Shown: positions 1 to 64,000 of the stretch, one piece after another
How the letters are laid out: the number at the start of each line of letters is the position of its first letter
Position numbering within the stretch: the stretch's first letter is position 1
NCBI GenBank assembly: GCA_000017645.1
Contig: CP000781.1
Span: 3,459,501 to 3,523,500 of the forward strand
Length of the DNA stretch: 64,000 nt
DNA from: Xanthobacter autotrophicus Py2
GTDB taxonomy: Bacteria; Pseudomonadota; Alphaproteobacteria; Rhizobiales; Xanthobacteraceae
Direction of reading: 5' to 3'
Program-made: the position numbers and the translations under genes
Notes under the pieces: model-generated
Databases searched by the model: none
What the model saw: the letters and a program-made list of their open reading frames with translations, nothing else
Told to the model about the DNA's origin: nothing

Positions 1-210
1 GACGTCCTGCGCATCCTCACCCTCCGCGTCGAGGAGCATGAGGAAGGCCCGTCCGCCATGCTCCAGAAGCGCGACCGCGATGATCGCGGCGAGCGTGGGG
101 ACCGTGGCGATCGCGGTGATCGTGGTGACCGGGGCTTCGGTGGTCGCGAGGACCGCCCGCGCCGTCCGCGTCCCACTGAAGAGTCCCATGGCGGCGAGGA
201 GGAAGTCTGA
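1..210 (+). CDS. rpsF: 30S ribosomal protein S6, C-terminal part
   Basis: Partial gene: the 5' end lies outside the window and 69 codons remain before the TGA at 208-210. The reading frame begins in the last strand of the S6 fold ([18 protein letters not shown]) and continues into a long charged tail rich in Arg, Asp and Gly, with several R-G-D triplets followed by a Pro/Arg stretch and Glu-rich end. Extended charged tails are usual in alphaproteobacterial S6. S6 binds 16S rRNA with S18 in the 30S platform. The stop overlaps the rpsR start by one base (TGATG), so the two are probably translationally coupled. Confidence 0.9.
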
Positions 211-476
211 TGGCGTTCGCTCAGTCCGGTGGCGCCGGCGGTGGCGGTGGCCAGCGTCGTCCCTTCTTCCGTCGTCGCAAGACCTGCCCGTTCTCCGGCC
301 CCAACGCGCCGAAGATCGACTACAAGGATGTGCGCCTGCTGCAGCGCTACATCTCCGAGCGCGGCAAGATCGTGCCCTCGCGCATCACGGCGGTCTCCGC
401 CAAGAAGCAGCGTGAGCTGTCTGCCGCCATCAAGCGCTCGCGGTTCCTGGGCCTTCTGCCCTTCGTGATCCGCTGA
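210..476 (+). CDS. rpsR: 30S ribosomal protein S18
   Basis: 88 residues. After a Gly-rich N-terminal leader (residues 6-14) comes the S18 core: a basic [15 protein letters not shown] segment, the [18 protein letters not shown] helix and the C-terminal [20 protein letters not shown] signature. S18 partners S6 on the platform of the 30S subunit. The ATG overlaps the rpsF stop by one base. A perfect hairpin with a short pyrimidine tract follows immediately downstream, which would separate the ribosomal pair from the next gene. Confidence 0.97.
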
Positions 477-482
477 TCCATC

Positions 483-512
483 CGCCCTCCCCGCCGGGGA
501 GGGCGTTTCTCT
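483..512 (+). terminator. Rho-independent terminator-like hairpin after rpsR
   Basis: Perfect 10-bp GC-rich stem (CGCCCTCCCC pairing with GGGGAGGGCG, 483-492 with 496-505), 3-base loop, then TTTCTCTCT. It lies 6 bases past the rpsR stop. It may only attenuate, since rplI of the same conserved operon lies downstream. Confidence 0.7.
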
Positions 513-608
513 CTGGTTTTGGCGACGCGCCGCGGGGAAGTCTCCGGGGCGTCTGCTGGGGTGGCCCCAAGGTCCGCCTCTAACCGCGTCAGCGGGACAG
601 CTTGTCGG

Positions 609-1565
609 ATGGCACTTCTTATCCTCATCGGCCTGGCCGCCGGATCGGCCTCCGCACTGCTTGCCGCCAGCGCCGCGGCGGGCTCGGTTCTGGCCGTTCC
701 CCTCTTCTATCTATCGCCTCTGCCGGTGATGATCGCCGGCATCGCCTTCAGCCCGCTGGCTGCGGCCCTTGCCGTGATCACCGGCGGCGCCGGGCTGTGG
801 CTCGCCTTCGGCGGCACCTTCCTCGTCACCTATCTGGTGGGCCTCGGCGGCCCGGCCCTCGGTCTGTCCTATGCGGCGCTGCTCGCCCGGAGCGACCCCG
901 CGGCCCGTGACGGCTTCGTCTGGTTTCCAGTGGGCGGGTTGCTGCTGCTGGCGGCGGGCTTTGCCACCGTCTCCGTCACCGTGGCGCTGTTCGGCATGGC
1001 CTCGGACTATGAGGCGTACCATGCGGCGGTGATCGCCACCTTCCAGGCATTCGTGGCGGGCCAGGCCCTGCCCATCGGCGCGGAGGGGCGCGATCCCCTC
1101 GCCATGGGCACCCTGATCGCCCATGTCCTGCCCGCCATGGCGGCCGGAATGGCCATGGCCTCCTACCTCGCCTGCCTCTACCTCGCGGCCCGCGCGGCGC
1201 GCGTCTCCGGCACGCTGGCGCGGCCGTGGCCCCGCCTGGCCGCCTTCCGGCTGCCGCCGGTGACCTCGCTGGTGCTCGCCGTGGTGCTGGCCTTGTCCAT
1301 GGCCGGTGGCCTCGCCGGCCTTGCGGCCTCGGCCGGTGCCCTGACCCTGGCTTTGGCCTATGCCCTCGCCGGCTTCGCCGTGGTCCACGCCCTGACCGAA
1401 GGCCAGCCGGCGCGGACCCTCGTCCTCGGCGCGCTCTGGATAACCTCGGCCGTGCTGGGCTGGCCGGTGCTGGCCATGGCCGTGCTCGGCTTCGCTGACG
1501 GCATGCTCGACCTGCGCGCCCGCATCGCCACCGGCAAGGGACCGCCTGCCGCCAACGACCGCTGA
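609..1565 (+). CDS. DUF2232-family polytopic membrane protein
   Basis: 318 residues from the ATG at 609; the frame is open further upstream to 519, but the hydrophobic segment starts at MALLILIGLAAGSAS, so the later start is preferred. The protein is almost entirely hydrophobic, with about eight transmembrane segments separated by short loops and a short basic C-terminus. A DUF2232 membrane protein between rpsR and rplI is a conserved arrangement in alphaproteobacteria; its function is unknown. The family call rests on position and membrane pattern rather than on a catalytic motif. Confidence 0.75.
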   Translation: MALLILIGLAAGSASALLAASAAAGSVLAVPLFYLSPLPVMIAGIAFSPLAAALAVITGGAGLWLAFGGTFLVTYLVGLGGPALGLSYAALLARSDPAARDGFVWFPVGGLLLLAAGFATVSVTVALFGMASDYEAYHAAVIATFQAFVAGQALPIGAEGRDPLAMGTLIAHVLPAMAAGMAMASYLACLYLAARAARVSGTLARPWPRLAAFRLPPVTSLVLAVVLALSMAGGLAGLAASAGALTLALAYALAGFAVVHALTEGQPARTLVLGALWITSAVLGWPVLAMAVLGFADGMLDLRARIATGKGPPAANDR

Positions 1566-1621
1566 TTTTCCAATAAATCCCGACCAAGAAATCCCGATCC
1601 GATACGAACAGGAGACACAAG

Positions 1622-2203
1622 ATGGACGTCATTCTTCTCGAGCGCGTCGCCAAGCTCGGCCAGATGGGCGAAGTGGTGAAGGTGCGCGACGGCTACGCCC
1701 GTAACTTCCTGCTGCCGAACGGCAAGGCCCTGCGCGCCACCAAGGCGAACAAGACCCGCTTCGACACCATGAAGATCGAGCTCGAGGCTCGCAACCTGGA
1801 GCGCCGCAAGGACGCCGAGGCGGTGGCCGAGAAGCTCAACGGCCAGAGCGTGGCGATGATCCGCCAGGCCGGCGAGAGCGGCCAGCTCTACGGCTCGGTC
1901 TCCACCCGCGACATCGCCGATGGCCTGACCGCCGCCGGCTTCACCGTGGACCGCCAGCAGGTCATCCTCAACCACCCCATCAAGACCCTGGGCGTGCACG
2001 TGGTCCCGGTGACCCTGCATCCGGAGGTCGAGGTGACCGTGAAGGTCAACGTCGCCCGCAACGCCGACGAGGCCGAGCGTCAGGCCCGCGGCGAGGACGT
2101 GCGCACCGCCCGTGACGAGGATGCCGAGATCGAGGCCGAACTCGCCATCGAGCGCGCCGAAGTCGCCGCCGAGCTGGCAGCCGAGGAAGGCACCGAGGGC
2201 TGA
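1622..2203 (+). CDS. rplI: 50S ribosomal protein L9
   Basis: 193 residues. The N-terminal L9 signature is clear ([19 protein letters not shown], then [19 protein letters not shown]). A long connecting helix follows, then the C-terminal rRNA-binding domain with [16 protein letters not shown]. An extra acidic tail of about 45 residues after the core makes it longer than the roughly 150 residues of E. coli L9; such tails are common in this group. The Shine-Dalgarno AGGAG lies about 10 bases upstream of the ATG. A strong hairpin ends the operon downstream. Confidence 0.97.
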
Positions 2204-2257
2204 GGCCTTACCGCCCCCCTTCCATTGGGGGGCGACGCTTTTTTCGACGCGGACAAC

Positions 2258-2294
2258 AAACGGCGTCCCGGCCTCTGCCGGGGCGCCGTTTTCC
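2258..2294 (+). terminator. Rho-independent terminator after rplI
   Basis: A 14-bp stem (AAACGGCGTCCCGG, 2258-2271, pairing with CCGGGGCGCCGTTT, 2278-2291, one G-T wobble) with a 6-base loop, running into TTTTCC. It ends the rpsF-rpsR-DUF2232-rplI operon. Confidence 0.85.
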
Positions 2295-2620
2295 GTTCTG
2301 TGCTCGGTCTTGCTCGCGCGCACGTGACGGCTTGCGGCCGGCTGTCACCCAGGCGCCATATTGCGACGCATCAGCCTTGGTGGTTTCATAAAACCCGTTG
2401 CGGCCATCCGGGTGGACCGGCCGGGACGCTTGCCGTGTCGCCCTGCGCCAGATCAGGCGCCCATGGGCCGGCGAGCGGACCACAGCCGGATCCGGAGCGT
2501 TTTCATTCAGGCCGGGCATGGGGCGCGCACGGGCGCGCCGATGGCGCCGGCCTGCCGGCGAACGCTCCCCAGCCTGGAGCGGGAGAAAGGTTTGGGGCTG
2601 AAGCGGAACGGAGGCGGCCG
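2295..2620. other. Intergenic region upstream of cfa
   Basis: About 325 bases between the rplI terminator and the cfa start. Open frames run across it, but none shows a recognisable protein or a convincing ribosome-binding site. It presumably carries the cfa promoter; no clear -35/-10 pair was identified. Confidence 0.5.
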
Positions 2621-3886
2621 ATGGAGCGGTTGCTGGAGAATGTATTGCGGCGGGTGGTCGTTGATGGTCGCCTGAAGGTGACGACCGCATCCGGTCGGAC
2701 AATGACCCTGGGGAATGCGCCGCCAGGGCAGAAGCCCGTCGCGCTTCGCATCACCTGCCCGGCGGCCCAGCGCGACATCTGCCTCGATCCGGAACTGAAG
2801 CTCGGCGAAGCCTACATGAACGGCACGCTGGTGATGGAAGAGGGCACCATCGCCGACTTTCTCGATCTGGTCATGGCCCAGCCGCTCGCCGTCAATCCCA
2901 CGGCGCCGGCCAAGCTGCTGTACCTGCTGCGGCGAGTGTTGCGCCGCATCACGCAATTCAATCCGCCCGGCCGGTCGCAGCGCAATGTAGCGCACCATTA
3001 CGATATCGACGGGCGGCTCTATTCGCTCTTCCTCGACCACGACCGGCAGTACAGCTGCGCCTATTTCGAGCATGAGGGACAGAGCCTCGACGATGCCCAG
3101 CTGGCCAAGAAGCGCCATATCGCCGCCAAGCTGGTGCTCGACCGTGCCGGCCTCGACGTGCTGGACATCGGCTCCGGCTGGGGCGGGCTCGGGCTCTATC
3201 TCGCGGAGATGGCGGGGGCGAAGGTTCAGGGCGTCACGCTCTCGAGCGAACAGCTGGCGCTGTCGCGCCACCGCGCCGCCGAGCGCGGCCTCGCCGATCG
3301 GGTGAACTTCACCTTACGCGACTATCGCGACGTGGAGGGGGCGTTCGACCGCATCGTTTCGGTGGGCATGTTCGAGCATGTGGGCGTGGGCCATTTCGGC
3401 GCCTTCTTCCGCAAGGCCCGCAGCCTGCTGAAGGACGACGGGGTGATGCTGCTGCACGCCATCGGCCGCTCCGATCCGCCGAGCGTCACCAACCCCTTCA
3501 TCACCAAGTATATTTTCCCGGGCGGCTATATTCCGGCCCTGTCGGAAGTGCTGCCGCATATCGAGCGGGCGGGGCTCGTCGTCACCGACGTGGAGCTCTT
3601 GCGCCTGCACTATGCCGAGACGCTGAAGGCCTGGCGCCAGCGCTTCCTGGCCCGCCGGGAGGAGGCTGCCCGGCTCACCGACGAGCGCTTCTGCCGCATG
3701 TGGGAATTCTATTTGGCGTCCAGCGAGATGGCATTCCGCCACCAGGGTCTGAACGTGTTCCAGATCCAGCTCGCCCGCCGCCAGCAGTCGGTGCCGCTGA
3801 CCCGCGACTATGTGGCGGCGGCCGAGGATCGCCTGAGGCGTGCGGAAGCAGCGGCCCGCGCGCCGCTGCGCCTCGCCGGAGAATAG
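2621..3886 (+). CDS. cfa: Cyclopropane-fatty-acyl-phospholipid synthase
   Basis: 421 residues from the ATG at 2621 (MERLLENVLRRVVVDGRL); the frame is open upstream to 2225 but that part is not protein-like. CFA synthase transfers a methylene group from S-adenosylmethionine to the double bond of unsaturated acyl chains in membrane phospholipids. Visible features are an N-terminal lipid-binding domain, the YSCAYFE motif with the cysteine near residue 146, the SAM-binding glycine loop VLDIGSGWGGLGLYLAE near residue 180, and MFEHVGVGHFGAFF further on. Length matches the family (about 380-430). It appears to be transcribed alone. Confidence 0.93.
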   Translation: MERLLENVLRRVVVDGRLKVTTASGRTMTLGNAPPGQKPVALRITCPAAQRDICLDPELKLGEAYMNGTLVMEEGTIADFLDLVMAQPLAVNPTAPAKLLYLLRRVLRRITQFNPPGRSQRNVAHHYDIDGRLYSLFLDHDRQYSCAYFEHEGQSLDDAQLAKKRHIAAKLVLDRAGLDVLDIGSGWGGLGLYLAEMAGAKVQGVTLSSEQLALSRHRAAERGLADRVNFTLRDYRDVEGAFDRIVSVGMFEHVGVGHFGAFFRKARSLLKDDGVMLLHAIGRSDPPSVTNPFITKYIFPGGYIPALSEVLPHIERAGLVVTDVELLRLHYAETLKAWRQRFLARREEAARLTDERFCRMWEFYLASSEMAFRHQGLNVFQIQLARRQQSVPLTRDYVAAAEDRLRRAEAAARAPLRLAGE

Positions 3887-4053
3887 AGCGGGCACAGGGA
3901 CCGGCGGGGTGCCCGTCCGGCCCCGTGCCGGGGCGCGAGGGACCGCCCGCCGCTGCACGCATGGGAGCGTTGCGGCGAATGCCTCGCAACAGGTCTTCTA
4001 TTCGTCGTGCACTCATGGTATCGGCCACTGCCAACTCGTAGCGGGGTGTTTGA

Positions 4054-5649
<1,596 letters not shown>

Positions 5650-5654
5650 CAGCT

Positions 5655-5683
5655 ATGGGTGATGAGCTTGGCCCATCACCCAT
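5655..5683 (+). terminator. Hairpin after guaB
   Basis: Perfect 10-bp inverted repeat (ATGGGTGATG, 5655-5664, with CATCACCCAT, 5674-5683) around a 9-base loop, 6 bases after the guaB stop. No T-tract follows, so intrinsic termination is uncertain. It lies between converging genes. Confidence 0.4.
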
Positions 5684-5770
5684 CGGTACAGGCCCGCGCG
5701 GCGCTTGAGCGCGACCTCCTTGGCGTCGGTCAAAGACCGGCACCGCTCGTTCGAGCAGCGGCGGTTCGGG

Positions 5771-6223
5771 TCAGGTGGGGTCCGGGCCGCGCATGCGCAC
5801 GACGAATTCCACCAGGAAGGCCGTCGACCACGCCACCATCATCGGGCCGATGAGGGATTCGAACCCGGCGATGGCGCGGAAGGACTTGGTGATGGAAACC
5901 CCGTCCGCGCCCACCGTGGTGTAGGTGGAGATGGAATAATAGACGGCGTCGTGCGGATCGGCGATGGCGCCGAGGGCAACGTAGGCCGTTGCCCAGATGC
6001 AGACCTCGAACATGTGGGCAAGGCTGAGGCTCAGCACGGTGGCGCTGATGATCACCGCCTCGCGGAATACGTGGTCGGAGTAGCTCTTGCCGCGGATGCG
6101 CCGGCTGAGGCGCCGGCGGATGATGGCCAGTGAGATGGCGTGGGACACCACCGTCAGCATCGCCAGCGCGATGCAGACCATAAGCAGCGCCAGATATGCG
6201 CCCGATCCGATCCCCCCGTTCAT
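5771..6223 (-). CDS. Two-transmembrane ion channel family protein
   Basis: 150 residues. Layout: N-terminal membrane helix (about residues 9-32), a basic cytoplasmic loop (RRRLSRRIRGKSYS), a second helix, then a pore-loop region YYSISTYTTVGADGVS followed by a third helix ending FLVEFVVRM. This matches the Ion_trans_2 (two-TM potassium channel) fold. The filter reads T-T-V-G-A-D-G rather than T-V-G-Y-G, so selectivity for potassium is not assured. It stands alone on the reverse strand, converging with guaB. The family call is inference from the pore-like segment. Confidence 0.65.
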   Translation of the reverse strand: MNGGIGSGAYLALLMVCIALAMLTVVSHAISLAIIRRRLSRRIRGKSYSDHVFREAVIISATVLSLSLAHMFEVCIWATAYVALGAIADPHDAVYYSISTYTTVGADGVSITKSFRAIAGFESLIGPMMVAWSTAFLVEFVVRMRGPDPT

Positions 6224-6312
6224 GTCGCGTGCTGGCCCCCTCAGCGCGGTGTCGCGCGTCGGGGCAACCTAGCTGCTTCCGGGAGTGAGGAAAATCGCCG
6301 GTCGGCCGCTCG

Positions 6313-6657
6313 TCAGGCGCGGTCGTGATGCGTGCGAGCGGACGACGCGGAGGACTTGGGCGGGGTCACGTCGATCATGCCGTTCTCGTCGGGCGCGCGT
6401 TCGCCATTGCCGAAGGGTTGCCCGCTGCGCAGGTCGAACACCCGCACCGAGCCGAAACTGGACGAGAAGCCGCCCCGGGGCATGCCCGGCGCCCGCCCGG
6501 TGACCAAGGCGTAGACGCCCCCACCCAGCACAAGGGCCGTGAGCACAATGCCGGCGACCACGATCAGGCCGCCCACAAGCGTGAACAGCGCAAGGCCCAC
6601 GAGGCCCGCGACCACAAGGCCGGCAACTCCGCCAAACAGGTTCAGAAGCTGTTTCAT
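6313..6657 (-). CDS. Small membrane protein of unknown function
   Basis: 114 residues from MKQLLNLFGGVAG; the frame is open upstream to 6726, but the shorter start gives a typical membrane-protein N-terminus. Two closely spaced hydrophobic helices (about residues 8-28 and 30-55) are followed by a polar C-terminal tail rich in Gly, Ser and Pro. No family recognised. It lies between the channel gene and ppx on the same strand, with gaps on both sides, so co-transcription is uncertain. Confidence 0.5.
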   Translation of the reverse strand: MKQLLNLFGGVAGLVVAGLVGLALFTLVGGLIVVAGIVLTALVLGGGVYALVTGRAPGMPRGGFSSSFGSVRVFDLRSGQPFGNGERAPDENGMIDVTPPKSSASSARTHHDRA

Positions 6658-6784
6658 GGCACCAGCGTGAAGGTGGATTGGGGCGGACTTGCGACCGCCC
6701 CGCGCCGTCGGCGTGACGCCGGTCACAGGTGTATCAGCGCCCGCCCGAGGCGAGGGGAAGGCTGGCAGACCCCGTCCGGGCCGG

Positions 6785-8359
6785 TCAGTCGCCCTGTTCG
6801 AGCAATGGCTCGCGGCCGATGAGCCGGGCCAGCTGGCGCAGGCGATTATAGACCCGGTCGTTCACCAGCGAGACCACCTTGCGCGGCACGCTCAGCACCA
6901 GCTGGTCGCCGCGCACCTGCAGCGGCATCTGCGGCAGGATGCCGGGCATGGCCGCCGACAGCACGTAGGCGACCCGCATCACGGCGCCGAGGATGCGCGC
7001 GCGGTCGAGCATGCCGGTGGTCAGCAATTCCAGGATGCGGGTGTCGGATTCGTCGGTGTTGAGGCCCATGTGCCGGAAATAGACCGAGAGGGCGATATAG
7101 GCCCGGCCGGGATGATCGATGCCGGCGAACGCCGCATGGGCGATCATGTTCAGGCTCTGCTCGCCGCGATAGTCCGGGTGCGCGCGCCAGCTCACGTCTG
7201 CCAGCAGGCAGGCGGCGCGGCGCAGGCGCTTCTCGTCCTCTGCTTCCTCCAGCACCGGCGCCGAGGCGAAGAAGCCATCGGTCCAGGCCACCAGCTCCTC
7301 CCCGTGGCGGGGCGAGCGGGAGCGCAGCACGTTCATCTCGGCTGCCGCGATCAGGAGCGGGTCGCGGACGCGCTCCTCTTCAGGCATCAGGGAATGCAGC
7401 AGGCCCTCGCGCACGCCGAGGGCGGAGATGACCACCTCCGACGGACGGCCCTGCCGCACGATGTTCTCCAGCACCAGCGCGCCGTAGGCGAGCAGAGGAC
7501 GGCGGGCGTCGGAGACCACGTCGATATGGGCGAGGGCCTCGGCGTCGGCGCGGTGCACGATGCGGGTGAAGTCCAGCGCCTCGCGGGCGGGAATCACATA
7601 GCCGTGCATCACGTGAAGCGGATAGCCCTTGGTGTACATGTGGAGGCGCGCCAGCGCCCGCCACGTTCCGCCCACCGCATAGAAGGTGCGGCCAGCAAGG
7701 GCGCCCAGAACCTCGGCCTCGGGGATGGTCTCGCGGACGATCTTTTCCGCCTTGCGCGGCGAGCGGGACGAGCGGTCCTGCAGGGCGAGCCCGCCGAGCG
7801 GCAGGGTGACGCCGGTGCCGATGGCGCGGCCCTTCACGTCCACCAGCTCCAGCGAGCCGCCGCCGAGATCGCCCACGATGCCGTCCGGCGCATGGACGCC
7901 GGCCACCACGCCGGCGGCGGCGAGCTCCGCCTCGCGCTTGCCGGTGAGCAGCTCGATCTTGCGGCCGCAGATGGCCTCGCATTCGGCGATGAAGGCCGGG
8001 CCGTTTTCCGCGTCGCGCGCGGCGGCGGTGGCGAGGGCATGGACCTCGCCCACCTCCATTGCGTCGCACAGGGCGCGGAACCGCTTCAGCGCGGCCAGGG
8101 CACGGTCCACCGCATCCTGCGGCAGGCGCCCGGTGGAGAGCACCTCGCGGCCGAGCCCGCACAGGGCCTTCTCGTTGAAGATGGGCGTGAGCGCGCGGCT
8201 CAGCCCCTCATAGACCACGAGGCGGACCGAGTTGGAGCCGATATCTATGACCGCGACCGGCGCCCCGGTGAAGAGCCGGCCGGGCGCGCGGGTCACCTCC
8301 TCGCCGTCAGCGACGGACGAAGAGGCTACGCGGCGAAGAATCTTTGAGAGACTTTCCAC
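6785..8359 (-). CDS. ppx: Ppx/GppA family exopolyphosphatase
   Basis: 524 residues. Members hydrolyse terminal phosphates of polyphosphate or the 5' phosphate of pppGpp. The ASKHA phosphatase motifs are visible: [17 protein letters not shown] near residue 35 and [13 protein letters not shown] near residue 165. A C-terminal HD-like helical region follows (residues about 330-500). It begins inside the end of ppk (53-base overlap on the same strand), so the two form one operon with opposing activities on polyphosphate. The N-terminal 30 residues precede the conserved domain, so a start further in is possible. Confidence 0.9.
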
Positions 8360-10493
8360 GTCCGGACAAGCTCGGGTTGGTCATGAAATATTGATGGGCG
8401 TTGAACGGCTCTTCGCCCGGCGCGGGGACTATGCGTTCGGAGGAGCCGTCGGGCAAGACACGCCAGCTCTGCTGGTTGTCGATAAGGTTGGCGACCATGA
8501 TCTGGTCGAGCACCTGCTCGTGCACCGTGGGATTGGTGATGGGGCACAGGGTCTCGACCCGGCGGTCGAGGTTACGCGGCATCAGGTCCGCCGAGGAGAT
8601 GTAGACCACCGCATTGGGGCTCGGCAGGCCGTGGCCGGCGCCGAAGCAATACACGCGCGAGTGCTCCAGGAAGCGCCCGACGATGGACTTCACCCGGATG
8701 TTCTCGGAGAGTCCGGGAATGCCGGGGCGCAGGCAGCAGATGCCGCGGATGATGCAGTCCACCTGCACGCCGGCGGCGCTCGCCTCGTACAGCGCGTCGA
8801 TGATCTCCGGATCCACCAGCGAGTTGCACTTCAGCCATATGGCGGCCGGGCGGCCGGCCTTGGCGAACTCGATCTCGTCGGCGATGTGGTTGAGCAGCCG
8901 GGGCTTCAGGCCCGTGGGCGAGACCGCCATGGCGTCCAGCTCGCCGGGGGTGGCATAGCCGGTGATGAAGTTGAAGATGCGGGCCACGTCCTGGGCGATC
9001 ACCGGATCGGCGGTGAAGAAGCTGAGGTCCGTATAGATCCGGGCGGTAATGGGGTGGTAGTTGCCGGTGCCCACATGGACGTAGGTGGCCAGCTGCGCGC
9101 CCTCGCGCCGCACCGCCATGGAGAGCTTGCCGTGGGTCTTCAGCTCGATGAAGCCGAACACCACCTGCACGCCGGCACGCTCCAGGTCGCGGGCCCAGCG
9201 GATGTTGGCTTCCTCGTCGAAGCGGGCCTTCAGCTCCACCAGCGCGGTCACCGATTTGCCGGCCTCCGCCGCCTCGGCCAGGGCCTTCACGATGGGGCTG
9301 TCGGAGGAGGTGCGGTAGAGGGTCTGCTTGATGGCGACGACGTTGGGGTCGCGGGCGGCCTGGCGGAGAAACTGAACCACCACGTCAAAGGATTCATAAG
9401 GGTGGTGAACCAATATGTCCTTCTCGCGAATAGCGAGAAAGCAGTCTCCGCCGTGGTCGCGGATGCGTTCGGGAAATCGGGCGTTGTAGGCCTGAAACTT
9501 CAGGTCCGGCCGGTCCACCGAGACCAGCTGGGAGAATTCGTTCAGGGCGAGCACGCCGCCCACCACGAAGATCTCGTCGTCGTTCACGCCCAGCTCGCGG
9601 GCGACGAAATTGCGCAGCTCCGCCGGCATGGCGGCATCCGCCTCCATGCGGATCACCTCGCCGTAGCGGCGCTGTTTCAGCGCGGTCTCAAACAGGCGGA
9701 CGAGATCCTCCGCCTCCTCCTCGATTTCAAGGTCGCTGTCGCGGACCACTCGGAACACGCCCTGGCCCTTCACTGCGTAGCCGGGGAAGAGGCGGGAGAT
9801 GAACAGGCCGATCATCTGTTCCAGGGTGATGAAGCGCAGGGCCCCGGTGCCGAGGTCCGGCAGGCGGATGAAACGCTCCACCTTGGCGGGGATGCGGATC
9901 AGCGCGTTCATGCCCCGCCCGTCCGCTTGCCGCACCAGCTGGAGCGCAAGCGAGAAGCCGAGATTGGGGATGAAGGGGAAGGGGTGCGCCGGGTCGATGG
10001 CCAGCGGGGTCAGCACCGGGAAGACGTGGTTGAGGAAATGCCGGTCCAGCACCACCAGGTCTTCGGCCGTGACCTCGACGCCATCCACCAGCACGATGCC
10101 GACGCCGGCGAGGTCGTGCCGCAGCTCCAGCCAGCGGCCCTGCTGGTCGGAGATGAGCTGGGCGGCGCTGGCGAGGATGGTGGCCAGCTGCTCCGAGGGG
10201 GTAAGGCCGTCGGGGCTCGGGGTCTGCACGCCCTCGCGCACCTGCTCCTTCAGGCCCGCCACGCGGACCATGAAGAACTCGTCGAGGTTGTTGGCCGAGA
10301 TGGAGAGGAAGCGCAGCTGCTCCAGCAGGGGGTGGTTGCGGTTCTCCGCCTCCTCCAGCACCCGCCGGTTGAAGTGCAGCCAGGAAATCTCGCGGTTGAT
10401 GAAGCGCTGCGGCGATTGCGCCAGCGCCAGCACCTCCGCTGCGCCAGCCGGGATCTCGACCTCCGCGAGAGCTGCAGCCTCGTTCATACCCAT
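8307..10493 (-). CDS. ppk: Polyphosphate kinase 1
   Basis: 728 residues from the ATG at 10493 ([13 protein letters not shown]); an earlier in-frame ATG at 10523 would add ten residues. PPK1 reversibly moves the gamma phosphate of ATP onto polyphosphate. The N-terminal domain signature [20 protein letters not shown] is near residue 30, and the catalytic core shows [33 protein letters not shown] and [19 protein letters not shown]. Length is normal for the family. It overlaps ppx by 53 bases and follows hdaA on the same strand, an arrangement seen in other alphaproteobacteria. Confidence 0.96.
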
Positions 10494-10562
10494 GCTCGGT
10501 CCCCCGCGTTTCGGCCGGACCATGGCCGCGTTACATGACTACTCTATGACGCCCTGGCGGTA

Positions 10563-11297
10563 TCAGTCTTCTTCCCCGTGGACGTCGGGGAAGGGCGGGT
10601 CTTCGCCCAGTTCCTCGCCGAGCTCCTTCAACACCTGGGCCGCCAGCGCCCGCGTCACCGGGCGCCGGGCTGCGAGGGCGGCCGTATCCAGCGCATCGAC
10701 GATGCGCTTGGCGCCGGCCACGGTGCGCTGCATGCGCATGAGGAGGTACTGGACCGTGGCTTCATCCACCGAAAGCTGGCGATCCGCGAACAGCTTCACC
10801 AGCACCGCCGCCAGCAGGGCGTCGTCCGCAGGCGCGATCTCGAACACCGGCACGGCGCGCAGCCGCGAGGCGAGGTCGGCGGTGGCGAGACTGAAGCTTG
10901 AGGGCGGCGTGCGCGCGGTCATCAGCAGGTAGGCCTGCTGCTCGCGGGCGAGGTTGAGCAGGTGGAACAGGGCGGCCTCGCTGAAGGTGCCGGCCGAAAG
11001 GTCCTCCAGTACCAGGGCGCCGCTGGCGAGGGCCTCGGGCACGCCTTCGCGGGTCAGGGCGCGGGCGTCGAGGGTCCGCGCGCCGGAGCGCTCGGCGAAG
11101 ATCGCCGAAAGGTGGCTCTTTCCAGCGCCCTCCGGCCCCACGATGCACACCACCCGGGCCGGCCATTCGGGAAAGGCGTCGATGAGGGCGAGGGCGGCCG
11201 CGTTGCCGGGCGCTGCGAGGAAATCCTCGCGCCGGAGCGCCGGGTAGGCCGGCAGGTCGAGGGGAAGCTGGCGCGGACGTCCGTCGCGCTCTGCCAT
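10563..11297 (-). CDS. hdaA: HdaA, DnaA-related regulatory AAA+ protein
   Basis: 244 residues from the ATG at 11297; the frame is open well upstream but that part is the antisense shadow of the permease gene. Homologues promote ATP hydrolysis on DnaA when bound to the sliding clamp, preventing re-initiation. The N-terminus holds QLPLDL (residues 10-15), resembling the clamp-binding motif of E. coli Hda. The Walker A is GPEGAGKS (residues 54-61). The C-terminal lid ends in an acidic tail. No DNA-binding domain IV is present, as expected for Hda. It starts 2 bases after the AI-2E permease stop. Confidence 0.88.
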   Translation of the reverse strand: MAERDGRPRQLPLDLPAYPALRREDFLAAPGNAAALALIDAFPEWPARVVCIVGPEGAGKSHLSAIFAERSGARTLDARALTREGVPEALASGALVLEDLSAGTFSEAALFHLLNLAREQQAYLLMTARTPPSSFSLATADLASRLRAVPVFEIAPADDALLAAVLVKLFADRQLSVDEATVQYLLMRMQRTVAGAKRIVDALDTAALAARRPVTRALAAQVLKELGEELGEDPPFPDVHGEED

Positions 11298-11299
11298 GC

Positions 11300-12625
11300 T
11301 CAGGGTGTCCCCGGTGGTGGCAGGGCGTCGTCCGGGGTGCCCTGGTACAGCGCCGACTGCATGTAGCGGGTGATCACGAAGCGCACCAGCACCCCCGTCA
11401 CCGCCGTGAGCGGCACCGCGAGCAGCAGGCCCACGAAGCCGAACAGGTAGCCGAAGGCGAACAGGGCGAACATGAGCCAGACCGGATGCACCCCGATGCT
11501 GTCGCCCACCAGCTTGGGCGAGAGCACGTAGCCCTCGATGGTCTGGCCGGTGACGAAGATGGCCAGCACCGTGCCGATCATGCCCCAGTCGGGAAAGAAC
11601 TGGACGATGGCGACGCCCATGGCCAGCACGAAGCCGGTGAGCGAGCCCACATAGGGAATGAAGGTGATGACGCCGGAGACGATGCCGATGAGCAGGCCGA
11701 AATTCAGCCCCGCCATGGTCAGGGCCACCGCATAGAAGGTGCCCAGCAGCAGGCACACCATGGCCTGCCCGCGCACGAAGCCAGCCACCGCCATGTCCAT
11801 GGCGCGGGCAAGGCCCCGCACTTCCGTGCGATGGGGCAGCGGCACCAGCTGGTCCACGTAGGCGACCATGTTGTTCCAGTCGCACAGGATGTAGAAGACC
11901 ACCACCGGCGTCACCACCAGCAGCGCGAACAGCGCGATCAGCGCCTGCCCCCCGGACCACACGGAGGAGAGCAGGCCCACCAGGTGGCTGACCCCCTGCG
12001 TCATGAGATCGGAGATGGAGCGCTGCATGTCGGGCAGGCGGTCGCCGACGATGCCGCTCAGCCACTCGCGGTTTTCCTCGGTCAAGAGCCCCTGCAGCCG
12101 GGCCACATAGGCGGGCAGCCGCTGGATGAACTCGAACATCTGCGAGGACAGCAGCGGCAGGGCGAGCAGGAAGAACAGCACCACCAGCAGCAGCATGATC
12201 CCCACCACCACCAGGGCGGAGAGGGTGCGGGCGACGCCGATGCGTTCCAGGCGCGCCACCACGGGATTGAGGAAATAAGCCAGCACGATGCCCGCCACGA
12301 ACGGCAGCAGGATGCCGCTCAACAGCCACAGCGCGATGGCGGTGAGGATGAGGGCGGTCACCCAGAAGCGCATCTGGAAGCGGACCGGCAGGGTGCTTTC
12401 CTCTGGCTCCAAGTCAAGCGGGCGGCGGTCCGACGCGGGGCGGCTTGGCGCAGGATCGTCCGGCACGCCGGGCGCACGAACCCGGCCGCCGTGCGCCGGG
12501 CTGACGGCGGCTGCGGAGTTGCGGGGGTCGCGTTCGCCGATCAACTCACGATCCATCAGCTTGCCGTTCGTGAGTGCGCCATTCGTCGGTTCGCCAGTTT
12601 CAACTGACTGTGCGTCAATTCGCAA
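11300..12625 (-). CDS. AI-2E family (PerM-type) membrane transporter
   Basis: 441 residues. An N-terminal cytoplasmic stretch of about 85 polar, Pro- and Arg-rich residues precedes about eight transmembrane helices typical of the family, with the conserved cluster FIPYVGSLTGFVLAMGVAI and the C-terminal YLFGFVGLLLAVPLTAV. Members include putative exporters of AI-2 and sodium/proton antiporters; the substrate here is unknown. It overlaps the upstream CDP-alcohol transferase gene by 11 bases and abuts hdaA, so all are probably one operon. The start is uncertain: several in-frame ATGs lie in the first 25 codons. Confidence 0.82.
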   Translation of the reverse strand: MRIDAQSVETGEPTNGALTNGKLMDRELIGERDPRNSAAAVSPAHGGRVRAPGVPDDPAPSRPASDRRPLDLEPEESTLPVRFQMRFWVTALILTAIALWLLSGILLPFVAGIVLAYFLNPVVARLERIGVARTLSALVVVGIMLLLVVLFFLLALPLLSSQMFEFIQRLPAYVARLQGLLTEENREWLSGIVGDRLPDMQRSISDLMTQGVSHLVGLLSSVWSGGQALIALFALLVVTPVVVFYILCDWNNMVAYVDQLVPLPHRTEVRGLARAMDMAVAGFVRGQAMVCLLLGTFYAVALTMAGLNFGLLIGIVSGVITFIPYVGSLTGFVLAMGVAIVQFFPDWGMIGTVLAIFVTGQTIEGYVLSPKLVGDSIGVHPVWLMFALFAFGYLFGFVGLLLAVPLTAVTGVLVRFVITRYMQSALYQGTPDDALPPPGTP

Positions 12626-13145
12626 CGTGGCGCGTCCATGCGGCGAGATAGGCAGCGGCCGAAAGTCCCGTCAAGAGCCCGACCATCACCAGCCCCACCT
12701 GGAACAGCCCCGGCAGGTCCAGACCGAACCCGGACGCGGCCAGCACGAAGGCTGCGAACACGATCTGCACCGCCGTGTTCACCTTGGAGACCAGCAGCGG
12801 GCTGATGGCCACGGGCTTGGCCATGACCAGGGACAGCACCACCGCCCCGATGATCATCACGTCGCGCGACACCACGGCGATGGCCACCCAGCGCGGGATC
12901 AGGCCGCAGACCGCCAGCGCCACGTAGATGGAGATGAGCAGGGCCTTGTCGGCCACCGGATCGAGATAGGAGCCGAGCTCCGTCTGCATATCGAACCGCT
13001 TGGCGATGAAGCCGTCGAGCGCATCGGAGATGCCGGCCGCGAGGAACAGCCAGAACGCCAGCGCATATTCGCTGGAGGCGATCGACCAGACCACCGCCGG
13101 CACCAGCAGGATGCGCATGAGGGTGATGATGTTCGGCAGGCTCAC
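12615..13145 (-). CDS. CDP-alcohol phosphatidyltransferase family protein
   Basis: 176 residues, about five membrane helices. The family motif D-x2-D-G-x2-A-(K/R)-x9-G-x3-D-x3-D is complete: D41, D44, G45, A48, G58, D62 and D66, with Lys at 49 where Arg is usual. These enzymes join a CDP-diacylglycerol or CDP-alcohol to an acceptor in phospholipid synthesis; the likeliest activities are phosphatidylglycerophosphate or cardiolipin synthase-like. The substrate cannot be read from sequence. It heads the reverse-strand operon leading to hdaA, ppk and ppx. Confidence 0.85.
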   Translation of the reverse strand: MSLPNIITLMRILLVPAVVWSIASSEYALAFWLFLAAGISDALDGFIAKRFDMQTELGSYLDPVADKALLISIYVALAVCGLIPRWVAIAVVSRDVMIIGAVVLSLVMAKPVAISPLLVSKVNTAVQIVFAAFVLAASGFGLDLPGLFQVGLVMVGLLTGLSAAAYLAAWTRHVAN

Positions 13146-13246
13146 CTCGTCCTCCGCGCCGCCGGGAGGATGCCGGCCGCCTCGATCGCAAGCCGGCCGG
13201 ATATCGCGTTCCCTGTCTTGATGTTAGGCGCTGTCCACGCCCCGGA

Positions 13247-14536
<1,290 letters not shown>

Positions 14537-14605
14537 GCGCTACCTGTGCCTCCTGCCGGCTGGCCCCCCCAAAGCCGGCCGACCATCAAATTCAAGGGAA
14601 AAGCT

Positions 14606-14905
14606 CTAGCCCGGCTCGCCGTCCGGCACAATCTTGGCGGCACCCGCAGCCAGCGCCGTGCTACCGCCGCGCGCAGGGTTTTCACCGCTATTCGTGCCGT
14701 CCGGGGGTTTTTCGGCAGCAGGGGGGAGACCCTGGTCCGGCCCGGATCCGGCAAGGGAGGCGGCCTGCGGAGAGGTGCCCGCGGCCCGCGCGGGGGACGT
14801 TTCGGCTTCACCCGCGCGCCGCGCGCGTGATTGCGCCTTGCGCCGCGACAGGTTCGCACGCAGGGCGGCGGCGAGGCGTTCCGATCGGTCCTTGCTCCCG
14901 GGCAT
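14606..14905 (-). CDS. Small basic protein of unknown function upstream of murA
   Basis: 99 residues from the ATG at 14905 (MPGSKDRSERLAAALRANLSRRKAQSRARRAGE). The first 35 residues form a basic amphipathic helix of the type seen in short uncharacterised rhizobial proteins (ERLAxALRxNLxRRKAQ); the remainder is low-complexity Ala/Gly/Pro. The frame is open to 15070 but the extra part is not convincing. It points the same way as murA with a 69-base gap, so the pair may be co-transcribed. Confidence 0.5.
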   Translation of the reverse strand: MPGSKDRSERLAAALRANLSRRKAQSRARRAGEAETSPARAAGTSPQAASLAGSGPDQGLPPAAEKPPDGTNSGENPARGGSTALAAGAAKIVPDGEPG

Positions 14906-15243
14906 GGAAGGTAAGTAGCCGGCGCATACGGGCGGCGCAAGAAGACCAATCGCCGACATGATCGCCGTTACGTGAGCCATTCCCTTGCCGGCCTTGCGGA
15001 GCTTGGCTGGCCTTGCCGCGGGGAGTGTGCTAACGAGCCGCATTGCTGGGCCGGGAAAGGGCGCCTTCAAAGGGCTCTACTCATCCGTGCGCGGCGGTGG
15101 GAGCTGTCCGGCCCGATCCACGTGCCGCCCGCGAGGAACGTTCCTTGCGGCGGAGGGGGCTGGGCACGGCGGAAAAAAGGCATTATGCCCTCCACCAGCC
15201 GCCGAACGGCAACGGGATTATCCGAACAACGAGGGTTGCATCT
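14906..15243. other. Divergent intergenic region before acpP
   Basis: 338 bases between the small basic protein (reverse) and acpP (forward). Open frames cross it but show no domain. It should hold the acpP promoter; a purine-rich run near 15173-15179 and CATTAT at 15181-15186 are the only promoter-like elements seen, without a matching -35. Confidence 0.4.
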
Positions 15244-15480
15244 ATGAGTGACATCGCCGAGCGGGTGAAGAAGATTGTCGCGGAGCATCTGGGGGTGGAA
15301 CCCGAGAAGGTCACGGAGAGCGCCTCCTTCATCGACGATCTCGGCGCCGACAGCCTCGACACCGTGGAACTCGTGATGGCCTTCGAGGAGGCTTTCAACT
15401 GCGAGATCCCGGACGATGCCGCCGAGACGATCCTGACCGTGGGTGACGCGATCAAGTTCCTGGAAAAGAACGCGGCTTGA
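15244..15480 (+). CDS. acpP: Acyl carrier protein
   Basis: 78 residues from the ATG at 15244; an open frame extends upstream but the ACP fold starts here ([18 protein letters not shown]). Ser37 in [10 protein letters not shown] is the 4'-phosphopantetheine site. The protein is strongly acidic, as usual. It carries growing acyl chains in fatty-acid synthesis and lies directly upstream of fabF, the standard arrangement. Confidence 0.98.
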
Positions 15481-15589
15481 TTCTCACGCCTGTTCATTCG
15501 ACGGTCGCGCGGCGCTTGGCGCCCGCGGCCGTTGTCGCACCGGGTCGCGCGCAAGCCGCGCCAATGGCCCGCCTGCCGGAGTTTTTCCC

Positions 15590-16852
15590 ATGAGACGTGT
15601 TGTCGTCACCGGCCTCGGCATGGTGACGCCGCTCGGCTGCGGCGTCGAGCCGACCTGGCGGCGGCTCATCGCCGGCGAGAGCGGCGTGAAGGCGGTCAGC
15701 CATTTCGAAGTGGCAGACCTCGCCTGCAAGATCGCCGCGAATGTTCCGCGCGGTGATGGTTCCGACGGGACCTTCAATCCCGACCAGTGGATGGAGCCGA
15801 AAGAGCAGCGCAAGGTGGACGAGTTCATCGTCTATGCCATGGCTGCCGCGACCCAGGCGCTGGATGACGCCGGCTGGCACCCATCCTCCTACGAGGACCA
15901 GATCAACACCGGCGTGCTCATCGGCTCCGGCATCGGCGGCATCGAAGGCATCGCCGAATCAGCCCTGCTGCTCAAGGAGCGCGGGCCGAGACGCATCTCG
16001 CCCTTCTTCATTCCCGGCCGTCTCATCAATCTGGCCGGCGGCTACGTCTCCATCACCCACGGGCTGAAGGGGCCGAACCACGCCGTGGTTACGGCCTGCT
16101 CCACCGGCGCCCATGCCATCGGCGATGCCGGGCGGCTCATCGCGCTGGGGGATGCGGACGTGATGGTGGCCGGCGGCACCGAATCGACGGTCAACCGCCT
16201 GGCGTTGGCCGGCTTTGCCGCCTGCAAGGCGCTCTGCACCGCTTTCAACGACGACCCCACCCGCGCCTCGCGCCCCTATGACAAGGACCGCGACGGCTTC
16301 GTGATGGGTGAGGGCGCCGGCGTGGTGGTGCTTGAGGAGCTCGAGCATGCCAAGGCGCGCGGCGCGCGCATCTATGCGGAACTGGTGGGCTACGGCCTGT
16401 CGGGCGACGCCTTCCACATCACCGCCCCCTCGCCGGACGGCGACGGCGCCTTCCGCTGCATGCAGGCGGCTCTGAAGCGGGCGGGCCTGACGGCGGGCGA
16501 CATCGACTACATCAACGCCCATGGCACCTCCACCATGGCTGACGAGATCGAGCTGAAGGCGGTGGAACGGCTGCTCGGCAATGCCGCGGCGACCACCTCC
16601 ATGTCGTCCACCAAGTCGTCCATCGGTCACCTGCTCGGGGCCGCCGGCGCGGTGGAGGCGATCTTCTCCGTCCTTGCCATCCGCGACCAGATCGCCCCGG
16701 CGACGCTCAATCTCGACAATCCGTCGGTGGAGACTCCCATCGATCTGGTTCCGCTCAAGGCGAAGCCGCGCAAGATCGATGCCGTGCTCTCCAATTCCTT
16801 CGGGTTCGGCGGGACCAACGCATCCCTCATCTTCCAGCGCTTCGACGCCTGA
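15590..16852 (+). CDS. fabF: Beta-ketoacyl-ACP synthase II
   Basis: 420 residues from the ATG at 15590. Catalyses condensation of malonyl-ACP with acyl-ACP. The Cys-His-His active site is complete: Cys170 in VTACSTGAHAIG, His311 in NAHGTSTMADEIE and His347 in KSSIGHLLGAAGAVEAI; the C-terminal NSFGFGGTNASL loop is present. It follows acpP by 109 bases in the same direction, so the pair is probably an operon, with mltG following after 225 bases. Confidence 0.97.
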   Translation: MRRVVVTGLGMVTPLGCGVEPTWRRLIAGESGVKAVSHFEVADLACKIAANVPRGDGSDGTFNPDQWMEPKEQRKVDEFIVYAMAAATQALDDAGWHPSSYEDQINTGVLIGSGIGGIEGIAESALLLKERGPRRISPFFIPGRLINLAGGYVSITHGLKGPNHAVVTACSTGAHAIGDAGRLIALGDADVMVAGGTESTVNRLALAGFAACKALCTAFNDDPTRASRPYDKDRDGFVMGEGAGVVVLEELEHAKARGARIYAELVGYGLSGDAFHITAPSPDGDGAFRCMQAALKRAGLTAGDIDYINAHGTSTMADEIELKAVERLLGNAAATTSMSSTKSSIGHLLGAAGAVEAIFSVLAIRDQIAPATLNLDNPSVETPIDLVPLKAKPRKIDAVLSNSFGFGGTNASLIFQRFDA

Positions 16853-17077
16853 TGCTGCGCCGGCCGGGGCCTTGCCCCGACCGGTCCTTGCCCCGGTTGT
16901 CTCCTGCCTCAGCTTCGGGCTCGCCGCCGGACGCCGCCGCCCGGTCGAAGGGCCAGAGGACGCACGGCACTATGCCGCCGTTGCGCCTGAATGTGCCTTT
17001 AGCAAGCCTCCCATGCGGCGGCGTTCCGGCCCAAACGTTTGACCGCGCGCCTTCGCCGACGACAGGGGAGCCCTTGG

Positions 17078-18406
17078 ATGGCCGAATCCAACGACGGATC
17101 ACCAAAGGCCGGAGTACCGGACGCCACCGGACCCGACGGGTCGATTGTGCCCCCCGCCGATGTGACCGCGACCGACAGCACCGAAGCTGCGGCCGGCCCC
17201 GCCGCAGGGTCCGCCCCGTCCGCGCCAGCGTCCGCCAGCGCCAAACCTGCGCCCAAGCCCCTTGCGCCCAAGCCCCCGGCGCCTAAGCCCGCGCCCAGGG
17301 GATCGGCGCGATCCGGCCGCGGTGCCCGGCAGACCAAGGCGGCGCGCCCCTCGCGCGCGGCGCGGCATCCGGCGGTGACCGTTCTCAGCGGCCTCTTCAC
17401 CTTCCTGCTGTTCCTCGCGGTCGGCGGTGGCCTCGGGGCCTGGTACGCCGAGCGCGCCTTCTATGCCCCCGGCCCCCTCGCCACCGAGAAGGTGGTGAAC
17501 ATCCCGCGCGGGTCCGGCGTGCGCGACATGGGCGACATTCTCGAGCGCGAGGGGGTGATCACCAACGCCCTGCTGTTCCTGGTCGGCCAGCGCATTGCCC
17601 GGCCCGATGCCAGCTTCAAGGCCGGCGAATTCGTCTTCAAGCCCGGCCAGTCGCTGGCGAGCGTCATCGACACCCTGGCCGCCGGCAAGATGGTGGTGCA
17701 CCAGATCACCATTCCCGAGGGCCTGACCAGCCAGCAGGTGGTCAAGCGCCTGATGGACAACGAGCTGCTCACCGGCACTCCCGCCGTGCCGGCCGAGGGG
17801 ACGCTGCTGCCTGAGACTTACCAGATCACCCGCGGCCAGACCCGCGAGGAGGTGCTGAAGAAGATGGCCGAGGAGCAGCGTAAGCTGCTCGCCACCCTCT
17901 GGGCCAAGCGCGCGCCCGACGTGCCGGTCAAAAGCCCGCAGGAACTGGTCACCCTCGCCTCCATCGTGGAGAAGGAGACCGGCCTTGCCGCCGAGCGGCC
18001 CAAGGTGGCCGCGGTGTTCGTCAACCGGATCAACAAGAAGATGCGGCTCCAGTCGGATCCGACCATCATCTACGGCATCGTCGGTGGACGCGGCTCCCTG
18101 GGGCGGCCCATCAGCCGCACTGACATCGCCACCGCGACGGCATATAATACCTACGCCATCGACGGCCTGCCGCCCGGCCCCATCTGCAATCCGGGGCGCG
18201 ACGCGCTGGCGGCAGTGGCCAATCCGCCCAAAACGAAGGATCTGTTCTTCGTCGCGGACGGCACGGGCGGCCATGCCTTCGCCGAGACGCTAGCCGACCA
18301 CAACAAGAATGTCGCCCGCTGGCGCGCCATCGAGCAGGGCAACGCCCCAGCCGCCCCGGCTACGGGCACGCCGGCCCCCACCGCGGCGCCGAATTCGGGC
18401 AACTAG
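17078..18406 (+). CDS. mltG: Endolytic peptidoglycan transglycosylase MltG
   Basis: 442 residues from the ATG at 17078, preceded by AGGGGAG. A cytoplasmic N-terminal region of about 95 residues rich in Ala, Pro and Lys precedes one membrane helix (about residues 100-125), followed by a periplasmic YceG domain. The catalytic glutamate lies in LASIVEKETGLAAERP (near residue 298); RLQSDPTIIYGI and IDGLPPGPICNPG are family signatures. MltG cleaves nascent glycan strands and is thought to set their length. The fabF-mltG neighbourhood is common in alphaproteobacteria. The Ala/Pro tail at the end is low-complexity. Confidence 0.93.
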   Translation: MAESNDGSPKAGVPDATGPDGSIVPPADVTATDSTEAAAGPAAGSAPSAPASASAKPAPKPLAPKPPAPKPAPRGSARSGRGARQTKAARPSRAARHPAVTVLSGLFTFLLFLAVGGGLGAWYAERAFYAPGPLATEKVVNIPRGSGVRDMGDILEREGVITNALLFLVGQRIARPDASFKAGEFVFKPGQSLASVIDTLAAGKMVVHQITIPEGLTSQQVVKRLMDNELLTGTPAVPAEGTLLPETYQITRGQTREEVLKKMAEEQRKLLATLWAKRAPDVPVKSPQELVTLASIVEKETGLAAERPKVAAVFVNRINKKMRLQSDPTIIYGIVGGRGSLGRPISRTDIATATAYNTYAIDGLPPGPICNPGRDALAAVANPPKTKDLFFVADGTGGHAFAETLADHNKNVARWRAIEQGNAPAAPATGTPAPTAAPNSGN

Positions 18407-18589
18407 GGCATGCTCTGATCCGATCGCATGGCGATTATGGTCGGATATGTCTTCAAGGCAGGCCTGAAGCCGGATCACAATGTCCCGGCCTCAGGTTATT
18501 GTGTTAAGCGGTTTCAGGACGCAGGACCGTTGGCCCGTCTTCCGAAACGCCCTTGACCCCTTGAGCGCGGCGTCGCCGCAGGATCGAAC

Positions 18590-19522
18590 ATGAAGCGTGC
18601 CGCCGTGACCACCAACCGCGTTCCGGCTTCGGCCCGGGCCCCCCTCGCCAGCATGACTGGCTTTGCCCGCGTTGCCGGCTCCCATGGGCCGTGGCGTTTC
18701 GGCTGGGAGGTGCGTTCGGTCAACGGCAAGGGGCTGGACCTGCGGCTGCGCCTGCCGCCGGGCTTCGAGGTGCTGGAGGCGGACGTGCGCACCCGCACCG
18801 GGCAGGTCCTGACCCGCGGCTCGGTCTCCGCCACCCTCGCCGCCACCCGCGAGGGGGAGACCAGCACGGTTCGGGTCAACCAGGGGGCGCTGGAGGCGCT
18901 GTACCGGACGGTGTCCGAGAGCGCTCGCCGCCTCGGCGCGCCGGAGCCCACCCTCGACGCCCTGGTGGCGGTGAAGGGCATGGTGGAGATCGCCGAGGCC
19001 GATGAGGGCGAGGAGGAGCGCCGCGCGCTCATGTCCGCCATGCTCTCGGCCTTCGACCGGGCGTTGGGGGAACTCGGCGCCATGCGCGCCCGCGAGGGCG
19101 AGGCGCTCAATGCCATCCTCTCCGAGCGGCTCGATGCCATTGCCGCCCTGCTGGTGCGGGCCGAGCGCCTGCCCGAGCGTGGCGTCGAGGCCATCAAGGC
19201 CCGCATCGCCGAGCAGGTGCGGGTGCTGATGGAGGCCGCCACACTGGATCCCGACCGCCTGCACCAGGAGGCGGTGCTCGCCGTCACCAAGGCCGACGTG
19301 CGTGAGGAACTGGACCGGCTCAGCGCCCATATCGCCGCCGCGCGCGACCTGCTGCACACCGGCGGCCCGGCCGGCCGGCGGCTCGATTTCCTGGCCCAGG
19401 AGTTCAACCGCGAGGCGAACACCCTGTGCTCCAAGTCCAATTCCGTGGCGCTGACGCAGATCGGGCTTGACCTGAAGCTGCTGGTGGACCAGTTCCGCGA
19501 GCAGATCCAGAACCTCGAGTGA
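18590..19522 (+). CDS. yicC: YicC family endoribonuclease
   Basis: 310 residues. The family start SMTGFARVAG occurs at about residue 21, so the true start could be the ATG at 18653; the ATG at 18590 is used here. Other signatures are WEVRSVNGKGLDLRLRLP, the central acidic helical region, and the C-terminal GRRLDFLAQEFNREANTLCSKS. YicC proteins have been described as endoribonucleases, acting on a small RNA in E. coli. The stop overlaps a GTG start for gmk, the usual partner gene. Confidence 0.92.
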   Translation: MKRAAVTTNRVPASARAPLASMTGFARVAGSHGPWRFGWEVRSVNGKGLDLRLRLPPGFEVLEADVRTRTGQVLTRGSVSATLAATREGETSTVRVNQGALEALYRTVSESARRLGAPEPTLDALVAVKGMVEIAEADEGEEERRALMSAMLSAFDRALGELGAMRAREGEALNAILSERLDAIAALLVRAERLPERGVEAIKARIAEQVRVLMEAATLDPDRLHQEAVLAVTKADVREELDRLSAHIAAARDLLHTGGPAGRRLDFLAQEFNREANTLCSKSNSVALTQIGLDLKLLVDQFREQIQNLE

Positions 19523-20229
19523 AGCCCGAACCCATGCCGCAATCCGCCTCTTCCTCCGTGTCGTCGCACTTCGCGCTGCCGGGCTGGAAGCCGGGCGCGG
19601 GTATCCTCGCGCGGCGCGGGCTGATGCTGGTGCTGTCCTCGCCATCGGGCGCAGGCAAGACCACCCTGTCGCGCAAGCTGCTGGCGAGCGACGATCGAAT
19701 CACCATGTCCGTGTCCGTCACCACGCGGCCGCCCCGGCCGGGCGAGGTGGAGGGCAAGGACTATTATTTCGTGGACGTGCCCACCTTCCACCGCATGCGG
19801 GACGAGGGCGAACTGCTGGAGCACGCGGTGGTGTTCGACAATCTCTACGGCACGCCGCGCCCCGCCGTGGAACTGGCCCTATCCGCCGGCCGGGACGTGC
19901 TGTTCGACATCGACTGGCAGGGCACCCAGCAGTTGGGCGAGACCGCCCAGCAGGACCTGGTGAAAGTCTTCCTGTTGCCGCCCACCGCCGCGGACCTTGA
20001 GCAGCGCCTGCGCTCCCGCGCTCAGGATTCGGAAGAGGTGGTGCACCAGCGCATGGCCAAGGCCTCCGACGAGATCAGCCACTATACCGAATACGACTAC
20101 ATCATCATCAACCACGAGGTGGACGACAGCCTCGTCAAGCTCACCGCCATCCTGCAGGCGGAACGGCTGAAGCGCCGGCGCCTGACCGGCCTGTCGAGCT
20201 TCGTGAAGGGCCTGCGCGACGCCCTGTGA
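19519..20229 (+). CDS. gmk: Guanylate kinase
   Basis: 236 residues from the GTG at 19519, which overlaps the yicC stop by four bases (GTGA); an ATG at 19534 would shorten it by five residues. Phosphorylates GMP to GDP with ATP. The P-loop SPSGAGKTTLSRKLL lies near residues 41-55, followed by the GMP-binding VSVTTRPPRPGEVEGKDYYFV and DIDWQGTQQL. About 30 extra N-terminal residues precede the kinase core compared with E. coli Gmk. Confidence 0.96.
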   Translation: MKPEPMPQSASSSVSSHFALPGWKPGAGILARRGLMLVLSSPSGAGKTTLSRKLLASDDRITMSVSVTTRPPRPGEVEGKDYYFVDVPTFHRMRDEGELLEHAVVFDNLYGTPRPAVELALSAGRDVLFDIDWQGTQQLGETAQQDLVKVFLLPPTAADLEQRLRSRAQDSEEVVHQRMAKASDEISHYTEYDYIIINHEVDDSLVKLTAILQAERLKRRRLTGLSSFVKGLRDAL

Positions 20230-20503
20230 GGCGTTCCATCGCGAGATGCCCGCCTGTCCGCGACAGGCCGTCGCGCCTGCGCCAATTCCCGCACACATTT
20301 GAGCAACGAACGCCCCGTGCCCGGCAGCCCGGACGCGTGGGCGTGCCGCATATCCCCGCCTGCCATTCCCCTTCGGGAGGCGGTCCCCGCCATCCACAGG
20401 TGGCGGTAATTAAGAACCGTTGCGCCGGGGGTGCAAACCTCCCCTTAACGCGGGGGCTCTAAGCCTTGGGGAACGGCGCCGGTGCTGCGGGCTACGGATC
20501 AGT

Positions 20504-23500
20504 ATGTCTTCCTTCAACCGTCCTCCCAGATCCTTTGGATATCCTGCTTTCAACGAGGAAGCGGACTATGCGCCGCCGGCTGCCTATGGCGGCAGCGGCA
20601 GGGTGACGCCGTCACTCGGCGCCTTCGCGCCGGAGTACCGCGCTCCGGTGGAGACGCCCGCGGCCACGCTTACCCACAGCTGGATCGACCTCGAGCTGAT
20701 TCCGAGCTGGCTGCGGCCCTTCACCCTCGACGCCAATACCCGCTTCACCCGCACGCCGGACCATTTCCTGCGTCCGCGCGAGGCGGAGGCCCTGCATGAG
20801 CCGTCGGGCCTGCCCGGCATCGAGGAGCACGTCGGGGCGCTGAGCGAGGCGCAGACCGCCCCGGTGCCGGAGATTTCGAGCCGGAGCTGGCATTTCGTGC
20901 TCGACCCTGCGGATGACGCGGCGGTGGTGCCGGGGGCGGCGGTTGCCGCCGCCATCGACCCGCCCGCGCCGGTCGATATCGAACTCGCGGCCGAGGTTTC
21001 CGACGAGGTCGCAGCCCTCGCGGTTGAGGCCATGCCGGCGGAAGCGCTCGTGGACGACGGGCCGCTCCTCACCCCCGGCACGGCCGAGGCTTGGGGCGCG
21101 GATGCGCCTGCGGCTTTCGCGGAACATGAGCCACAAGAAGCCTTCGCTGTTCAGGAGGCCCTCGCGCTGCAAGAGGTGGTCGAAGCGCAGGTCGCGTTCA
21201 TGGACGACCCGTCCGACGCGTCCGTTGAGGTCGCTGCACTCGAGGTTGCGGTTCCGGAGCCGGACGAGGATCTGCCGCCCCATTTCGAGGCCCTGTCGCG
21301 TCTTCTGGTCCTCGGCCGCGCCGCCGTGCCCCCCGCCCATGCCGAGGAGCAGGATCTTGCTCCCTCCGACCGCGATGATCAGGCCCAGCCGCTGGATGCT
21401 GCTTCAATCGAGGACGCGGCCATCTGCGACGCGCCGGTGGCGGGTGAGACGGAGGCTGATTCGGACGCTGAGGACGAGCGTGTCGAAGACGAAATGATCG
21501 ACGATGCCGACCTCATGGCCGAAGTGGAGGTCGAAGACGACCTCGCCATAGATGCTGAGTCGGACGGCGCCGAGGCGGAGGCCGGGGAGCCAGAGGTTGA
21601 CGCCGAGGAGGCAGATGAAGAGGTCGACTTCGACGCCGGGGAGGATGCCCTGCTCCTCGCCTCGGACGATGCCGACGTTGAAGCTGAAGACGAAATGGCC
21701 GACGCGTCTGAAGGCGACGAAGACGCTTACGAGGACGCCGCCGAAGCCGAGGATGAGGACGAAGCCGAGGATGAGGACGGCGGGGACGAGGATCTGCTCC
21801 TCGCCGACGACGCGGAACTGGCCGATGAAGCCGACGCCGGCGACGCCAGCGAACCCCTCGCCGCGGCTTCCGCTCTCTCCGGCCTGCCGATCCTGACGGA
21901 GCCGGGGCCTTCGCTCTGGCGGCCTTACCAGACGAGCATCACCGCCCATTTCCTCGGCGCGGTGGCGCCGCTCGGCTTCGCGCCGGCTGCCCTTCCGGCG
22001 CCGGTGCCTGCGGCCAGCGCGGCGCAATCGTCGTCCGCCACCGCTCCGCCGCCGGTTCTCGCCGCCCCGGCCATCAACGCCGATGGGGACATCACGGACG
22101 AGGGCAATTTCTACGACCTGCCGCCCCTCGACCTGCTGCGCGAGCCGCCGGTGGTGGAGCCGGACTATGAGATGTCCGAGGAGTTCCTCGACCAGTCGTC
22201 CACCATGCTGCAGCAGGTGCTGCGCGATTTCGGCGTGCGCGGCGAGGTCATCGACGCCAATCCCGGCCCGGTGGTCACTCTCTATGAGTTCGAGCCGGCG
22301 CCGGGGGTGAAGTCCTCCCGCGTCATCGGCCTGTCGGCGGATATCGCCCGCTCCATGAGCGCGGTGTCGGCCCGCGTGGCGGTGGTGGAGGGGCGCAACG
22401 TCATCGGCATCGAGCTGCCCAACCGGCGGCGCGAGACCGTGTGGCTGCGCGAGCTTCTCTCCAGCCACGAATTCGTTGAGACCCACCCCAAGCTCGGCCT
22501 GTGCCTCGGCAAGACCATCGGCGGCGTGCCGGTGATCGCGGACCTGGCCCGCATGCCCCACCTGCTGGTGGCCGGCACCACCGGCTCGGGCAAGTCGGTG
22601 GCCATCAACACCATGATCCTGAGCCTGCTCTACCGGCACACGCCGGATGCCTGCCGGCTCATCATGATCGACCCAAAGATGCTGGAATTGTCCGTCTACG
22701 AGGGCATCCCGCACCTGCTCACCCCCGTCGTCACCGACCCGAAGAAGGCGATCATCGCCCTCAAATGGGCGGTGAAGGAGATGGAGGAGCGCTACAAGAA
22801 GATGAGCCGCCTCGCGGTGCGCAACATCGACGGCTTCAACGCCCGCGTGAAGGAGGCGGCGGAGAAGGGCGAGGTCATCACCCGCAACGTGCAGGTGGGC
22901 TTCGACAAAGAGACCGGGGAAAGCCTGTTCGAGGAACAGGAGATGGACCTCACCCCCTTGCCCTACATCGTCGTCATCGTGGACGAGATGGCCGACCTGA
23001 TGATGGTGGCGGGCAAGGAGATCGAGGGCGCCATCCAGCGCCTCGCCCAGATGGCCCGGGCCGCCGGCATCCATCTGGTGATGGCCACACAGCGCCCCTC
23101 GGTGGATGTGATCACCGGCACCATCAAGGCCAATTTCCCCACCCGCATCTCGTTCCAGGTCACGAGCAAGATCGACAGCCGCACCATCCTCGGAGAGATG
23201 GGCGCCGAGACGCTGCTGGGGCAGGGCGACATGCTGTTCATGGCCGGCGGCGGGCGCATCACCCGTGTCCACGGGCCGTTCGTGTCCGATGGCGAGGTGG
23301 AGAAGGTGGTGGCCTTCCTCAAGGCCCAGGGTGGGCCGGACTATCTGGACGCCGTGATCCTCGACGAGGACGCCGAGGTGGACGACGAGGATGACGCCGT
23401 GTTCGACCGTTCCAGCCTCGGCGAGGCCGGGGGCGATCTCTACGACCAGGCGGTGGCCATCGTCATGCGCGACCGCAAGGCGTCCACGTCCTACATCCAG

Positions 23501-23626
23501 CGGCGGCTCCAGGTGGGCTACAACAAGGCCGCAAGCCTCATGGAGCGCATGGAGACCGAGGGCATCGTCGGCCCCGCCAACCACGCCGGCAAGCGCGAGA
23601 TCCTGACCTTCTCCCGGCCGGGGTGA
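20504..23626 (+). CDS. ftsK: FtsK/SpoIIIE family DNA translocase without N-terminal membrane domain
   Basis: 1040 residues from the ATG at 20504. Residues 1 to about 520 are low-complexity, with a very acidic Asp/Glu stretch at about 315-455 and no membrane helices. The motor follows: alpha domain from about residue 530, Walker [13 protein letters not shown] near 690, Walker [15 protein letters not shown] near 825, and the winged-helix gamma domain at the C-terminus ([21 protein letters not shown]) that in family members reads KOPS sequences. The soluble form suggests a second FtsK paralogue; a membrane-anchored one may lie elsewhere. A hairpin follows the stop. Confidence 0.88.
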
Positions 23627-23627
23627 A

Positions 23628-23648
23628 GTGCGGGGGAGATCCCCGCAC
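23628..23648. terminator. Hairpin between converging ftsK and rnd
   Basis: 8-bp perfect stem (GTGCGGGG, 23628-23635, with CCCCGCAC, 23641-23648), 5-base loop, further pairing possible outward (TGAA/TTCA). It overlaps the end of ftsK closely and faces the rnd stop, so it could serve both strands. No clear T-tract. Confidence 0.4.
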
Positions 23649-23709
23649 GCTTCAGATATTCGAGCAGGTCTTTCCAGCGGCCGGTGCGAGCTTCGCGCCG
23701 GCCGTTCGC

Positions 23710-24858
23710 TTATTTCTCCACCGCAATGACGCGGCCGTGGTTCACCGCCAGCGCCAGGCGGCCGGCCTTCAGGGCCAGGGCGCGCTCGCCGAACAGCTCG
23801 CGGCGCCAGCCCTTCAGCGCCTGCACGTCGGCTTCGTCGCTGACCGCGATACGCTCCAGGTCCTCGGTGGTGGCGATCACCTTGGCGGCCACCGCATTCT
23901 GCTCCGCCGTCATGCGCAGCAGCACCTTCAGCAGTTCCACCGTGGCGCTGGCACCGTTGGGCAAGGGCTTGTCGCGCTCGATGCGCGGCAGGGTCTTGGG
24001 GTCTCGGGCGACGCCCCGACGCACCGCCTCCAGCACCGCCTCGCCGTAGCGCGAGCGTTCGAAGCCCTTGGGCAGGGAGCGCAGCTCGGCCAGCTTCTCC
24101 GGCGTCTGCGGCTGCTGCACCGCGATCTCGCCGATCACCTCGTCCTTGATCACGCGGCCGCGCGGCAGGTCGCGGGTCTGGGCCTCGCGCTCGCGCCAGG
24201 CGGCCACCTCCACCAGCACGGCCAGCTCGCGCGGCTTGCGCACGCGGGACTTCAGCCGCTCCCAGGCGCTGTCCGGGTGCTGCTCGTAGGTGGCGGGGGA
24301 GGTGAGGACGTGCATTTCCTCGCCCACCCACTCCGCGCGGCCCCGCGTCTCCAGGTCCGTTGTCAGCTTGATGTAGATGTCGCGCAGATGGGTGACGTCG
24401 GCCACGGCATAGACGATCTGCGCCTGGCTCAGCGGCCGGCGCGACCAGTCGGTGAAGCGCGACGACTTGTCGAGGGCGTGGCCCGTGACGCGCTGAACCA
24501 GCTGGTCATAAGAGATGCTGTCGCCATAGCCGAGCACCATCGCCGCCACCTGGGTGTCGAACACCGGATGCGGGATGAGTCGGGCCTGGTGCCAGATGAT
24601 CTCGATGTCCTGCCGGCCGGCGTGGAACACCTTCATCACCCGCTCATTGGCCATGAGCCGGTAGAAGGGGGCGAGATCGAGCCCGTCCGCCAGCGCGTCG
24701 ATGAGCACGGCTTCTTCCGGCGAGGCGACCTGCACGACGCAGAGCTTCGGCCAGAACGTGGTTTCCCTTAGGAATTCCGTGTCGACGGTGACGAAAGGGT
24801 GGCGGGCGAGGCGTTCGCAGGCCGCTGCCAGCGCCTCGGTCGAGGAGATCGGATCCAT
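23710..24858 (-). CDS. rnd: Ribonuclease D
   Basis: 382 residues from the ATG at 24858, which gives the standard length; the frame is open to 25038 but that part is the shadow of the next gene. A 3'-5' exoribonuclease of the DEDD family that matures tRNA and other stable RNAs. Exo I is [10 protein letters not shown] (Asp26, Glu28), Exo [12 protein letters not shown], and Exo [21 protein letters not shown] domain follows at about residues 205-290. Confidence 0.95.
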
Positions 24859-24913
24859 CCGCAGACCATACCCATGCCAGGCCGTCCCGAAAAGGGAATG
24901 TGGCGCGATTTTG

Positions 24914-27208
24914 TCAGGCTGCGGCGGAACGGGCCATGGCGAGGGCGGCCTCGGCGGTGGTCGGGCGGCCCAGGAAAAAGCCCTGGAGGTGGGTGCAGCC
25001 TTCGTCCGCCAGGATGCGGCGCTGGGCCTCGGTTTCAATGCCTTCGGCCGTGCAGCTCAGGGACAGGGTGCGCGCAAGGCCGACGATGGCCCGCACGATG
25101 GCGAGGCTGTGGGGGCTTTGCGCGACGTCATGCACGAACGAGCGGTCCACCTTGATGCGGCCGATGTTGAGCGTGCGCAGATAGGCGAGGGAGGAATAGC
25201 CGGTGCCGAAATCGTCGAGGGCGACGGTGATTCCCTCGTCGGCGAGCTGCTCAAGGGTAGTCCGCACCGTGGGCCCCTGCTTGAGCAGGCTCGATTCGGT
25301 GATCTCCAGCTCGAGGCGCCGGGCCGGGAGGCCGGATTCCTCGAGGGCCGCGCGCACCTGCTGATGGGTCTGGGCGCCAAGGAACTGGAGGGGCGAGAGG
25401 TTCACCGACACGAACAGGTTCGGCGGCCATTCCGCGGCCACCCGGCAGGCCTCCCGCAGCACCCAGGCGCCGAGCGGCACGATGAGGCCGGTCTCCTCGG
25501 CGACGGAGATGAAGGTTTCCGGCGGGACCAGTCCGCGCTCGGAATGGGGCCAGCGCGCGAGCGCCTCGAAGCCGGCCAGCCGGCCGCTGGCGGCCTCGAA
25601 GATGGGTTGGTAGGCGAGGACGAAATGCCGCTCCCGCCAGGCGGCGTGCAGGTCGGCCTCCAGAGTGCGGCGCGCGCTGGCGCTCGCTTCCATCTCCGCC
25701 GCGAACGCCCGCGCGATGCAGCGCCCGTCGCTCTTGGCGCGGTAGAGCGCGAGGTCCGCATTGTGCAGCAGTTGCGTCGCCGTGGTCCCGTCCACCGGGG
25801 ACAGGGCAACGCCGATGCTGCATCCACCGGTGACCCGGTGGTGGCCGATGTCGAACGGTTCCTGAAAGGCATCGATGATGCCCTGGGCAAACGCCAGAGC
25901 CTCCCGGTCACCGCTGCTGCCGAGCCGCAGGATGCCGAATTCGTCGCCCCCGAGCCGGGCGGCGGTGTCTCCCGGCGCCAGCCGGCCAATGATGCGTTGG
26001 GCGAACCTGGTCAGGAGCAGGTCGCCAGCCTCGTGGCCAAGCGTGTCGTTCACGGCCTTGAAGTCGTCGAGATCGACGCAGTGCAGGGAGAAGCGCGGCG
26101 TGGCGCCGGGCATCGCGAGCAGGGCTTCGAGGCTCTCGGTGAAGGCGAGCCGGTTGGCAAGGCCGGTCAGAGGGTCGACCCGCGCCAGGGCGTGCTCGGC
26201 TGCTGCAAAGGCGCGCTCGCCCCTGATCAGCCGCGCGACGCCGTAGGTGATGAGGGCGATGGCGCAGCACAGCAGCCCCGAGGCGATGATCAGCGGCATG
26301 GCGCGCTGCCACAGCACGGTTTCGATGGCCGAGCGGCTGTCGCTGACCACGATGGCCAGCGGCAGGTTGGGCAGGGGCTGGAGCGCGGCGATGCGTCCCT
26401 TTTCGTCGAGGGCGCCGGCGGGCAGAACGCCATCCGTTGCGGCGGCAAGGACGGCGCCGATGGTCCGCGCCCGCAGCGCCGGGTCGCGATCGGCGAGACC
26501 GGCGCTGCCGGGGTGCCGCGCGAGCAGCGTCCCGTCGGTGCGCACTAGGGCGATCATGCCGTCGCGGCCGAGCCGGATGGCCTCGTAGAAGCGCTCCAGG
26601 TATGACTGCTCCAGCGCGCCCTGCACCAGGCCGAGGAAGCGACCGTCGCTGGTGGTGAAGCGGGTGGCGAGGGTGATTGATATGCTGGTCGTCCTGGGGC
26701 TGGCCGCCGGCTCCCCGACGAAATGGCGCGGCCCGTGCGGGGCGGAAAGCTCCCGGAAGACGGGGCGATCTGAAATGTTGACGTCCGGGGCCGGCCATGC
26801 CCGCGACGAGTTCACAAGCTGCCCAGTGTCGTCGACAATGGAGAACCAGCCCACTTGGACCAATGCGGAGATCCGCGCCCGCAGCAGGATGTGCACGGCC
26901 TGCGTGCCCATCATCGCGCGCAGCTGGCCGGGGCTTTCGATCCCCTGCTCACGCATGTGGCCGATCAGGTCGTCCTGGATGAATTCCAGGCCCTGGAACA
27001 CCCGCGCGGTCTGCTCCGCCAGGGTCAGGGCGAGGTTGGCCAGCTCGCGGCGGCGGTCGTTGATGCCGTCGCGCCGCGCTGACCGGACGAAAAGGCCGGT
27101 GGCGACGACGATGCTCAGGATCAGCAGCGCCGCGAGAATGACCAGCGGCACCGGATTGCGCCGGCCCGGCCGGCCCGGTGTTCGTTGTTCGCCCCCTGGC
27201 GCGTCCAT
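24914..27208 (-). CDS. Membrane-bound GGDEF-EAL protein with periplasmic sensor
   Basis: 764 residues from the ATG at 27208. A membrane helix (about residues 20-42), a periplasmic region of about 250 residues resembling a Cache/PDC sensor, and a second helix near residue 300 precede a GGDEF domain (LGGDEFGIL, near 420) and an EAL domain ([16 protein letters not shown], near 546; later [16 protein letters not shown]). Both catalytic signatures are intact; the GGDEF lacks an RxxD inhibitory site five residues upstream. It may therefore make, degrade or switch cyclic di-GMP. It is divergent from aspS. Confidence 0.9.
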
Positions 27209-27504
27209 GCTGGCTACGCCCCCGCTCGCCCTGCGCTGCACTGCAGCATTAACGCACGATTTCAGGGTTTTTCAACATGGCTTGAAACCGGCCTAAACCG
27301 ACAGCGCGCTTGACAAGGGGCGGGGCGCATGCACCTTCGCCCCGCCTCAGACGCGGACTGTCGTGCCGTGGCGCGCGGAGACGCCGCGCCCGGGACGGAC
27401 GGGGCCTCAGGCGTCCGGCGCGCGCCCATCTGGCTGCGCGCGGGGCGTCCGGACACCGGGCCCGCGGCCCGCGTCCTATCCCTTCAGCCTTGAAAGGGCG
27501 ACCC

Positions 27505-29376
27505 ATGCACCGTTACCGCTCCCATACTTGCGGCGCGCTTTCGACCGCCCAGGTGGGCGAGATCGTGCGCCTCTCCGGCTGGTGCCACCGCATCCGCGAC
27601 CACGGCGGCGTGCTCTTCATCGACCTGCGCGACCATTACGGCCTGACCCAGGTGGTGGTGGACCCCGACAGCGCCGCCTTCAAGGATGCCGAGAAGGTGC
27701 GCGCCGAATGGGTGATCCGCATCGACGGCAAGGTGCGCCTGCGCCCCGAGGGTACCGAGAACCCCGACCTCGCCACCGGCGCCGTGGAGGTCTACGCCAC
27801 CGAGCTGGAAGTGCTGGGCCCCTCGGCCGAGCTGCCGCTGCCCGTGTTCGGTGACGTGGAATATCCGGAAGAGACGCGCCTTCGCTACCGCTTCCTCGAC
27901 CTGCGGCGGGAGAAGCTCCACCGCAACATCATGACGCGGGGCGCGATCATCGATGCCATGCGCTCGCGCATGAAGGGGCAGGGCTTCTTCGAATTCCAGA
28001 CCCCCATCCTCACCGCCTCCTCGCCGGAGGGCGCGCGCGACTTCCTGGTGCCGAGCCGCCTGCACCCCGGCAAGTTCTATGCGCTGCCCCAGGCGCCGCA
28101 GCAGTACAAGCAGCTGATCATGATGAGCGGCTTCGACCGCTACTTCCAGATCGCCCCCTGCTTCCGCGACGAGGACCCCCGCGCCGATCGCCTGCCCGGC
28201 GAGTTCTACCAGCTCGACCTGGAGATGAGCTTTGTCGAGCAGGAGGACATCTTCGCGGCGGTGGAGCCGGTCATCACCGGGGTGTTCGAGCAGTTCGCCG
28301 AAGGCAAGCCGGTGACCCAGAAGTGGCCGCGCATCCCCTATGCGGAGTCCCTGCGCAAGTACGGCACCGACAAGCCGGACCTGCGCAACCCGCTGGTGAT
28401 GCAGAACGTGTCGGAGCATTTCCGCGGCTCGGGCTTCAAGGTGTTCGCCCGAATGCTGGAGGTGGAGAAGAACGAGGTGTGGGCCATCCCCGCCCCCGGC
28501 GGCGGCTCTAGAGCCTTCTGCGACCGCATGAACAGCTGGGCCCAGAGCGAAGGCCAGCCGGGGCTGGGCTACATCATGTGGCGGGATCTGTCTGCCGACG
28601 CTGCCGCTGGCGGCGAGAAGGCGGTCAAGGATGCCCTTGAGAAGTCGCGCGGCCCGGGTGCCGGTGAGGGACATGTGGTCGAGCCTGGTGTTGTCGGCGC
28701 CGGCCCGCTCGCCAACAACATCGGTCCCGAGCGCACCGAGGCGATCCGCGCCCAGCTCGACCTCAAGGCGGGCGATGCCGCCTTCTTCGTCGCCGGCGAC
28801 CCGGACAAGTTCGTGAAGTTCGCCGGCCTTGCCCGCACCCGCGTGGGCGAGGAGCTGAACCTCGTCGACAAGGACCGCTTCGAGCTGGCCTGGATCGTCG
28901 ACTTCCCCTTCTACGAATATTCGGAAGAAGAGAAGAAGGTCGATTTCTCGCACAATCCCTTCTCCATGCCCCAGGGCGGGCTGGACGCGCTGAACACGCA
29001 GGACCCGCTGTCGATCAAGGCGTTCCAGTACGACATCGCCTGCAACGGCTACGAGATCGCGTCTGGCGGCATCCGCAACCATCGCCCCGAGGCCATGGTG
29101 AAGGCGTTCGAGATCGCCGGCTATGACGCCCAGACGGTGGAGGAGCGCTTCGGCGGCATGTACCGTGCGTTCCAGTATGGCGCCCCGCCCCATGGCGGCA
29201 TGGCGGCGGGCGTGGACCGCATCGTGATGCTGCTGTGCGGCGTGACCAACCTGCGCGAAATCTCGCTCTTCCCCATGAACCAGCAGGCCCTCGACCTGCT
29301 CATGGGCGCCCCGGCGGAGGCCGCCCCCAAGCAGCTGCGCGAGCTTCACATTCGCCCGGCACCGCAGGCGAAATAG
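27505..29376 (+). CDS. aspS: Aspartyl-tRNA synthetase
   Basis: 623 residues from the ATG at 27505. Bacterial-type class II synthetase: N-terminal anticodon-binding OB fold ([20 protein letters not shown]), motif 2 [11 protein letters not shown], the GAD insertion domain, and motif 3 [14 protein letters not shown]. Within the GAD region, about residues 362-396 form an Ala/Gly/Lys-rich segment between YIMWRDLS and [13 protein letters not shown] that I do not recall from other alphaproteobacterial AspRS. Enzymes of this group often also charge tRNA-Asn, corrected by GatCAB; that cannot be decided here. Confidence 0.96.
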
Positions 29377-29385
29377 GTATAGCCT

Positions 29386-29405
29386 GTCCTGCGGGAACGC
29401 AGGAC
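29386..29405 (+). terminator. Hairpin after aspS with GGAA tetraloop
   Basis: Perfect 8-bp stem (GTCCTGCG with CGCAGGAC) closed by a GGAA loop, 9 bases after the aspS stop. No T-tract, so termination is uncertain; it may stabilise the aspS transcript end. Confidence 0.4.
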
Positions 29406-29418
29406 CGGGCGCACGCGA

Positions 29419-29452
29419 CGCATCGGCGTTCCCGGGGAGGAACGCCGATGCG
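29419..29452 (+). promoter_or_regulatory. Perfect hairpin enclosing the Shine-Dalgarno and start codon of the DUF2059 gene
   Basis: 14-bp perfect inverted repeat (CGCATCGGCGTTCC, 29419-29432, with GGAACGCCGATGCG, 29439-29452) and a 6-base loop CGGGGA. The purine-rich Shine-Dalgarno (GGGGAGG, 29434-29440) lies in the loop and stem edge, and the ATG at 29448-29450 is paired in the right arm. Folded, this would block translation initiation, so it may be a translational switch. Function is inferred. Confidence 0.5.
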
Positions 29453-29933
29453 CACTGTGTTTTCAAGGCTTGCTGTGTCGTCGCTCGCAGTGTCGTCGCT
29501 GGTAATGTCTTGGCTCGTGGTCGCGGCTCTGCTGTCTCCGGTTACGGCCGTGGCGGAGGAGGGGGCCGATGCGGCGGCACTGGCGCGCCAGATGGTGAAA
29601 CTGGCCGTCGCCCCCGGCATGGAAAGCCGGATCGACCGCATGATCGCCCAGGCGGTGGAGAAGCAGCCCGCCGACAGGCAGGCCGAGGTGCGCGCCGAGC
29701 TCCTGAAGGCCTCCGCAGGTATCCGCGAGGATCTCATGGCCACCTTCGCCGCCTATTATGCGAAGGCCTTCACGCCTGCGGAACTCAAGGGCCTCGTCGC
29801 CTTCTACCAGAGCCCGCTCGGCCTCAAGGCGGTGCAGGTGGAGGAGAACAAGCCGGCGGAGGTGAATGCCGCCATCCAGCAGCAGATCATGAAGCTGGTT
29901 ATGCTCCTGAATATGTCCGGCACGGGGAAATGA
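29448..29933 (+). CDS. Exported DUF2059 domain protein
   Basis: 161 residues. A signal peptide (basic start, long hydrophobic core, cleavage likely near TAVAEEG at about residue 30) precedes an all-helical domain with the DUF2059 signature AKAFTPAELKGLVAFYQSPLGLK. The family is periplasmic and uncharacterised. The protein follows aspS by 71 bases, and its start codon is buried in a perfect hairpin, unlike any other gene in this window. It faces the reverse-strand gene downstream. Confidence 0.82.
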   Translation: MRTVFSRLAVSSLAVSSLVMSWLVVAALLSPVTAVAEEGADAAALARQMVKLAVAPGMESRIDRMIAQAVEKQPADRQAEVRAELLKASAGIREDLMATFAAYYAKAFTPAELKGLVAFYQSPLGLKAVQVEENKPAEVNAAIQQQIMKLVMLLNMSGTGK

Positions 29934-30097
29934 TCCGGCGGTCCGCACCGCGCAGGTGATTGGCCGGGCGAGTTCCCCCCTTTTCCGCCGTTACCCGGCT
30001 GTTGCCGCATTCTGTTCGCGACAGCCGAGGCCGGACTTTCCGGCGTCGGGCGGGACAGGGCTTCCAGGGGCCGTCTTGGCGTTTGCAGCCAGTAGCC

Positions 30098-32161
30098 TCA
30101 GGGCGCCGTCGCCGTCGCGGAGAAGCTGAACGCCTCCAGCACCACCGAGGGGTCGTCAGAGCCCGCCAGCGCCAGCAGCGGCACGCGGCCCTTCGGAGTC
30201 GCGGTCACCGTCAGCGTGCCGGGCTTGCGCAGGAAGGCCACCACCGCAGCGCCCACCGACGCGGCATCGGGCGAGACCGCCTTGAGCTCGTCGGCGAAGC
30301 CTTCCGCCAGTGCCACCACCTCGTTGCGATACTCCTCCTCACTCACGCCAGCCGCTGCGGCGAACTGGGCGAACATGAGCTTGGCGAGGCCGAGATCGGT
30401 CAGGGTCACCTTCACCGGCCCCGCCGTCACCACCGGGAGGGCGGCGAGGAAGCCGGCGGGATCAGTGAAGGCGGCGTCGGGCACGTCCACCAGCGCCGAT
30501 TCCAGGTTCACCCGGAAGGCGTCCTTCACCTCGGTGGTCACCGGAGCGATGGTGAGGGTGCGGTCATTGATGTCATAGGCCGCTTTCAAGCCCATGGAGA
30601 TGGTGGCGCGGCTGATGCCGGCCTGCACCAGATAGGTGAAGGGCTCGCCGTCGTCGGCATTGATGGGCCCGGACACGTCGGCGAGGGTGAAGTCGAAATA
30701 GGAGGGCAGCGCCCCGAGCGAGCCGCCCCAGGACAGGGCGAAGGTACCGATCTTCACCGGCTCGTTGCTTTGCGGGCCCTCGCCATAGGGTACTTCGAGG
30801 TCCTTCATCTCCATCCCGGAGAAGACCTTGAACAGCACCAGCGCCGACAGCGGCGAGGGCGCGTCCGTCTCCGCCGCGAGCTTGGTCAGCTGGTTGAAAT
30901 CGAGCTGGCGCACCGCGAGCCGTGCCATCTTGGCCGCGCCACCGCCGGGGGTGACGCCCTCCACCCCCTCGACGGTGGCGCCGTCCAGCACCCCGTTGGT
31001 GAGACCTTCGAGCCGCATGGCTGCGACCTTGCCTGTCGCACCTTGCTCCGCGCTGGTGACGTTGGTGGCGGCATAGGTGGTGAAGGCAATGCCGCCGATG
31101 AGATCGCGGAACACCTCCATGAAGCGTCGGCCGTCCTCGCGCGACAGGTCCGGCGCCTTGCGGGCCAGGGCGTTGAAGGTTGCGATGCGCTCGGCGCTGA
31201 AGGCCACAGGCTTGATGGCCACGTTCTCCATCAGGATGGACTGGGCGCCTTGGGACAGACCATTGTCCTGGGTCAGCTTGTAGGGTCCGGTCACCACCTT
31301 CCCGACGATGCGGCCATAGGTCTCCGCGGCCTTGCCGGCCGGCCCGCCGGGCTGGGTCATGAGCAGGAGCGGGGCGGTGTCGATCTGCGCGGCAACGGTG
31401 CCGTCGATCTGCCCGGTGGCACGGCTGGGAGCAGTCTTGTCCGCCGCGGCACCGGGGCCGGGCTGCGTGCTCTTGGCGTCGCCGCCGGTGGCGGGCAGGG
31501 GCGGAAGGGTAAAGGCGAAGGTGATGGAATCCACCACCATGCTGCGGATGGCTCCCGCGTTCACGCCTTCCGCAGCGAGGTTGCGATAGGCGATCTCGGT
31601 GGGGGCGGCGCCGGCCGGCGTGATGCGCCCGCGGGCCTCGGGAATGGTCACCTTGGCGGCGGTGGTGGCCGCGAGCTGGCGCAGCGCCACCCTGAGCGCG
31701 CCGAACGGGCCGTTGCCCTCGCCGGCGGCGACCAGCGTCATGGGGCCGTTGTAGCGGTCGATCATCACCTGCGGCAGGGAATAGGTGATGGTGCCGCCGG
31801 CGGCGGCCTCGCCGGTGAGGGCGATCTCCACGTCGTCGAGGTCGAGGGCGTCCACCGCCACGCGCCGGTCGGTGGGCCGTTCGCCGCCGCGGGCGGAGAG
31901 TCGCCCCACCTTCACCTGCGCCGACCCGTCGGGGGAGAGGATGGAAATGCCGGTGACGGTGACGCCCATCTCCCTGGGATCAAAGCTGGCTTCAGCGAAG
32001 GAGGCCTTCGCCCCGGTCTCCCGGATGCCGGCGAACACGGCGTCCACCTCCGTCCGGACCTTGGTGCGCGACCAGGCGAGGAAGCCATACCAGCCGGCGA
32101 CGCAGAGCACCGCCACAAGGCCGACCGCGCCGGCGATCCGAAGGCCGAATTTCCTGCTCAT
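30098..32161 (-). CDS. Large membrane-anchored protein of unknown function
   Basis: 687 residues. One N-terminal membrane helix (about residues 9-28, AGAVGLVAVLCVAGWYGF) is followed by a long exported region with alternating hydrophobic pattern and repeated short motifs of the type VxVxxLxLDDV, suggesting a beta-rich fold; this resembles AsmA- or DUF945-like periplasmic proteins only in outline. No catalytic motif found. It is divergent from maeB, separated by 150 bases, and appears to be a single-gene unit. Confidence 0.7.
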   Translation of the reverse strand: MSRKFGLRIAGAVGLVAVLCVAGWYGFLAWSRTKVRTEVDAVFAGIRETGAKASFAEASFDPREMGVTVTGISILSPDGSAQVKVGRLSARGGERPTDRRVAVDALDLDDVEIALTGEAAAGGTITYSLPQVMIDRYNGPMTLVAAGEGNGPFGALRVALRQLAATTAAKVTIPEARGRITPAGAAPTEIAYRNLAAEGVNAGAIRSMVVDSITFAFTLPPLPATGGDAKSTQPGPGAAADKTAPSRATGQIDGTVAAQIDTAPLLLMTQPGGPAGKAAETYGRIVGKVVTGPYKLTQDNGLSQGAQSILMENVAIKPVAFSAERIATFNALARKAPDLSREDGRRFMEVFRDLIGGIAFTTYAATNVTSAEQGATGKVAAMRLEGLTNGVLDGATVEGVEGVTPGGGAAKMARLAVRQLDFNQLTKLAAETDAPSPLSALVLFKVFSGMEMKDLEVPYGEGPQSNEPVKIGTFALSWGGSLGALPSYFDFTLADVSGPINADDGEPFTYLVQAGISRATISMGLKAAYDINDRTLTIAPVTTEVKDAFRVNLESALVDVPDAAFTDPAGFLAALPVVTAGPVKVTLTDLGLAKLMFAQFAAAAGVSEEEYRNEVVALAEGFADELKAVSPDAASVGAAVVAFLRKPGTLTVTATPKGRVPLLALAGSDDPSVVLEAFSFSATATAP

Positions 32162-32311
32162 GTCCCGTCCTTTCCCCAGCCGTCCGGCCGAGTCGCATTA
32201 CGCCCCCGCAACATACCTCAATTTTCATCCCGGCCCGTGACATGAGAGAGCGCGGCGGCTAGGTTGCAGCCCGTTTTGCCGAGCCGGCGGGCTCGAGGAG
32301 GGGGAGGGGAT

Positions 32312-34594
32312 ATGGCGTCCAACATTTCCGAGGATCTGCGTTCCGGGGCGCTCGTCTATCATCGCCTGCCGAAGCCCGGGAAACTGGAGATCCAGGCCAC
32401 CAAGCCCCTCGGCAACCAGCGCGACCTCGCGCTCGCCTATTCCCCCGGCGTCGCCGCCGCCTGTGAAGCCATCGCCGCCGATCCGCTGCTGGCGGCGGAA
32501 CTGACCATCCGCGCCAATCTCGTCGCCGTCGTCTCCAACGGAACCGCCGTGCTCGGCCTCGGCGACATCGGCCCGCTCGCCGGCAAGCCGGTGATGGAGG
32601 GCAAGGCCGTCCTGTTCAAGAAGTTCTCCGGCATCGACGTGTTCGACATCGAAATCGACGCCAAGACCGTCGAGCGCATGGTCGACGTGGTCAGCGCGCT
32701 GGAGCCCACCTTCGGTGGCATCAACCTGGAAGACATCAAGGCTCCCGAGTGCTTCGAGGTGGAAGCCCAGCTGCGCGAGCGCATGAAGATCCCGGTCTTC
32801 CATGACGACCAGCACGGCACCGCCATCATCGTCGGCGCGGCGGTGCGCAACGCCATGGAGGTGGGCAAGCGCAAGATCGAGGAGCTGAAGATCGTCGCCT
32901 CGGGCGCCGGCGCGGCGGCCCTCGCCTCCCTCAACCTGCTGCTCACGCTGGGTGCCAAGAAGGAGAACATCTGGGTCTGCGACATCGAGGGCGTGGTCTA
33001 TGACGGCCGCAACACCCTGATGGATCCCTACAAGGAGAAGTTCGCCCAGAAGACCGACAAGCGGACCCTGGACGAGGTGATCGAGGGCGCCCACATCTTC
33101 CTCGGCCTCTCCGCCGGCGGCGTGCTGAAGCCGGAGATGGTGAAGAAGATGGCGGACCACCCGCTCATCCTCGCCCTCGCCAATCCGGTGCCGGAGATCA
33201 TGCCCGAGGTCGCCCGCGAGGCGCGCCCCGATGCCATGATCTGCACCGGCCGCTCGGACTTCCCCAACCAGGTCAACAATGTCCTGTGCTTCCCCTACAT
33301 CTTCCGCGGGGCGCTGGACGTGGGGGCGACCGACATCAACCCCGAGATGAAGATGGCGGCGGTGGAGGCCATTGCGGCGCTGGCCCGCGAGACCCCCTCC
33401 GACGTGGTGGCCCGCGCCTATGGCGGCGAGACCCGCGCCTTCGGCGCCGATTCGCTCATTCCCTCGCCGTTCGACCCGCGCCTCATCCTGCGCATCGCGC
33501 CGGCGGTGGCGAAGGCGGCCATGGACACCGGCATCGCCACCCGGCCCATCGCTGACATGGACGCCTATATCGAGCGGCTGGACCATTTCGTGTTCCGCTC
33601 CGGCTTCATCATGCGGCCGCTGTTTGCCCAGGCGAAGCGCAACATCAAGCGCGTGGTCTATGCCGAAGGCGAGGACGAGCGGGTGCTGCGCGCGGTGCAG
33701 GCGGTGGTGGAGGAGGGCATCGCCCGTCCCATCATCGTCGCCCGTCCCAATGTGCTGGAGACCCGCCTGAAGCGCTTCGGCCTTTCGGTGCGGCCGGGCC
33801 ATGACTTCGATCTCATCAACCCGGAAGACGATCCGCGTTATCGTGACTATGTGCGCGACTATGTGGAGATCGCCGGCCGCCGCGGCGTGACGCCGGACGC
33901 TGCCCGCACCCTGGTGCGCACCCATCCCACCGTGATCGCGGCGCTGGCCGTGAAGCGCGGCGAGGCGGATGCCATGCTGTGCGGCATCGAGGGCCGCTTC
34001 ACCCGCCACCTGCGGCAGGTGCGCGACATCATCGGCCTCGCGCCGGGGGTGAAGGAGCTGGCGGCGCTGTCGCTGCTCATCACCTCCCACGGCAACTTCT
34101 TCATCTGCGACACCCAGATCCAGACCGAGCCCACCGCCGCCGACCTCGCCGAGATGACCGTGCTGGCCGCCGCCCATGTCCGTCGCTTCGGCCTGGAGCC
34201 GCGGGTGGCGCTGCTGTCGCACTCCAATTTCGGCAGCCACGAGACGCTGTCGGCCAAAAGGGTGCGCTCGGCGCTCTCCATCATCCGCGAGCGTGAGCCG
34301 AACCTGGAGGTGGATGGCGAGATGCAGGCGGATTCCGCCCTGCTGGAGGACATCCGCAAGCGGGTGCTGCCCAACTCGACCCTCACCGGCGCGGCCAACG
34401 TACTGGTGATGCCCGACCTCGACGCCGCCGACATCGCCTTCAACATGCTGAAGGTGCTGGGCGACGCGCTGCCGGTGGGTCCGATCCTGATGGGCACGGC
34501 CAAGCCCGCCCACATCCTCGGCCCGTCGGTCACCGCCCGTGGCATCGTCAACATGACCGCCGTCGCGGTGGCCGAGGCCCAGACCGAGGCCTGA
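32312..34594 (+). CDS. maeB: NADP-dependent malic enzyme with phosphotransacetylase-like domain
   Basis: 760 residues from the ATG at 32312, preceded by GGGGAGGGG. Decarboxylates malate to pyruvate with NADP+. The N-terminal 430 residues are the malic enzyme ([37 protein letters not shown]; the NAD(P)-binding [18 protein letters not shown]). The C-terminal 330 residues form a phosphotransacetylase-like domain ([18 protein letters not shown]) that in this family regulates rather than catalyses. The two-domain length matches MaeB/Tme enzymes. Confidence 0.95.
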
Positions 34595-34643
34595 GCGGGG
34601 GCTGCGCTGCTGAAGGCGAGCCTTCCGGAGCGTTGCACCTCCT

Positions 34644-34775
34644 GATCCCGTCGCCCTCCGGCTTCACCGGAGGGCCCATCTTGCCGCTTTCCAAGCTCCT
34701 GTCGCCAAGTCCCGGTCGCCGTATCCCGGCCGGGCCATGGGCCGTCCGGTCAAGCCGGACGGCGACCGTGGGATG
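34644..34775. repeat. Palindromic intergenic repeat, family A, copy 1
   Basis: Two arms of about 30 bases in opposite orientation, each itself a small palindrome: CCCTCCGGCTTCACCGGAGGG near 34654-34674 and CCGTCCGGTCAAGCCGGACGG near 34742-34762 are their cores, with TCGCC/GGCGA and GGCCCAT/ATGGGCC flanks. About 60 bases of variable sequence separate the arms. Three more copies occur near 38841, 39409 and 44378. It follows maeB. Confidence 0.8.
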
Positions 34776-34856
34776 GGTGTGATGCACCGGCGGTGAAGCC
34801 TTCCCCGCGCGCGGGGGAGGGGACGCGCCCGCACTTCCCGCCTCCGTCTCTCCCCC

Positions 34857-35589
34857 TCACTTCGGCGCGGGAAACGCCAGCACGCCGGAGGTGTAGCGCT
34901 CGATCAGGGCGCTGAAGGGGGTGCCGTCGGGCAGGCTCAGCACCGCACGGTGGGCCAGCACGAAGCGCGGGCATCACCAGCGGGCCGGCAGCGCCGGAAG
35001 GCCGGGGCTCGTCCGCCGGCTGCCACAGCAGGCGCGTTTCCAGCGTGCGGCGGCGGAAATCGAGCGGGCGCACCACCTTGCCGAAGGGCGTGTCGGTGGC
35101 ATCGAGGATGGCGTTCATCTCCGCCGTCAGGCGGTCGGGCCGGTAATAATTGTCCGCCTCCGACAAGACGATGGCGCCGCAGGTGAGCCGCACCCGGCGG
35201 TGGCGCACCGGGGTCTGCGCATCGGCGCCGAGCAGGGCGCGCACCTCCTCGGGGGCCGGGTCCTCGCCGGCGCGCTCGCGTTCGGCCCGCACCAGGGCCG
35301 GATCGCCGATGCCATGGGCGCCGCACCAGCGCTCCAGCGTCAGGGTGGCGCTGGGCTGGGCCAGCAACGCGCGGTTCAGGGTCTCGATGAAATCCTGCGC
35401 GGCGCGGCGCGTGGCGGCGGTGTCGGGCCAGACAATCGCGGGGGAGGGCATCGCTTGGGACGGCATCGCGGGGGGCGGCATCTCGGGCTGATGGGAGCCG
35501 GGCTGCGGGGCGCCGGTCTCCAGCGCGCGGGCCGGCGCGAGGAGACAGACTAGGAAGACCAGCGGCAGCATCACCGGCAGCAGGAACAT
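34857..35589 (-). pseudogene. Exported chorismate lyase-like protein with apparent frameshift
   Basis: From the ATG at 35589 a signal peptide (MFLLPVMLPLVFLVCLLAP) leads into a domain with LSEADNYYRPDRLTAEM and TDTPFGKVVRPLDFRRRTL, a pattern like chorismate-lyase/UTRA-fold proteins. The frame then runs into unlikely sequence near 34970. Dropping one G from the GGG at 34969-34971 restores a sensible ending, VMPRFVLAHRAVLSLPDGT and then FSALIERYTSGVLAFPAPK with a stop at 34857-34859. Either a real one-base insertion or a sequencing error. Read without the shift, the frame continues to 34750. The enzyme assignment is tentative. Confidence 0.6.
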
Positions 35590-35783
35590 GGTGGCATCAG
35601 GCCCACGGCAGCGCCGGCGTGCCGGCCTGTCTTCCATAGCGCAGGCGGTCGGCCCTTGCCATGGCGCCCGTGCACGTGCCGCGCCCTGCGGGCCGCGACA
35701 TGCCGCCCGATCGGCCCTCGGACCGGCTCCGGCGCGAAAACAGCACTCCGCAACCGGCGACTCGCGCTATATCATTGGGACAA

Positions 35784-36710
35784 ATGAACGATATTCTTGA
35801 GCGCCTGCGTCAGCTGGAGCAGAGCACGCCAGTGCTGGTGGCGCTCTTCGATGCTTCCGATCGCCTGCGCTATGCCAATGCCGCCTTCCGCACCACCATG
35901 TTCATCGCCGAGGGCGAGGACATCACCTGGGAAGAGATGGTGCGGCGCAATTACCACGCCGGGCGCGGCACCGTCATCAATACCTCGGACATCGACGAGT
36001 GGATCATCGTTCACCGCTCGCGGCGCGGCAAGCAGCGCCACAAGGTGTTCGAGGTCGATTTTCACGACGGCCGCTGGCTGCTGGTGACCCAGGTGGTGTC
36101 GGACGACGGCTGGATGCTGGCCCACGCCGTGGATGTCACCGCCTTCCGCCCCGACGAGCGGGCCATGCGGCTGGCCCGGGACCGCGCCCTCTATGCCTCC
36201 TACACGGACGACCTGACCGGCGTCGCCAACCGCCGGTTCGTCGGCGCCCGGGTGGCCGACATGCTGGAGCCGGACGGACCGGGCGGCGCCTTCTGCCTCA
36301 TCGACCTCGACCAGTTCAAGGCCATCAACGACCGCTTCGGCCACCAGGCCGGCGACCTGATCCTGCGCGATTTCGCCGCCCGGATGGTGCGCGAGGTGCG
36401 CCGCTCCGACTGCTTCGGCCGGGTGGGCGGGGAAGAGTTCGTGCTGGTGCTGCCGGCGACCTCCGCCCGCGCCGCGCGGGGCATCGTGGAGCAGGCGCTG
36501 GACGTGGTGCGGCAGGCCCGAGCGCTGACGGCGCAGCCGGACTTTGCTTATTCCTTCTCCGCCGGGATCGCGGAAAGCCGGCCGGGCGATACCTTTGCCG
36601 ACCTCTACAGCCGTGCCGACCGCGCGCTCTACGCCGCCAAAATGGCCGGCCGCAGCCGGGTGGAGGTGGAACAGGACCGTCCCCCGGCCGCGGTGGCCTC
36701 GGCGGAATAA
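35784..36710 (+). CDS. PAS-GGDEF diguanylate cyclase
   Basis: 308 residues from the ATG at 35784. Residues 1-125 resemble a PAS sensor (VLVALFDASDRLRYANAAFR; later HAVDVTAFRPDERA); residues 145-295 are the GGDEF domain with DDLTGVANRRF, DLDQFKAINDRFGHQAGD and the active site GGEEF at residues 215-219. An inhibitory I-site RRSD sits at 206-209, exactly five residues before. No membrane helix, so cytoplasmic. It should make cyclic di-GMP. It ends about 35 bases before the promoter of the GTA cluster. Confidence 0.92.
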   Translation: MNDILERLRQLEQSTPVLVALFDASDRLRYANAAFRTTMFIAEGEDITWEEMVRRNYHAGRGTVINTSDIDEWIIVHRSRRGKQRHKVFEVDFHDGRWLLVTQVVSDDGWMLAHAVDVTAFRPDERAMRLARDRALYASYTDDLTGVANRRFVGARVADMLEPDGPGGAFCLIDLDQFKAINDRFGHQAGDLILRDFAARMVREVRRSDCFGRVGGEEFVLVLPATSARAARGIVEQALDVVRQARALTAQPDFAYSFSAGIAESRPGDTFADLYSRADRALYAAKMAGRSRVEVEQDRPPAAVASAE

Positions 36711-36743
36711 TCGGCTTTTTGTCCTCTATGCGGATTTTAATCC

Positions 36744-36772
36744 TTGACAGCGTGACGCTGCCCGGCTAGGTT
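36744..36772 (+). promoter_or_regulatory. Putative promoter of the GTA cluster with palindromic spacer
   Basis: TTGACA at 36744-36749, a 17-base spacer, then TAGGTT at 36767-36772. Within -35 and spacer lies the palindrome CAGCGT-G-ACGCTG (36748-36760), a possible operator. It is about 130 bases upstream of the first GTA gene. The -10 is a weak match (3 of 6). Confidence 0.5.
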
Positions 36773-36900
36773 TTGATCATGTTCGAGACGTGTGCCTGAC
36801 GGGCCTTCACCCCGCGCCGCTCTCGCCGCCGGTTCGCCGGCCTTCCGGCTCCGGCCCCCCTCGGCTCCGGCCTCTTTGGCTTCTGCCCCCTTTTTCGGAC

Positions 36901-37464
36901 ATGCCCATGCGCAAAGCGTTGCCGCCCCGCCGGGTGCCAGCCATGGCACAGCTTGCGCGCCAGCTCTATCTGGATGGCGCGCCAATTGCCGAGATCGCCC
37001 GCCGCACCGCCCTGAAGCCCTCCCAGGTCTATTACTGGATCGACCGGGAGGTGGCGTCCGACGGCACCGTCACCCTGAAGCCGGCGGCCCGGCGGGTGAC
37101 CCTGGCGCCGGGCACCCGCAGCGCCTCGCCGGCGCGGGGGCATCTGTTGTCCCGGCTGTGGCGCGCCGCCGAGCGCCAGCTCGACGAGATCGAGCAGCGC
37201 CTCGCCGCCGCCGTCCCGCCCGAGGCCGATGCGCCGGCCGGTCCGCCCCGCCCCGCCGCCGATGCGGAGAAGGACGCCCGCGCCCTCGCCGTGCTCGCCC
37301 GCACCCTGCGCGAACTCTCGGCCCTGGAGGCGGAGGCGCACAAAAGCCGCAAGGTGAAAGCCGAAGATGACGCCGTCCGCGATCTCGACACCTTCCGCCG
37401 CGAGCTTGCGCGCCGCCTTGAGCGCCTGCGCGCGGACGGGCCGGGCGCAGAGCCTGCTGAATGA
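36901..37464 (+). CDS. Terminase small subunit candidate (GTA g1-like)
   Basis: 187 residues from the ATG at 36901 (another ATG at 36907). The N-terminal region holds a helix-turn-helix, GAPIAEIARRTALKPSQVYYWI (two parts, residues about 25-46), followed by a charged helical region with long coiled segments to the C-terminus. In phages the small subunit recognises DNA and loads the large subunit. The gene overlaps the terminase large subunit start by 98 bases. Assignment rests on the helix-turn-helix, size and position; sequence of this gene is poorly conserved among GTAs. Confidence 0.65.
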   Translation: MPMRKALPPRRVPAMAQLARQLYLDGAPIAEIARRTALKPSQVYYWIDREVASDGTVTLKPAARRVTLAPGTRSASPARGHLLSRLWRAAERQLDEIEQRLAAAVPPEADAPAGPPRPAADAEKDARALAVLARTLRELSALEAEAHKSRKVKAEDDAVRDLDTFRRELARRLERLRADGPGAEPAE

Positions 37465-38737
37465 ATTGCCCGAGGCCGAGGCCGAGATGCTCCTCGCCGA
37501 CTGGGCCCTGTGGGCGCGTCCCGACCAGTTGCCCCCCGACACCGCGCCCTCTGGCGATCCCTGGAGCACCTGGCTGGTGCTGGGCGGGCGCGGCGCCGGC
37601 AAGACCCGGGCCGGCGCCGAATGGGTGCGCGGCCTAGCGCTGGGGCGCCCGCCGTTCGCCGGGCGTCCGGTAGGGCGCATCGCGCTGGTGGCTGAGACCA
37701 TGGCCGATGTGCGCGAGGTGATGGTGGAGGGGGTTTCCGGCCTTCTCGCTGTCCATCCCCGCGCCGAGCGGCCGCGCTGGGAGCCCACCCGGCGCCGGCT
37801 CGAATGGGCCAATGGCGCGGTGGCGCAGGGCTTTTCCGCGGAGGACCCCGAAAGCCTGCGCGGCCCGCAATTCGCCGCCGCCTGGCTGGACGAACTGGCC
37901 AAGTGGAAGCGGGCCGAGGCCACCTTCGACATGCTGCAATTTGGCCTGCGGCTCGGCGCCCAGCCGCGCCAGATGGTGACCACCACGCCGCGCCCCACCG
38001 CTTTGCTGCGGCGGCTTCTGGCCGACCCCTCCACCGCGGTGACGCGGGCGCGCACCGCCGACAATGCCTTCCACCTCGCCCCGAGCTTCCTCGGCCAGGT
38101 GCTGACCCGCTATGGCGGCACCCGCCTCGGCCGGCAGGAACTGGACGGCGAGCTGATCGAGGATCGCGCCGACGCTTTGTTCTCCCGTCCGGCGCTGGAA
38201 GCGCTGCGGGAGGCACAGGTGCCGCCGCTCACCCGCATCGTGGTGGCGGTGGACCCGCCGGCCTCCTCGCGGGCCGGGGCGGATGCCTGTGGCATCGTCT
38301 GCGCCGGCATGGACGCGACGGGCGTGGTGCATGTGCTGGCGGATGACAGCGCCGCCGGCCTGCGCCCCGCCCAGTGGGCGGCGAAGGCGGTGGCGCTGTT
38401 CCGCCGCTTTGAGGCCGATCTTATCGTCGCCGAGGTGAACCAGGGCGGCGAGATGGTGCGCGCCGTCATCGCCGAGGTGGATGACGGCGTTCCGGTGGAA
38501 CAGGTGCGGGCCACGCGCGGCAAGTTCCTGCGCGCCGAGCCCGTGGCCGCGCTCTACGAGCAGGGCCGGGTGCGCCACGCCGGCGCCTTCCCGGCCCTCG
38601 AGGACGAGATGTGCGATTTCGGCACGGATGGCCTCTCCTCCGGCCGCTCGCCGGACCGGCTCGACGCATTGGTGTGGGCGGTCACCGCCTTGGCGCTCGG
38701 CCCAAAGGCCGGCGCGCCGCGGGTGCGGGGGCTGTGA
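37367..38737 (+). CDS. Terminase large subunit (GTA g2-like)
   Basis: 456 residues. ATP-driven DNA-packaging motor and headful nuclease. Walker A GGRGAGKTRAGAEW (residues 73-86), Walker B region FAAAWLDELAKWKR, motif III-like MVTTTPRP, and an RNase H-like nuclease with acidic residues in VVAVDPPASSRAGADACG, LIVAEVNQGGEMV and SPDRLDALVWA. The overlap with the upstream gene suggests coupling; a later start (for example past residue 30) is possible because the conserved part begins at LLNELPEAEAEMLL. Confidence 0.93.
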   Translation: MTPSAISTPSAASLRAALSACARTGRAQSLLNELPEAEAEMLLADWALWARPDQLPPDTAPSGDPWSTWLVLGGRGAGKTRAGAEWVRGLALGRPPFAGRPVGRIALVAETMADVREVMVEGVSGLLAVHPRAERPRWEPTRRRLEWANGAVAQGFSAEDPESLRGPQFAAAWLDELAKWKRAEATFDMLQFGLRLGAQPRQMVTTTPRPTALLRRLLADPSTAVTRARTADNAFHLAPSFLGQVLTRYGGTRLGRQELDGELIEDRADALFSRPALEALREAQVPPLTRIVVAVDPPASSRAGADACGIVCAGMDATGVVHVLADDSAAGLRPAQWAAKAVALFRRFEADLIVAEVNQGGEMVRAVIAEVDDGVPVEQVRATRGKFLRAEPVAALYEQGRVRHAGAFPALEDEMCDFGTDGLSSGRSPDRLDALVWAVTALALGPKAGAPRVRGL

Positions 38738-38840
38738 GGGGGCGCCAAGGCTGGGACCACGTCAACGGCTCCGGTCCGAACCTCGGCGCCGGCAGGGCTT
38801 GACGCATGCGCCTTCCCGCGCCTCATCGCCATCAGGCATC

Positions 38841-38972
38841 CCGTCGCCCTCCGGCTTGACCGGAGGGCCCATCTCTCCGGTCGTCCCGACCATATCATCC
38901 TGCGGCGGCGTTGCCCTTCCACCCGCCGTTGCGGCGGCATGGGCCGTCCGGCCAAGCCGGACGGCGACGGTG
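38841..38972. repeat. Palindromic intergenic repeat, family A, copy 2
   Basis: Arms with cores CCCTCCGGCTTGACCGGAGGG (first about 38848-38868) and CCGTCCGGCCAAGCCGGACGG (second about 38944-38964), flanked by GTCGCC/GGCGAC, about 75 bases apart. Together with copy 3 it brackets the small secreted-protein gene at 39028-39306. Confidence 0.8.
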
Positions 38973-39027
38973 GTTTTTCCCTCCGCGCGTCTGGCCTGCT
39001 TCACCGGCCCCGGTTCACCGCCCGGGT

Positions 39028-39306
39028 TCAGCTGCCGCCGACCATGTCCGCTCCCACCGGGATCTCCACCTGCACGCACAGGCCGGTGACGCTCTGGCCC
39101 GGCGCGAAGTCCGGCCAGTTCTGGTTGCGCTTGATGCTGGCGCTGAGGCAGCCGCGCTCGGTGCGATAATAGCCCACCAGCTTCTGCGAGGTGGTGGCGA
39201 CCACGCCCGGCCCGGCGCCGTAGGGGTCGGGCGCATAGCCGTAGGCGCCGGAAACGGCGGGCTGGAACGTGGTGGTGGTGACAATGAGGACCAAGGCATA
39301 GAGCAT
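39028..39306 (-). CDS. Small secreted protein of unknown function inside the GTA cluster
   Basis: 92 residues from the ATG at 39306 (the frame is open to 39354). A short hydrophobic leader (MLYALVLIVTTTTFQPAVSG) could be a signal sequence; the rest is polar with two cysteines (CLSASIK, GLCVQVEI), possibly a disulphide. No family recognised. It lies on the strand opposite to the GTA genes, between terminase and portal, flanked on both sides by family A repeats, which suggests later insertion. Confidence 0.5.
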   Translation of the reverse strand: MLYALVLIVTTTTFQPAVSGAYGYAPDPYGAGPGVVATTSQKLVGYYRTERGCLSASIKRNQNWPDFAPGQSVTGLCVQVEIPVGADMVGGS

Positions 39307-39723
39307 GGCGCCCTCCCTTCGCGTCCCCCAGACCCCGGGTTTCGGAGCCATCACGCGGCGCCATTATACGCCGATGCGGGCGCCGGCGGAATGGAGACGC
39401 GAAGGCTCATCGCCCTCCGGCTTGACCGGAGGGCCCATCCCTCCGCTGGTCCCTTCGGCGGCATCCCGTGGCGGTACCCTTCCGCCTGCCGTCGTGGCGG
39501 TATGGGCTGTCCGGTCAAGCTGGAGGGCGACGGCGGTTTCGGCCGAGCGCCTGTGCCTGGGCCGCTCCAGCGCGGTGCTTCCGAGGGTGCCTTCCGGCCG
39601 CCCCCATTGCGCATATTCAAAATACATGCATCATTGTGCCTACAAATGAGGCTGCATGACAACGGCGTGTGCAGACATTTGCCTTCCATCGCATCTCGCT
39701 GCTCACTCCGGTGTCATGAGTCC
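39307..39723. other. Intergenic region with repeat copy 3, upstream of the HPP gene
   Basis: About 417 bases. It holds family A copy 3 (39409-39533) and then a less GC-rich stretch from about 39610 to 39723 that probably carries the promoter of the HPP-family gene. No coding sequence is supported. Confidence 0.5.
39409..39533. repeat. Palindromic intergenic repeat, family A, copy 3
   Basis: Arms with cores CCCTCCGGCTTGACCGGAGGG (about 39413-39433) and CTGTCCGGTCAAGCTGGAGGG (about 39507-39527), about 75 bases apart. The second arm has two changes that weaken its own hairpin. Lies between the small secreted-protein gene and the HPP gene. Confidence 0.75.
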
Positions 39724-40221
39724 ATGTGGAAAGCCTTCTTCGCACGCCATGAGCCCCATTGCGGATCGGTCCTCGTCGGCCTGAAGTCCGGCGCCGGGGG
39801 CATGCTCGGCATGGGCCTTGTGGGCGGCGCCGCTGCCTTCACCCAGCTGCCGTTGCTCATCGCGCCGTTCGGCGCCAGCGCGGTGCTGCTGTTCGGCCAT
39901 CCGGCGACGCCGCTGGCGCAGCCGGCCAATGTCATCGGCGGCTATGCGGTCTCCGCCACCATCGGCCTCTTGGTGGCGGTGGTGTTTCCCGGCGCGTGGT
40001 GGGCCGCGGCCCTCGGCGTCGGGCTCGCCATCCTCGCCATGCTGCTCCTGCGCGTGTCCCACCCGCCGGCCGGGGCGGTGCCTATCCTCATGGTGGTGGC
40101 GGCCATCGATCCGTTCGAGCTGGGCGGTATCGTCTTCGCCGGCTCCATCGCTTTGGTGCTGATCGCGAGCCTTTATCACCGGCTGCCGCCGCGTCACGAT
40201 TATCCGCGCCGCATGGCCTGA
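39724..40221 (+). CDS. HPP family membrane protein
   Basis: 165 residues from the ATG at 39724. Four predicted membrane helices with the HPP-family hallmarks: LIAPFGASAVLLFGHPATPLAQP, then VIGGYAVSATIGLLV, and the name motif SHPPAGAVPILMVV. Family members include nitrite or anion transporters; no function can be fixed here. It is not a GTA structural gene, yet sits between terminase and portal in the same direction, and has its own strong terminator right after the stop. Confidence 0.85.
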   Translation: MWKAFFARHEPHCGSVLVGLKSGAGGMLGMGLVGGAAAFTQLPLLIAPFGASAVLLFGHPATPLAQPANVIGGYAVSATIGLLVAVVFPGAWWAAALGVGLAILAMLLLRVSHPPAGAVPILMVVAAIDPFELGGIVFAGSIALVLIASLYHRLPPRHDYPRRMA

Positions 40222-40250
40222 CGCATCGTCGCGCGTCCGCCACCCGCATC

Positions 40251-40278
40251 AAGGCCGCCCCTCCGGGCGGCCTTTTTC
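40251..40278 (+). terminator. Rho-independent terminator after the HPP gene
   Basis: Perfect 10-bp stem AAGGCCGCCC with GGGCGGCCTT (40251-40260 and 40265-40274), CTCC loop, then TTTTT continuing. The portal gene starts 17 bases later, so transcription of portal and later genes must read through or restart. Confidence 0.88.
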
Positions 40279-40294
40279 GTTTCCGGAGCCCTTC

Positions 40295-41476
40295 ATGCTG
40301 GCCGAGCTTCTCAGCACCTTCCGCCGCCGTCCGCCCGAGGAGAAGGCGAGCCGCGCCGCCCCCCTCATCGCCCTGTTCTCCGCCGGGCGGCCGCGCTGGA
40401 CCCCGCGCGACTATGCGTCCCTGGCCCGCGAGGGCTTTTCCAAGAATGCCATCGCCTATCGCGCGGTGCGGCTCATCGGCGAATCCGCTTCCGCCCTGCC
40501 GCTGCTGCTCATGGCCGGGCGGGAGGAGCTGGAGGTCCATCCGCTGCTGGACCTCATGCGCCGGCCCAACCCGCGCCTCACCGGATCCTCCCTCATGGAG
40601 GCCATCTGCAGCCACCTCATGGTGGCCGGCAACGCCTATGTGGAAGCGGTGGCGGTGGAGGGCGAGATCCGCGAGCTGCACCTGCTACGCCCCGACCGGG
40701 TGAAGGTGGTGCCCGGCCCCGACGGCTGGCCCGAGGCCTATGACTACACCCTCGGCGCGCGCACCGTGCGCATTCCCCAGGACACGCTGGTGGCGGGCGA
40801 GGACGTGCCGGCCATCCTGCACCTCACCGCCTTCAACCCGCTGGACGACCATTACGGCTTCGCCCCGCTGGAGGCCGCCGCGCAGGCCCTCGACCTGCAC
40901 AATGCGGCCAGCGCCTGGAACAAGGCGCTCATCGACAACGCGGCCCGCCCGTCTGGCGCGCTGGTCTACAGCGGCTCGGGCGCGCTCTCCGACGAACAGT
41001 TCGAGCGGCTGAAGGGCGAGCTGGAAGCCTCGTTCCAGGGCGCCGTGAACGCCGGCCGCCCGCTGCTGCTCGAGGGCGGGCTTGACTGGCGGCCGTTGTC
41101 GCTCTCGCCCAAGGACATGGATTTCGAGGCCGCGCGCAATTCCGCCGCCCGCGAGATCGCACTCGCCATCGGCGTGCCGCCGCTGCTGCTGGGCATTCCC
41201 GGCGACAACACCTATGCCAACTACGCCGAAGCCAACCGTGCCCTATGGCGCCAGAGCGTGGTGCCGCTGGTGCGCCGGGTGTGCGACGCGCTCGCCCTGT
41301 GGCTCGGCCCGGCCTATGGCGGCGGCCTGTCGCTGGTGCCCGACCTCGACCAGGCCGAAGCCCTCTCCGCCGAGCGCACCGAATTGTGGGCCCGCATCGG
41401 CGCCGCCGACTTCCTCACCGATGAGGAGAAGCGCGCCGCGACGGGCTATGGCGAGGGGGGACGGCGGCGGGGGTGA
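40295..41476 (+). CDS. Portal protein, HK97 type (GTA g3-like)
   Basis: 393 residues. Forms the dodecameric ring at the capsid vertex through which DNA is packaged. Typical features: EGFSKNAIAYRAVRLIGES near the start, PLLDLMRRPNPRLTGSS, GNAYVEAV, LHLLRPDRVKVVPG, the central LIDNAARPSGAL, the AAREIALAIGVPPLLLGIPG segment and NYAEANRALWRQSVVP. Length matches GTA portals. It is shortly after the HPP terminator. Confidence 0.94.
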   Translation: MLAELLSTFRRRPPEEKASRAAPLIALFSAGRPRWTPRDYASLAREGFSKNAIAYRAVRLIGESASALPLLLMAGREELEVHPLLDLMRRPNPRLTGSSLMEAICSHLMVAGNAYVEAVAVEGEIRELHLLRPDRVKVVPGPDGWPEAYDYTLGARTVRIPQDTLVAGEDVPAILHLTAFNPLDDHYGFAPLEAAAQALDLHNAASAWNKALIDNAARPSGALVYSGSGALSDEQFERLKGELEASFQGAVNAGRPLLLEGGLDWRPLSLSPKDMDFEAARNSAAREIALAIGVPPLLLGIPGDNTYANYAEANRALWRQSVVPLVRRVCDALALWLGPAYGGGLSLVPDLDQAEALSAERTELWARIGAADFLTDEEKRAATGYGEGGRRRG

Positions 41477-41558
41477 GGGCCGAAGATGCAGCGGGCCATG
41501 ACGAGTGTGAGGGGTGAAGGCCTTGTGAAGCCTGGGCTCCTTGGCTCACTCTCGCCGA

Positions 41559-41849
41559 ATGCGCGGCGGCTGGGTCTATATCCTGACGAACAGGCCGAAC
41601 GGTACGCTCTATGTCGGCGTGACGAATGATCTCGTTCGCAGGGTTTGGGAGCATCGGCAGGGCTCCGCAGATGGCTTTACGAAACGCTATGGCCTGACCA
41701 AGCTGGTGTATTTCGAGGATCACACCGAAATTGCGCTGGCTATTCAGCGGGAGAAGGCGATCAAGCATTGGTCGCGTGCCTGGAAGGCGCGGCTTATTCT
41801 GGATACGAATCCGCAATGGCGTGATCTGTACGAAGATATCATCACCTAA
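41559..41849 (+). CDS. GIY-YIG family nuclease-domain protein
   Basis: 96 residues from the ATG at 41559; an in-frame TTG at 41541 would add six. The GIY-YIG core is GWVYILTNRPNGTLYVGVT, with Arg in DLVRRVWEHRQG, Glu in FEDHTEIALAIQREKAIKHW and a C-terminal NPQWRDLYEDI, typical of the COG2827-type single-domain proteins found widely in bacteria. Codon use is visibly less GC-rich than in the neighbours. It is not part of known GTAs, and a family B repeat follows the stop directly, so insertion is likely. Confidence 0.85.
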   Translation: MRGGWVYILTNRPNGTLYVGVTNDLVRRVWEHRQGSADGFTKRYGLTKLVYFEDHTEIALAIQREKAIKHWSRAWKARLILDTNPQWRDLYEDIIT

Positions 41850-41851
41850 CC

Positions 41852-41962
41852 ACCGTCATGCCCGGGCTTGTCCCGGGCATCCACGCGGTGCCGTTCGCAC
41901 AATTGCCTGAGGTCGCTCCCGGCCCCGCCGCGTGGATGGCCGGGACAAGCCCGGCCATGACG
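41852..41962. repeat. Palindromic intergenic repeat, family B, copy 1
   Basis: Two inverted arms of about 30 bases: CCGTCATGCCCGGGCTTGTC (arm continues CCGGGCATCCACG) at 41852-41885 and CGTGGATGGCCGGGACAAGC (arm continues CCGGCCATGACGG) at 41930-41962. Such GTCATGxCCGGGCTTGTCC elements are common between genes in Hyphomicrobiales. A second copy is at 57721-57893. Confidence 0.8.
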
Positions 41963-42100
41963 GGCGCTTCAGGTTCGCGCGGCAGGGGTTAGAGCGGCGG
42001 GGGACGAAAAGAGCTTCCGCGCTCTTCCCCGCCGTCTGACCAGCCGTGACAACTGTTGCGTGGCAGCGCGCCCCGCATCCCCCCAATCCGGACCACCCCC

Positions 42101-42289
42101 ATGGACATCCTCATCCGCACCTTCGCGGAGCGGGGCGATCTTGCGCATCTGGCGCTGCTGCTGTGGGCGCTTGCCGCGTCCGCCGGGCTGTGGCGCGCGC
42201 TGGGCGAGGTCTCCCGCGCCAGCGCACGCATGGATGATTTCGTGCGCGAGCTGGCCCGCTTCAACGCCCGTTTCGACGAGCTTCCCTGA
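42101..42289 (+). CDS. Small membrane protein (GTA g3.5-like)
   Basis: 62 residues from the ATG at 42101. One hydrophobic helix (about residues 14-32, LAHLALLLWALAASAGLW) then a charged amphipathic helix (RMDDFVRELARFNARFDEL). RcGTA also has a short ORF between portal and protease (g3.5); similarity here is of size and place only. Confidence 0.6.
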   Translation: MDILIRTFAERGDLAHLALLLWALAASAGLWRALGEVSRASARMDDFVRELARFNARFDELP

Positions 42290-42313
42290 CTTTTCCCTCA
42301 TCCGGAGATCTTC

Positions 42314-42511
42314 ATGCGCTCACCCTTTCAGAAGGGGCCGGGGCCGCGCATCCGCGCGCTCACCGGTGCCCCCTCCCGCCTCAAGGCACCCGCGACCGCC
42401 GCCCCCCAGGCCGCCGGCACCGTGTTCCGCGAGTTCGTCGCCACCCTGGAGCGGCTGGAGAAGAGCCGGCGCCGCAAGAAGGCCCCGGCCGCCCCCACCG
42501 AGCGGAGCTGA
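42314..42511 (+). CDS. Small basic protein between g3.5 and protease genes
   Basis: 65 residues (MRSPFQKGPGPRIRAL at the start; FVATLERLEKSRRRKKAP near the end). Basic, Ala/Pro-rich, no recognised domain. It starts 24 bases after the previous stop and ends 3 bases before the protease ATG, which supports real expression within the operon. Function unknown; possibly a minor head or scaffolding component. Confidence 0.55.
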   Translation: MRSPFQKGPGPRIRALTGAPSRLKAPATAAPQAAGTVFREFVATLERLEKSRRRKKAPAAPTERS

Positions 42512-42514
42512 GCC

Positions 42515-42994
42515 ATGGCGGACGGCTTTCCCATCGAGGGCTATGCCTGCCTGTTCGACGTGGCGGACCTCGGCCGCGACCTGGTGCTGCCCGGCGCCTT
42601 CGCAGCGAGCCTTGCCCGGCAGGGCGCGGGCGGCGTGCGCCTCCTCTACCAGCACGATCCGGCCGAGCCCATCGGAGTGTGGACCGAGGCATTCGAGGAC
42701 ACGCGCGGCCTTTATGTGCGCGGCCGCCTCTCTCCCGACGTGGTGCGCGCCCGTGAATGCGCGGCGCTGATCGCAGAGGGCGCGCTCGACGGCCTCTCCA
42801 TCGGCTTCAAGGCGGTGGAGGCGCGGACCGATCCGCGCACCCGCCTGCGCCGGCTGTCGCGCATCGACCTGTGGGAGGTGTCCATCGTCACCTTCCCCAT
42901 GCAGCCGGGGGCGCGCATCGCCCGCCCGCCGGCCGCCCCCGCGGCCCTGCTGTCCGCCGCCGCGGCCCGCCTGCGCGCGGGCTCCCGCATCTGA
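42515..42994 (+). CDS. HK97-type prohead protease (GTA g4-like)
   Basis: 159 residues. Matures the capsid by removing the capsid-protein N-terminus and then itself. The family pattern is clear: FPIEGYACLFDVADLGRDLV, the conserved histidine in LLYQHDPAEPIG (His47), the serine in LDGLSIGFKAVEA (Ser95), and LWEVSIVTFPMQPGARI. It immediately precedes the major capsid gene, as in all HK97-like modules. Confidence 0.94.
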   Translation: MADGFPIEGYACLFDVADLGRDLVLPGAFAASLARQGAGGVRLLYQHDPAEPIGVWTEAFEDTRGLYVRGRLSPDVVRARECAALIAEGALDGLSIGFKAVEARTDPRTRLRRLSRIDLWEVSIVTFPMQPGARIARPPAAPAALLSAAAARLRAGSRI

Positions 42995-43021
42995 TTTTCG
43001 TTCACCGCAAAAGAGGCTTTC

Positions 43022-44308
43022 ATGTCCCATCCCGACACCGCCCGCACCATCGCTGGCGCGCCTGAGACCAAGGTGGCCGGCGCCGAGGCCACTTCCGCCG
43101 AGGCCAGCTCCGCCGTGGCCGATTTCCTTGCCGCCTTCGAGACCTACAAGCAGGTGAACGACACCCGCCTGGCGCAGATGGAGCGGCGCAGCGCCGACGT
43201 GCTCACCACCGAGCAGCTGGCCCGTATCGATGCCGCCCTCGATACCCACAAGGCGCGGCTCGACGCCCTCGCCACCAAGGCGCGCCGGCCCGCGCTCGGC
43301 GCCGCGCCGGAGCGCACCGAGGCGCCCGCCGCCACCCGCGAGCACACCGATGCCTTCGCCACCTATGTGCGCCACGGCGAGGCCGGCGGCCTGAAGGCGC
43401 TGGAGGCGAAGGCCCTGTCCTCCGCGTCCGGCGATGCGGGCGGCTACCTCGTGCCCTCGGAGACCGAGACCGAGATCGGCCGGCGCCTTGCGGTGCTCTC
43501 GCCCATCCGCGCGCTGGCCTCGGTGCGGACCATCGGCGGCGGCACCTATCGCAAGCCGTTCATGACCTCCGGCCCGGTCTCCGGCTGGGCGGCGGAGACG
43601 GCGGCCCGGCCGGAAACCGCGAGCCCGGTGCTGGCGGAACTGGCCTTCCCGGCCATGGAGCTCTACGCCATGCCCGCCGCCACCCAGTCGCTGCTGGACG
43701 ACGCGCAGGTGAATGTGGAGGAGTGGCTCGCCACCGAGGTGGACACCGCCTTCGCGACCCAGGAGGGGGTGGCCTTCGTCACCGGCGATGGCGTTGCCAA
43801 GCCCAAGGGCTTCCTCGCCTACACCAAGGTGGCCGAGAGCGCCTGGGCCTGGGACAAGGTGGGCTATGTGGCCACCGGGGCTGCGGGCGCCTTCCCGTCC
43901 GCGACGCCGGCCGATCCGCTGCTGGATCTGGTCTATTCGCTGAAGGCCGGCTACCGGCAGAACGCCACCTTCGTCATGAACCGGCAGACGCAGGGCGCCG
44001 TGCGCAAGCTGAAGGACGAGAACGGCAATTACCTGTGGGCGCCGCCCGCCGGGGTGGGCCAGGCCGCGAGCCTGATGGGCTTCCCGGTGGTGGAGAGCGA
44101 GGCCATGCCGGATGTGGCGGCCGACGCCTATGCCATCGCCTTCGGCGACTTCCGCCGCTTCTACCTGGTGGTGGACCGCGCCGGGGTGCGGGTGCTGCGC
44201 GATCCCTATTCGGCCAAGCCCTACGTGCTGTTCTACACCACCAAGCGCGTGGGCGGCGGGGTGCAGGACTTCGACGCCGCCAAGCTGCTGAAGTTCGCCG
44301 CGAGCTGA
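43022..44308 (+). CDS. Major capsid protein, HK97 fold (GTA g5-like)
   Basis: 428 residues. The first 120 or so form a helical, Ala/Thr-rich delta-like domain that the protease would remove. The HK97 core begins near GDAGGYLVPSETETEIGRRL and includes PFMTSGPVSGWAAETAARPE, the FVTGDGVAKPKGFL loop, FVMNRQTQGAVRKLKDENG and LMGFPVVESEAMPDVAADAY. It is likely the most abundant protein of the particle. A family A repeat follows. Confidence 0.95.
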   Translation: MSHPDTARTIAGAPETKVAGAEATSAEASSAVADFLAAFETYKQVNDTRLAQMERRSADVLTTEQLARIDAALDTHKARLDALATKARRPALGAAPERTEAPAATREHTDAFATYVRHGEAGGLKALEAKALSSASGDAGGYLVPSETETEIGRRLAVLSPIRALASVRTIGGGTYRKPFMTSGPVSGWAAETAARPETASPVLAELAFPAMELYAMPAATQSLLDDAQVNVEEWLATEVDTAFATQEGVAFVTGDGVAKPKGFLAYTKVAESAWAWDKVGYVATGAAGAFPSATPADPLLDLVYSLKAGYRQNATFVMNRQTQGAVRKLKDENGNYLWAPPAGVGQAASLMGFPVVESEAMPDVAADAYAIAFGDFRRFYLVVDRAGVRVLRDPYSAKPYVLFYTTKRVGGGVQDFDAAKLLKFAAS

Positions 44309-44377
44309 GGGGGAGCGTTCGCCCGGGACCGCCGCAGAATCCTCTCCCGGGTGCGGGGTGGGGTCCGCTTCTCACCC

Positions 44378-44501
44378 CCGTCGCCCTCCGGATTGACCGG
44401 AGGGTCCATCTCTCCGCGTGTCCCAGCCTCCACGGTGTTACGGCTGCATCTCCCCTGGCGGGACCATGGGCCGTCCGGTCCAGCCGGACGGCGACGGTGG
44501 G
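44378..44501. repeat. Palindromic intergenic repeat, family A, copy 4
   Basis: Arms with cores CCCTCCGGATTGACCGGAGGG (about 44384-44404) and CCGTCCGGTCCAGCCGGACGG (about 44472-44492), about 70 bases apart. Lies between the capsid gene and the reverse-strand transglycosylase gene. Confidence 0.8.
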
Positions 44502-44594
44502 AGGGGCGATGGCGGCGGTGATCCCTCCCCGTTCGGGTGAGGGTCGGGTGGGAGCCGCATTACGTCCGGTCGAGGGATATCCCCGCCCGCCTCC

Positions 44595-45560
44595 TCAGTT
44601 CGGCAGCACCAGGCAGGCGCCGCCGGCCTTGCGCAGGCGGTCGCAGATTTTCATGCCCTCGGCCTTGGTCTGGGCCGGCAGGCGCACGCGATAGAAGGTG
44701 CGCGGGCCGCGCCCGCCCACCCGCGTCGCCACGATCACCGGCGTCAGGTCGCCGAATTCGGCGGGATGCCGGGTCGCCTCCCGGCGGAATGAGGCGAGGG
44801 CGATGTCGCGTGAGTAATTGCCGGAGATCTGCACCCCCCAGGGGGCGAACAGTGGGTTGGCCGGCTCGCCCGCCAGCGGCGCCGGCGCGCCCTTGCGCAG
44901 GGCGGCGACGGTGGCAAGGCAGGCCTCCTGCGGCAGCGCCGGGGCCTCGCTTGCCTTGTCGGCTCCCTTGTCCGCACCCTGCCGCCGCAGCGCCGCCCAG
45001 TCCTCCGCCGGGCGGCCGGTGATGATGCGCACATAGGCGCGCGTCTCTTCCGGCAGTCCGCCGCCGTTGAGGAAGCCGGAGACGCGCCCGGGACCGGCAT
45101 TGTAGGCCGCCGCCGCCAGCCCCAGATTGCCGAAGCGGCGGTTGAGGTCGGCGAGCAGCGCCGCTGAGGCCGGGATCGCCGCCTCCGGATCGAACGGATT
45201 TTGAAGCCCGCGCTCCTTCGCCGTGCCGGGCATGAACTGGGCGATGCCCTGCGCCCCCTTGTTGCTCACCACGTGGGGCCGGAACGAGCTTTCGCGCCAG
45301 ATGAGGCGGGTGAGAAAGGCGGCCGGCAGGCCCTCTTTGGCCGCCGCCGCGTCGATGAGGCGGCAGATGGCCTGGTCCACCGTTTCGCCCCCCGCGCGGG
45401 GCGTGGGATCGGGCGGGGTGGGCGATGCTGCGGCCGGCTTCTCCGGGGCGGCTTCGCCCGTGCTCTGGCCGAAGGCCGGCCCGGCGCCGAGAAGGGCGAG
45501 CACGGCAGCAGCGATGATCCGGCCGGCGCGCCTAAAACGGGGCGATGCGGCCGGTGCCAT
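44595..45560 (-). CDS. Lytic transglycosylase with SPOR domain
   Basis: 321 residues. A signal peptide (RIIAAAVLALLGAGPAFGQ) and Pro/Ala linker precede an SLT domain at about residues 60-190: LIWRESSFRPHVV (catalytic Glu90), NKGAQGIAQFMPGTAKERG, and AAAYNAGPGRVSGFL. The last 85 residues form a SPOR peptidoglycan-binding domain (WGVQISGNYSRDIALASF; TFYRVRLPAQTKAEGMKIC). It cleaves peptidoglycan in the periplasm. It lies opposite to the GTA genes, next to a trypsin-like protease gene, 2 bases apart, so these two are likely co-transcribed. Not a known GTA gene. Confidence 0.92.
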   Translation of the reverse strand: MAPAASPRFRRAGRIIAAAVLALLGAGPAFGQSTGEAAPEKPAAASPTPPDPTPRAGGETVDQAICRLIDAAAAKEGLPAAFLTRLIWRESSFRPHVVSNKGAQGIAQFMPGTAKERGLQNPFDPEAAIPASAALLADLNRRFGNLGLAAAAYNAGPGRVSGFLNGGGLPEETRAYVRIITGRPAEDWAALRRQGADKGADKASEAPALPQEACLATVAALRKGAPAPLAGEPANPLFAPWGVQISGNYSRDIALASFRREATRHPAEFGDLTPVIVATRVGGRGPRTFYRVRLPAQTKAEGMKICDRLRKAGGACLVLPN

Positions 45561-45562
45561 CC

Positions 45563-46312
45563 CTATCTCCCGCTGCCGAGCGGGCTGCCGAGGCTCTTCG
45601 CGGTGGCCTCGATCCAGTCGCGATGGAGCGACACCAGGGTCACGCCGGTGACGCCGCCGCAGCCGCGGCTGCCCCCCGGCCCGGTGGCCCAGCCAGTGAC
45701 GCCCGCCACCGCCCCGTCACGGAAGGCGGGGCCGCCTGAATCTCCGGTGCAGGCGCCGGCCGCGCCCTCCGGCGCCGAGAGGCGCACCATGATGCCGCCG
45801 GTGATGCCGATGGAGGACAGCGCCACCGTGCGCAGCGTGCCGGCGCTCTTGCCCTGGCCGTCGGCAACGACGCCATAGCCGGCGAGCAGGAAGGGGGTGC
45901 CCTTCTCGGGCAGGCCGTCGGCGCTGGCGAGCCGCGCGGTGCGGAAGCGGCCGGGCAGGGGTTCTGCAAGCTTCACAAGGGCGAGGTCGGGGGTCGGCCG
46001 GTGGATCTGGAACTGGCCGGCATCGAAGCGCGGATGCACGGCGATGCGCTTGGCCGGCACGAGCTTCGGCGGTCCGTCGCCGATGATGGCCACCGCATAG
46101 TCCGACGCCGGCGCCACGCAATGGGCGGCGGTGAGCACGAGATCGGGCGCCAGTACCGCGCCGGTGCAGGAGGCGCCGCGGGTGGAGACGATGAGCACCG
46201 TCTGCGCCGCCACCTCCGCCGCCGCCGGCCCGCCGCCCATGATGGCCTGTGCCGCGCCTGGCGCAAGAAGGATCGCGACCAGCGCGAGGACGGGAAGGCG
46301 TGGGGCGATCAT
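45563..46312 (-). CDS. Secreted trypsin-like serine protease
   Basis: 249 residues from the ATG at 46312. The signal peptide (MIAPRLPVLALVAILLAPG, ending AQA at residue 23) is followed directly by IMGG, equivalent to the IVGG of mature chymotrypsin-fold enzymes, so signal cleavage alone could produce the active N-terminus. The triad is visible: His64 in LTAAHCVA, Asp109 in TPDLALVKL and Ser192 in CTGDSGGPAF. Substrate unknown. It precedes the SLT-SPOR gene with a 2-base gap. Confidence 0.9.
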   Translation of the reverse strand: MIAPRLPVLALVAILLAPGAAQAIMGGGPAAAEVAAQTVLIVSTRGASCTGAVLAPDLVLTAAHCVAPASDYAVAIIGDGPPKLVPAKRIAVHPRFDAGQFQIHRPTPDLALVKLAEPLPGRFRTARLASADGLPEKGTPFLLAGYGVVADGQGKSAGTLRTVALSSIGITGGIMVRLSAPEGAAGACTGDSGGPAFRDGAVAGVTGWATGPGGSRGCGGVTGVTLVSLHRDWIEATAKSLGSPLGSGR

Positions 46313-46575
46313 CTCCCGTTTCTGCCGCCCGCCGCCCGGTGCGTCAATGGCGGGCAGGGCCGGGAATTTCCTTTCCGCGCGGGGCGATGCGCCTGTGTCA
46401 CAGCGCGTCGGACGGGGCGTCTTGGGCTTGGCCGCGCGCCGTATTTCTGCGGGGCGACAGGCCCCCGCGCGTCGCAGAGCCCTCTCCCCCAGGCGGGGGA
46501 GGGAGCGCATCGCGCGGGTGATGATCGCCGCTCCCGCCGTCGTCCGCCCACCCCCAACATCCACCGGAGCCTCCC

Positions 46576-47139
46576 ATGGCAGACCTTGTTGCCGGCCCCG
46601 CCGCCGAGCCGCTCACGCGCGCCGAGGCGAAGGCCTATCTGCGCATCGACCATACCGACGAGGACGCGCTTCTCGACGCCCTCGTCACCGCCGCCCGGCG
46701 CCGGGTGGAAGTGGAGACCGGCCGCGCGCTCATGGAGCAGACCTGGCGCTTCAGCCTCGATGCCTGGCCCCTGCGCGGCATCATCCCGGCGCCGCTGTCG
46801 CCGGTGCGCCAGATCCTCAGCGCCACCGTGGCGGCGGCGGACGGCACGCCGGTGGCGCTGCCCGCCGGCGCGTTGACGCTGGTGGGCGATCGTGCCCCCG
46901 CCTTGTTCCGCGTGGAGCCCGCGCGGGTGAGCGCGCCGCTGGTGCGCCATGGCGGCATCGTCATCACCTTCACTGCCGGCTATGGCCCCGCCGCGGCCGA
47001 TGTGCCGGCGGACCTGGTGCAGGCGGTGCGCCTTCTGGTGGCGCATTTCTATGAGCATCGCGACGGGCCGGGAGACACCTCCGCGCTGCCCGCCGCCGCG
47101 CGGGCGCTGCTGGTGCCCTATCGCGTGGTGCGTCTGTGA
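46576..47139 (+). CDS. Head-tail connector protein (GTA g6-like)
   Basis: 187 residues. Phage gp6-type connector: N-terminal EPLTRAEAKAYLRIDHTDED, then LVTAARRRVEVETGRALMEQTW, and the C-terminal GGIVITFTAGYGPAAADVP with LRALLVPYR-like end. Binds below the portal to join head and tail. Its stop overlaps the next start by four bases (GTGA). Confidence 0.9.
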   Translation: MADLVAGPAAEPLTRAEAKAYLRIDHTDEDALLDALVTAARRRVEVETGRALMEQTWRFSLDAWPLRGIIPAPLSPVRQILSATVAAADGTPVALPAGALTLVGDRAPALFRVEPARVSAPLVRHGGIVITFTAGYGPAAADVPADLVQAVRLLVAHFYEHRDGPGDTSALPAAARALLVPYRVVRL

Positions 47140-47456
47140 GCGTCGGGGCGCTGCGTCACCGCCTGACGCACCAGACCGCCGTGGACCTGCCCGACGGGGC
47201 CGGCGGCATCGCGCGCACCTTCCTCACCGTGGACGTGCTGTGGGGCGCCATCGAACCGCTCTCCACCGACTACGGCCTCGCCGAGGAGCGCCCGCGCGCG
47301 AGCCGCCTGCTGCGCTTAACGGTGCGCGCGCCCAACACCATCGCGGCCGGCGACCGCCTGCTCCATGCCGGCCGCCGCTTCCATGTGGAGGCGGTGGTGG
47401 ACGCGGACGGGCGCGGCCGCTTCCACCACATCCGCTGCCGGGAGGAGGAGACATGA
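47136..47456 (+). CDS. Head-tail adaptor / head closure protein (GTA g7-like)
   Basis: 106 residues from a GTG at 47136. Typical SPP1 gp16-like adaptor: GALRHRLTHQTAVDLPDGAG, VDVLWGAIEPLS, and LHAGRRFHVEAVVDADGRGR. The start overlaps the previous stop and its own stop overlaps the next start, so translation is probably coupled. Confidence 0.9.
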   Translation: MSVGALRHRLTHQTAVDLPDGAGGIARTFLTVDVLWGAIEPLSTDYGLAEERPRASRLLRLTVRAPNTIAAGDRLLHAGRRFHVEAVVDADGRGRFHHIRCREEET

Positions 47457-47740
47457 AGGCGACCATCGGCACCCGCGGCCTTCAGGGCCTCGCCCAGCGC
47501 CTCGCCGCCCGCCACCTGCCTGTGGCGGAGGGGGAGGCCGCCAGTCGCGCCGCGCACGAGCTTGCAGCCGAAATCACCGCCGAGACCGGGGCGCCGGCCG
47601 CCATCGCGGGATCGCCGCAGCGGCCGGTGGTGCGCGTCGCCGATCCCGCGCTGCTGGCGCGTATTCGCGGCGGTCTGGGGCGGCCCGGCGATCCGGTGCT
47701 CGACCGCATCCGCCTCGCCTTCGCCCGGAGGCGCCCGTGA
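47453..47740 (+). CDS. Small protein between head adaptor and tail terminator
   Basis: 95 residues from the ATG at 47453 (ATGA overlap with the previous stop). Sequence is Ala/Arg-rich and helical (GLAQRLAARHLPVAEGEAAS; DPVLDRIRLAFARRRP at the end). Size and place match HK97 gp10-like tail-assembly proteins, but no clear motif supports this. The stop overlaps the next GTG start. RcGTA has no gene I can match confidently. Confidence 0.6.
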   Translation: MKATIGTRGLQGLAQRLAARHLPVAEGEAASRAAHELAAEITAETGAPAAIAGSPQRPVVRVADPALLARIRGGLGRPGDPVLDRIRLAFARRRP

Positions 47741-48156
47741 GCATCCCCCTCGACAGCCCGGCGCTCGCCTTGCGCGCGGCGCTCCACGCCGCCCTCGTCG
47801 CCGATGCGGCGCTTCTCGCGCTCCTGGGCGGCCCGCGCATCCATGACGTGCCGCCGGCGGAGGCGGACTTCCCGTTCGTGGCGCTCGGCGAGGCGGTGGT
47901 GGCCGACTGGTCCACCGCCACCGAGGCCGGAACCGAGCACGCGTTGACGCTCCACGTCTTCTCCCGCTCCGGCGGGAGGGCTGAGGCCTATGCGGTGGCC
48001 GAGGCCGTCGCCCACGCTCTGCACGATGCGCCGCTGGCGCTCGCCGGCCACCGGCTCGCCAATCTGCGCGCCACCACCGCCGAGGTCCGCCGCGAGAGTG
48101 ACGGGCGCACCTTCCATGCTCTGGTGCGGTTTCGCGCCGTCACCGAGCCCCTTTGA
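47737..48156 (+). CDS. Tail terminator-like protein, DUF3168 (GTA g8-like)
   Basis: 139 residues from the GTG at 47737, overlapping the previous stop. DUF3168 hallmarks: ALRAALHAALVADAALLALLG, DFPFVALGEAVVADW, ALTLHVFSRSGGRAEAYAVA and TFHALVRFRAVTE. The family caps the tail tube at the head end. Confidence 0.88.
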   Translation: MSIPLDSPALALRAALHAALVADAALLALLGGPRIHDVPPAEADFPFVALGEAVVADWSTATEAGTEHALTLHVFSRSGGRAEAYAVAEAVAHALHDAPLALAGHRLANLRATTAEVRRESDGRTFHALVRFRAVTEPL

Positions 48157-48187
48157 TTTCGAGCCCCTTTGATTTTCGGAGAAGACG

Positions 48188-48595
48188 ATGGCCGCGCAGA
48201 AGGGCAAGGACCTGCTTTTGAAGATGCATGACGGCACCCAGTTCACCACCGTGGCGGGGCTGCGCTCGCGCACCCTCGCCTTCAACGCCCAGAGCGTGGA
48301 CGTGACCCACTCCGAGAGCGCCGGGCGCTGGCGCGAGCTGCTGGACGGGGCGGGGGTGAAGCGGGCGTCGGTCTCCGGCTCCGGCGTGTTCAAGGATGCC
48401 GCCTCCGACGCGCTGGTGCGGCAGACCTTCTTCTCCGGCGCGCTGGCCTCCTGCCAGGTGGTGATCCCGGATTTCGGCACCATCACCGGGCCGTTCCAGA
48501 TCACCGCGCTGGAGATCGCCGCCGAGCACGACCGCGAGGTCACCTTCGACCTGACGCTGGAAAGCGCCGGGGAGCTCGCCTTCGCGGCATTGTGA
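48188..48595 (+). CDS. Major tail tube protein (GTA g9-like)
   Basis: 135 residues. TP901-1-type major tail protein: MAAQKGKDLLLKMHDG, SVDVTHSESAGRWRELLDG, VSGSGVFKDAASD and FDLTLESAGELAF. Polymerises into the tail tube. A purine-rich Shine-Dalgarno (GGAGAAG) lies about 5 bases before the ATG. Confidence 0.92.
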   Translation: MAAQKGKDLLLKMHDGTQFTTVAGLRSRTLAFNAQSVDVTHSESAGRWRELLDGAGVKRASVSGSGVFKDAASDALVRQTFFSGALASCQVVIPDFGTITGPFQITALEIAAEHDREVTFDLTLESAGELAFAAL

Positions 48596-48623
48596 GGCGA
48601 GCGCCTTCGAGAAAGGACATCCC

Positions 48624-48980
48624 ATGCCCAATGCCCGACGCGGCGAGATCGCGGCCGTGCTCGATGGACGCGTGCGCGTCCTGGTGCTCACCCTCGGCGC
48701 CCTCGCAGAACTGGAGAGCGCGTTCGGCGCCGACGACCTCATGGCGCTGGCCACCCGCTTCGAGACCGGCCGCCTGTCGGCCCGCGACGCGGCGCGCATC
48801 ATCGCCGCAGGCCTCAACGGGGCGGGGGAGAGCGTGACCCTCGCCGAGGTGGAGCGCATGCGTGCCGATGGCGGCGCGGCCGGATTTGCCCGCATCGTCG
48901 CCGACCTGCTGGCCATTACCTTCGCGGCCGACGGGGCGGGGCAGGTGCCGGCGTCCCCTCCGCCGCCGCAGCGGGCCTGA
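48624..48980 (+). CDS. Tail assembly protein (GTA g10-like)
   Basis: 118 residues. Matches the GTA-family gp10 pattern (ARRGEIAAVLDGRVRVLVLT, LGALAELESAFGADDLMALA, ARFETGRLSARDAA-like helix). In phages the equivalent pair acts as tail tube chaperones with the tape measure. The stop overlaps the g10.1 start by one base (TGATG). Confidence 0.88.
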   Translation: MPNARRGEIAAVLDGRVRVLVLTLGALAELESAFGADDLMALATRFETGRLSARDAARIIAAGLNGAGESVTLAEVERMRADGGAAGFARIVADLLAITFAADGAGQVPASPPPPQRA

Positions 48981-49189
48981 TGCCGGAGCCCGACGCCGAC
49001 CGTCCCTTTCCCTGGGCGGCGGCCATGGGCGCCGGCTTCGGCCTGCTGCGGCTTGCCCCCGATGCTTTCTGGCGCATGACGCCGCGCGAACTCGCCGCCG
49101 CCGTCTCGGCCCTGCTGCCACCCGCGCCGGACCACCTGTCGCGCCCCGATCTTTCCGCGCTGATGAAGCGCTTCCCCGATCCGTCCTGA
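48980..49189 (+). CDS. Tail assembly chaperone (GTA g10.1-like)
   Basis: 69 residues. Matches the short TAC_2 family (PFPWAAAMGAGFGLLRLAPD, then FWRMTPRELAAAVSALLP). Phage equivalents are expressed with the previous gene by frameshifting; here the two are separate overlapping genes. Confidence 0.85.
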   Translation: MPEPDADRPFPWAAAMGAGFGLLRLAPDAFWRMTPRELAAAVSALLPPAPDHLSRPDLSALMKRFPDPS

Positions 49190-49198
49190 GGTTCTGCC

Positions 49199-49771
49199 AT
49201 GACCGAGACCGTCGATATCGCCATCGAGGTGGACACCCGCAACGCCAAGGCGGCGCTGGGGGACGTGGAGGTGTCGGCGAAGGGTTTTGCCTCGGCGCTG
49301 GCCTCCGCCTTCACCGGCATCGCCGTGCAGGGCAAGGACCTCGGCAGCGTGCTGGAGCAACTGGCCGCGCGGCTTTCCAATCTCGCCCTCACGGCGGCCT
49401 TGAAGCCGCTGGAAAGCGGGCTCTCCTCGCTGCTGTCGGGCTCGGCCGGCGGGCTCGGCTTCGCCCAGGGCGGGGTGATCTCGGAGGGACGGGTGATGCC
49501 GTTCGCGCGCGGCGGGGTGGTGGCGGCACCCACCTATTTTCCGCTTGGCGGTTCCAGCCTCGGCCTCATGGGCGAGAAGGGGGCGGAGGCCATCCTGCCT
49601 TTGGCGCGCGGCGCCGATGGCAGGCTCGGCGTGCGCTCGGCCGAAGGGGCGGGACGCGCGGCGGTGACGGTGAATGTTTCCACGCCGGACGTCGCCGGCT
49701 TCCGCCGTTCGGAGGCCTATCTGTCGGGCCTTGTGGCGCGGGCGGTGGCGCGCGGCCAGCGCGGGGCGTGA
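49199..49771 (+). CDS. Short tail tape measure protein (GTA g11-like)
   Basis: 190 residues. N-terminal DIAIEVDTRNAKAALGDVEV, then alternating hydrophobic/Gly-rich segments including GLGFAQGGVISEGRVMPFA and GSSLGLMGEKGAEAILPLA, seen near the C-terminus of phage tape-measure proteins. The short length agrees with the short GTA tails. After it the operon is broken by two reverse-strand genes before g12. Confidence 0.88.
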   Translation: MTETVDIAIEVDTRNAKAALGDVEVSAKGFASALASAFTGIAVQGKDLGSVLEQLAARLSNLALTAALKPLESGLSSLLSGSAGGLGFAQGGVISEGRVMPFARGGVVAAPTYFPLGGSSLGLMGEKGAEAILPLARGADGRLGVRSAEGAGRAAVTVNVSTPDVAGFRRSEAYLSGLVARAVARGQRGA

Positions 49772-49799
49772 GGGGAGGGGATATACTCTTTCCTAAACT

Positions 49800-50168
49800 T
49801 CAGCGCGCGCTCTTCCACGGATCGACGGTCTCGGTGGTGGTGGTGCCGCTGCCCGACGGGGTGCCGCCGAACTGGTTCGGCGCGCCGGTGAGGGCGGTGC
49901 CGCTGAAGCCTTCCGCCCGCACGGTGGCGCCGGTGCGCACGCAGGAGGTGCCGCCGGGCACCTTTTGGAAGCCGGCGCCGTACTGGGCGCAACTGGTGTC
50001 CTCTTTCTTCGCGGCCGACGACTGGGCCTGCGCGCTCCCCGCCAGAGGGACTGCGGCCAGGAGGAGCGCGGCGAGGCCGCCGACCACCCGCGACGGGCGT
50101 CGGCCCACGGGCGCAGGACGCAGCGAGCGCGGCGCGGGGCAGGGCGGGAAGGAAGCGGCGTCAGGCAT
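49800..50168 (-). CDS. Small secreted porin-like protein
   Basis: 122 residues from the ATG at 50168; the frame is open further but lacks protein character. A basic N-region and signal peptide (VVGGLAALLLAAVPLAGSAQAQ, in two parts, about residues 28-49) lead to CAQYGAGFQKVPGGTSCVR and TGATVRAEG, which resemble the cysteine-containing N-terminus of rhizobial porins. The rest is Gly/Thr-rich, and too short for a barrel. A truncated porin or a short envelope protein. Reverse to the GTA genes. Confidence 0.6.
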   Translation of the reverse strand: MPDAASFPPCPAPRSLRPAPVGRRPSRVVGGLAALLLAAVPLAGSAQAQSSAAKKEDTSCAQYGAGFQKVPGGTSCVRTGATVRAEGFSGTALTGAPNQFGGTPSGSGTTTTETVDPWKSAR

Positions 50169-50950
50169 GGTGCGGGTCCAGATAGTGCCCGCCGCGTCAA
50201 GGCGGGACAGCCGACCATAGCGCGCCGGAGGCCACACGAAAATCCCCGCCGCGCGGGCGGGTGGATTCCTTAACGTCAAGTCGGCATTGGAAAAACCGTA
50301 GTGCGGTTGCCGTGCCGACGTCCCCCGGCGCGGCGCGCCATCCGGTCGGATGCGCTCACGTTGATGGGTGTGTTGCGCTCTCGATTCAGGTGAAGGCAGC
50401 ATCCGACCAAGTCGAGACGCAGGTCGATCCGCGCGTGGTCCATCCGGGTGACGATGCGCGGGGAGGCTGCGCGAGCAGCCTGCGCGGGACGGTGACCGGA
50501 GCCCGTGCGGACGCGTCGCGCGCAAGTGCCCTTCAGGGCCTCTCAGCGCATAAAGCTCTTGGATGACTCGATGCCGGTGACGAGGCGCCGGCCGCGACCC
50601 GCCTCACCGACGCCGGGTTCAAGCGCGACGGTTCCGGACCGAAGCGTCGCAACACCGGCTTGGGCCGGCAAGGGATGCGGGCCGATAGCCGGAGCCTCGA
50701 AACAGCCGGAGCTTCGAATGGGCGCTCTCATCATCCGCTCGATCTGGAATCTGCCCGATCCCGGAACCGCGCAATGAAGACGGGCCATGCGAACGTGTCG
50801 CCAGCCTTTGGAAACGCAAACACAGGCCGCATCCGTCCTGCCGATCCGGATGCGGGCCCTGTTCATCCGCCGCCCGTGGGCGACAGGCCTGTCTCGCTCC
50901 GATGGGGCGCCCCGGCAGTACGCCGAGCGCCGGTCATCGGGGAAGCGAAC
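50169..50950. other. Long region without a supported gene
   Basis: About 780 bases between the porin-like and histone-like genes. Short open frames exist on both strands (for example 50543-50866 reverse) but none has a convincing Shine-Dalgarno or recognisable domain. It may hold promoters or remnants of former genes. Confidence 0.5.
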
Positions 50951-51643
50951 TCACTTCTTTGCGGCGGCCTTGGGGGCTTTCGCAGCAGCAGGCTTCGGAG
51001 CAGCGGCCTTCTTGGCGGCCGGCTTCGCAGCAGCCTTGGGAGCGGCAGCCTTAGGGGCAGCAGCCTTGGCTTCAGGCGCAGGTGCCGGTGCAGGCTTCGC
51101 AGCAGCGGGCTTGGCAGCCTTGGCCGCGGGCTTGGGAGTGGCCGCCTTCGCGGGGGCTTTCACCTCGGCGGGCTTGGCGGCGGACTTGGCGGCCGGCTTT
51201 GCTGCGGCTTTGGCCGGGGCCTTCGCAGGCTTCTCGGCGGCGGGCTTGGCCGCCTTGGCGGATGCAGCCTTCGGTGCCGGCGACTTGGCCGCGACGGCCT
51301 TCGGCGCGGGCTTCTCGGCAGCAGGCTTCTCAGCCGCAGCCTTGGGTGCCGCGGCCTTCTTGGCGGCGGCGGGCTTCGCAGCAGCCTTCGGGGCAGCGGC
51401 GGGCTTTGCAGCAGCCTTGGGAGCGGCGGCCTTGGGCGCCGCGGCTTTCGCGGGGGCCTTCGGTGCGGCGGCCTTCGGGGCAGCGGCGGGTGCAGCTGCG
51501 GTCTTGGGTGCTGTGCTCTTCGGTGCGGCGACTTTGGCGGCAGCCGCCTTGGGAGCGGCCTTCGCCGCAGCCTTCGGGGCGGGCGCCTTTTCGGCGGGTT
51601 TCTCTGCGGCGGCGGCCGGCTTTTTTGCGGGCTTGGTGGCCAT
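50951..51643 (-). CDS. Histone H1-like Ala/Lys/Pro-rich protein
   Basis: 230 residues composed almost wholly of Ala, Lys and Pro in AAPKAAAKP-, AEKPA- and KKAAAPK-type repeats, beginning MATKPAKKPAAAAEKPAEKA. No folded domain. Bacterial proteins of this type (AlgP, H1-like) bind DNA nonspecifically through their charge. It lies on the reverse strand between tape measure and distal tail genes of the GTA. Whether it is expressed with, or packaged in, the particle cannot be told. Confidence 0.8.
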   Translation of the reverse strand: MATKPAKKPAAAAEKPAEKAPAPKAAAKAAPKAAAAKVAAPKSTAPKTAAAPAAAPKAAAPKAPAKAAAPKAAAPKAAAKPAAAPKAAAKPAAAKKAAAPKAAAEKPAAEKPAPKAVAAKSPAPKAASAKAAKPAAEKPAKAPAKAAAKPAAKSAAKPAEVKAPAKAATPKPAAKAAKPAAAKPAPAPAPEAKAAAPKAAAPKAAAKPAAKKAAAPKPAAAKAPKAAAKK

Positions 51644-51752
51644 GCTTTCGCTCCATGCTCAACGGGGCGGAGCAAAGTCAAGGCGTCACGTTCAACTATG
51701 TCAAGGCCATCTCTACTGTTTTCGCCTAAGAATTGGGGAATAGGGGCATCAT

Positions 51753-52394
51753 ATGGCCGCCTTCCATGAGATTTTGTTCCCGCTGGAGGTCGCATTGGGC
51801 GCTTCCGGCGGCCCCGAGCGCGTCACCGAGGTGATCACCACCGCATCCGGACGCGAGGAGCGCAACACCCGACAAGCTGATTCGCGTCGGCGCTGGGACG
51901 CCGGATACGGGGTGAAAAGCCTCGCCGCGCTCGCCGATGTGGTGAGCTTTTTCGAGGAGCGGCGCGGGCGCCTCTACGGCTTCCGCTGGCGCGATCGGCT
52001 CGACCATTCCTCGGCACCGCCGGGACACGCGGTGACCCCCCTCGACCAGGTGATCGGAACCGGCGACGGCACGCGCGTAACCTTCACCCTGGCGAAGATC
52101 TACGGCAGCCTCCACGCGCCCTATGCGCGGGCCATCACCAAGCCGGTGCCAGGCAGCGTGCGCGTCGCCGTGAACGGGGTGGAACGCATTGAAGGCACGC
52201 ACTTTTCACTCGATGCGACGCGCGGAGAAATCACCTTCGCGATGGCCTTCATTCCACCCGCCGCCGCTGTCGTGTCGGCCGGCTTTTCCTTCGATGTCCC
52301 GGTGCGTTTCGACACCGATTTCCTCGAGGTGAATCTCACCGCCTTCGCCGCGGGCGACATCCCGCGCATCCCCGTCATCGAGATCCGCGTGTGA
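51753..52394 (+). CDS. Distal tail protein, DUF2460 (GTA g12-like)
   Basis: 213 residues. Family signatures: FHEILFPLEVALGASGGPER, SRRRWDAGYGVKSLAALADV, FFEERRGRLYGFRWRDRLD, and at the end VPVRFDTDFLEVNLT. It forms the ring joining tail tube and tip. This gene restarts the GTA operon after the reverse-strand pair, so a promoter probably lies in 51644-51752. Confidence 0.93.
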   Translation: MAAFHEILFPLEVALGASGGPERVTEVITTASGREERNTRQADSRRRWDAGYGVKSLAALADVVSFFEERRGRLYGFRWRDRLDHSSAPPGHAVTPLDQVIGTGDGTRVTFTLAKIYGSLHAPYARAITKPVPGSVRVAVNGVERIEGTHFSLDATRGEITFAMAFIPPAAAVVSAGFSFDVPVRFDTDFLEVNLTAFAAGDIPRIPVIEIRV

Positions 52395-52400
52395 GGCGAA

Positions 52401-53291
52401 ATGCGCACCCTTCCTTCCGTGCTGGCGGCCCATCTTGCATCGGGCGCCACCACCCTGTGCTTTGCCTGGCGCGTGACCCGGCGCGACGGCCTCGTCACCG
52501 GCTTCACCGACCATGACCGCGACCTCGTGGTCGATGGCGTCACCTGCAAGGCGGCGTCGGGCATTTCCGGCTCGCAGAGCACGCTGGCCTCGGGCCTGTC
52601 CGTGACGGGTGCAGAGGTGTCCGGCGCGCTCTCCCACGATGCGCTGTCGGAGGACGATCTTGCCGCCGGCCTCTATGACGGCGCCGCCATCGACCACCTG
52701 CTGGTGAACTGGCAGGACCCCGCGCAGGTCCTGCTGCTGAGGCGCGGCACCATCGGCGAGGTGCGGGCCCAGGACGGCGTCTTCACCGCCGAGATCCGCA
52801 GCCTCTCCGATGGCCTCAACCAGACCCGCGGGCGGCTCTTGTCGAGCAGCTGTGATGCCGATCTCGGCGATGCCCGCTGCGGGGTGGATCTCACCCTCCC
52901 GGCCCATGCGGCAAGCGCCACTGTGGTGGCGGTGGAAGGCGCGCTGAGCCTGCGCGTCACCGGTCTTTCAGCCTTCGCGCAGGGGGCTTTCGCCCGCGGC
53001 CGTGCACGGCTTTCCAGCGGCGCCAATGCGGGCTTCGTCACCGAGGTGAAGGCGCATCTCGTGGATGCCGAAGGGGTGCTGCTGCGGCTGTGGCAGCGCC
53101 CGCCCTTCGCGGTGGCGGAGGGGGATGGCATCACGCTTACCGCAGGCTGCGACAAGCAGCTCGCCACCTGTCGCGACCGCTTCTCAAACGCACTCAATTT
53201 CCGTGGCTTCCCCCACATGCCCGGCAACGATTTCGTCATCGCCGTCGCTATTGCCGGCGAGGGCGGATACGACGGGAGCCTCCTCGAATGA
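52401..53291 (+). CDS. Tail hub protein, DUF2163 (GTA g13-like)
   Basis: 296 residues. N-terminal DUF2163 (LCFAWRVTRRDGLVTGFTDH, DRDLVVDGVTCKAASG) and the C-terminal cysteine-bearing GCDKQLATCRDRFSNALNF with FRGFPHMPGNDF. In RcGTA the equivalent protein was found to bind an iron-sulphur cluster; the Cys residues near CDADLGDARCGVDL, GCDKQ and TCRDRF could do so here. Its stop overlaps g14 by four bases. Confidence 0.92.
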   Translation: MRTLPSVLAAHLASGATTLCFAWRVTRRDGLVTGFTDHDRDLVVDGVTCKAASGISGSQSTLASGLSVTGAEVSGALSHDALSEDDLAAGLYDGAAIDHLLVNWQDPAQVLLLRRGTIGEVRAQDGVFTAEIRSLSDGLNQTRGRLLSSSCDADLGDARCGVDLTLPAHAASATVVAVEGALSLRVTGLSAFAQGAFARGRARLSSGANAGFVTEVKAHLVDAEGVLLRLWQRPPFAVAEGDGITLTAGCDKQLATCRDRFSNALNFRGFPHMPGNDFVIAVAIAGEGGYDGSLLE

Positions 53292-53728
53292 CCGCGTCCC
53301 TCACCCGCGCCGCCATCCTCAAAGAGGCGCGAAGCTGGATCGGCACGCCCTATCTTCATCGCGCCTCGCTGAAGGGGCAGGGGGCGGACTGCCTTGGCCT
53401 CGTGCGCGGGGTTTGGCGGGAGCTGGTCGGCCCCGAGCCGGAGGCCATGCCCTCCTATGCGCCGGACTGGGCTGAGGCCGGCCGCCGCGAGACCCTGGCG
53501 GAGGCGGCCGGGCGTTGCCTTGTCGCCATGCCGGTGGAGGCGGCGCAGCCCGGCGACGTGCTGCTGTTCCGCTTCCGCGCCCATCTTCCGGCCAAGCACG
53601 CGGCGATCCTCGCCGAGGGTGGGCGCATGATCCACGCCTATGACGGCGCGCACGTCTGCGAAGGCTATCTGGCGCCCTGGTGGCGCCGCCGCCTCGCCTT
53701 CGCCTTCGCCTTTCCGGGGATCGAATAG
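53288..53728 (+). CDS. NlpC/P60 peptidoglycan peptidase of the tail (GTA g14-like)
   Basis: 146 residues from the ATG at 53288 (ATGA overlap). Cysteine peptidase with GADCLGLVRGVWREL (nucleophile Cys) and the histidine in AKHAAILAEGGRMIHAY. In GTAs and phages it degrades peptidoglycan during DNA entry. Confidence 0.92.
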   Translation: MTASLTRAAILKEARSWIGTPYLHRASLKGQGADCLGLVRGVWRELVGPEPEAMPSYAPDWAEAGRRETLAEAAGRCLVAMPVEAAQPGDVLLFRFRAHLPAKHAAILAEGGRMIHAYDGAHVCEGYLAPWWRRRLAFAFAFPGIE

Positions 53729-53759
53729 GCGCCCCATTCCAAACCCTTGAGGACACCTT

Positions 53760-56700
53760 ATGGCGACCCTGCTTCTCGGCGCGGCCGGCAGCCTTGTCGG
53801 CGGCGCGCTGTTCGGCCCTGTCGGCGCCATCGCCGGGCGGGCGCTGGGCGCCCTCGGTGGCGCGGTGATCGATGGCGCCCTGTTCGGCGGCAACCGCTCG
53901 CGCAACACCCAAGGCCCGCGCCTCACCGACCTCGACGTGATGGGCTCCACCGAGGGCACGCCGCTGCCCCGCGTCTATGGCCGCGCGCGCCTCGCCGGGC
54001 AGGTGATCTGGGCGACGAAGCTGAAGGAGGTGGCCACCACCGCCACCCAGTCCACCGGCGGCAAGGGTGGCAGCCTCGGCGCGTCCCAGCCCACCACCAC
54101 GACCTACACCTATTACGGCAATTTCGCCGTGGCGGTCTGCGAGGGGCCGCTGTCGCGCATCGGCCGCATCTGGGCCGACGGCAAGCTCATGGACACCCGC
54201 CGCCTCACCGTGCGCCTGCATCTGGGCGACGAGGCGCAGGTGCCAGATCCCCTCATCGAGGCGCGGCAGGGAGCCGGCGCGACGCCCTCCTATCGCGGCG
54301 TCGCCTATGTGGTGTTCGAGAATCTGGAACTGACCGACTACGGCAATCGCCTGCCCCAGATCACAGTGGAGGTGGAGCGCGCGGTGGGTGCGCTGGAGCG
54401 GCAGGTGCGGGCAGTGACGCTCATCCCCGGCGCCAGCGAGTTCGCCTACGATCCGCGCACCGTGCGCCAGCTGCACGGGCCGGCGCGCTTCAGCCGTGAG
54501 AACCGCCATGTGAGCACCGCGGCGAGCGACTTCGAGGTGGCCATCGACCAGCTCACCGGCACCTGCCCGAACGTGGAGCGGGTGTCCCTGGTGGTGGCCT
54601 GGTTCGGTGACGACCTCAGGGCCGGGGCCTGCACCGTGCGCCCGCGCACCGAGCGCACCGACAAGACCACGTCCATCGACTGGACGGTGGGCGGCGAGAC
54701 CCGCTTCAGCGCCCTCGCCGTCTCCCAGTATGAAGGCCGCTCCGCCTATGGCGGCACGCCCTCCGACGACAGCGTGGTGCGGGCCATCGCCCGGCTCAAG
54801 GCGGCCGGCCTGAAGGTGACGCTGAACCCGTTCGTGATGATGGACATTCCCGTCGCCAACACCCGTCCCGATCCCTGGACCGGCGCGAGCGCCCAGCCGG
54901 CCTATCCCTGGCGCGGGCGCATCGTGTGCGATCCGGCGCCGGGCCGGCCGGGTACGGTGGATGGCACCGCCGCCTGCCGGACGCAGGTCGAAGCCCTGTT
55001 CGGCAGCGCCGCGCCGGGGGATTTCACCCGCACTGGTTCGACCGTGCTCTATCACGGCCCGGCCGAATGGAGTCTGCGGCGCATGGTGCTCCACTACGCG
55101 CATCTCGCGGTGGCGGCGGGGGGCGTGGAGGCCATCCTCATCGGCTCGGAGATGGTGGCGCTCACCCGCCTCACCGACGACACCGGCGCGTTTCCCGCCG
55201 CCGAGGCGCTGGCCGCCCTCGCCGCCGACGTGAAGGCGGTGGTGGGCGCCGAGACCCGCGTCTCCTATGCCGCCGACTGGACCGAATACGGCGCGCAGGT
55301 GAGGACCAATGGCGACGTGCGCTTTCCGCTGGATCAGGTGTGGAGTGCGCCGGCGGTGGACTTCATCGGCATCGATTTCTACCCGCCGCTTTCCGACTGG
55401 CGCGACGGCGCCGGCCATCTCGACGCCACGCTTGCCGCCGACATCCACGACCGCGCCTATCTGAAGGCCAACCTCAGCGCGGGCGAGGGGTTCGACTGGT
55501 TCTATGCGGATGACGCCGCTCGCGCCGCGCAGGTGCGCACGCCCATCACCGACGGCGCTTATGGCGAGCCGTGGCTGTATCGCCAGAAGGACCTGAAATC
55601 GTGGTGGGCCAATGCCCATCACGAGCGCATCGCCGGCACCCGCCTGGCGACGCCCACCGCGTTCGCCCCCGGCGCCAAGCCCATCCGCCTGATGGAGACC
55701 GGCTGCCCCGCCGTGGACAAGGGCGCCAACCGGCCGAGCGTCTTCCCCGACGCCAAGTCGTCCGAGAATGCCCTGCCGCCCTTCTCCACCGGCGCGCGGG
55801 ACGACCTCATCCAGCGCCGCTTCCTGGAGGCGGTGCTCGGCACTTTCGCCCCCGACGCAGACGAAGCCGACAATCCGCCCGCACCGCTCTATGGCGGGCG
55901 CATGGTGGAAGAGGCCTTCGCCTGGACCTGGGACGCGCGGCCCTTCCCGCAATTTCCCCTCGCCGAGAGCGTGTGGGCGGACGGCGCCAACTGGGCCACC
56001 GGCCACTGGCTCACCGGCCGCCTCGGCGGTGCGCCGCTCGATGGGCTGGTGGCGACGCTCTGCGCCGATTTCGGCGTGAGCGATGTGGACGCCGCGAGCC
56101 TCTCCGGCGGGGTGGACGGCTATGTGGTGGACCAGCCCATGGCCGGCCGCGACGCGCTGGAGCCGCTCGCCCGCGCCTTCGCCTTCGAGGCCGGGGAGGC
56201 GGAGGGGCGCATCGCCTTCCGCGCCCATGGTGTCGGGACAATGAGGGAGATCGGCACCGACGATCTGGTGCGCAGTGCCGACGACCCGCTCGTCTCCTCC
56301 ACCCGCGCGCAGGAGAGCGAACTGCCGTTGCAGGTTTCCATCGGCTTCGTGGACAGCCTGAAAGATTATCGCCGCGCCACCGTCGCCTCCCGCCGGCTCA
56401 AGGGGGGCAGCCGCCATGTGAGCCATGCAGACCTTGCCGTGGTGGCCTCCGACGCGACGATCGTGCGGGCCGCAGACATCTGGCTGCAGGACCTGTGGGC
56501 GGGGCGGGAGACCTTCACCTTTTCGCTGCCGCCCTCGCTGCGTGCGCTAACGCCCGGCGATCTGGTGCGCCTCACGCTCGACGGGCGGGCGCGGCTCTTG
56601 GAAATCACCCGCGTGGAGGAAGGGGAGGCGCTGGCCGTCACCGCCCGCAGCATCGAGCCGGAGGTGTTCGACGCGGCGCTGGCGCAGGCTTCGGGAGGCA

Positions 56701-57662
56701 GCGTGGCGCTGCCCGCCGTGTCCGGCCCGCCGGAGGTGATGGTGCTGGACCTGCCCGCCTTGTCGGAGGCGGAGCCCTTGCCGCTGCAACATCTTGCTGC
56801 CGCCGCCACGCCCTGGCCGGGGACGCTGGCCATCTGGCGCTCGGGGGATGGCGAGAGCTTCGAGGCGGTGGCGCCGGTCACCGCCTCCGCCACCTTCGGC
56901 ACGCTGATCTCGGACCTGTCGCCGGGGCCGGTCTGGCGCTTCGATCGCTCCGGAAGCGTGGATGTCCTGCTGCAATCCTCGCTCGTCATTCCGGCGCGCG
57001 AGAGCGAGGTGCTGGCCGGAGCCAATCTCGCTGCTTTGGTCGTGGAAGGGCGGGCGCTGGAACTCATCGCCTTCACCGGCGCCGAACTGATCGACACCGA
57101 CACCTACCGCCTCTCCGGCCTGTTGCGCGGCCTTGCCGGCACCGAGGCGGCCGGCGCTTCGCTGTGGCCTGCGGGCACGCGCCTCGTGCGCATCGACGGC
57201 ACGCTGGTGAGCGTGGCGAGCGGCCTCTCGGCGCTGGGGCGCAGCTCCATCTACCGGGTCGGCCTGGCGCGGGACGACCAGGGATCGGAGGATGTCACCG
57301 AAGTGACCGCAACCGCCTCCGGCCTCGCCCTGCGTCCGCTGTCGCCGGTGCATGTGCGCGGGCGGCGCACGGCGGAGGGCGTGGCCCTCTCCTTCATCCG
57401 CCGCACCCGCATCGCCGGCGATGGCTGGGACGCGCTGGAGGTGCCCTTGGGCGAGGCGAGCGAGGCCTATCGGGTGGAGATCCTCGCCGGCGCCAGCGTG
57501 GTGCGGGCCTTCGAGGTCAGCGCGCCCCAGTTGCTCTATGGGGTCGCCGACGAACTGGCCGATTTCGGCACGCCGCAAGCCACCCTCACCGTGCGCGTCG
57601 CCCAGCGCTCCGCCAGCGTCGGCTTGGGCGCGGCGGTGACGGCGGTGGTGGTGGTGTCTTAG
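53760..57662 (+). CDS. Tail tip / host-recognition protein (GTA g15-like)
   Basis: 1300 residues. A Gly/Ala-rich hydrophobic N-terminus (SLVGGALFGPVGAIAGRALG) is followed by hub-like domains, then a TIM-barrel glycoside-hydrolase-like domain at about residues 400-730 (LHYAHLAVAAGGVEAILIGS; DFIGIDFYPPLSDWRDGAGH), then Phage-tail_3 and beta-rich C-terminal domains with PVHVRGRRTAEGVALSFIRR. It forms the central fibre of the tail tip. Full length, no frameshift. Confidence 0.93.
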   Translation: MATLLLGAAGSLVGGALFGPVGAIAGRALGALGGAVIDGALFGGNRSRNTQGPRLTDLDVMGSTEGTPLPRVYGRARLAGQVIWATKLKEVATTATQSTGGKGGSLGASQPTTTTYTYYGNFAVAVCEGPLSRIGRIWADGKLMDTRRLTVRLHLGDEAQVPDPLIEARQGAGATPSYRGVAYVVFENLELTDYGNRLPQITVEVERAVGALERQVRAVTLIPGASEFAYDPRTVRQLHGPARFSRENRHVSTAASDFEVAIDQLTGTCPNVERVSLVVAWFGDDLRAGACTVRPRTERTDKTTSIDWTVGGETRFSALAVSQYEGRSAYGGTPSDDSVVRAIARLKAAGLKVTLNPFVMMDIPVANTRPDPWTGASAQPAYPWRGRIVCDPAPGRPGTVDGTAACRTQVEALFGSAAPGDFTRTGSTVLYHGPAEWSLRRMVLHYAHLAVAAGGVEAILIGSEMVALTRLTDDTGAFPAAEALAALAADVKAVVGAETRVSYAADWTEYGAQVRTNGDVRFPLDQVWSAPAVDFIGIDFYPPLSDWRDGAGHLDATLAADIHDRAYLKANLSAGEGFDWFYADDAARAAQVRTPITDGAYGEPWLYRQKDLKSWWANAHHERIAGTRLATPTAFAPGAKPIRLMETGCPAVDKGANRPSVFPDAKSSENALPPFSTGARDDLIQRRFLEAVLGTFAPDADEADNPPAPLYGGRMVEEAFAWTWDARPFPQFPLAESVWADGANWATGHWLTGRLGGAPLDGLVATLCADFGVSDVDAASLSGGVDGYVVDQPMAGRDALEPLARAFAFEAGEAEGRIAFRAHGVGTMREIGTDDLVRSADDPLVSSTRAQESELPLQVSIGFVDSLKDYRRATVASRRLKGGSRHVSHADLAVVASDATIVRAADIWLQDLWAGRETFTFSLPPSLRALTPGDLVRLTLDGRARLLEITRVEEGEALAVTARSIEPEVFDAALAQASGGSVALPAVSGPPEVMVLDLPALSEAEPLPLQHLAAAATPWPGTLAIWRSGDGESFEAVAPVTASATFGTLISDLSPGPVWRFDRSGSVDVLLQSSLVIPARESEVLAGANLAALVVEGRALELIAFTGAELIDTDTYRLSGLLRGLAGTEAAGASLWPAGTRLVRIDGTLVSVASGLSALGRSSIYRVGLARDDQGSEDVTEVTATASGLALRPLSPVHVRGRRTAEGVALSFIRRTRIAGDGWDALEVPLGEASEAYRVEILAGASVVRAFEVSAPQLLYGVADELADFGTPQATLTVRVAQRSASVGLGAAVTAVVVVS

Positions 57663-58024
57663 CGGCCGGTTGGAAACGGCGCCGGATGGCGCCCGCAGCC
57701 CTCGCCGGGGCTTTTGCCACTGTCATGGCCGGGCTTGTCCTGGACGTCGGCTGTTGCCGACGCCCGCCTCCGGGAGCGGACCCCGCAAACATGCAGGGTC
57801 CGGCCATCCACGCGGCCAGGCTGGAAACGATTTTTCGTAGGTTGTTGCAAGCGGTTCGGCGTGGATACCCGGGACAAGCCCGGGCATGGCGGGGGTGATT
57901 GCGGCAATTCCTCCTTTTTGATTTCCGAACAGCATCTTAAGCCCCGGCTCTCCTTCCGCTGCGCCCCAGTCGGCGGGGCACGCCGGCGCCTCCGCCTCCT
58001 CTTCCCAACCCTCCCGAGGCCCCC
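57663..58024. other. Intergenic region between tail-tip and fibre genes
   Basis: 362 bases, mostly the second family B repeat (57721-57893), then about 130 bases leading to the DUF2793 gene. No coding sequence supported. Confidence 0.6.
57721..57893. repeat. Palindromic intergenic repeat, family B, copy 2
   Basis: Outer arms TGTCATGGCCGGGCTTGTCC at 57721-57740 and GGGACAAGCCCGGGCATGGC at 57871-57890, with inner related pieces CCGGCCATCCACGCGG (57800-57815) and GGCGTGGATACCCGGG (57858-57873). Longer than copy 1 because of about 60 extra bases in the middle. Confidence 0.75.
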
Positions 58025-58726
58025 ATGACCGACCAGTCGGCGAACCTGGCGCTGCCCTATATCGCGGCGGCGCAGGCGCAGAAGCATGTCACCCATAATG
58101 AGGCCATCCGCCGCCTCGACGCCTTCGTGCAGTTGGTGCTGGAGAGCGCCACCGCCGCCGCCCCGCCGGCCACCCCCGCCGAGGGGGCGCGCTGGTTCGT
58201 GCCGGCCGGCGCGAGCGGCGCCTTCGCGGGACACGCCGGCACCATCGCCGCCTATGAGCAGGGCGCGTTCGACTTCCTGCCGGTGGCGCAGGGCTTCCTC
58301 GCCTTCATCCGCGACGAGGGCCGGCTCGCGGTTTTTGACGGCGGCGCCTTCGTCTCGCCCTTCGCCGCCAGCGCCCATCGCGCGGCCATCGCCGGCCAGG
58401 TGATGGAGGAGGATGTGGCGCTGTCCGGCAGCTTCGTTGCCACCACCATGACGATCCCGGACCGCGCCGTCGTGCTGGCCGTCTCCACCCGCACGCTCAC
58501 CGCCGTGACCGGCGCAACTTCTTATGATTGCGGCATTTCCGGCGAGGCCGCCAAGTTTGGCGGCAGCCTCGGGGCGGTGGCGGGTTCCGCCAATGTGGGG
58601 GTCATCGGCCCTACCGCCTTCTATACCGCGACGCCGGTGCGCCTCACCGCCAACGGCGGCAGCTTCTCCGGCGGCACCGTGCGGGTCGCCCTCCACCTTC
58701 TTCTGTGCTCCGCGCCGCAGGCCTGA
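58025..58726 (+). CDS. DUF2793 fibre protein (rcc00171-like)
   Basis: 233 residues. The DUF2793 signature is at the start: NLALPYIAAAQAQKHVTHNE, then AIRRLDAFVQLVLES, GARWFVPAGASGAFAGH and WRASSP-free beta region FAFIRDEGRLAVFDGGAF-like. The last 100 residues are a separate domain. In R. capsulatus the DUF2793 protein rcc00171 is a GTA tail fibre encoded away from the main cluster. Confidence 0.85.
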   Translation: MTDQSANLALPYIAAAQAQKHVTHNEAIRRLDAFVQLVLESATAAAPPATPAEGARWFVPAGASGAFAGHAGTIAAYEQGAFDFLPVAQGFLAFIRDEGRLAVFDGGAFVSPFAASAHRAAIAGQVMEEDVALSGSFVATTMTIPDRAVVLAVSTRTLTAVTGATSYDCGISGEAAKFGGSLGAVAGSANVGVIGPTAFYTATPVRLTANGGSFSGGTVRVALHLLLCSAPQA

Positions 58727-58759
58727 GCCCGCGCGCCTTTCCACCCATCGGAGATCCCC

Positions 58760-59080
58760 ATGCCCTACGATCCCACCCGCGATCCCCTGAAGGGGCTTGC
58801 GTCCTCCCTGTCGTCGCCGGCGCGCCAGCTCACGCGCATCACCCCCGCCGACGGCGCCGACCTCGCCACCTATGCCAAGGCCCTGTGGGTCTATGTGCCC
58901 GAGGACGTGGCCGGCGGCGTCGCCACCATCCGCATCACCCCGGTGGCCGGCGGCGATGCGGAGACGGTGGACGTGCTGGCGCTCCCCGGCCTCCAGCCGC
59001 TGCCGCCCTGCCAGGTGCGGCGGGTGTGGGCCACCGGCACCAGCACGGGCCTTGCCATCTACGCCCTCGCCGATCGCTGA
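58760..59080 (+). CDS. Head-spike base protein (rcc01079 / GhsA-like)
   Basis: 106 residues. Beta-rich, with RQLTRITPADGADLATYAKA, LWVYVPEDVAGGVATIRIT and CQVRRVWATGTSTGLAIYAL. These match the small spike-base family that in R. capsulatus anchors the head spike. Followed by a 52-codon ORF and the SGNH spike gene. Confidence 0.78.
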   Translation: MPYDPTRDPLKGLASSLSSPARQLTRITPADGADLATYAKALWVYVPEDVAGGVATIRITPVAGGDAETVDVLALPGLQPLPPCQVRRVWATGTSTGLAIYALADR

Positions 59081-59101
59081 CGCCTGCTGAAGGAGCTTCC
59101 C

Positions 59102-59260
59102 ATGCTCTCGCTTTCGCTTTCGCTCACCACGCTCCGGCGGCGCGCCGGCCTGCCTTTGCGCAGGGTGGTGGGCGGCATCGCCTATGGCCGCCTCAAGGGG
59201 CGCGGCGGCAGCGTCCTGTCGTCCCGCGCCGGCCAGGCCATTTATGGAAGGATTGCCTGA
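59102..59260 (+). CDS. 52-residue basic ORF between spike base and spike genes
   Basis: ATG at 59102 to TGA at 59258-59260, with GAAGGAG-like purines a few bases upstream. The product is basic and has no acidic residue (MLSLSLSLTTLRRRAGLPLR; then GGIAYGRLKGRGGSVLSSRA). Its stop overlaps the next ATG (TGATG), suggesting coupled translation. No family recognised. Confidence 0.55.
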   Translation: MLSLSLSLTTLRRRAGLPLRRVVGGIAYGRLKGRGGSVLSSRAGQAIYGRIA

Positions 59261-60510
59261 TGTTCCTCACCGACGATCCCGATTTCGCCGCCGCCCGGCA
59301 GGCCGCGCAGGGCTACAATCGTTCCACGCTGGTGCTGATGGGCGACAGCCGCCTTGCCGGATTCTTCAACGATCCCAGCACCAAGCTGATGCGCCAGGGC
59401 GCCAATTTCCTGCGCTGCGGCCTTGCCCTTTCGGGGCAGCGGATGCGGGTGGAGAAATCGTTCGCGGTGTCCGGCCAGCGCTCCGACCAGTATCTGGCGG
59501 CCGCCAACGTGACCCAGGCGCTGGCCTGCAAGAGCCACTGGCTGGTGCTCTACGGCGTCGCCAACGACATCGGCCAGCTGTCGAACACGGTCGATCACTT
59601 CACGGTCAACATCAAGCCGGTGGCCGATGCCTGGACCGCCACCGGCCGCGGCGTCATCCTGATCACCGAGACCGGGGGCAACAGCTTCACGACGCCCGAG
59701 GCGCGCGGCGCCGTGTTCCGGTACAACCGGCAGGTCCGCGACTATTGCCGGGCGAACCGCGGCGCCATCCTGTTCGACGCGGCCGCCGTCGTCATGGACC
59801 CGTCCCAGCCCATGACCCTCAACCCCGCCTATTCGGGGGACGGCCTTCACATCGGCCTCACCGCCGGGGCCTATGTGCTGGGCAAGGCGTTCGCCGATCT
59901 CATCAAGCAGATCGCCCCGCCGTGCGACGGCCTGGTCTATTCGGCGGGCCAGGTGTTCGCCAATGGCGGCATGCAGCTGTTTTCCAACCCGCTGTGGCTC
60001 ACCACCACCGGCGGCACCGGCAGCGGCATCATGACCGGCACGGTGCCGGCCGGCATCACCGGCATTTCGGCGCCGGCCAGCTCGTCCATCGTCGGCTCGG
60101 TGGCGGCGGGGGCCTATGGCAATGATCTCCAGCTCGCCCTCACGGCGGGGGCGGCAGGCGTCTTCAAGGTCAAGTGCGACTTCGTCTCCGAGCTGGAGAT
60201 CGTCGGCGAGACCTATTACGCCAATGCCGAGCTGGACGTGGCCTCGGGTGCCACCAATTTCCAGTCCTGCGGCGTGCACCTGGAATGCAACCGCGCCGGC
60301 GCCACCACCACCACCGAGGACGGCTTCGTGGGCACCTCCGCCGGCAACCTGCCGTCCGGCGCCTACAGCTTCGTCTGCGAGACCGAGCGGCTCACCATCC
60401 CGACCGGCAGCCGCGGCTGGCTCTCGGCTTGGCTGGTCTTCTACTTCTCGGCCGCCGGCAGCGCCACGGTCAAGGCGCGCCGCTTCGGCGTCTGGCGTCA
60501 GCAGGGCTGA
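59260..60510 (+). CDS. SGNH-hydrolase spike protein (rcc01080 / GhsB-like)
   Basis: 416 residues from the ATG at 59260. The N-terminal half is a GDSL/SGNH hydrolase: LVLMGDSRLAGFFNDP (Ser), LYGVANDIGQL (Asn) and YSGDGLHIGLTAGAYVLG (Asp-His). The C-terminal half (from about residue 220) is a beta-sandwich resembling a carbohydrate-binding domain. In R. capsulatus GhsB forms head spikes that bind the recipient's capsule. A hydrolase active site could act on acylated capsule. Confidence 0.83.
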   Translation: MFLTDDPDFAAARQAAQGYNRSTLVLMGDSRLAGFFNDPSTKLMRQGANFLRCGLALSGQRMRVEKSFAVSGQRSDQYLAAANVTQALACKSHWLVLYGVANDIGQLSNTVDHFTVNIKPVADAWTATGRGVILITETGGNSFTTPEARGAVFRYNRQVRDYCRANRGAILFDAAAVVMDPSQPMTLNPAYSGDGLHIGLTAGAYVLGKAFADLIKQIAPPCDGLVYSAGQVFANGGMQLFSNPLWLTTTGGTGSGIMTGTVPAGITGISAPASSSIVGSVAAGAYGNDLQLALTAGAAGVFKVKCDFVSELEIVGETYYANAELDVASGATNFQSCGVHLECNRAGATTTTEDGFVGTSAGNLPSGAYSFVCETERLTIPTGSRGWLSAWLVFYFSAAGSATVKARRFGVWRQQG

Positions 60511-60548
60511 TCCGCCGCCGCCTCTCTTCAATCCATCAGGGGACATCC

Positions 60549-61421
60549 ATGGCCAAGACCAGCTTCGCGCCGGCGCTCACCGCCGTGCTGCGCCACGAGG
60601 GCGGCTATTCCAACCATCCCGACGACCCCGGCGGCCCGACCATGAAGGGCATCATCCAGCGGGTCTATGACGGCTACCGGCGCGGCAAGGGGCTTGCCGT
60701 GCGCCCGGTGCGCGAGATCGAGGAGGAGGAGCTCCAGGAGATCTACCGCCGCCAGTATTGGGACGCCATCCGCGCCGACGAACTGCCGGAGGGCATCGAC
60801 TATGTGGTGTTCGACGGGGCGGTGAATTCCGGTCCGGGCCAGTCGGTCAAATGGCTGCAGCGGGCGCTGGGCCTGCCAGCGGACGCCGAGATGGGGGCGG
60901 TGACCCTGGCCGCCGCCCGCGCGGCGGCGGAGACCGCGCCGGCGCGGCTCGTGGACGACATCTGCGACCGCCGCCTCGCCATGCTCAAGGCGCTTCGCAC
61001 CTGGCCGGTGTTCGGCCGCGGCTGGGGCCGGCGGGTGGAGGACGTGCGCAAGGCCGGCAAGGCGTGGGTTGCGGGTGGCGCACCGGCCCGCCGCATCGCG
61101 GTGCTGGAGAGCCATCGCACCGCCGCGCAGGGCGGAGCGTCCGGCAAGGCGCCGGTCGCCAGCGCTCGCGCGGCGCCGAGGCCGCAGGCCGGCGCCGGAG
61201 CGGCGGCGGGCGGCATCGCCGCGTCCGCCGTGTCCGAGGCGGCGCGCCAGATCGCCCCCCACGCGCAGGCGTCCTCGACGCTGGCGCTGGTCTTCACGGG
61301 GCTCACGCTGCTGGGCCTCGCCCTCACGCTGGGCGGCATCGCCTATGTGTGGTGGAGCGCCCGCGCCGGGGCCCGCCGGGCGGCAATCCTCGACCTCCTG
61401 CCCGCGGGGCCGGCGTCGTGA
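60549..61421 (+). CDS. GH108 endolysin with C-terminal membrane helix
   Basis: 290 residues from the ATG at 60549. Residues 1-170 are an N-acetylmuramidase of family GH108: LRHEGGYSNHPDDPGGPTMK (catalytic Glu17), REIEEEELQEIYRRQYWD and DYVVFDGAVNSGPGQSVKWL, with the peptidoglycan-binding part. A Ala-rich linker leads to one membrane helix (about 240-265, LVFTGLTLLGLALTLGGIAY). It would release GTA particles. The stop overlaps the next start (GTGA). Confidence 0.9.
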   Translation: MAKTSFAPALTAVLRHEGGYSNHPDDPGGPTMKGIIQRVYDGYRRGKGLAVRPVREIEEEELQEIYRRQYWDAIRADELPEGIDYVVFDGAVNSGPGQSVKWLQRALGLPADAEMGAVTLAAARAAAETAPARLVDDICDRRLAMLKALRTWPVFGRGWGRRVEDVRKAGKAWVAGGAPARRIAVLESHRTAAQGGASGKAPVASARAAPRPQAGAGAAAGGIAASAVSEAARQIAPHAQASSTLALVFTGLTLLGLALTLGGIAYVWWSARAGARRAAILDLLPAGPAS

Positions 61422-61726
61422 GCGGCCTTGCCCATCTTCTCGGCTATGGCGTGCCCTGGTGGCTCTGGGGCATGGCGGGTCTTCTCGCCGTCGCGGCGCT
61501 GGCATGGCTTGCCGGACCGCGCGCGGCGCTGGCGGCGGCGGCCGTGCTCGCCTTCGCCATTGCGCACCGGAAGGGGGCGCAGCAGGGCTATTCCCACGCC
61601 ATCAAGGAAGGAGAACGCGATGCCGAGCGCATCCTCGATACGGCCCGTGCTGCCCGCTCTGGCGCTGATCGGCGCGATGGCGATGCTCGCCGGCTGCGCG
61701 ACGACGACGGGTTCCGGCGCGAGTAA
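61418..61726 (+). CDS. Inner-membrane spanin-like protein
   Basis: 102 residues from the GTG at 61418. Two hydrophobic stretches within residues 12-49 are followed by a charged, helical C-terminus (GYSHAIKEGERDAERILDTA, then RDGDARRLRDD). The gene is overlapped from 61620 by a lipoprotein in another frame, as with Rz and Rz1. Sequence similarity to known i-spanins is not evident; the call rests on topology, order and overlap. Confidence 0.6.
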   Translation: MSGLAHLLGYGVPWWLWGMAGLLAVAALAWLAGPRAALAAAAVLAFAIAHRKGAQQGYSHAIKEGERDAERILDTARAARSGADRRDGDARRLRDDDGFRRE

Positions 61727-61841
61727 GGTCTATTGCGGCGCCGCCCAGCCCATTCGTTGGTCGGCGGCCGACAGCGACGAGACCATCCGCCAGGCAAAGG
61801 CCCATAATGCCGTGGGCCGCCGCCTGTGCGGCTGGACATGA
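61620..61841 (+). CDS. Outer-membrane spanin-like lipoprotein
   Basis: 73 residues from the ATG at 61620, within the frame of the preceding gene shifted by one, preceded by GAAGGAG. A lipoprotein signal ends LIGAMAMLAGC (lipidation Cys26); the mature part is about 48 residues. Small lipoproteins overlapping an inner-membrane partner next to an endolysin are typical o-spanins. Confidence 0.65.
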   Translation: MPSASSIRPVLPALALIGAMAMLAGCATTTGSGASKVYCGAAQPIRWSAADSDETIRQAKAHNAVGRRLCGWT

Positions 61842-62022
61842 ACCGTCGCGATTTCCGGCGCGCGCGGCGGCCTGCGGCGCCGTTCACGCTTGCTCCGCCG
61901 CGCTCCTCTGTCATTCTCGACCAGCCGGGCGGCGCGGAATGAAAACGTTATCCCTCCAAAAGGGGGATGCCGGCCGGCTGGCGCGTGATCTAAGAGGTGG
62001 AAGCCGAAGCCGGAGGAAACCT

Positions 62023-62694
62023 GTGCGTCTTTTGGTGGTCGAGGACGATCCCGAGCTGAACCGACAGCTGGTCGAGGCCCTGTCCGACGCGGGCTATGCG
62101 GTGGATCGCGCCTATGACGGCGAGGAGGGGCAGTATCTGGGCGAGACCGAGCCCTACGACGCCATCGTCCTCGACATCGGCCTGCCCAAGCTCGACGGCA
62201 TCTCGGTGCTGGAGAGCTGGCGCCGCGCCGGCAAGGTCACGCCGGTGCTGATCCTCACCGCCCGCGATCGCTGGAGCGACAAGGTGCAGGGCTTCGATGC
62301 CGGCGCCGACGACTATGTGGCCAAGCCGTTCCACATGGAGGAGGTTCTGGCCCGCCTGCGCGCCCTGCTGCGCCGCGCCTCCGGCCACGCTTCCAGCGAG
62401 ATGACCTGCGGGCCGGTGCGGCTCGACACCCGCTCCGGCCGGGTCACGGTGGAGGGCACTGCGGTCAAGCTCACCTCCCATGAATACCGGCTGCTGAGCT
62501 ATCTCATGCACCATGCCGGGCGCGTGGTGTCGCGCGGGGAGCTGGTGGAGCACCTCTACGACCAGGATTTCGATCGCGATTCCAACACCATCGAGGTGTT
62601 CGTCGGGCGCCTGCGCAAGAAGCTCGACTGCGACGTGATCCAGACCGTGCGCGGCCTCGGCTATCTGCTGGCCGCGCCGGAGGGGCAGCGCTAA
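62023..62694 (+). CDS. OmpR/PhoP-family response regulator
   Basis: 223 residues from the GTG at 62023, preceded by GGAGG at seven bases; the frame is open to an ATG at 61939 but the receiver domain starts here (MRLLVVEDDPELNRQLVEAL). Phospho-acceptor Asp51 in IVLDIGLPKLDG, Lys101 in DDYVAKPFHMEE. The C-terminal winged helix (KLTSHEYRLLSYLMHHAGRV; SNTIEVFVGRLRKKL) binds DNA. The kinase follows 14 bases later. Resembles PhoP/FeuP-type regulators of rhizobia. Confidence 0.92.
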   Translation: MRLLVVEDDPELNRQLVEALSDAGYAVDRAYDGEEGQYLGETEPYDAIVLDIGLPKLDGISVLESWRRAGKVTPVLILTARDRWSDKVQGFDAGADDYVAKPFHMEEVLARLRALLRRASGHASSEMTCGPVRLDTRSGRVTVEGTAVKLTSHEYRLLSYLMHHAGRVVSRGELVEHLYDQDFDRDSNTIEVFVGRLRKKLDCDVIQTVRGLGYLLAAPEGQR

Positions 62695-62708
62695 GGCGCG
62701 CAACGATC

Positions 62709-64000
62709 ATGGAAACAGCGTCGCGGCCTTCCGAATACGCCCCCGGCTCACTCGCCTTCCGGCTGGTGCTGTCGGCCATGGGCATCACCTTGGTGGTGCT
62801 GCTGGTGGTGGGATTCGTGCTGTCCTCGCTCTACCGCACCGCCGCCGAGCGCGCCTTCGACCGGCGGCTCGACGTGTATCTCAAGACCATCGTGGCCGAG
62901 GTCGCCAACGCCACCGACGATGCGCTCCCCGAGCCGGTGGCCCTCGGCGATCCCCTGTTCGCCTTTCCCAATTCCGGCTGGTACTGGCAGATCACCCTCG
63001 TTTCCAATGGCGAGCCCCGGCGGCGCAGCTCGCGCTCGCTGGTGCAGGGCACGCTGCCGCTGCTCGCCGCCCAGGGCATCACCGGCCGGCCCGGCCTCAT
63101 GCGCCAGGGCTATGTGAAGGGCCCGCGCGGGGAAGCGCTGCGCCTTGCCGAGCGCGACGTGGATCTCGGCGCCAACGAGCGCTACGTGGTGTCGGTGGCG
63201 GCGGTGGCCTCCGAGCTGGACGAGGAGATTTCCGCCTTCAACCTGGCGCTGGCCGGCACGCTGGTGGTGCTCGCCTGCGCCTTCCTGCTGGTGGTGATGG
63301 TGCAGGTGCGGTTCGGCCTCATGCCGCTGACGCGCATCTCCAAGGTGCTCGCCGACGTGCGCTCCGGCAAGGCGGAGCGGCTGGACGGCCCCTATCCGGA
63401 CGAGATCGTGCCGCTGGTGCGGGAGGTCAACGCCCTCATCGATGCCAACAAGGAGATCGTGGAGCGTGCCCGCACCCATGTGGGCAACCTGGCCCACGCC
63501 CTCAAGACGCCGCTCTCGGTGCTGATGAACGAGGCCGGCACCAGGGACGATCCCCTCGCCGTCCGGGTGCGCGACCAGGCCGGGGTCATGCGCGACCAGG
63601 TGGCCCACCACCTGGAGCGCGCGCGCATGGCGGCCCGCGTCTCCATGGTGGCGAGCGTGTGCGAGGTGACCCCGGTCATCACCGCGCTGGCCCGCACCAT
63701 GGAGAAGATCCACCGCACCAAGGACCTCGCCATCGAGGTCCACATCCGCGACGACGTTCACTTCCGCGGCGAGCAGCAGGACCTGGAGGAGATGGTGGGC
63801 AACCTCGTGGACAATGCCTGCAAGTGGGCCTCGTCCCGGGTCGAGCTGGAGGTCTGCGTCGGCCAGCCCAAGTCCCCCGGCGACCGGGTGTTCTTCCACG
63901 TCATCATCGACGACGACGGGCCGGGGCTCGACCCGGCGCGTCGGGTCGACGTGGGCCGGCGCGGGCGGCGGCTCGACGAATCGAAGCCGGGTTCCGGGCT
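62709..64000 (+). CDS. PhoQ-like sensor histidine kinase, truncated by the window end
   Basis: At least 430 residues from the ATG at 62709; no stop before the window end. Membrane helices at about 16-42 and 178-200 enclose a periplasmic sensor (RRLDVYLKTIVAEVANATDD onwards), then HAMP-like sequence, the H-box GNLAHALKTPLSVLM (His263), the N-box MVGNLVDNACKWA and the G1 region DDDGPGLDP. Partner of the response regulator just upstream. Confidence 0.92.
   Translation, partial: METASRPSEYAPGSLAFRLVLSAMGITLVVLLVVGFVLSSLYRTAAERAFDRRLDVYLKTIVAEVANATDDALPEPVALGDPLFAFPNSGWYWQITLVSNGEPRRRSSRSLVQGTLPLLAAQGITGRPGLMRQGYVKGPRGEALRLAERDVDLGANERYVVSVAAVASELDEEISAFNLALAGTLVVLACAFLLVVMVQVRFGLMPLTRISKVLADVRSGKAERLDGPYPDEIVPLVREVNALIDANKEIVERARTHVGNLAHALKTPLSVLMNEAGTRDDPLAVRVRDQAGVMRDQVAHHLERARMAARVSMVASVCEVTPVITALARTMEKIHRTKDLAIEVHIRDDVHFRGEQQDLEEMVGNLVDNACKWASSRVELEVCVGQPKSPGDRVFFHVIIDDDGPGLDPARRVDVGRRGRRLDESKPGSG

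Follow-up and report, generated by a model that had tools for sequence, protein, structure and literature searches.

A gene transfer agent-like locus of Xanthobacter autotrophicus Py2 with fibre, spike and lysis genes side by side, likely in the gene order of a phage ancestor

Introduction

The gene transfer agent (GTA) of Rhodobacter capsulatus (RcGTA, Rhodogtaviriformidae) includes a fibre, spikes and an endolysin besides its g1-g15 genes, which are together described as lying over five loci (PMC9662315), and CtrA with GafA is reported to fire the head spike, fibre and lysis genes from separate loci (PMC9638019). In the agent of Caulobacter crescentus (CcGTA), which has a head-tail cluster of the same type, the fibre gene ccna_02456 is placed away from the cluster in an account that also reports a holin/endolysin homologue as not found (PMC9632790), and lysis is attributed to LypABC (PMC13236601). 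A review lists multiple loci among the things that make GTAs difficult to detect (PMC11841831), and a GTA locus is recognized by at least nine RcGTA head-tail homologues per cluster, as quoted in PMC11409702.

The window, the whole stretch of 64,000 nucleotides from X. autotrophicus Py2 (CP000781.1, positions 3,459,501 to 3,523,500) analysed here, resembles RcGTA in its g1-g15 order, its megatron (5.2e-290) and a homologue of the spike base (6.3e-12), and differs from it in keeping these genes at one place. It is read here, with a probability of roughly two in three, as an RcGTA-like GTA locus, predicted to yield DNA-carrying particles, that likely still has its genes arranged as in its phage ancestor and was not regathered.

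Structural Genes and Intervening Frames

The structural genes run along the plus strand in the g1-g15 order proposed in an earlier note on this DNA, and matches to Pfam, PHROGs and PDB identify, in order, TerS, TerL, portal, protease, capsid, connectors, tail tube, g10, g12, g13, g14 and megatron. The large terminase g2 (37367..38737; Terminase_6N 3.7e-30, Terminase_6C 1.4e-24) precedes the portal g3 (40295..41476; PF04860 8.2e-86), a small g3.5-like gene named by position (42101..42289; in 19 loci including the window, without a match in the Pfam search), the prohead protease g4 (42515..42994; PF04586 8.6e-31) and the major capsid protein g5 (43022..44308; PF05065 3.3e-91). The head-tail connector g6 (46576..47139; PF05135 1.1e-8) and the head completion protein g7 (47136..47456; PF05521 2.1e-21) are separated from the tail completion gene g8 (47737..48156; PF11367 1.3e-39) by a small gene (47453..47740) present in 30 loci including the window and without a match in the PHROG search. 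These are followed by the tail tube g9 (48188..48595; PF06199 1.3e-48), g10 (48624..48980; PF11836 GTA-gp10 1.3e-29), a g10.1-like gene (48980..49189; phrog_30523 4.3e-4) and the short tape measure g11 (49199..49771), which has no Pfam match, occurs in 193 loci including the window and is named by position. The distal tail protein g12 (51753..52394; PF09343 1.1e-82), the hub g13 (52401..53291; PF09931 1.1e-58), the NlpC/P60 peptidase g14 (53288..53728; PF00877 3e-7) and the megatron g15 (53760..57662; PF13547 1.8e-136; RcGTA structure PDB 6tba 5.2e-290) complete the series. With g1-g10 and g12-g15 assigned by family or PDB match, at least nine RcGTA head-tail homologues stand in one cluster, where direct sequence homology to RcGTA was checked for g15 and the spike base and the other genes were placed via family matches.

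The dN/dS values of g5-g15 are 0.02-0.22 against X. oligotrophicus and X. autotrophicus DSM 432, and those of the same genes excluding g5 are 0.15-0.47 against the more distant YC-JY1 and X. aminoxidans. Neither the Rfam (gathering) scan nor the tRNA scan of the window gave a hit.

The order holds, with six intervening frames without a match to an RcGTA gene, four of them on the minus strand, that the earlier note does not mention. On the plus strand are a gene for an HPP family membrane protein (TM_HPP; 39724..40221; PF04982 6.3e-40), for which no relatives were found in other loci, only 16 of 229 of which extend to TerL, and a GIY-YIG nuclease gene (41559..41849; PF01541 1.1e-14). On the minus strand, a lytic transglycosylase (SLT; 44595..45560; PF01464 3.4e-23) and a trypsin-like protease (45563..46564, counted from the first start codon, the true start probably being further in; PF00089 2.8e-24) lie between g5 and g6, and two frames without Pfam matches lie between g11 and g12, one at 49800..50218 (in 5 other loci) and one at 50951..51643 (in 10 other loci), which is a lysine/alanine/proline-rich repeat frame that looks histone H1-like by eye. 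Of the 75 loci that hold both g5 and g6, 38, the window included, have a trypsin-like gene in this minus-strand position. It was set aside as a GTA part because in three genomes that have no megatron it adjoins the regulator that also flanks the present locus; in G035, G112 and G143, from the family of the window, a trypsin-like relative is kept away from the regulator.

Small Terminase

The most likely start of the small terminase gene g1 is 36901 rather than 36744, where the stretch named in the earlier note begins, so that the gene spans 36901..37464 on the plus strand. Its product has an N-terminal helix-turn-helix (residues 18-65; PF13518 1.1e-6, PF06056 1.8e-5), and the HTH_28 match at 1.1e-6 is above the Pfam cut-off. 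In an AF2 model built on 3 rows (mean pLDDT 58, and 66-79 over residues 11-50), helices at 14-24, 29-36 and 40-53 are followed by long helices, and helix-turn-helix proteins make up most of the best Foldseek rows, none of which reaches E<=0.001. The gp1 of RcGTA is described as having no helix-turn-helix (PMC6854486), and the GTA-type TerS trait of Sherlock 2019, absence of the N-terminal DNA-binding domain, is not seen in g1 of the window. A Pfam helix-turn-helix was found at E<0.01 in three of ten scanned g1 relatives, above the cut-off in one; seven of the ten, including two of these three, are in GTA position. In L273, from another order, the g1 frame was read by eye and no helix-turn-helix was seen, a reading left out of these counts.

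A tentative and on balance doubtful reading is that the locus is a surviving transitional form between phage and GTA, combining the one-locus order with a TerS able to read DNA sequence, so that packaging would start at preferred chromosomal sites; random packaging would then have come later, in lineages that lost the helix-turn-helix and scattered their accessory genes. Whether losing the TerS DNA-binding domain made packaging random is now testable.

Fibre, Spike and Lysis Genes Behind g15

Between g15 and the flanking regulator is a bay of 4.2 kb, which contains genes for a fibre, a spike base, an SGNH protein and an endolysin and two spanin frames, all on the plus strand; all six had been placed correctly in the earlier note, and homology supports its view of an RcGTA-like GTA locus that holds fibre, spike and lysis genes together. 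The DUF2793 tail fibre (58025..58726) is identified by Pfam and PDB matches (PF10983 2.1e-31; PDB 8gtc_S 6.9e-42), and is the one DUF2793 gene in the genome of the window. PDB 8gtc also contains a phage megatron.

The head-spike base (58760..59080) matches Rcc01079 (PDB 6tb9) at 0.049 as a single product and at 6.3e-12 as a 13-sequence profile. The adjoining gene (59260..60510) encodes a predicted spike with an SGNH domain (SGNH/GDSL 4.7e-8, as anticipated), then a beta-sandwich resembling carbohydrate-binding modules. Its AF2 model, built on two rows, left the N-terminal part unmodelled, and no SGNH structure was among the matches listed. The contents of the spike slot differ even from strain to strain.

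The proposed GH108 endolysin (60549..61421) is confirmed by Pfam and by a PHROG endolysin family (PF05838 4.7e-29; phrog_315 4e-53); it has a C-terminal membrane segment by hydropathy (residues 241-267) and is the only GH108 gene of the genome. The proposed spanin pair is only half matched: the lipoprotein-like putative outer spanin (61620..61841), which starts within the inner spanin frame, matches an Rz-like spanin (phrog_1275 3.8e-12), whereas the frame at 61418..61726, present in 25 other loci, has no PHROG match and is a predicted inner spanin by position and hydropathy. Because no bay gene matched a holin family in Pfam or PHROGs, lysis may be timed by the membrane tail of the endolysin or by the hydrophobic stretch of the inner spanin. 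The bay genes are under purifying selection, dN/dS for the fibre, base, endolysin and spanins being 0.13-0.35 relative to X. oligotrophicus and X. autotrophicus DSM 432. In comparisons with YC-JY1 and X. aminoxidans, which are more distant, the spanins reach 0.42-0.63.

Scanning 57500-62000 for promoters and terminators gave chance-level results at most. Control through a CtrA box was considered and dropped for the window, which has no site at one mismatch or fewer in 64 kb; the endolysin gene of Ancylobacter has a perfect CtrA box in front of it.

Flanking Regulator and Distribution of the Set

The locus is flanked by an OmpR-type response regulator gene (61888..62694, plus strand), which is followed by a kinase gene and serves as an anchor outside the GTA. 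Of 95 loci of the host order, 79 have this regulator downstream of g15 and in the same orientation and 16 lack it, and in other orders it is found in only 4 of 16 loci; judged by this shared flank, the GTA occupies a fixed site in most of the order, in agreement with vertical inheritance. No genes similar to the regulator were found in the phage stretches examined, and the annotated CzcR-like response regulator behind the fibre of RDJL3, considered as a counterpart, has no similarity to it.

The complete set of fibre, base, endolysin and two spanins is present in 13 of the 80 loci with a name, of which 7 belong to Xanthobacter, 3 to Ancylobacter, 2 to Aquabacter and one to Xanthobacteraceae 501b. 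The block, whose absence from close relatives the earlier note would have counted against its proposal, is missing from part of them: among the 10 Xanthobacter-named loci that extend 5 kb or more downstream, 7 are complete, X. agilis and NM-59 retain the fibre alone, and one Xanthobacter MAG is devoid of endolysin and spanin. Across the host order, the lysis slot contains at least six hydrolase types, in groups that were separated because shared peptidoglycan-binding domains linked unrelated hydrolases, and that were each named from one representative; for L070-L072, a group of three loci, the representative matched PG_binding_1 only weakly. With a GH108-only profile lysis looks rare, an impression that changes when any hydrolase is tallied.

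Origin of the One-Locus Layout

Of the 109 host-order genomes with a megatron (the genome of the window being left out of the count), 59 have a fibre on the megatron strand within 5 kb downstream of its TIM domain; the fibre is elsewhere in 39, partly on broken contigs, and absent from 11. In other orders the corresponding numbers are 12 of 18, 3 and 3. Fibre and g15 distances are correlated (0.43, against a maximum of 0.18 across 300 permutations), to a similar extent for adjacent fibres (0.40) and for those elsewhere (0.46), and at depth the nearest fibre often differs from the nearest g15. On a g15 tree (FastTree, 123 rows, weak branches, rooted on one phage, from a sample without R. capsulatus itself and with 14 short rows, three of them phages, left out), fibre adjacency requires 19 changes, all losses, if ancestral, and 33 if only gains are allowed; each of 200 shuffles needed at least 27, and a two-rate model puts the gain rate near zero. 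All 8 phages opened have the fibre behind the megatron; they were author-chosen from 147 megatron-matching records, five of them after a fibre search, only 59 phage records matching the fibre. Between the two origins that had been suggested, ancestral or gathered again, the place of the fibre is therefore taken as ancestral, because the phages opened share it and losses alone explain the tree pattern, and the endolysin and spike genes go either way.

For the lysis and spike genes the position recurs and the contents are exchanged, and parsimony leans slightly, in a direction that differs by gene set. Single genes slightly favour gain (GH108 11 v 13, spanin 6 v 8, base 4 v 6), as would be the case if only the place of the fibre were ancestral and endolysin, spanins and spike base had come later from phages, lineage by lineage. 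This mixed origin is unlikely but deserves weight: it agrees with the use of one slot by different hydrolase families, and it is opposed by the slight lean to ancestral presence when any lysis hydrolase is counted (21 v 23; 26 for losses only v 30 for gains only) and by RcKvothe and RcSimone-Hastad, which carry annotated lysis genes soon after the fibre. That the functions were once scattered as in Rhodobacter and were reunited in Xanthobacteraceae is very improbable; the five loci of RcGTA and the tendency of GTAs toward multiple loci stated in a review (PMC9662315, PMC11841831) speak for it, but fibre adjacency would need 33 gains in place of 19 losses, and the gene order is common to the phages opened.

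On the g15 tree, phage rows are scattered among bacterial rows and form no clade, RcKvothe standing beside L004 and L010. Because phage and GTA megatrons intermingle in this way, some relatives scored in the counts may be prophages. The same intermingling, the phage-like order including the spanins, and the helix-turn-helix of g1, which RcGTA gp1 is described as lacking (PMC6854486), would also fit an active or decayed prophage in the window itself. Such an origin is improbable, however, given that the chromosomal neighbour is the same in 79 of 95 order loci, that the clade of the window (families f1, f20, f42 and f52) has no phage row, and that g11 measures 190 aa, compared with about 600 to 1130 aa for the tape measures of the phages opened. 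Integrase and replication genes are also absent from the 30 products scanned, a set that takes in little of the window's first 35 kb.

In the favoured reading, that of a GTA in the order of its phage ancestor, the place behind the megatron would have been inherited from a phage and the fibre dispersed many times afterwards, and the lysis and spike genes would occupy slots of the bay whose contents are swapped in the manner of phage cassettes, which would alter recipient range and lysis chemistry around a constant particle. The g1-g15 products are predicted to build this particle, fibre and spikes to bind surface sugars of the recipient, the endolysin to cut peptidoglycan and the spanins to disrupt the outer membrane.

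Comparison with Known Systems

In the order-wide sample, a fibre directly behind the megatron is the commoner and likely the older state, its dispersal probably happened repeatedly, and in most of the order the locus ends at the regulator. The bay that these two genes, g15 and the regulator, enclose is thus a new handle for GTA finders, by which fibre, spike and lysis genes become predictable by position in many genomes, and how lysis encoded behind structural genes is delayed can now be tested.

In the LC1-LC5 clusters of Methylobacterium nodulans, homologues of rcc00171 and rcc00555 are described as adjoining an RcGTA-like head-tail cluster, as the fibre and endolysin genes do here, and the clusters are interpreted as prophages or remnants, with an integrase nearby in three (PMC11409702); unlike these, the window has a chromosomal neighbour common to most of the order, plus a spike base and spanins. 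In the eight megatron phages opened (vB_DshS-R4C, R5C, RcKvothe, RcCronus, RDJL3 and others), g12-g15 are followed by a DUF2793-type fibre and, in some, soon afterwards by annotated lysis genes. These differ from the window in being free phages with longer tape measures, and phage megatrons share at most 42.1% identity with that of the window among the matches listed with coverage of at least 80%. Because the fibre, spike and lysis genes of Xanthobacter are neighbours in one locus, an arrangement that related phages share for the fibre and some of these phages also for lysis, the comparison suggests that the scattered arrangement of Rhodobacter likely arose later.

Gene Content of the Locus

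Pfam, PHROGs and PDB searches identified g1 to g10 and g12 to g15 in order in the RcGTA-type locus of the window (36901–61841), with g11 placed by position only, and behind g15, the megatron, they identified in order the DUF2793 fibre (58025–58726), the head-spike base (58760–59080), an SGNH protein predicted to be the spike (59260–60510), a GH108 endolysin (60549–61421) and an overlapping putative spanin pair (61418–61726 and 61620–61841). The arrangement described in the earlier note, RcGTA-type structural genes followed by fibre, spike and lysis genes, is thus borne out. The megatron matches that of RcGTA at 5.2e-290, and the base, whose single-sequence match to Rcc01079 is weak (0.049), matches it at 6.3e-12 as a profile of 13 sequences. 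By sequence, the source genome is a Xanthobacter; over the best segments, its megatron shares 93% identity with the counterpart in X. oligotrophicus 29k and 95% with the one in X. autotrophicus DSM 432.

The cluster is interrupted by inserted genes absent from the earlier note, namely an HPP gene and a GIY-YIG gene on the plus strand and, on the minus strand, a lytic transglycosylase and a trypsin-like protease between g5 and g6 and two further frames between g11 and g12. The HPP gene has no relative in the other loci, though just 16 of 229 extend to the large terminase gene (TerL). One of the two frames antisense between g11 and g12, a histone H1-like repeat frame (50951–51643, minus strand), has relatives in 10 other loci. 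Between g7 and g8 there is a small conserved gene (47453–47740), which has no PHROG match and recurs in 29 other loci. An extragenic repeat is present within the cluster in three copies (38844–38973, 39410–39536 and 44381–44500), 68–82% identical to the first, two of which fall in the interval from TerL to the HPP insert. A second, palindromic repeat lies beside the GIY-YIG insert (41850–41964) and in the g15–fibre gap (57717–57896), which spans 362 bases in the window versus about 30 in many relatives. Elsewhere on the chromosome there is a second portal gene (4109496–4110512), perhaps that of a prophage.

The small terminase g1 of the window carries a helix-turn-helix by Pfam, above the cut-off, and in its low-confidence model long helices come after three short ones. 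A match to g1 was found in 61 of 150 genomes of the order. Each of the 11 relatives retrieved carries an N-terminal extension in which a helix-turn-helix can be read by eye; seven sit on the strand of the megatron, some 12–13 kb upstream of it, and four on other contigs. Among the 10 scanned with Pfam, the domain was matched in three (L262, which is on another contig, L265 and L269), above the cut-off only in L269.

Distribution and Origin of the Fibre Position

The megatron was marked by PF13547 and the fibre by DUF2793. A sample of 150 genomes from the order contained 110 with a megatron; a sample of 210 from the class contained 21, of which three, including the window's genome, belong to the order. 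A fibre was counted as adjacent when DUF2793 lay at most 5 kb downstream of the megatron TIM domain on the same strand, the window's own genome being excluded. DUF2793 was adjacent in 59, elsewhere in 39 and absent in 11 of 109 megatron-bearing genomes of the order, where 39 is an upper bound because several are contig breaks (G002, G008, G016); in the 18 from other orders the counts were 12, 3 and 3. Megatron surroundings were taken for every order genome with a match except G075, with second matches included for G064, G092, G116 and G149 and omitted for G118, G141 and G004.

The earlier note had left it open whether the layout is ancestral or was gathered again. On a tree built with FastTree from 123 megatron rows, including five from phages, and rooted on a Desulfofustis phage (14 rows shorter than 700 residues, including three phages, were dropped), the fibre is adjacent in 73 rows, not adjacent in 43 and unknown in 7. 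This distribution requires a minimum of 19 changes, all of which can be explained as losses, versus 33 if only gains are allowed, and 200 shuffles always gave at least 27. The phage rows are not grouped in a single clade. The fibre follows the megatron in all eight phages examined; these eight, five of them chosen after the fibre search, come from 147 phage records that matched the megatron, and 59 records matched the fibre. An ancestral place of the fibre behind the megatron is therefore well supported by these sequence comparisons. For the lysis genes and the base, the leanings are slight and conflicting: parsimony slightly favours gain for GH108, spanin and base each taken alone, and ancestral presence for any lysis hydrolase pooled.

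The Bay between Megatron and Regulator

An OmpR-type response regulator (61888–62694, plus strand) with a kinase behind it closes the stretch downstream of the megatron, here called the bay. Of 95 order loci with 8 kb or more available, 79 carry this anchor downstream and on the same strand; in other orders, 4 of 16 loci do. Among the 16 order loci that lack it are second copies, for example L004, L010 and L040. No gene similar to it was found in the phage stretches compared. A CzcR-like response regulator is annotated behind the fibre of the megatron phage RDJL3 (13975–14814); it was rejected as a relative, having no similarity to the anchor. The bays of 83 anchored order loci, the window included, hold both fibre and lysis genes in 22 cases, lysis genes without a fibre in 23 and a fibre without lysis genes in 21; the other 17 contain neither and have a median length of 657 bases. 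Representatives of the lysis-slot hydrolases match GH108, GH24, GH19, M15, CHAP and Hydrolase_2, and a spanin match is present in 14 of the 83 bays.

Of 75 loci having both g5 and g6, 38 carry the trypsin-like gene (45563–46564, minus strand, in the window) between them in antisense orientation. In three genomes of one family that have no megatron (G050, G087 and G121), it occurs in two copies, 0.57–0.67 kb from a regulator that is 78–81% identical to the anchor and is followed by a kinase, which looks like the scar of a GTA deletion.

Absence of the fibre-to-spanin block from close relatives, named in the earlier note as evidence against its reading, was found only in part. Fibre, base, endolysin and both spanins occur together in 13 of 80 named loci and in 7 of the 10 Xanthobacter-named loci that extend 5 kb or more downstream, and two Azorhizobium loci have the set complete but for a base match. 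The block is reduced in X. agilis and NM-59, which have the fibre alone of the set, and in L122, which has the fibre, base and SGNH protein; behind its fibre, X. agilis encodes a protein that carries a peptidoglycan-binding domain.

The spike slot was compared in seven Xanthobacter loci whose megatrons share 75% or more identity with that of the window (the window, 29k, AM3, DSM 432, AM5, YC-JY1 and aminoxidans). Full-length homology of the gene behind the base is limited to pairs (window/AM3, 86%; 29k/DSM 432, 89%; YC-JY1/aminoxidans, 62%), and the AM5 gene shares about 32–36% over 63–116 residues with the window and AM3. SGNH domains also occur in other positions, in YC-JY1 and a Xanthobacter MAG, and a LamG-like lectin domain is present in the Ancylobacter protein that was scanned. 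Such a pattern would be expected if receptor-binding cassettes were exchanged, and by analogy with RcGTA the spike-slot proteins may bind recipients.

Comparison with Known Systems

In R. capsulatus, according to the available part of PMC9638019, CtrA with GafA fires the fibre, spike and lysis genes. A perfect CtrA-type box, TTAA-N7-TTAA, precedes the endolysin in four species of the Ancylobacter clade, Ancylobacter polymorphus, rudongensis and dichloromethanicus and Xanthobacteraceae 501b (L096, L097, L098 and L118), 38–43 bases before the called frame and 56–57 before the profile match. All anchored bays together contain seven boxes in 523.5 kb, one genome being counted twice, where base composition predicts 2.0; g15 and upstream sequence contains three in 1692.4 kb, where 4.3 are predicted. 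Of the two remaining bay boxes, one is at the start of an endolysin (L194) and the other immediately ahead of the regulator (L099). The Xanthobacter loci examined have no such box before the endolysin, and the window has none, with one TTAA half-site in the gap that separates g15 from the fibre.

Within the reach of our literature search, which stops short of subscription papers (Hynes 2016 among them), no paper title dealt with GTA spanins, and none among the matches listed dealt with the window's locus in Xanthobacteraceae, Hyphomicrobiales or Azorhizobium. Adjacent fibre and endolysin homologues have already been published for M. nodulans prophages (PMC11409702, in part). The accessible portions of PMC9662315 and PMC11841831 describe RcGTA itself as divided among five loci and say that GTAs tend to occupy several.
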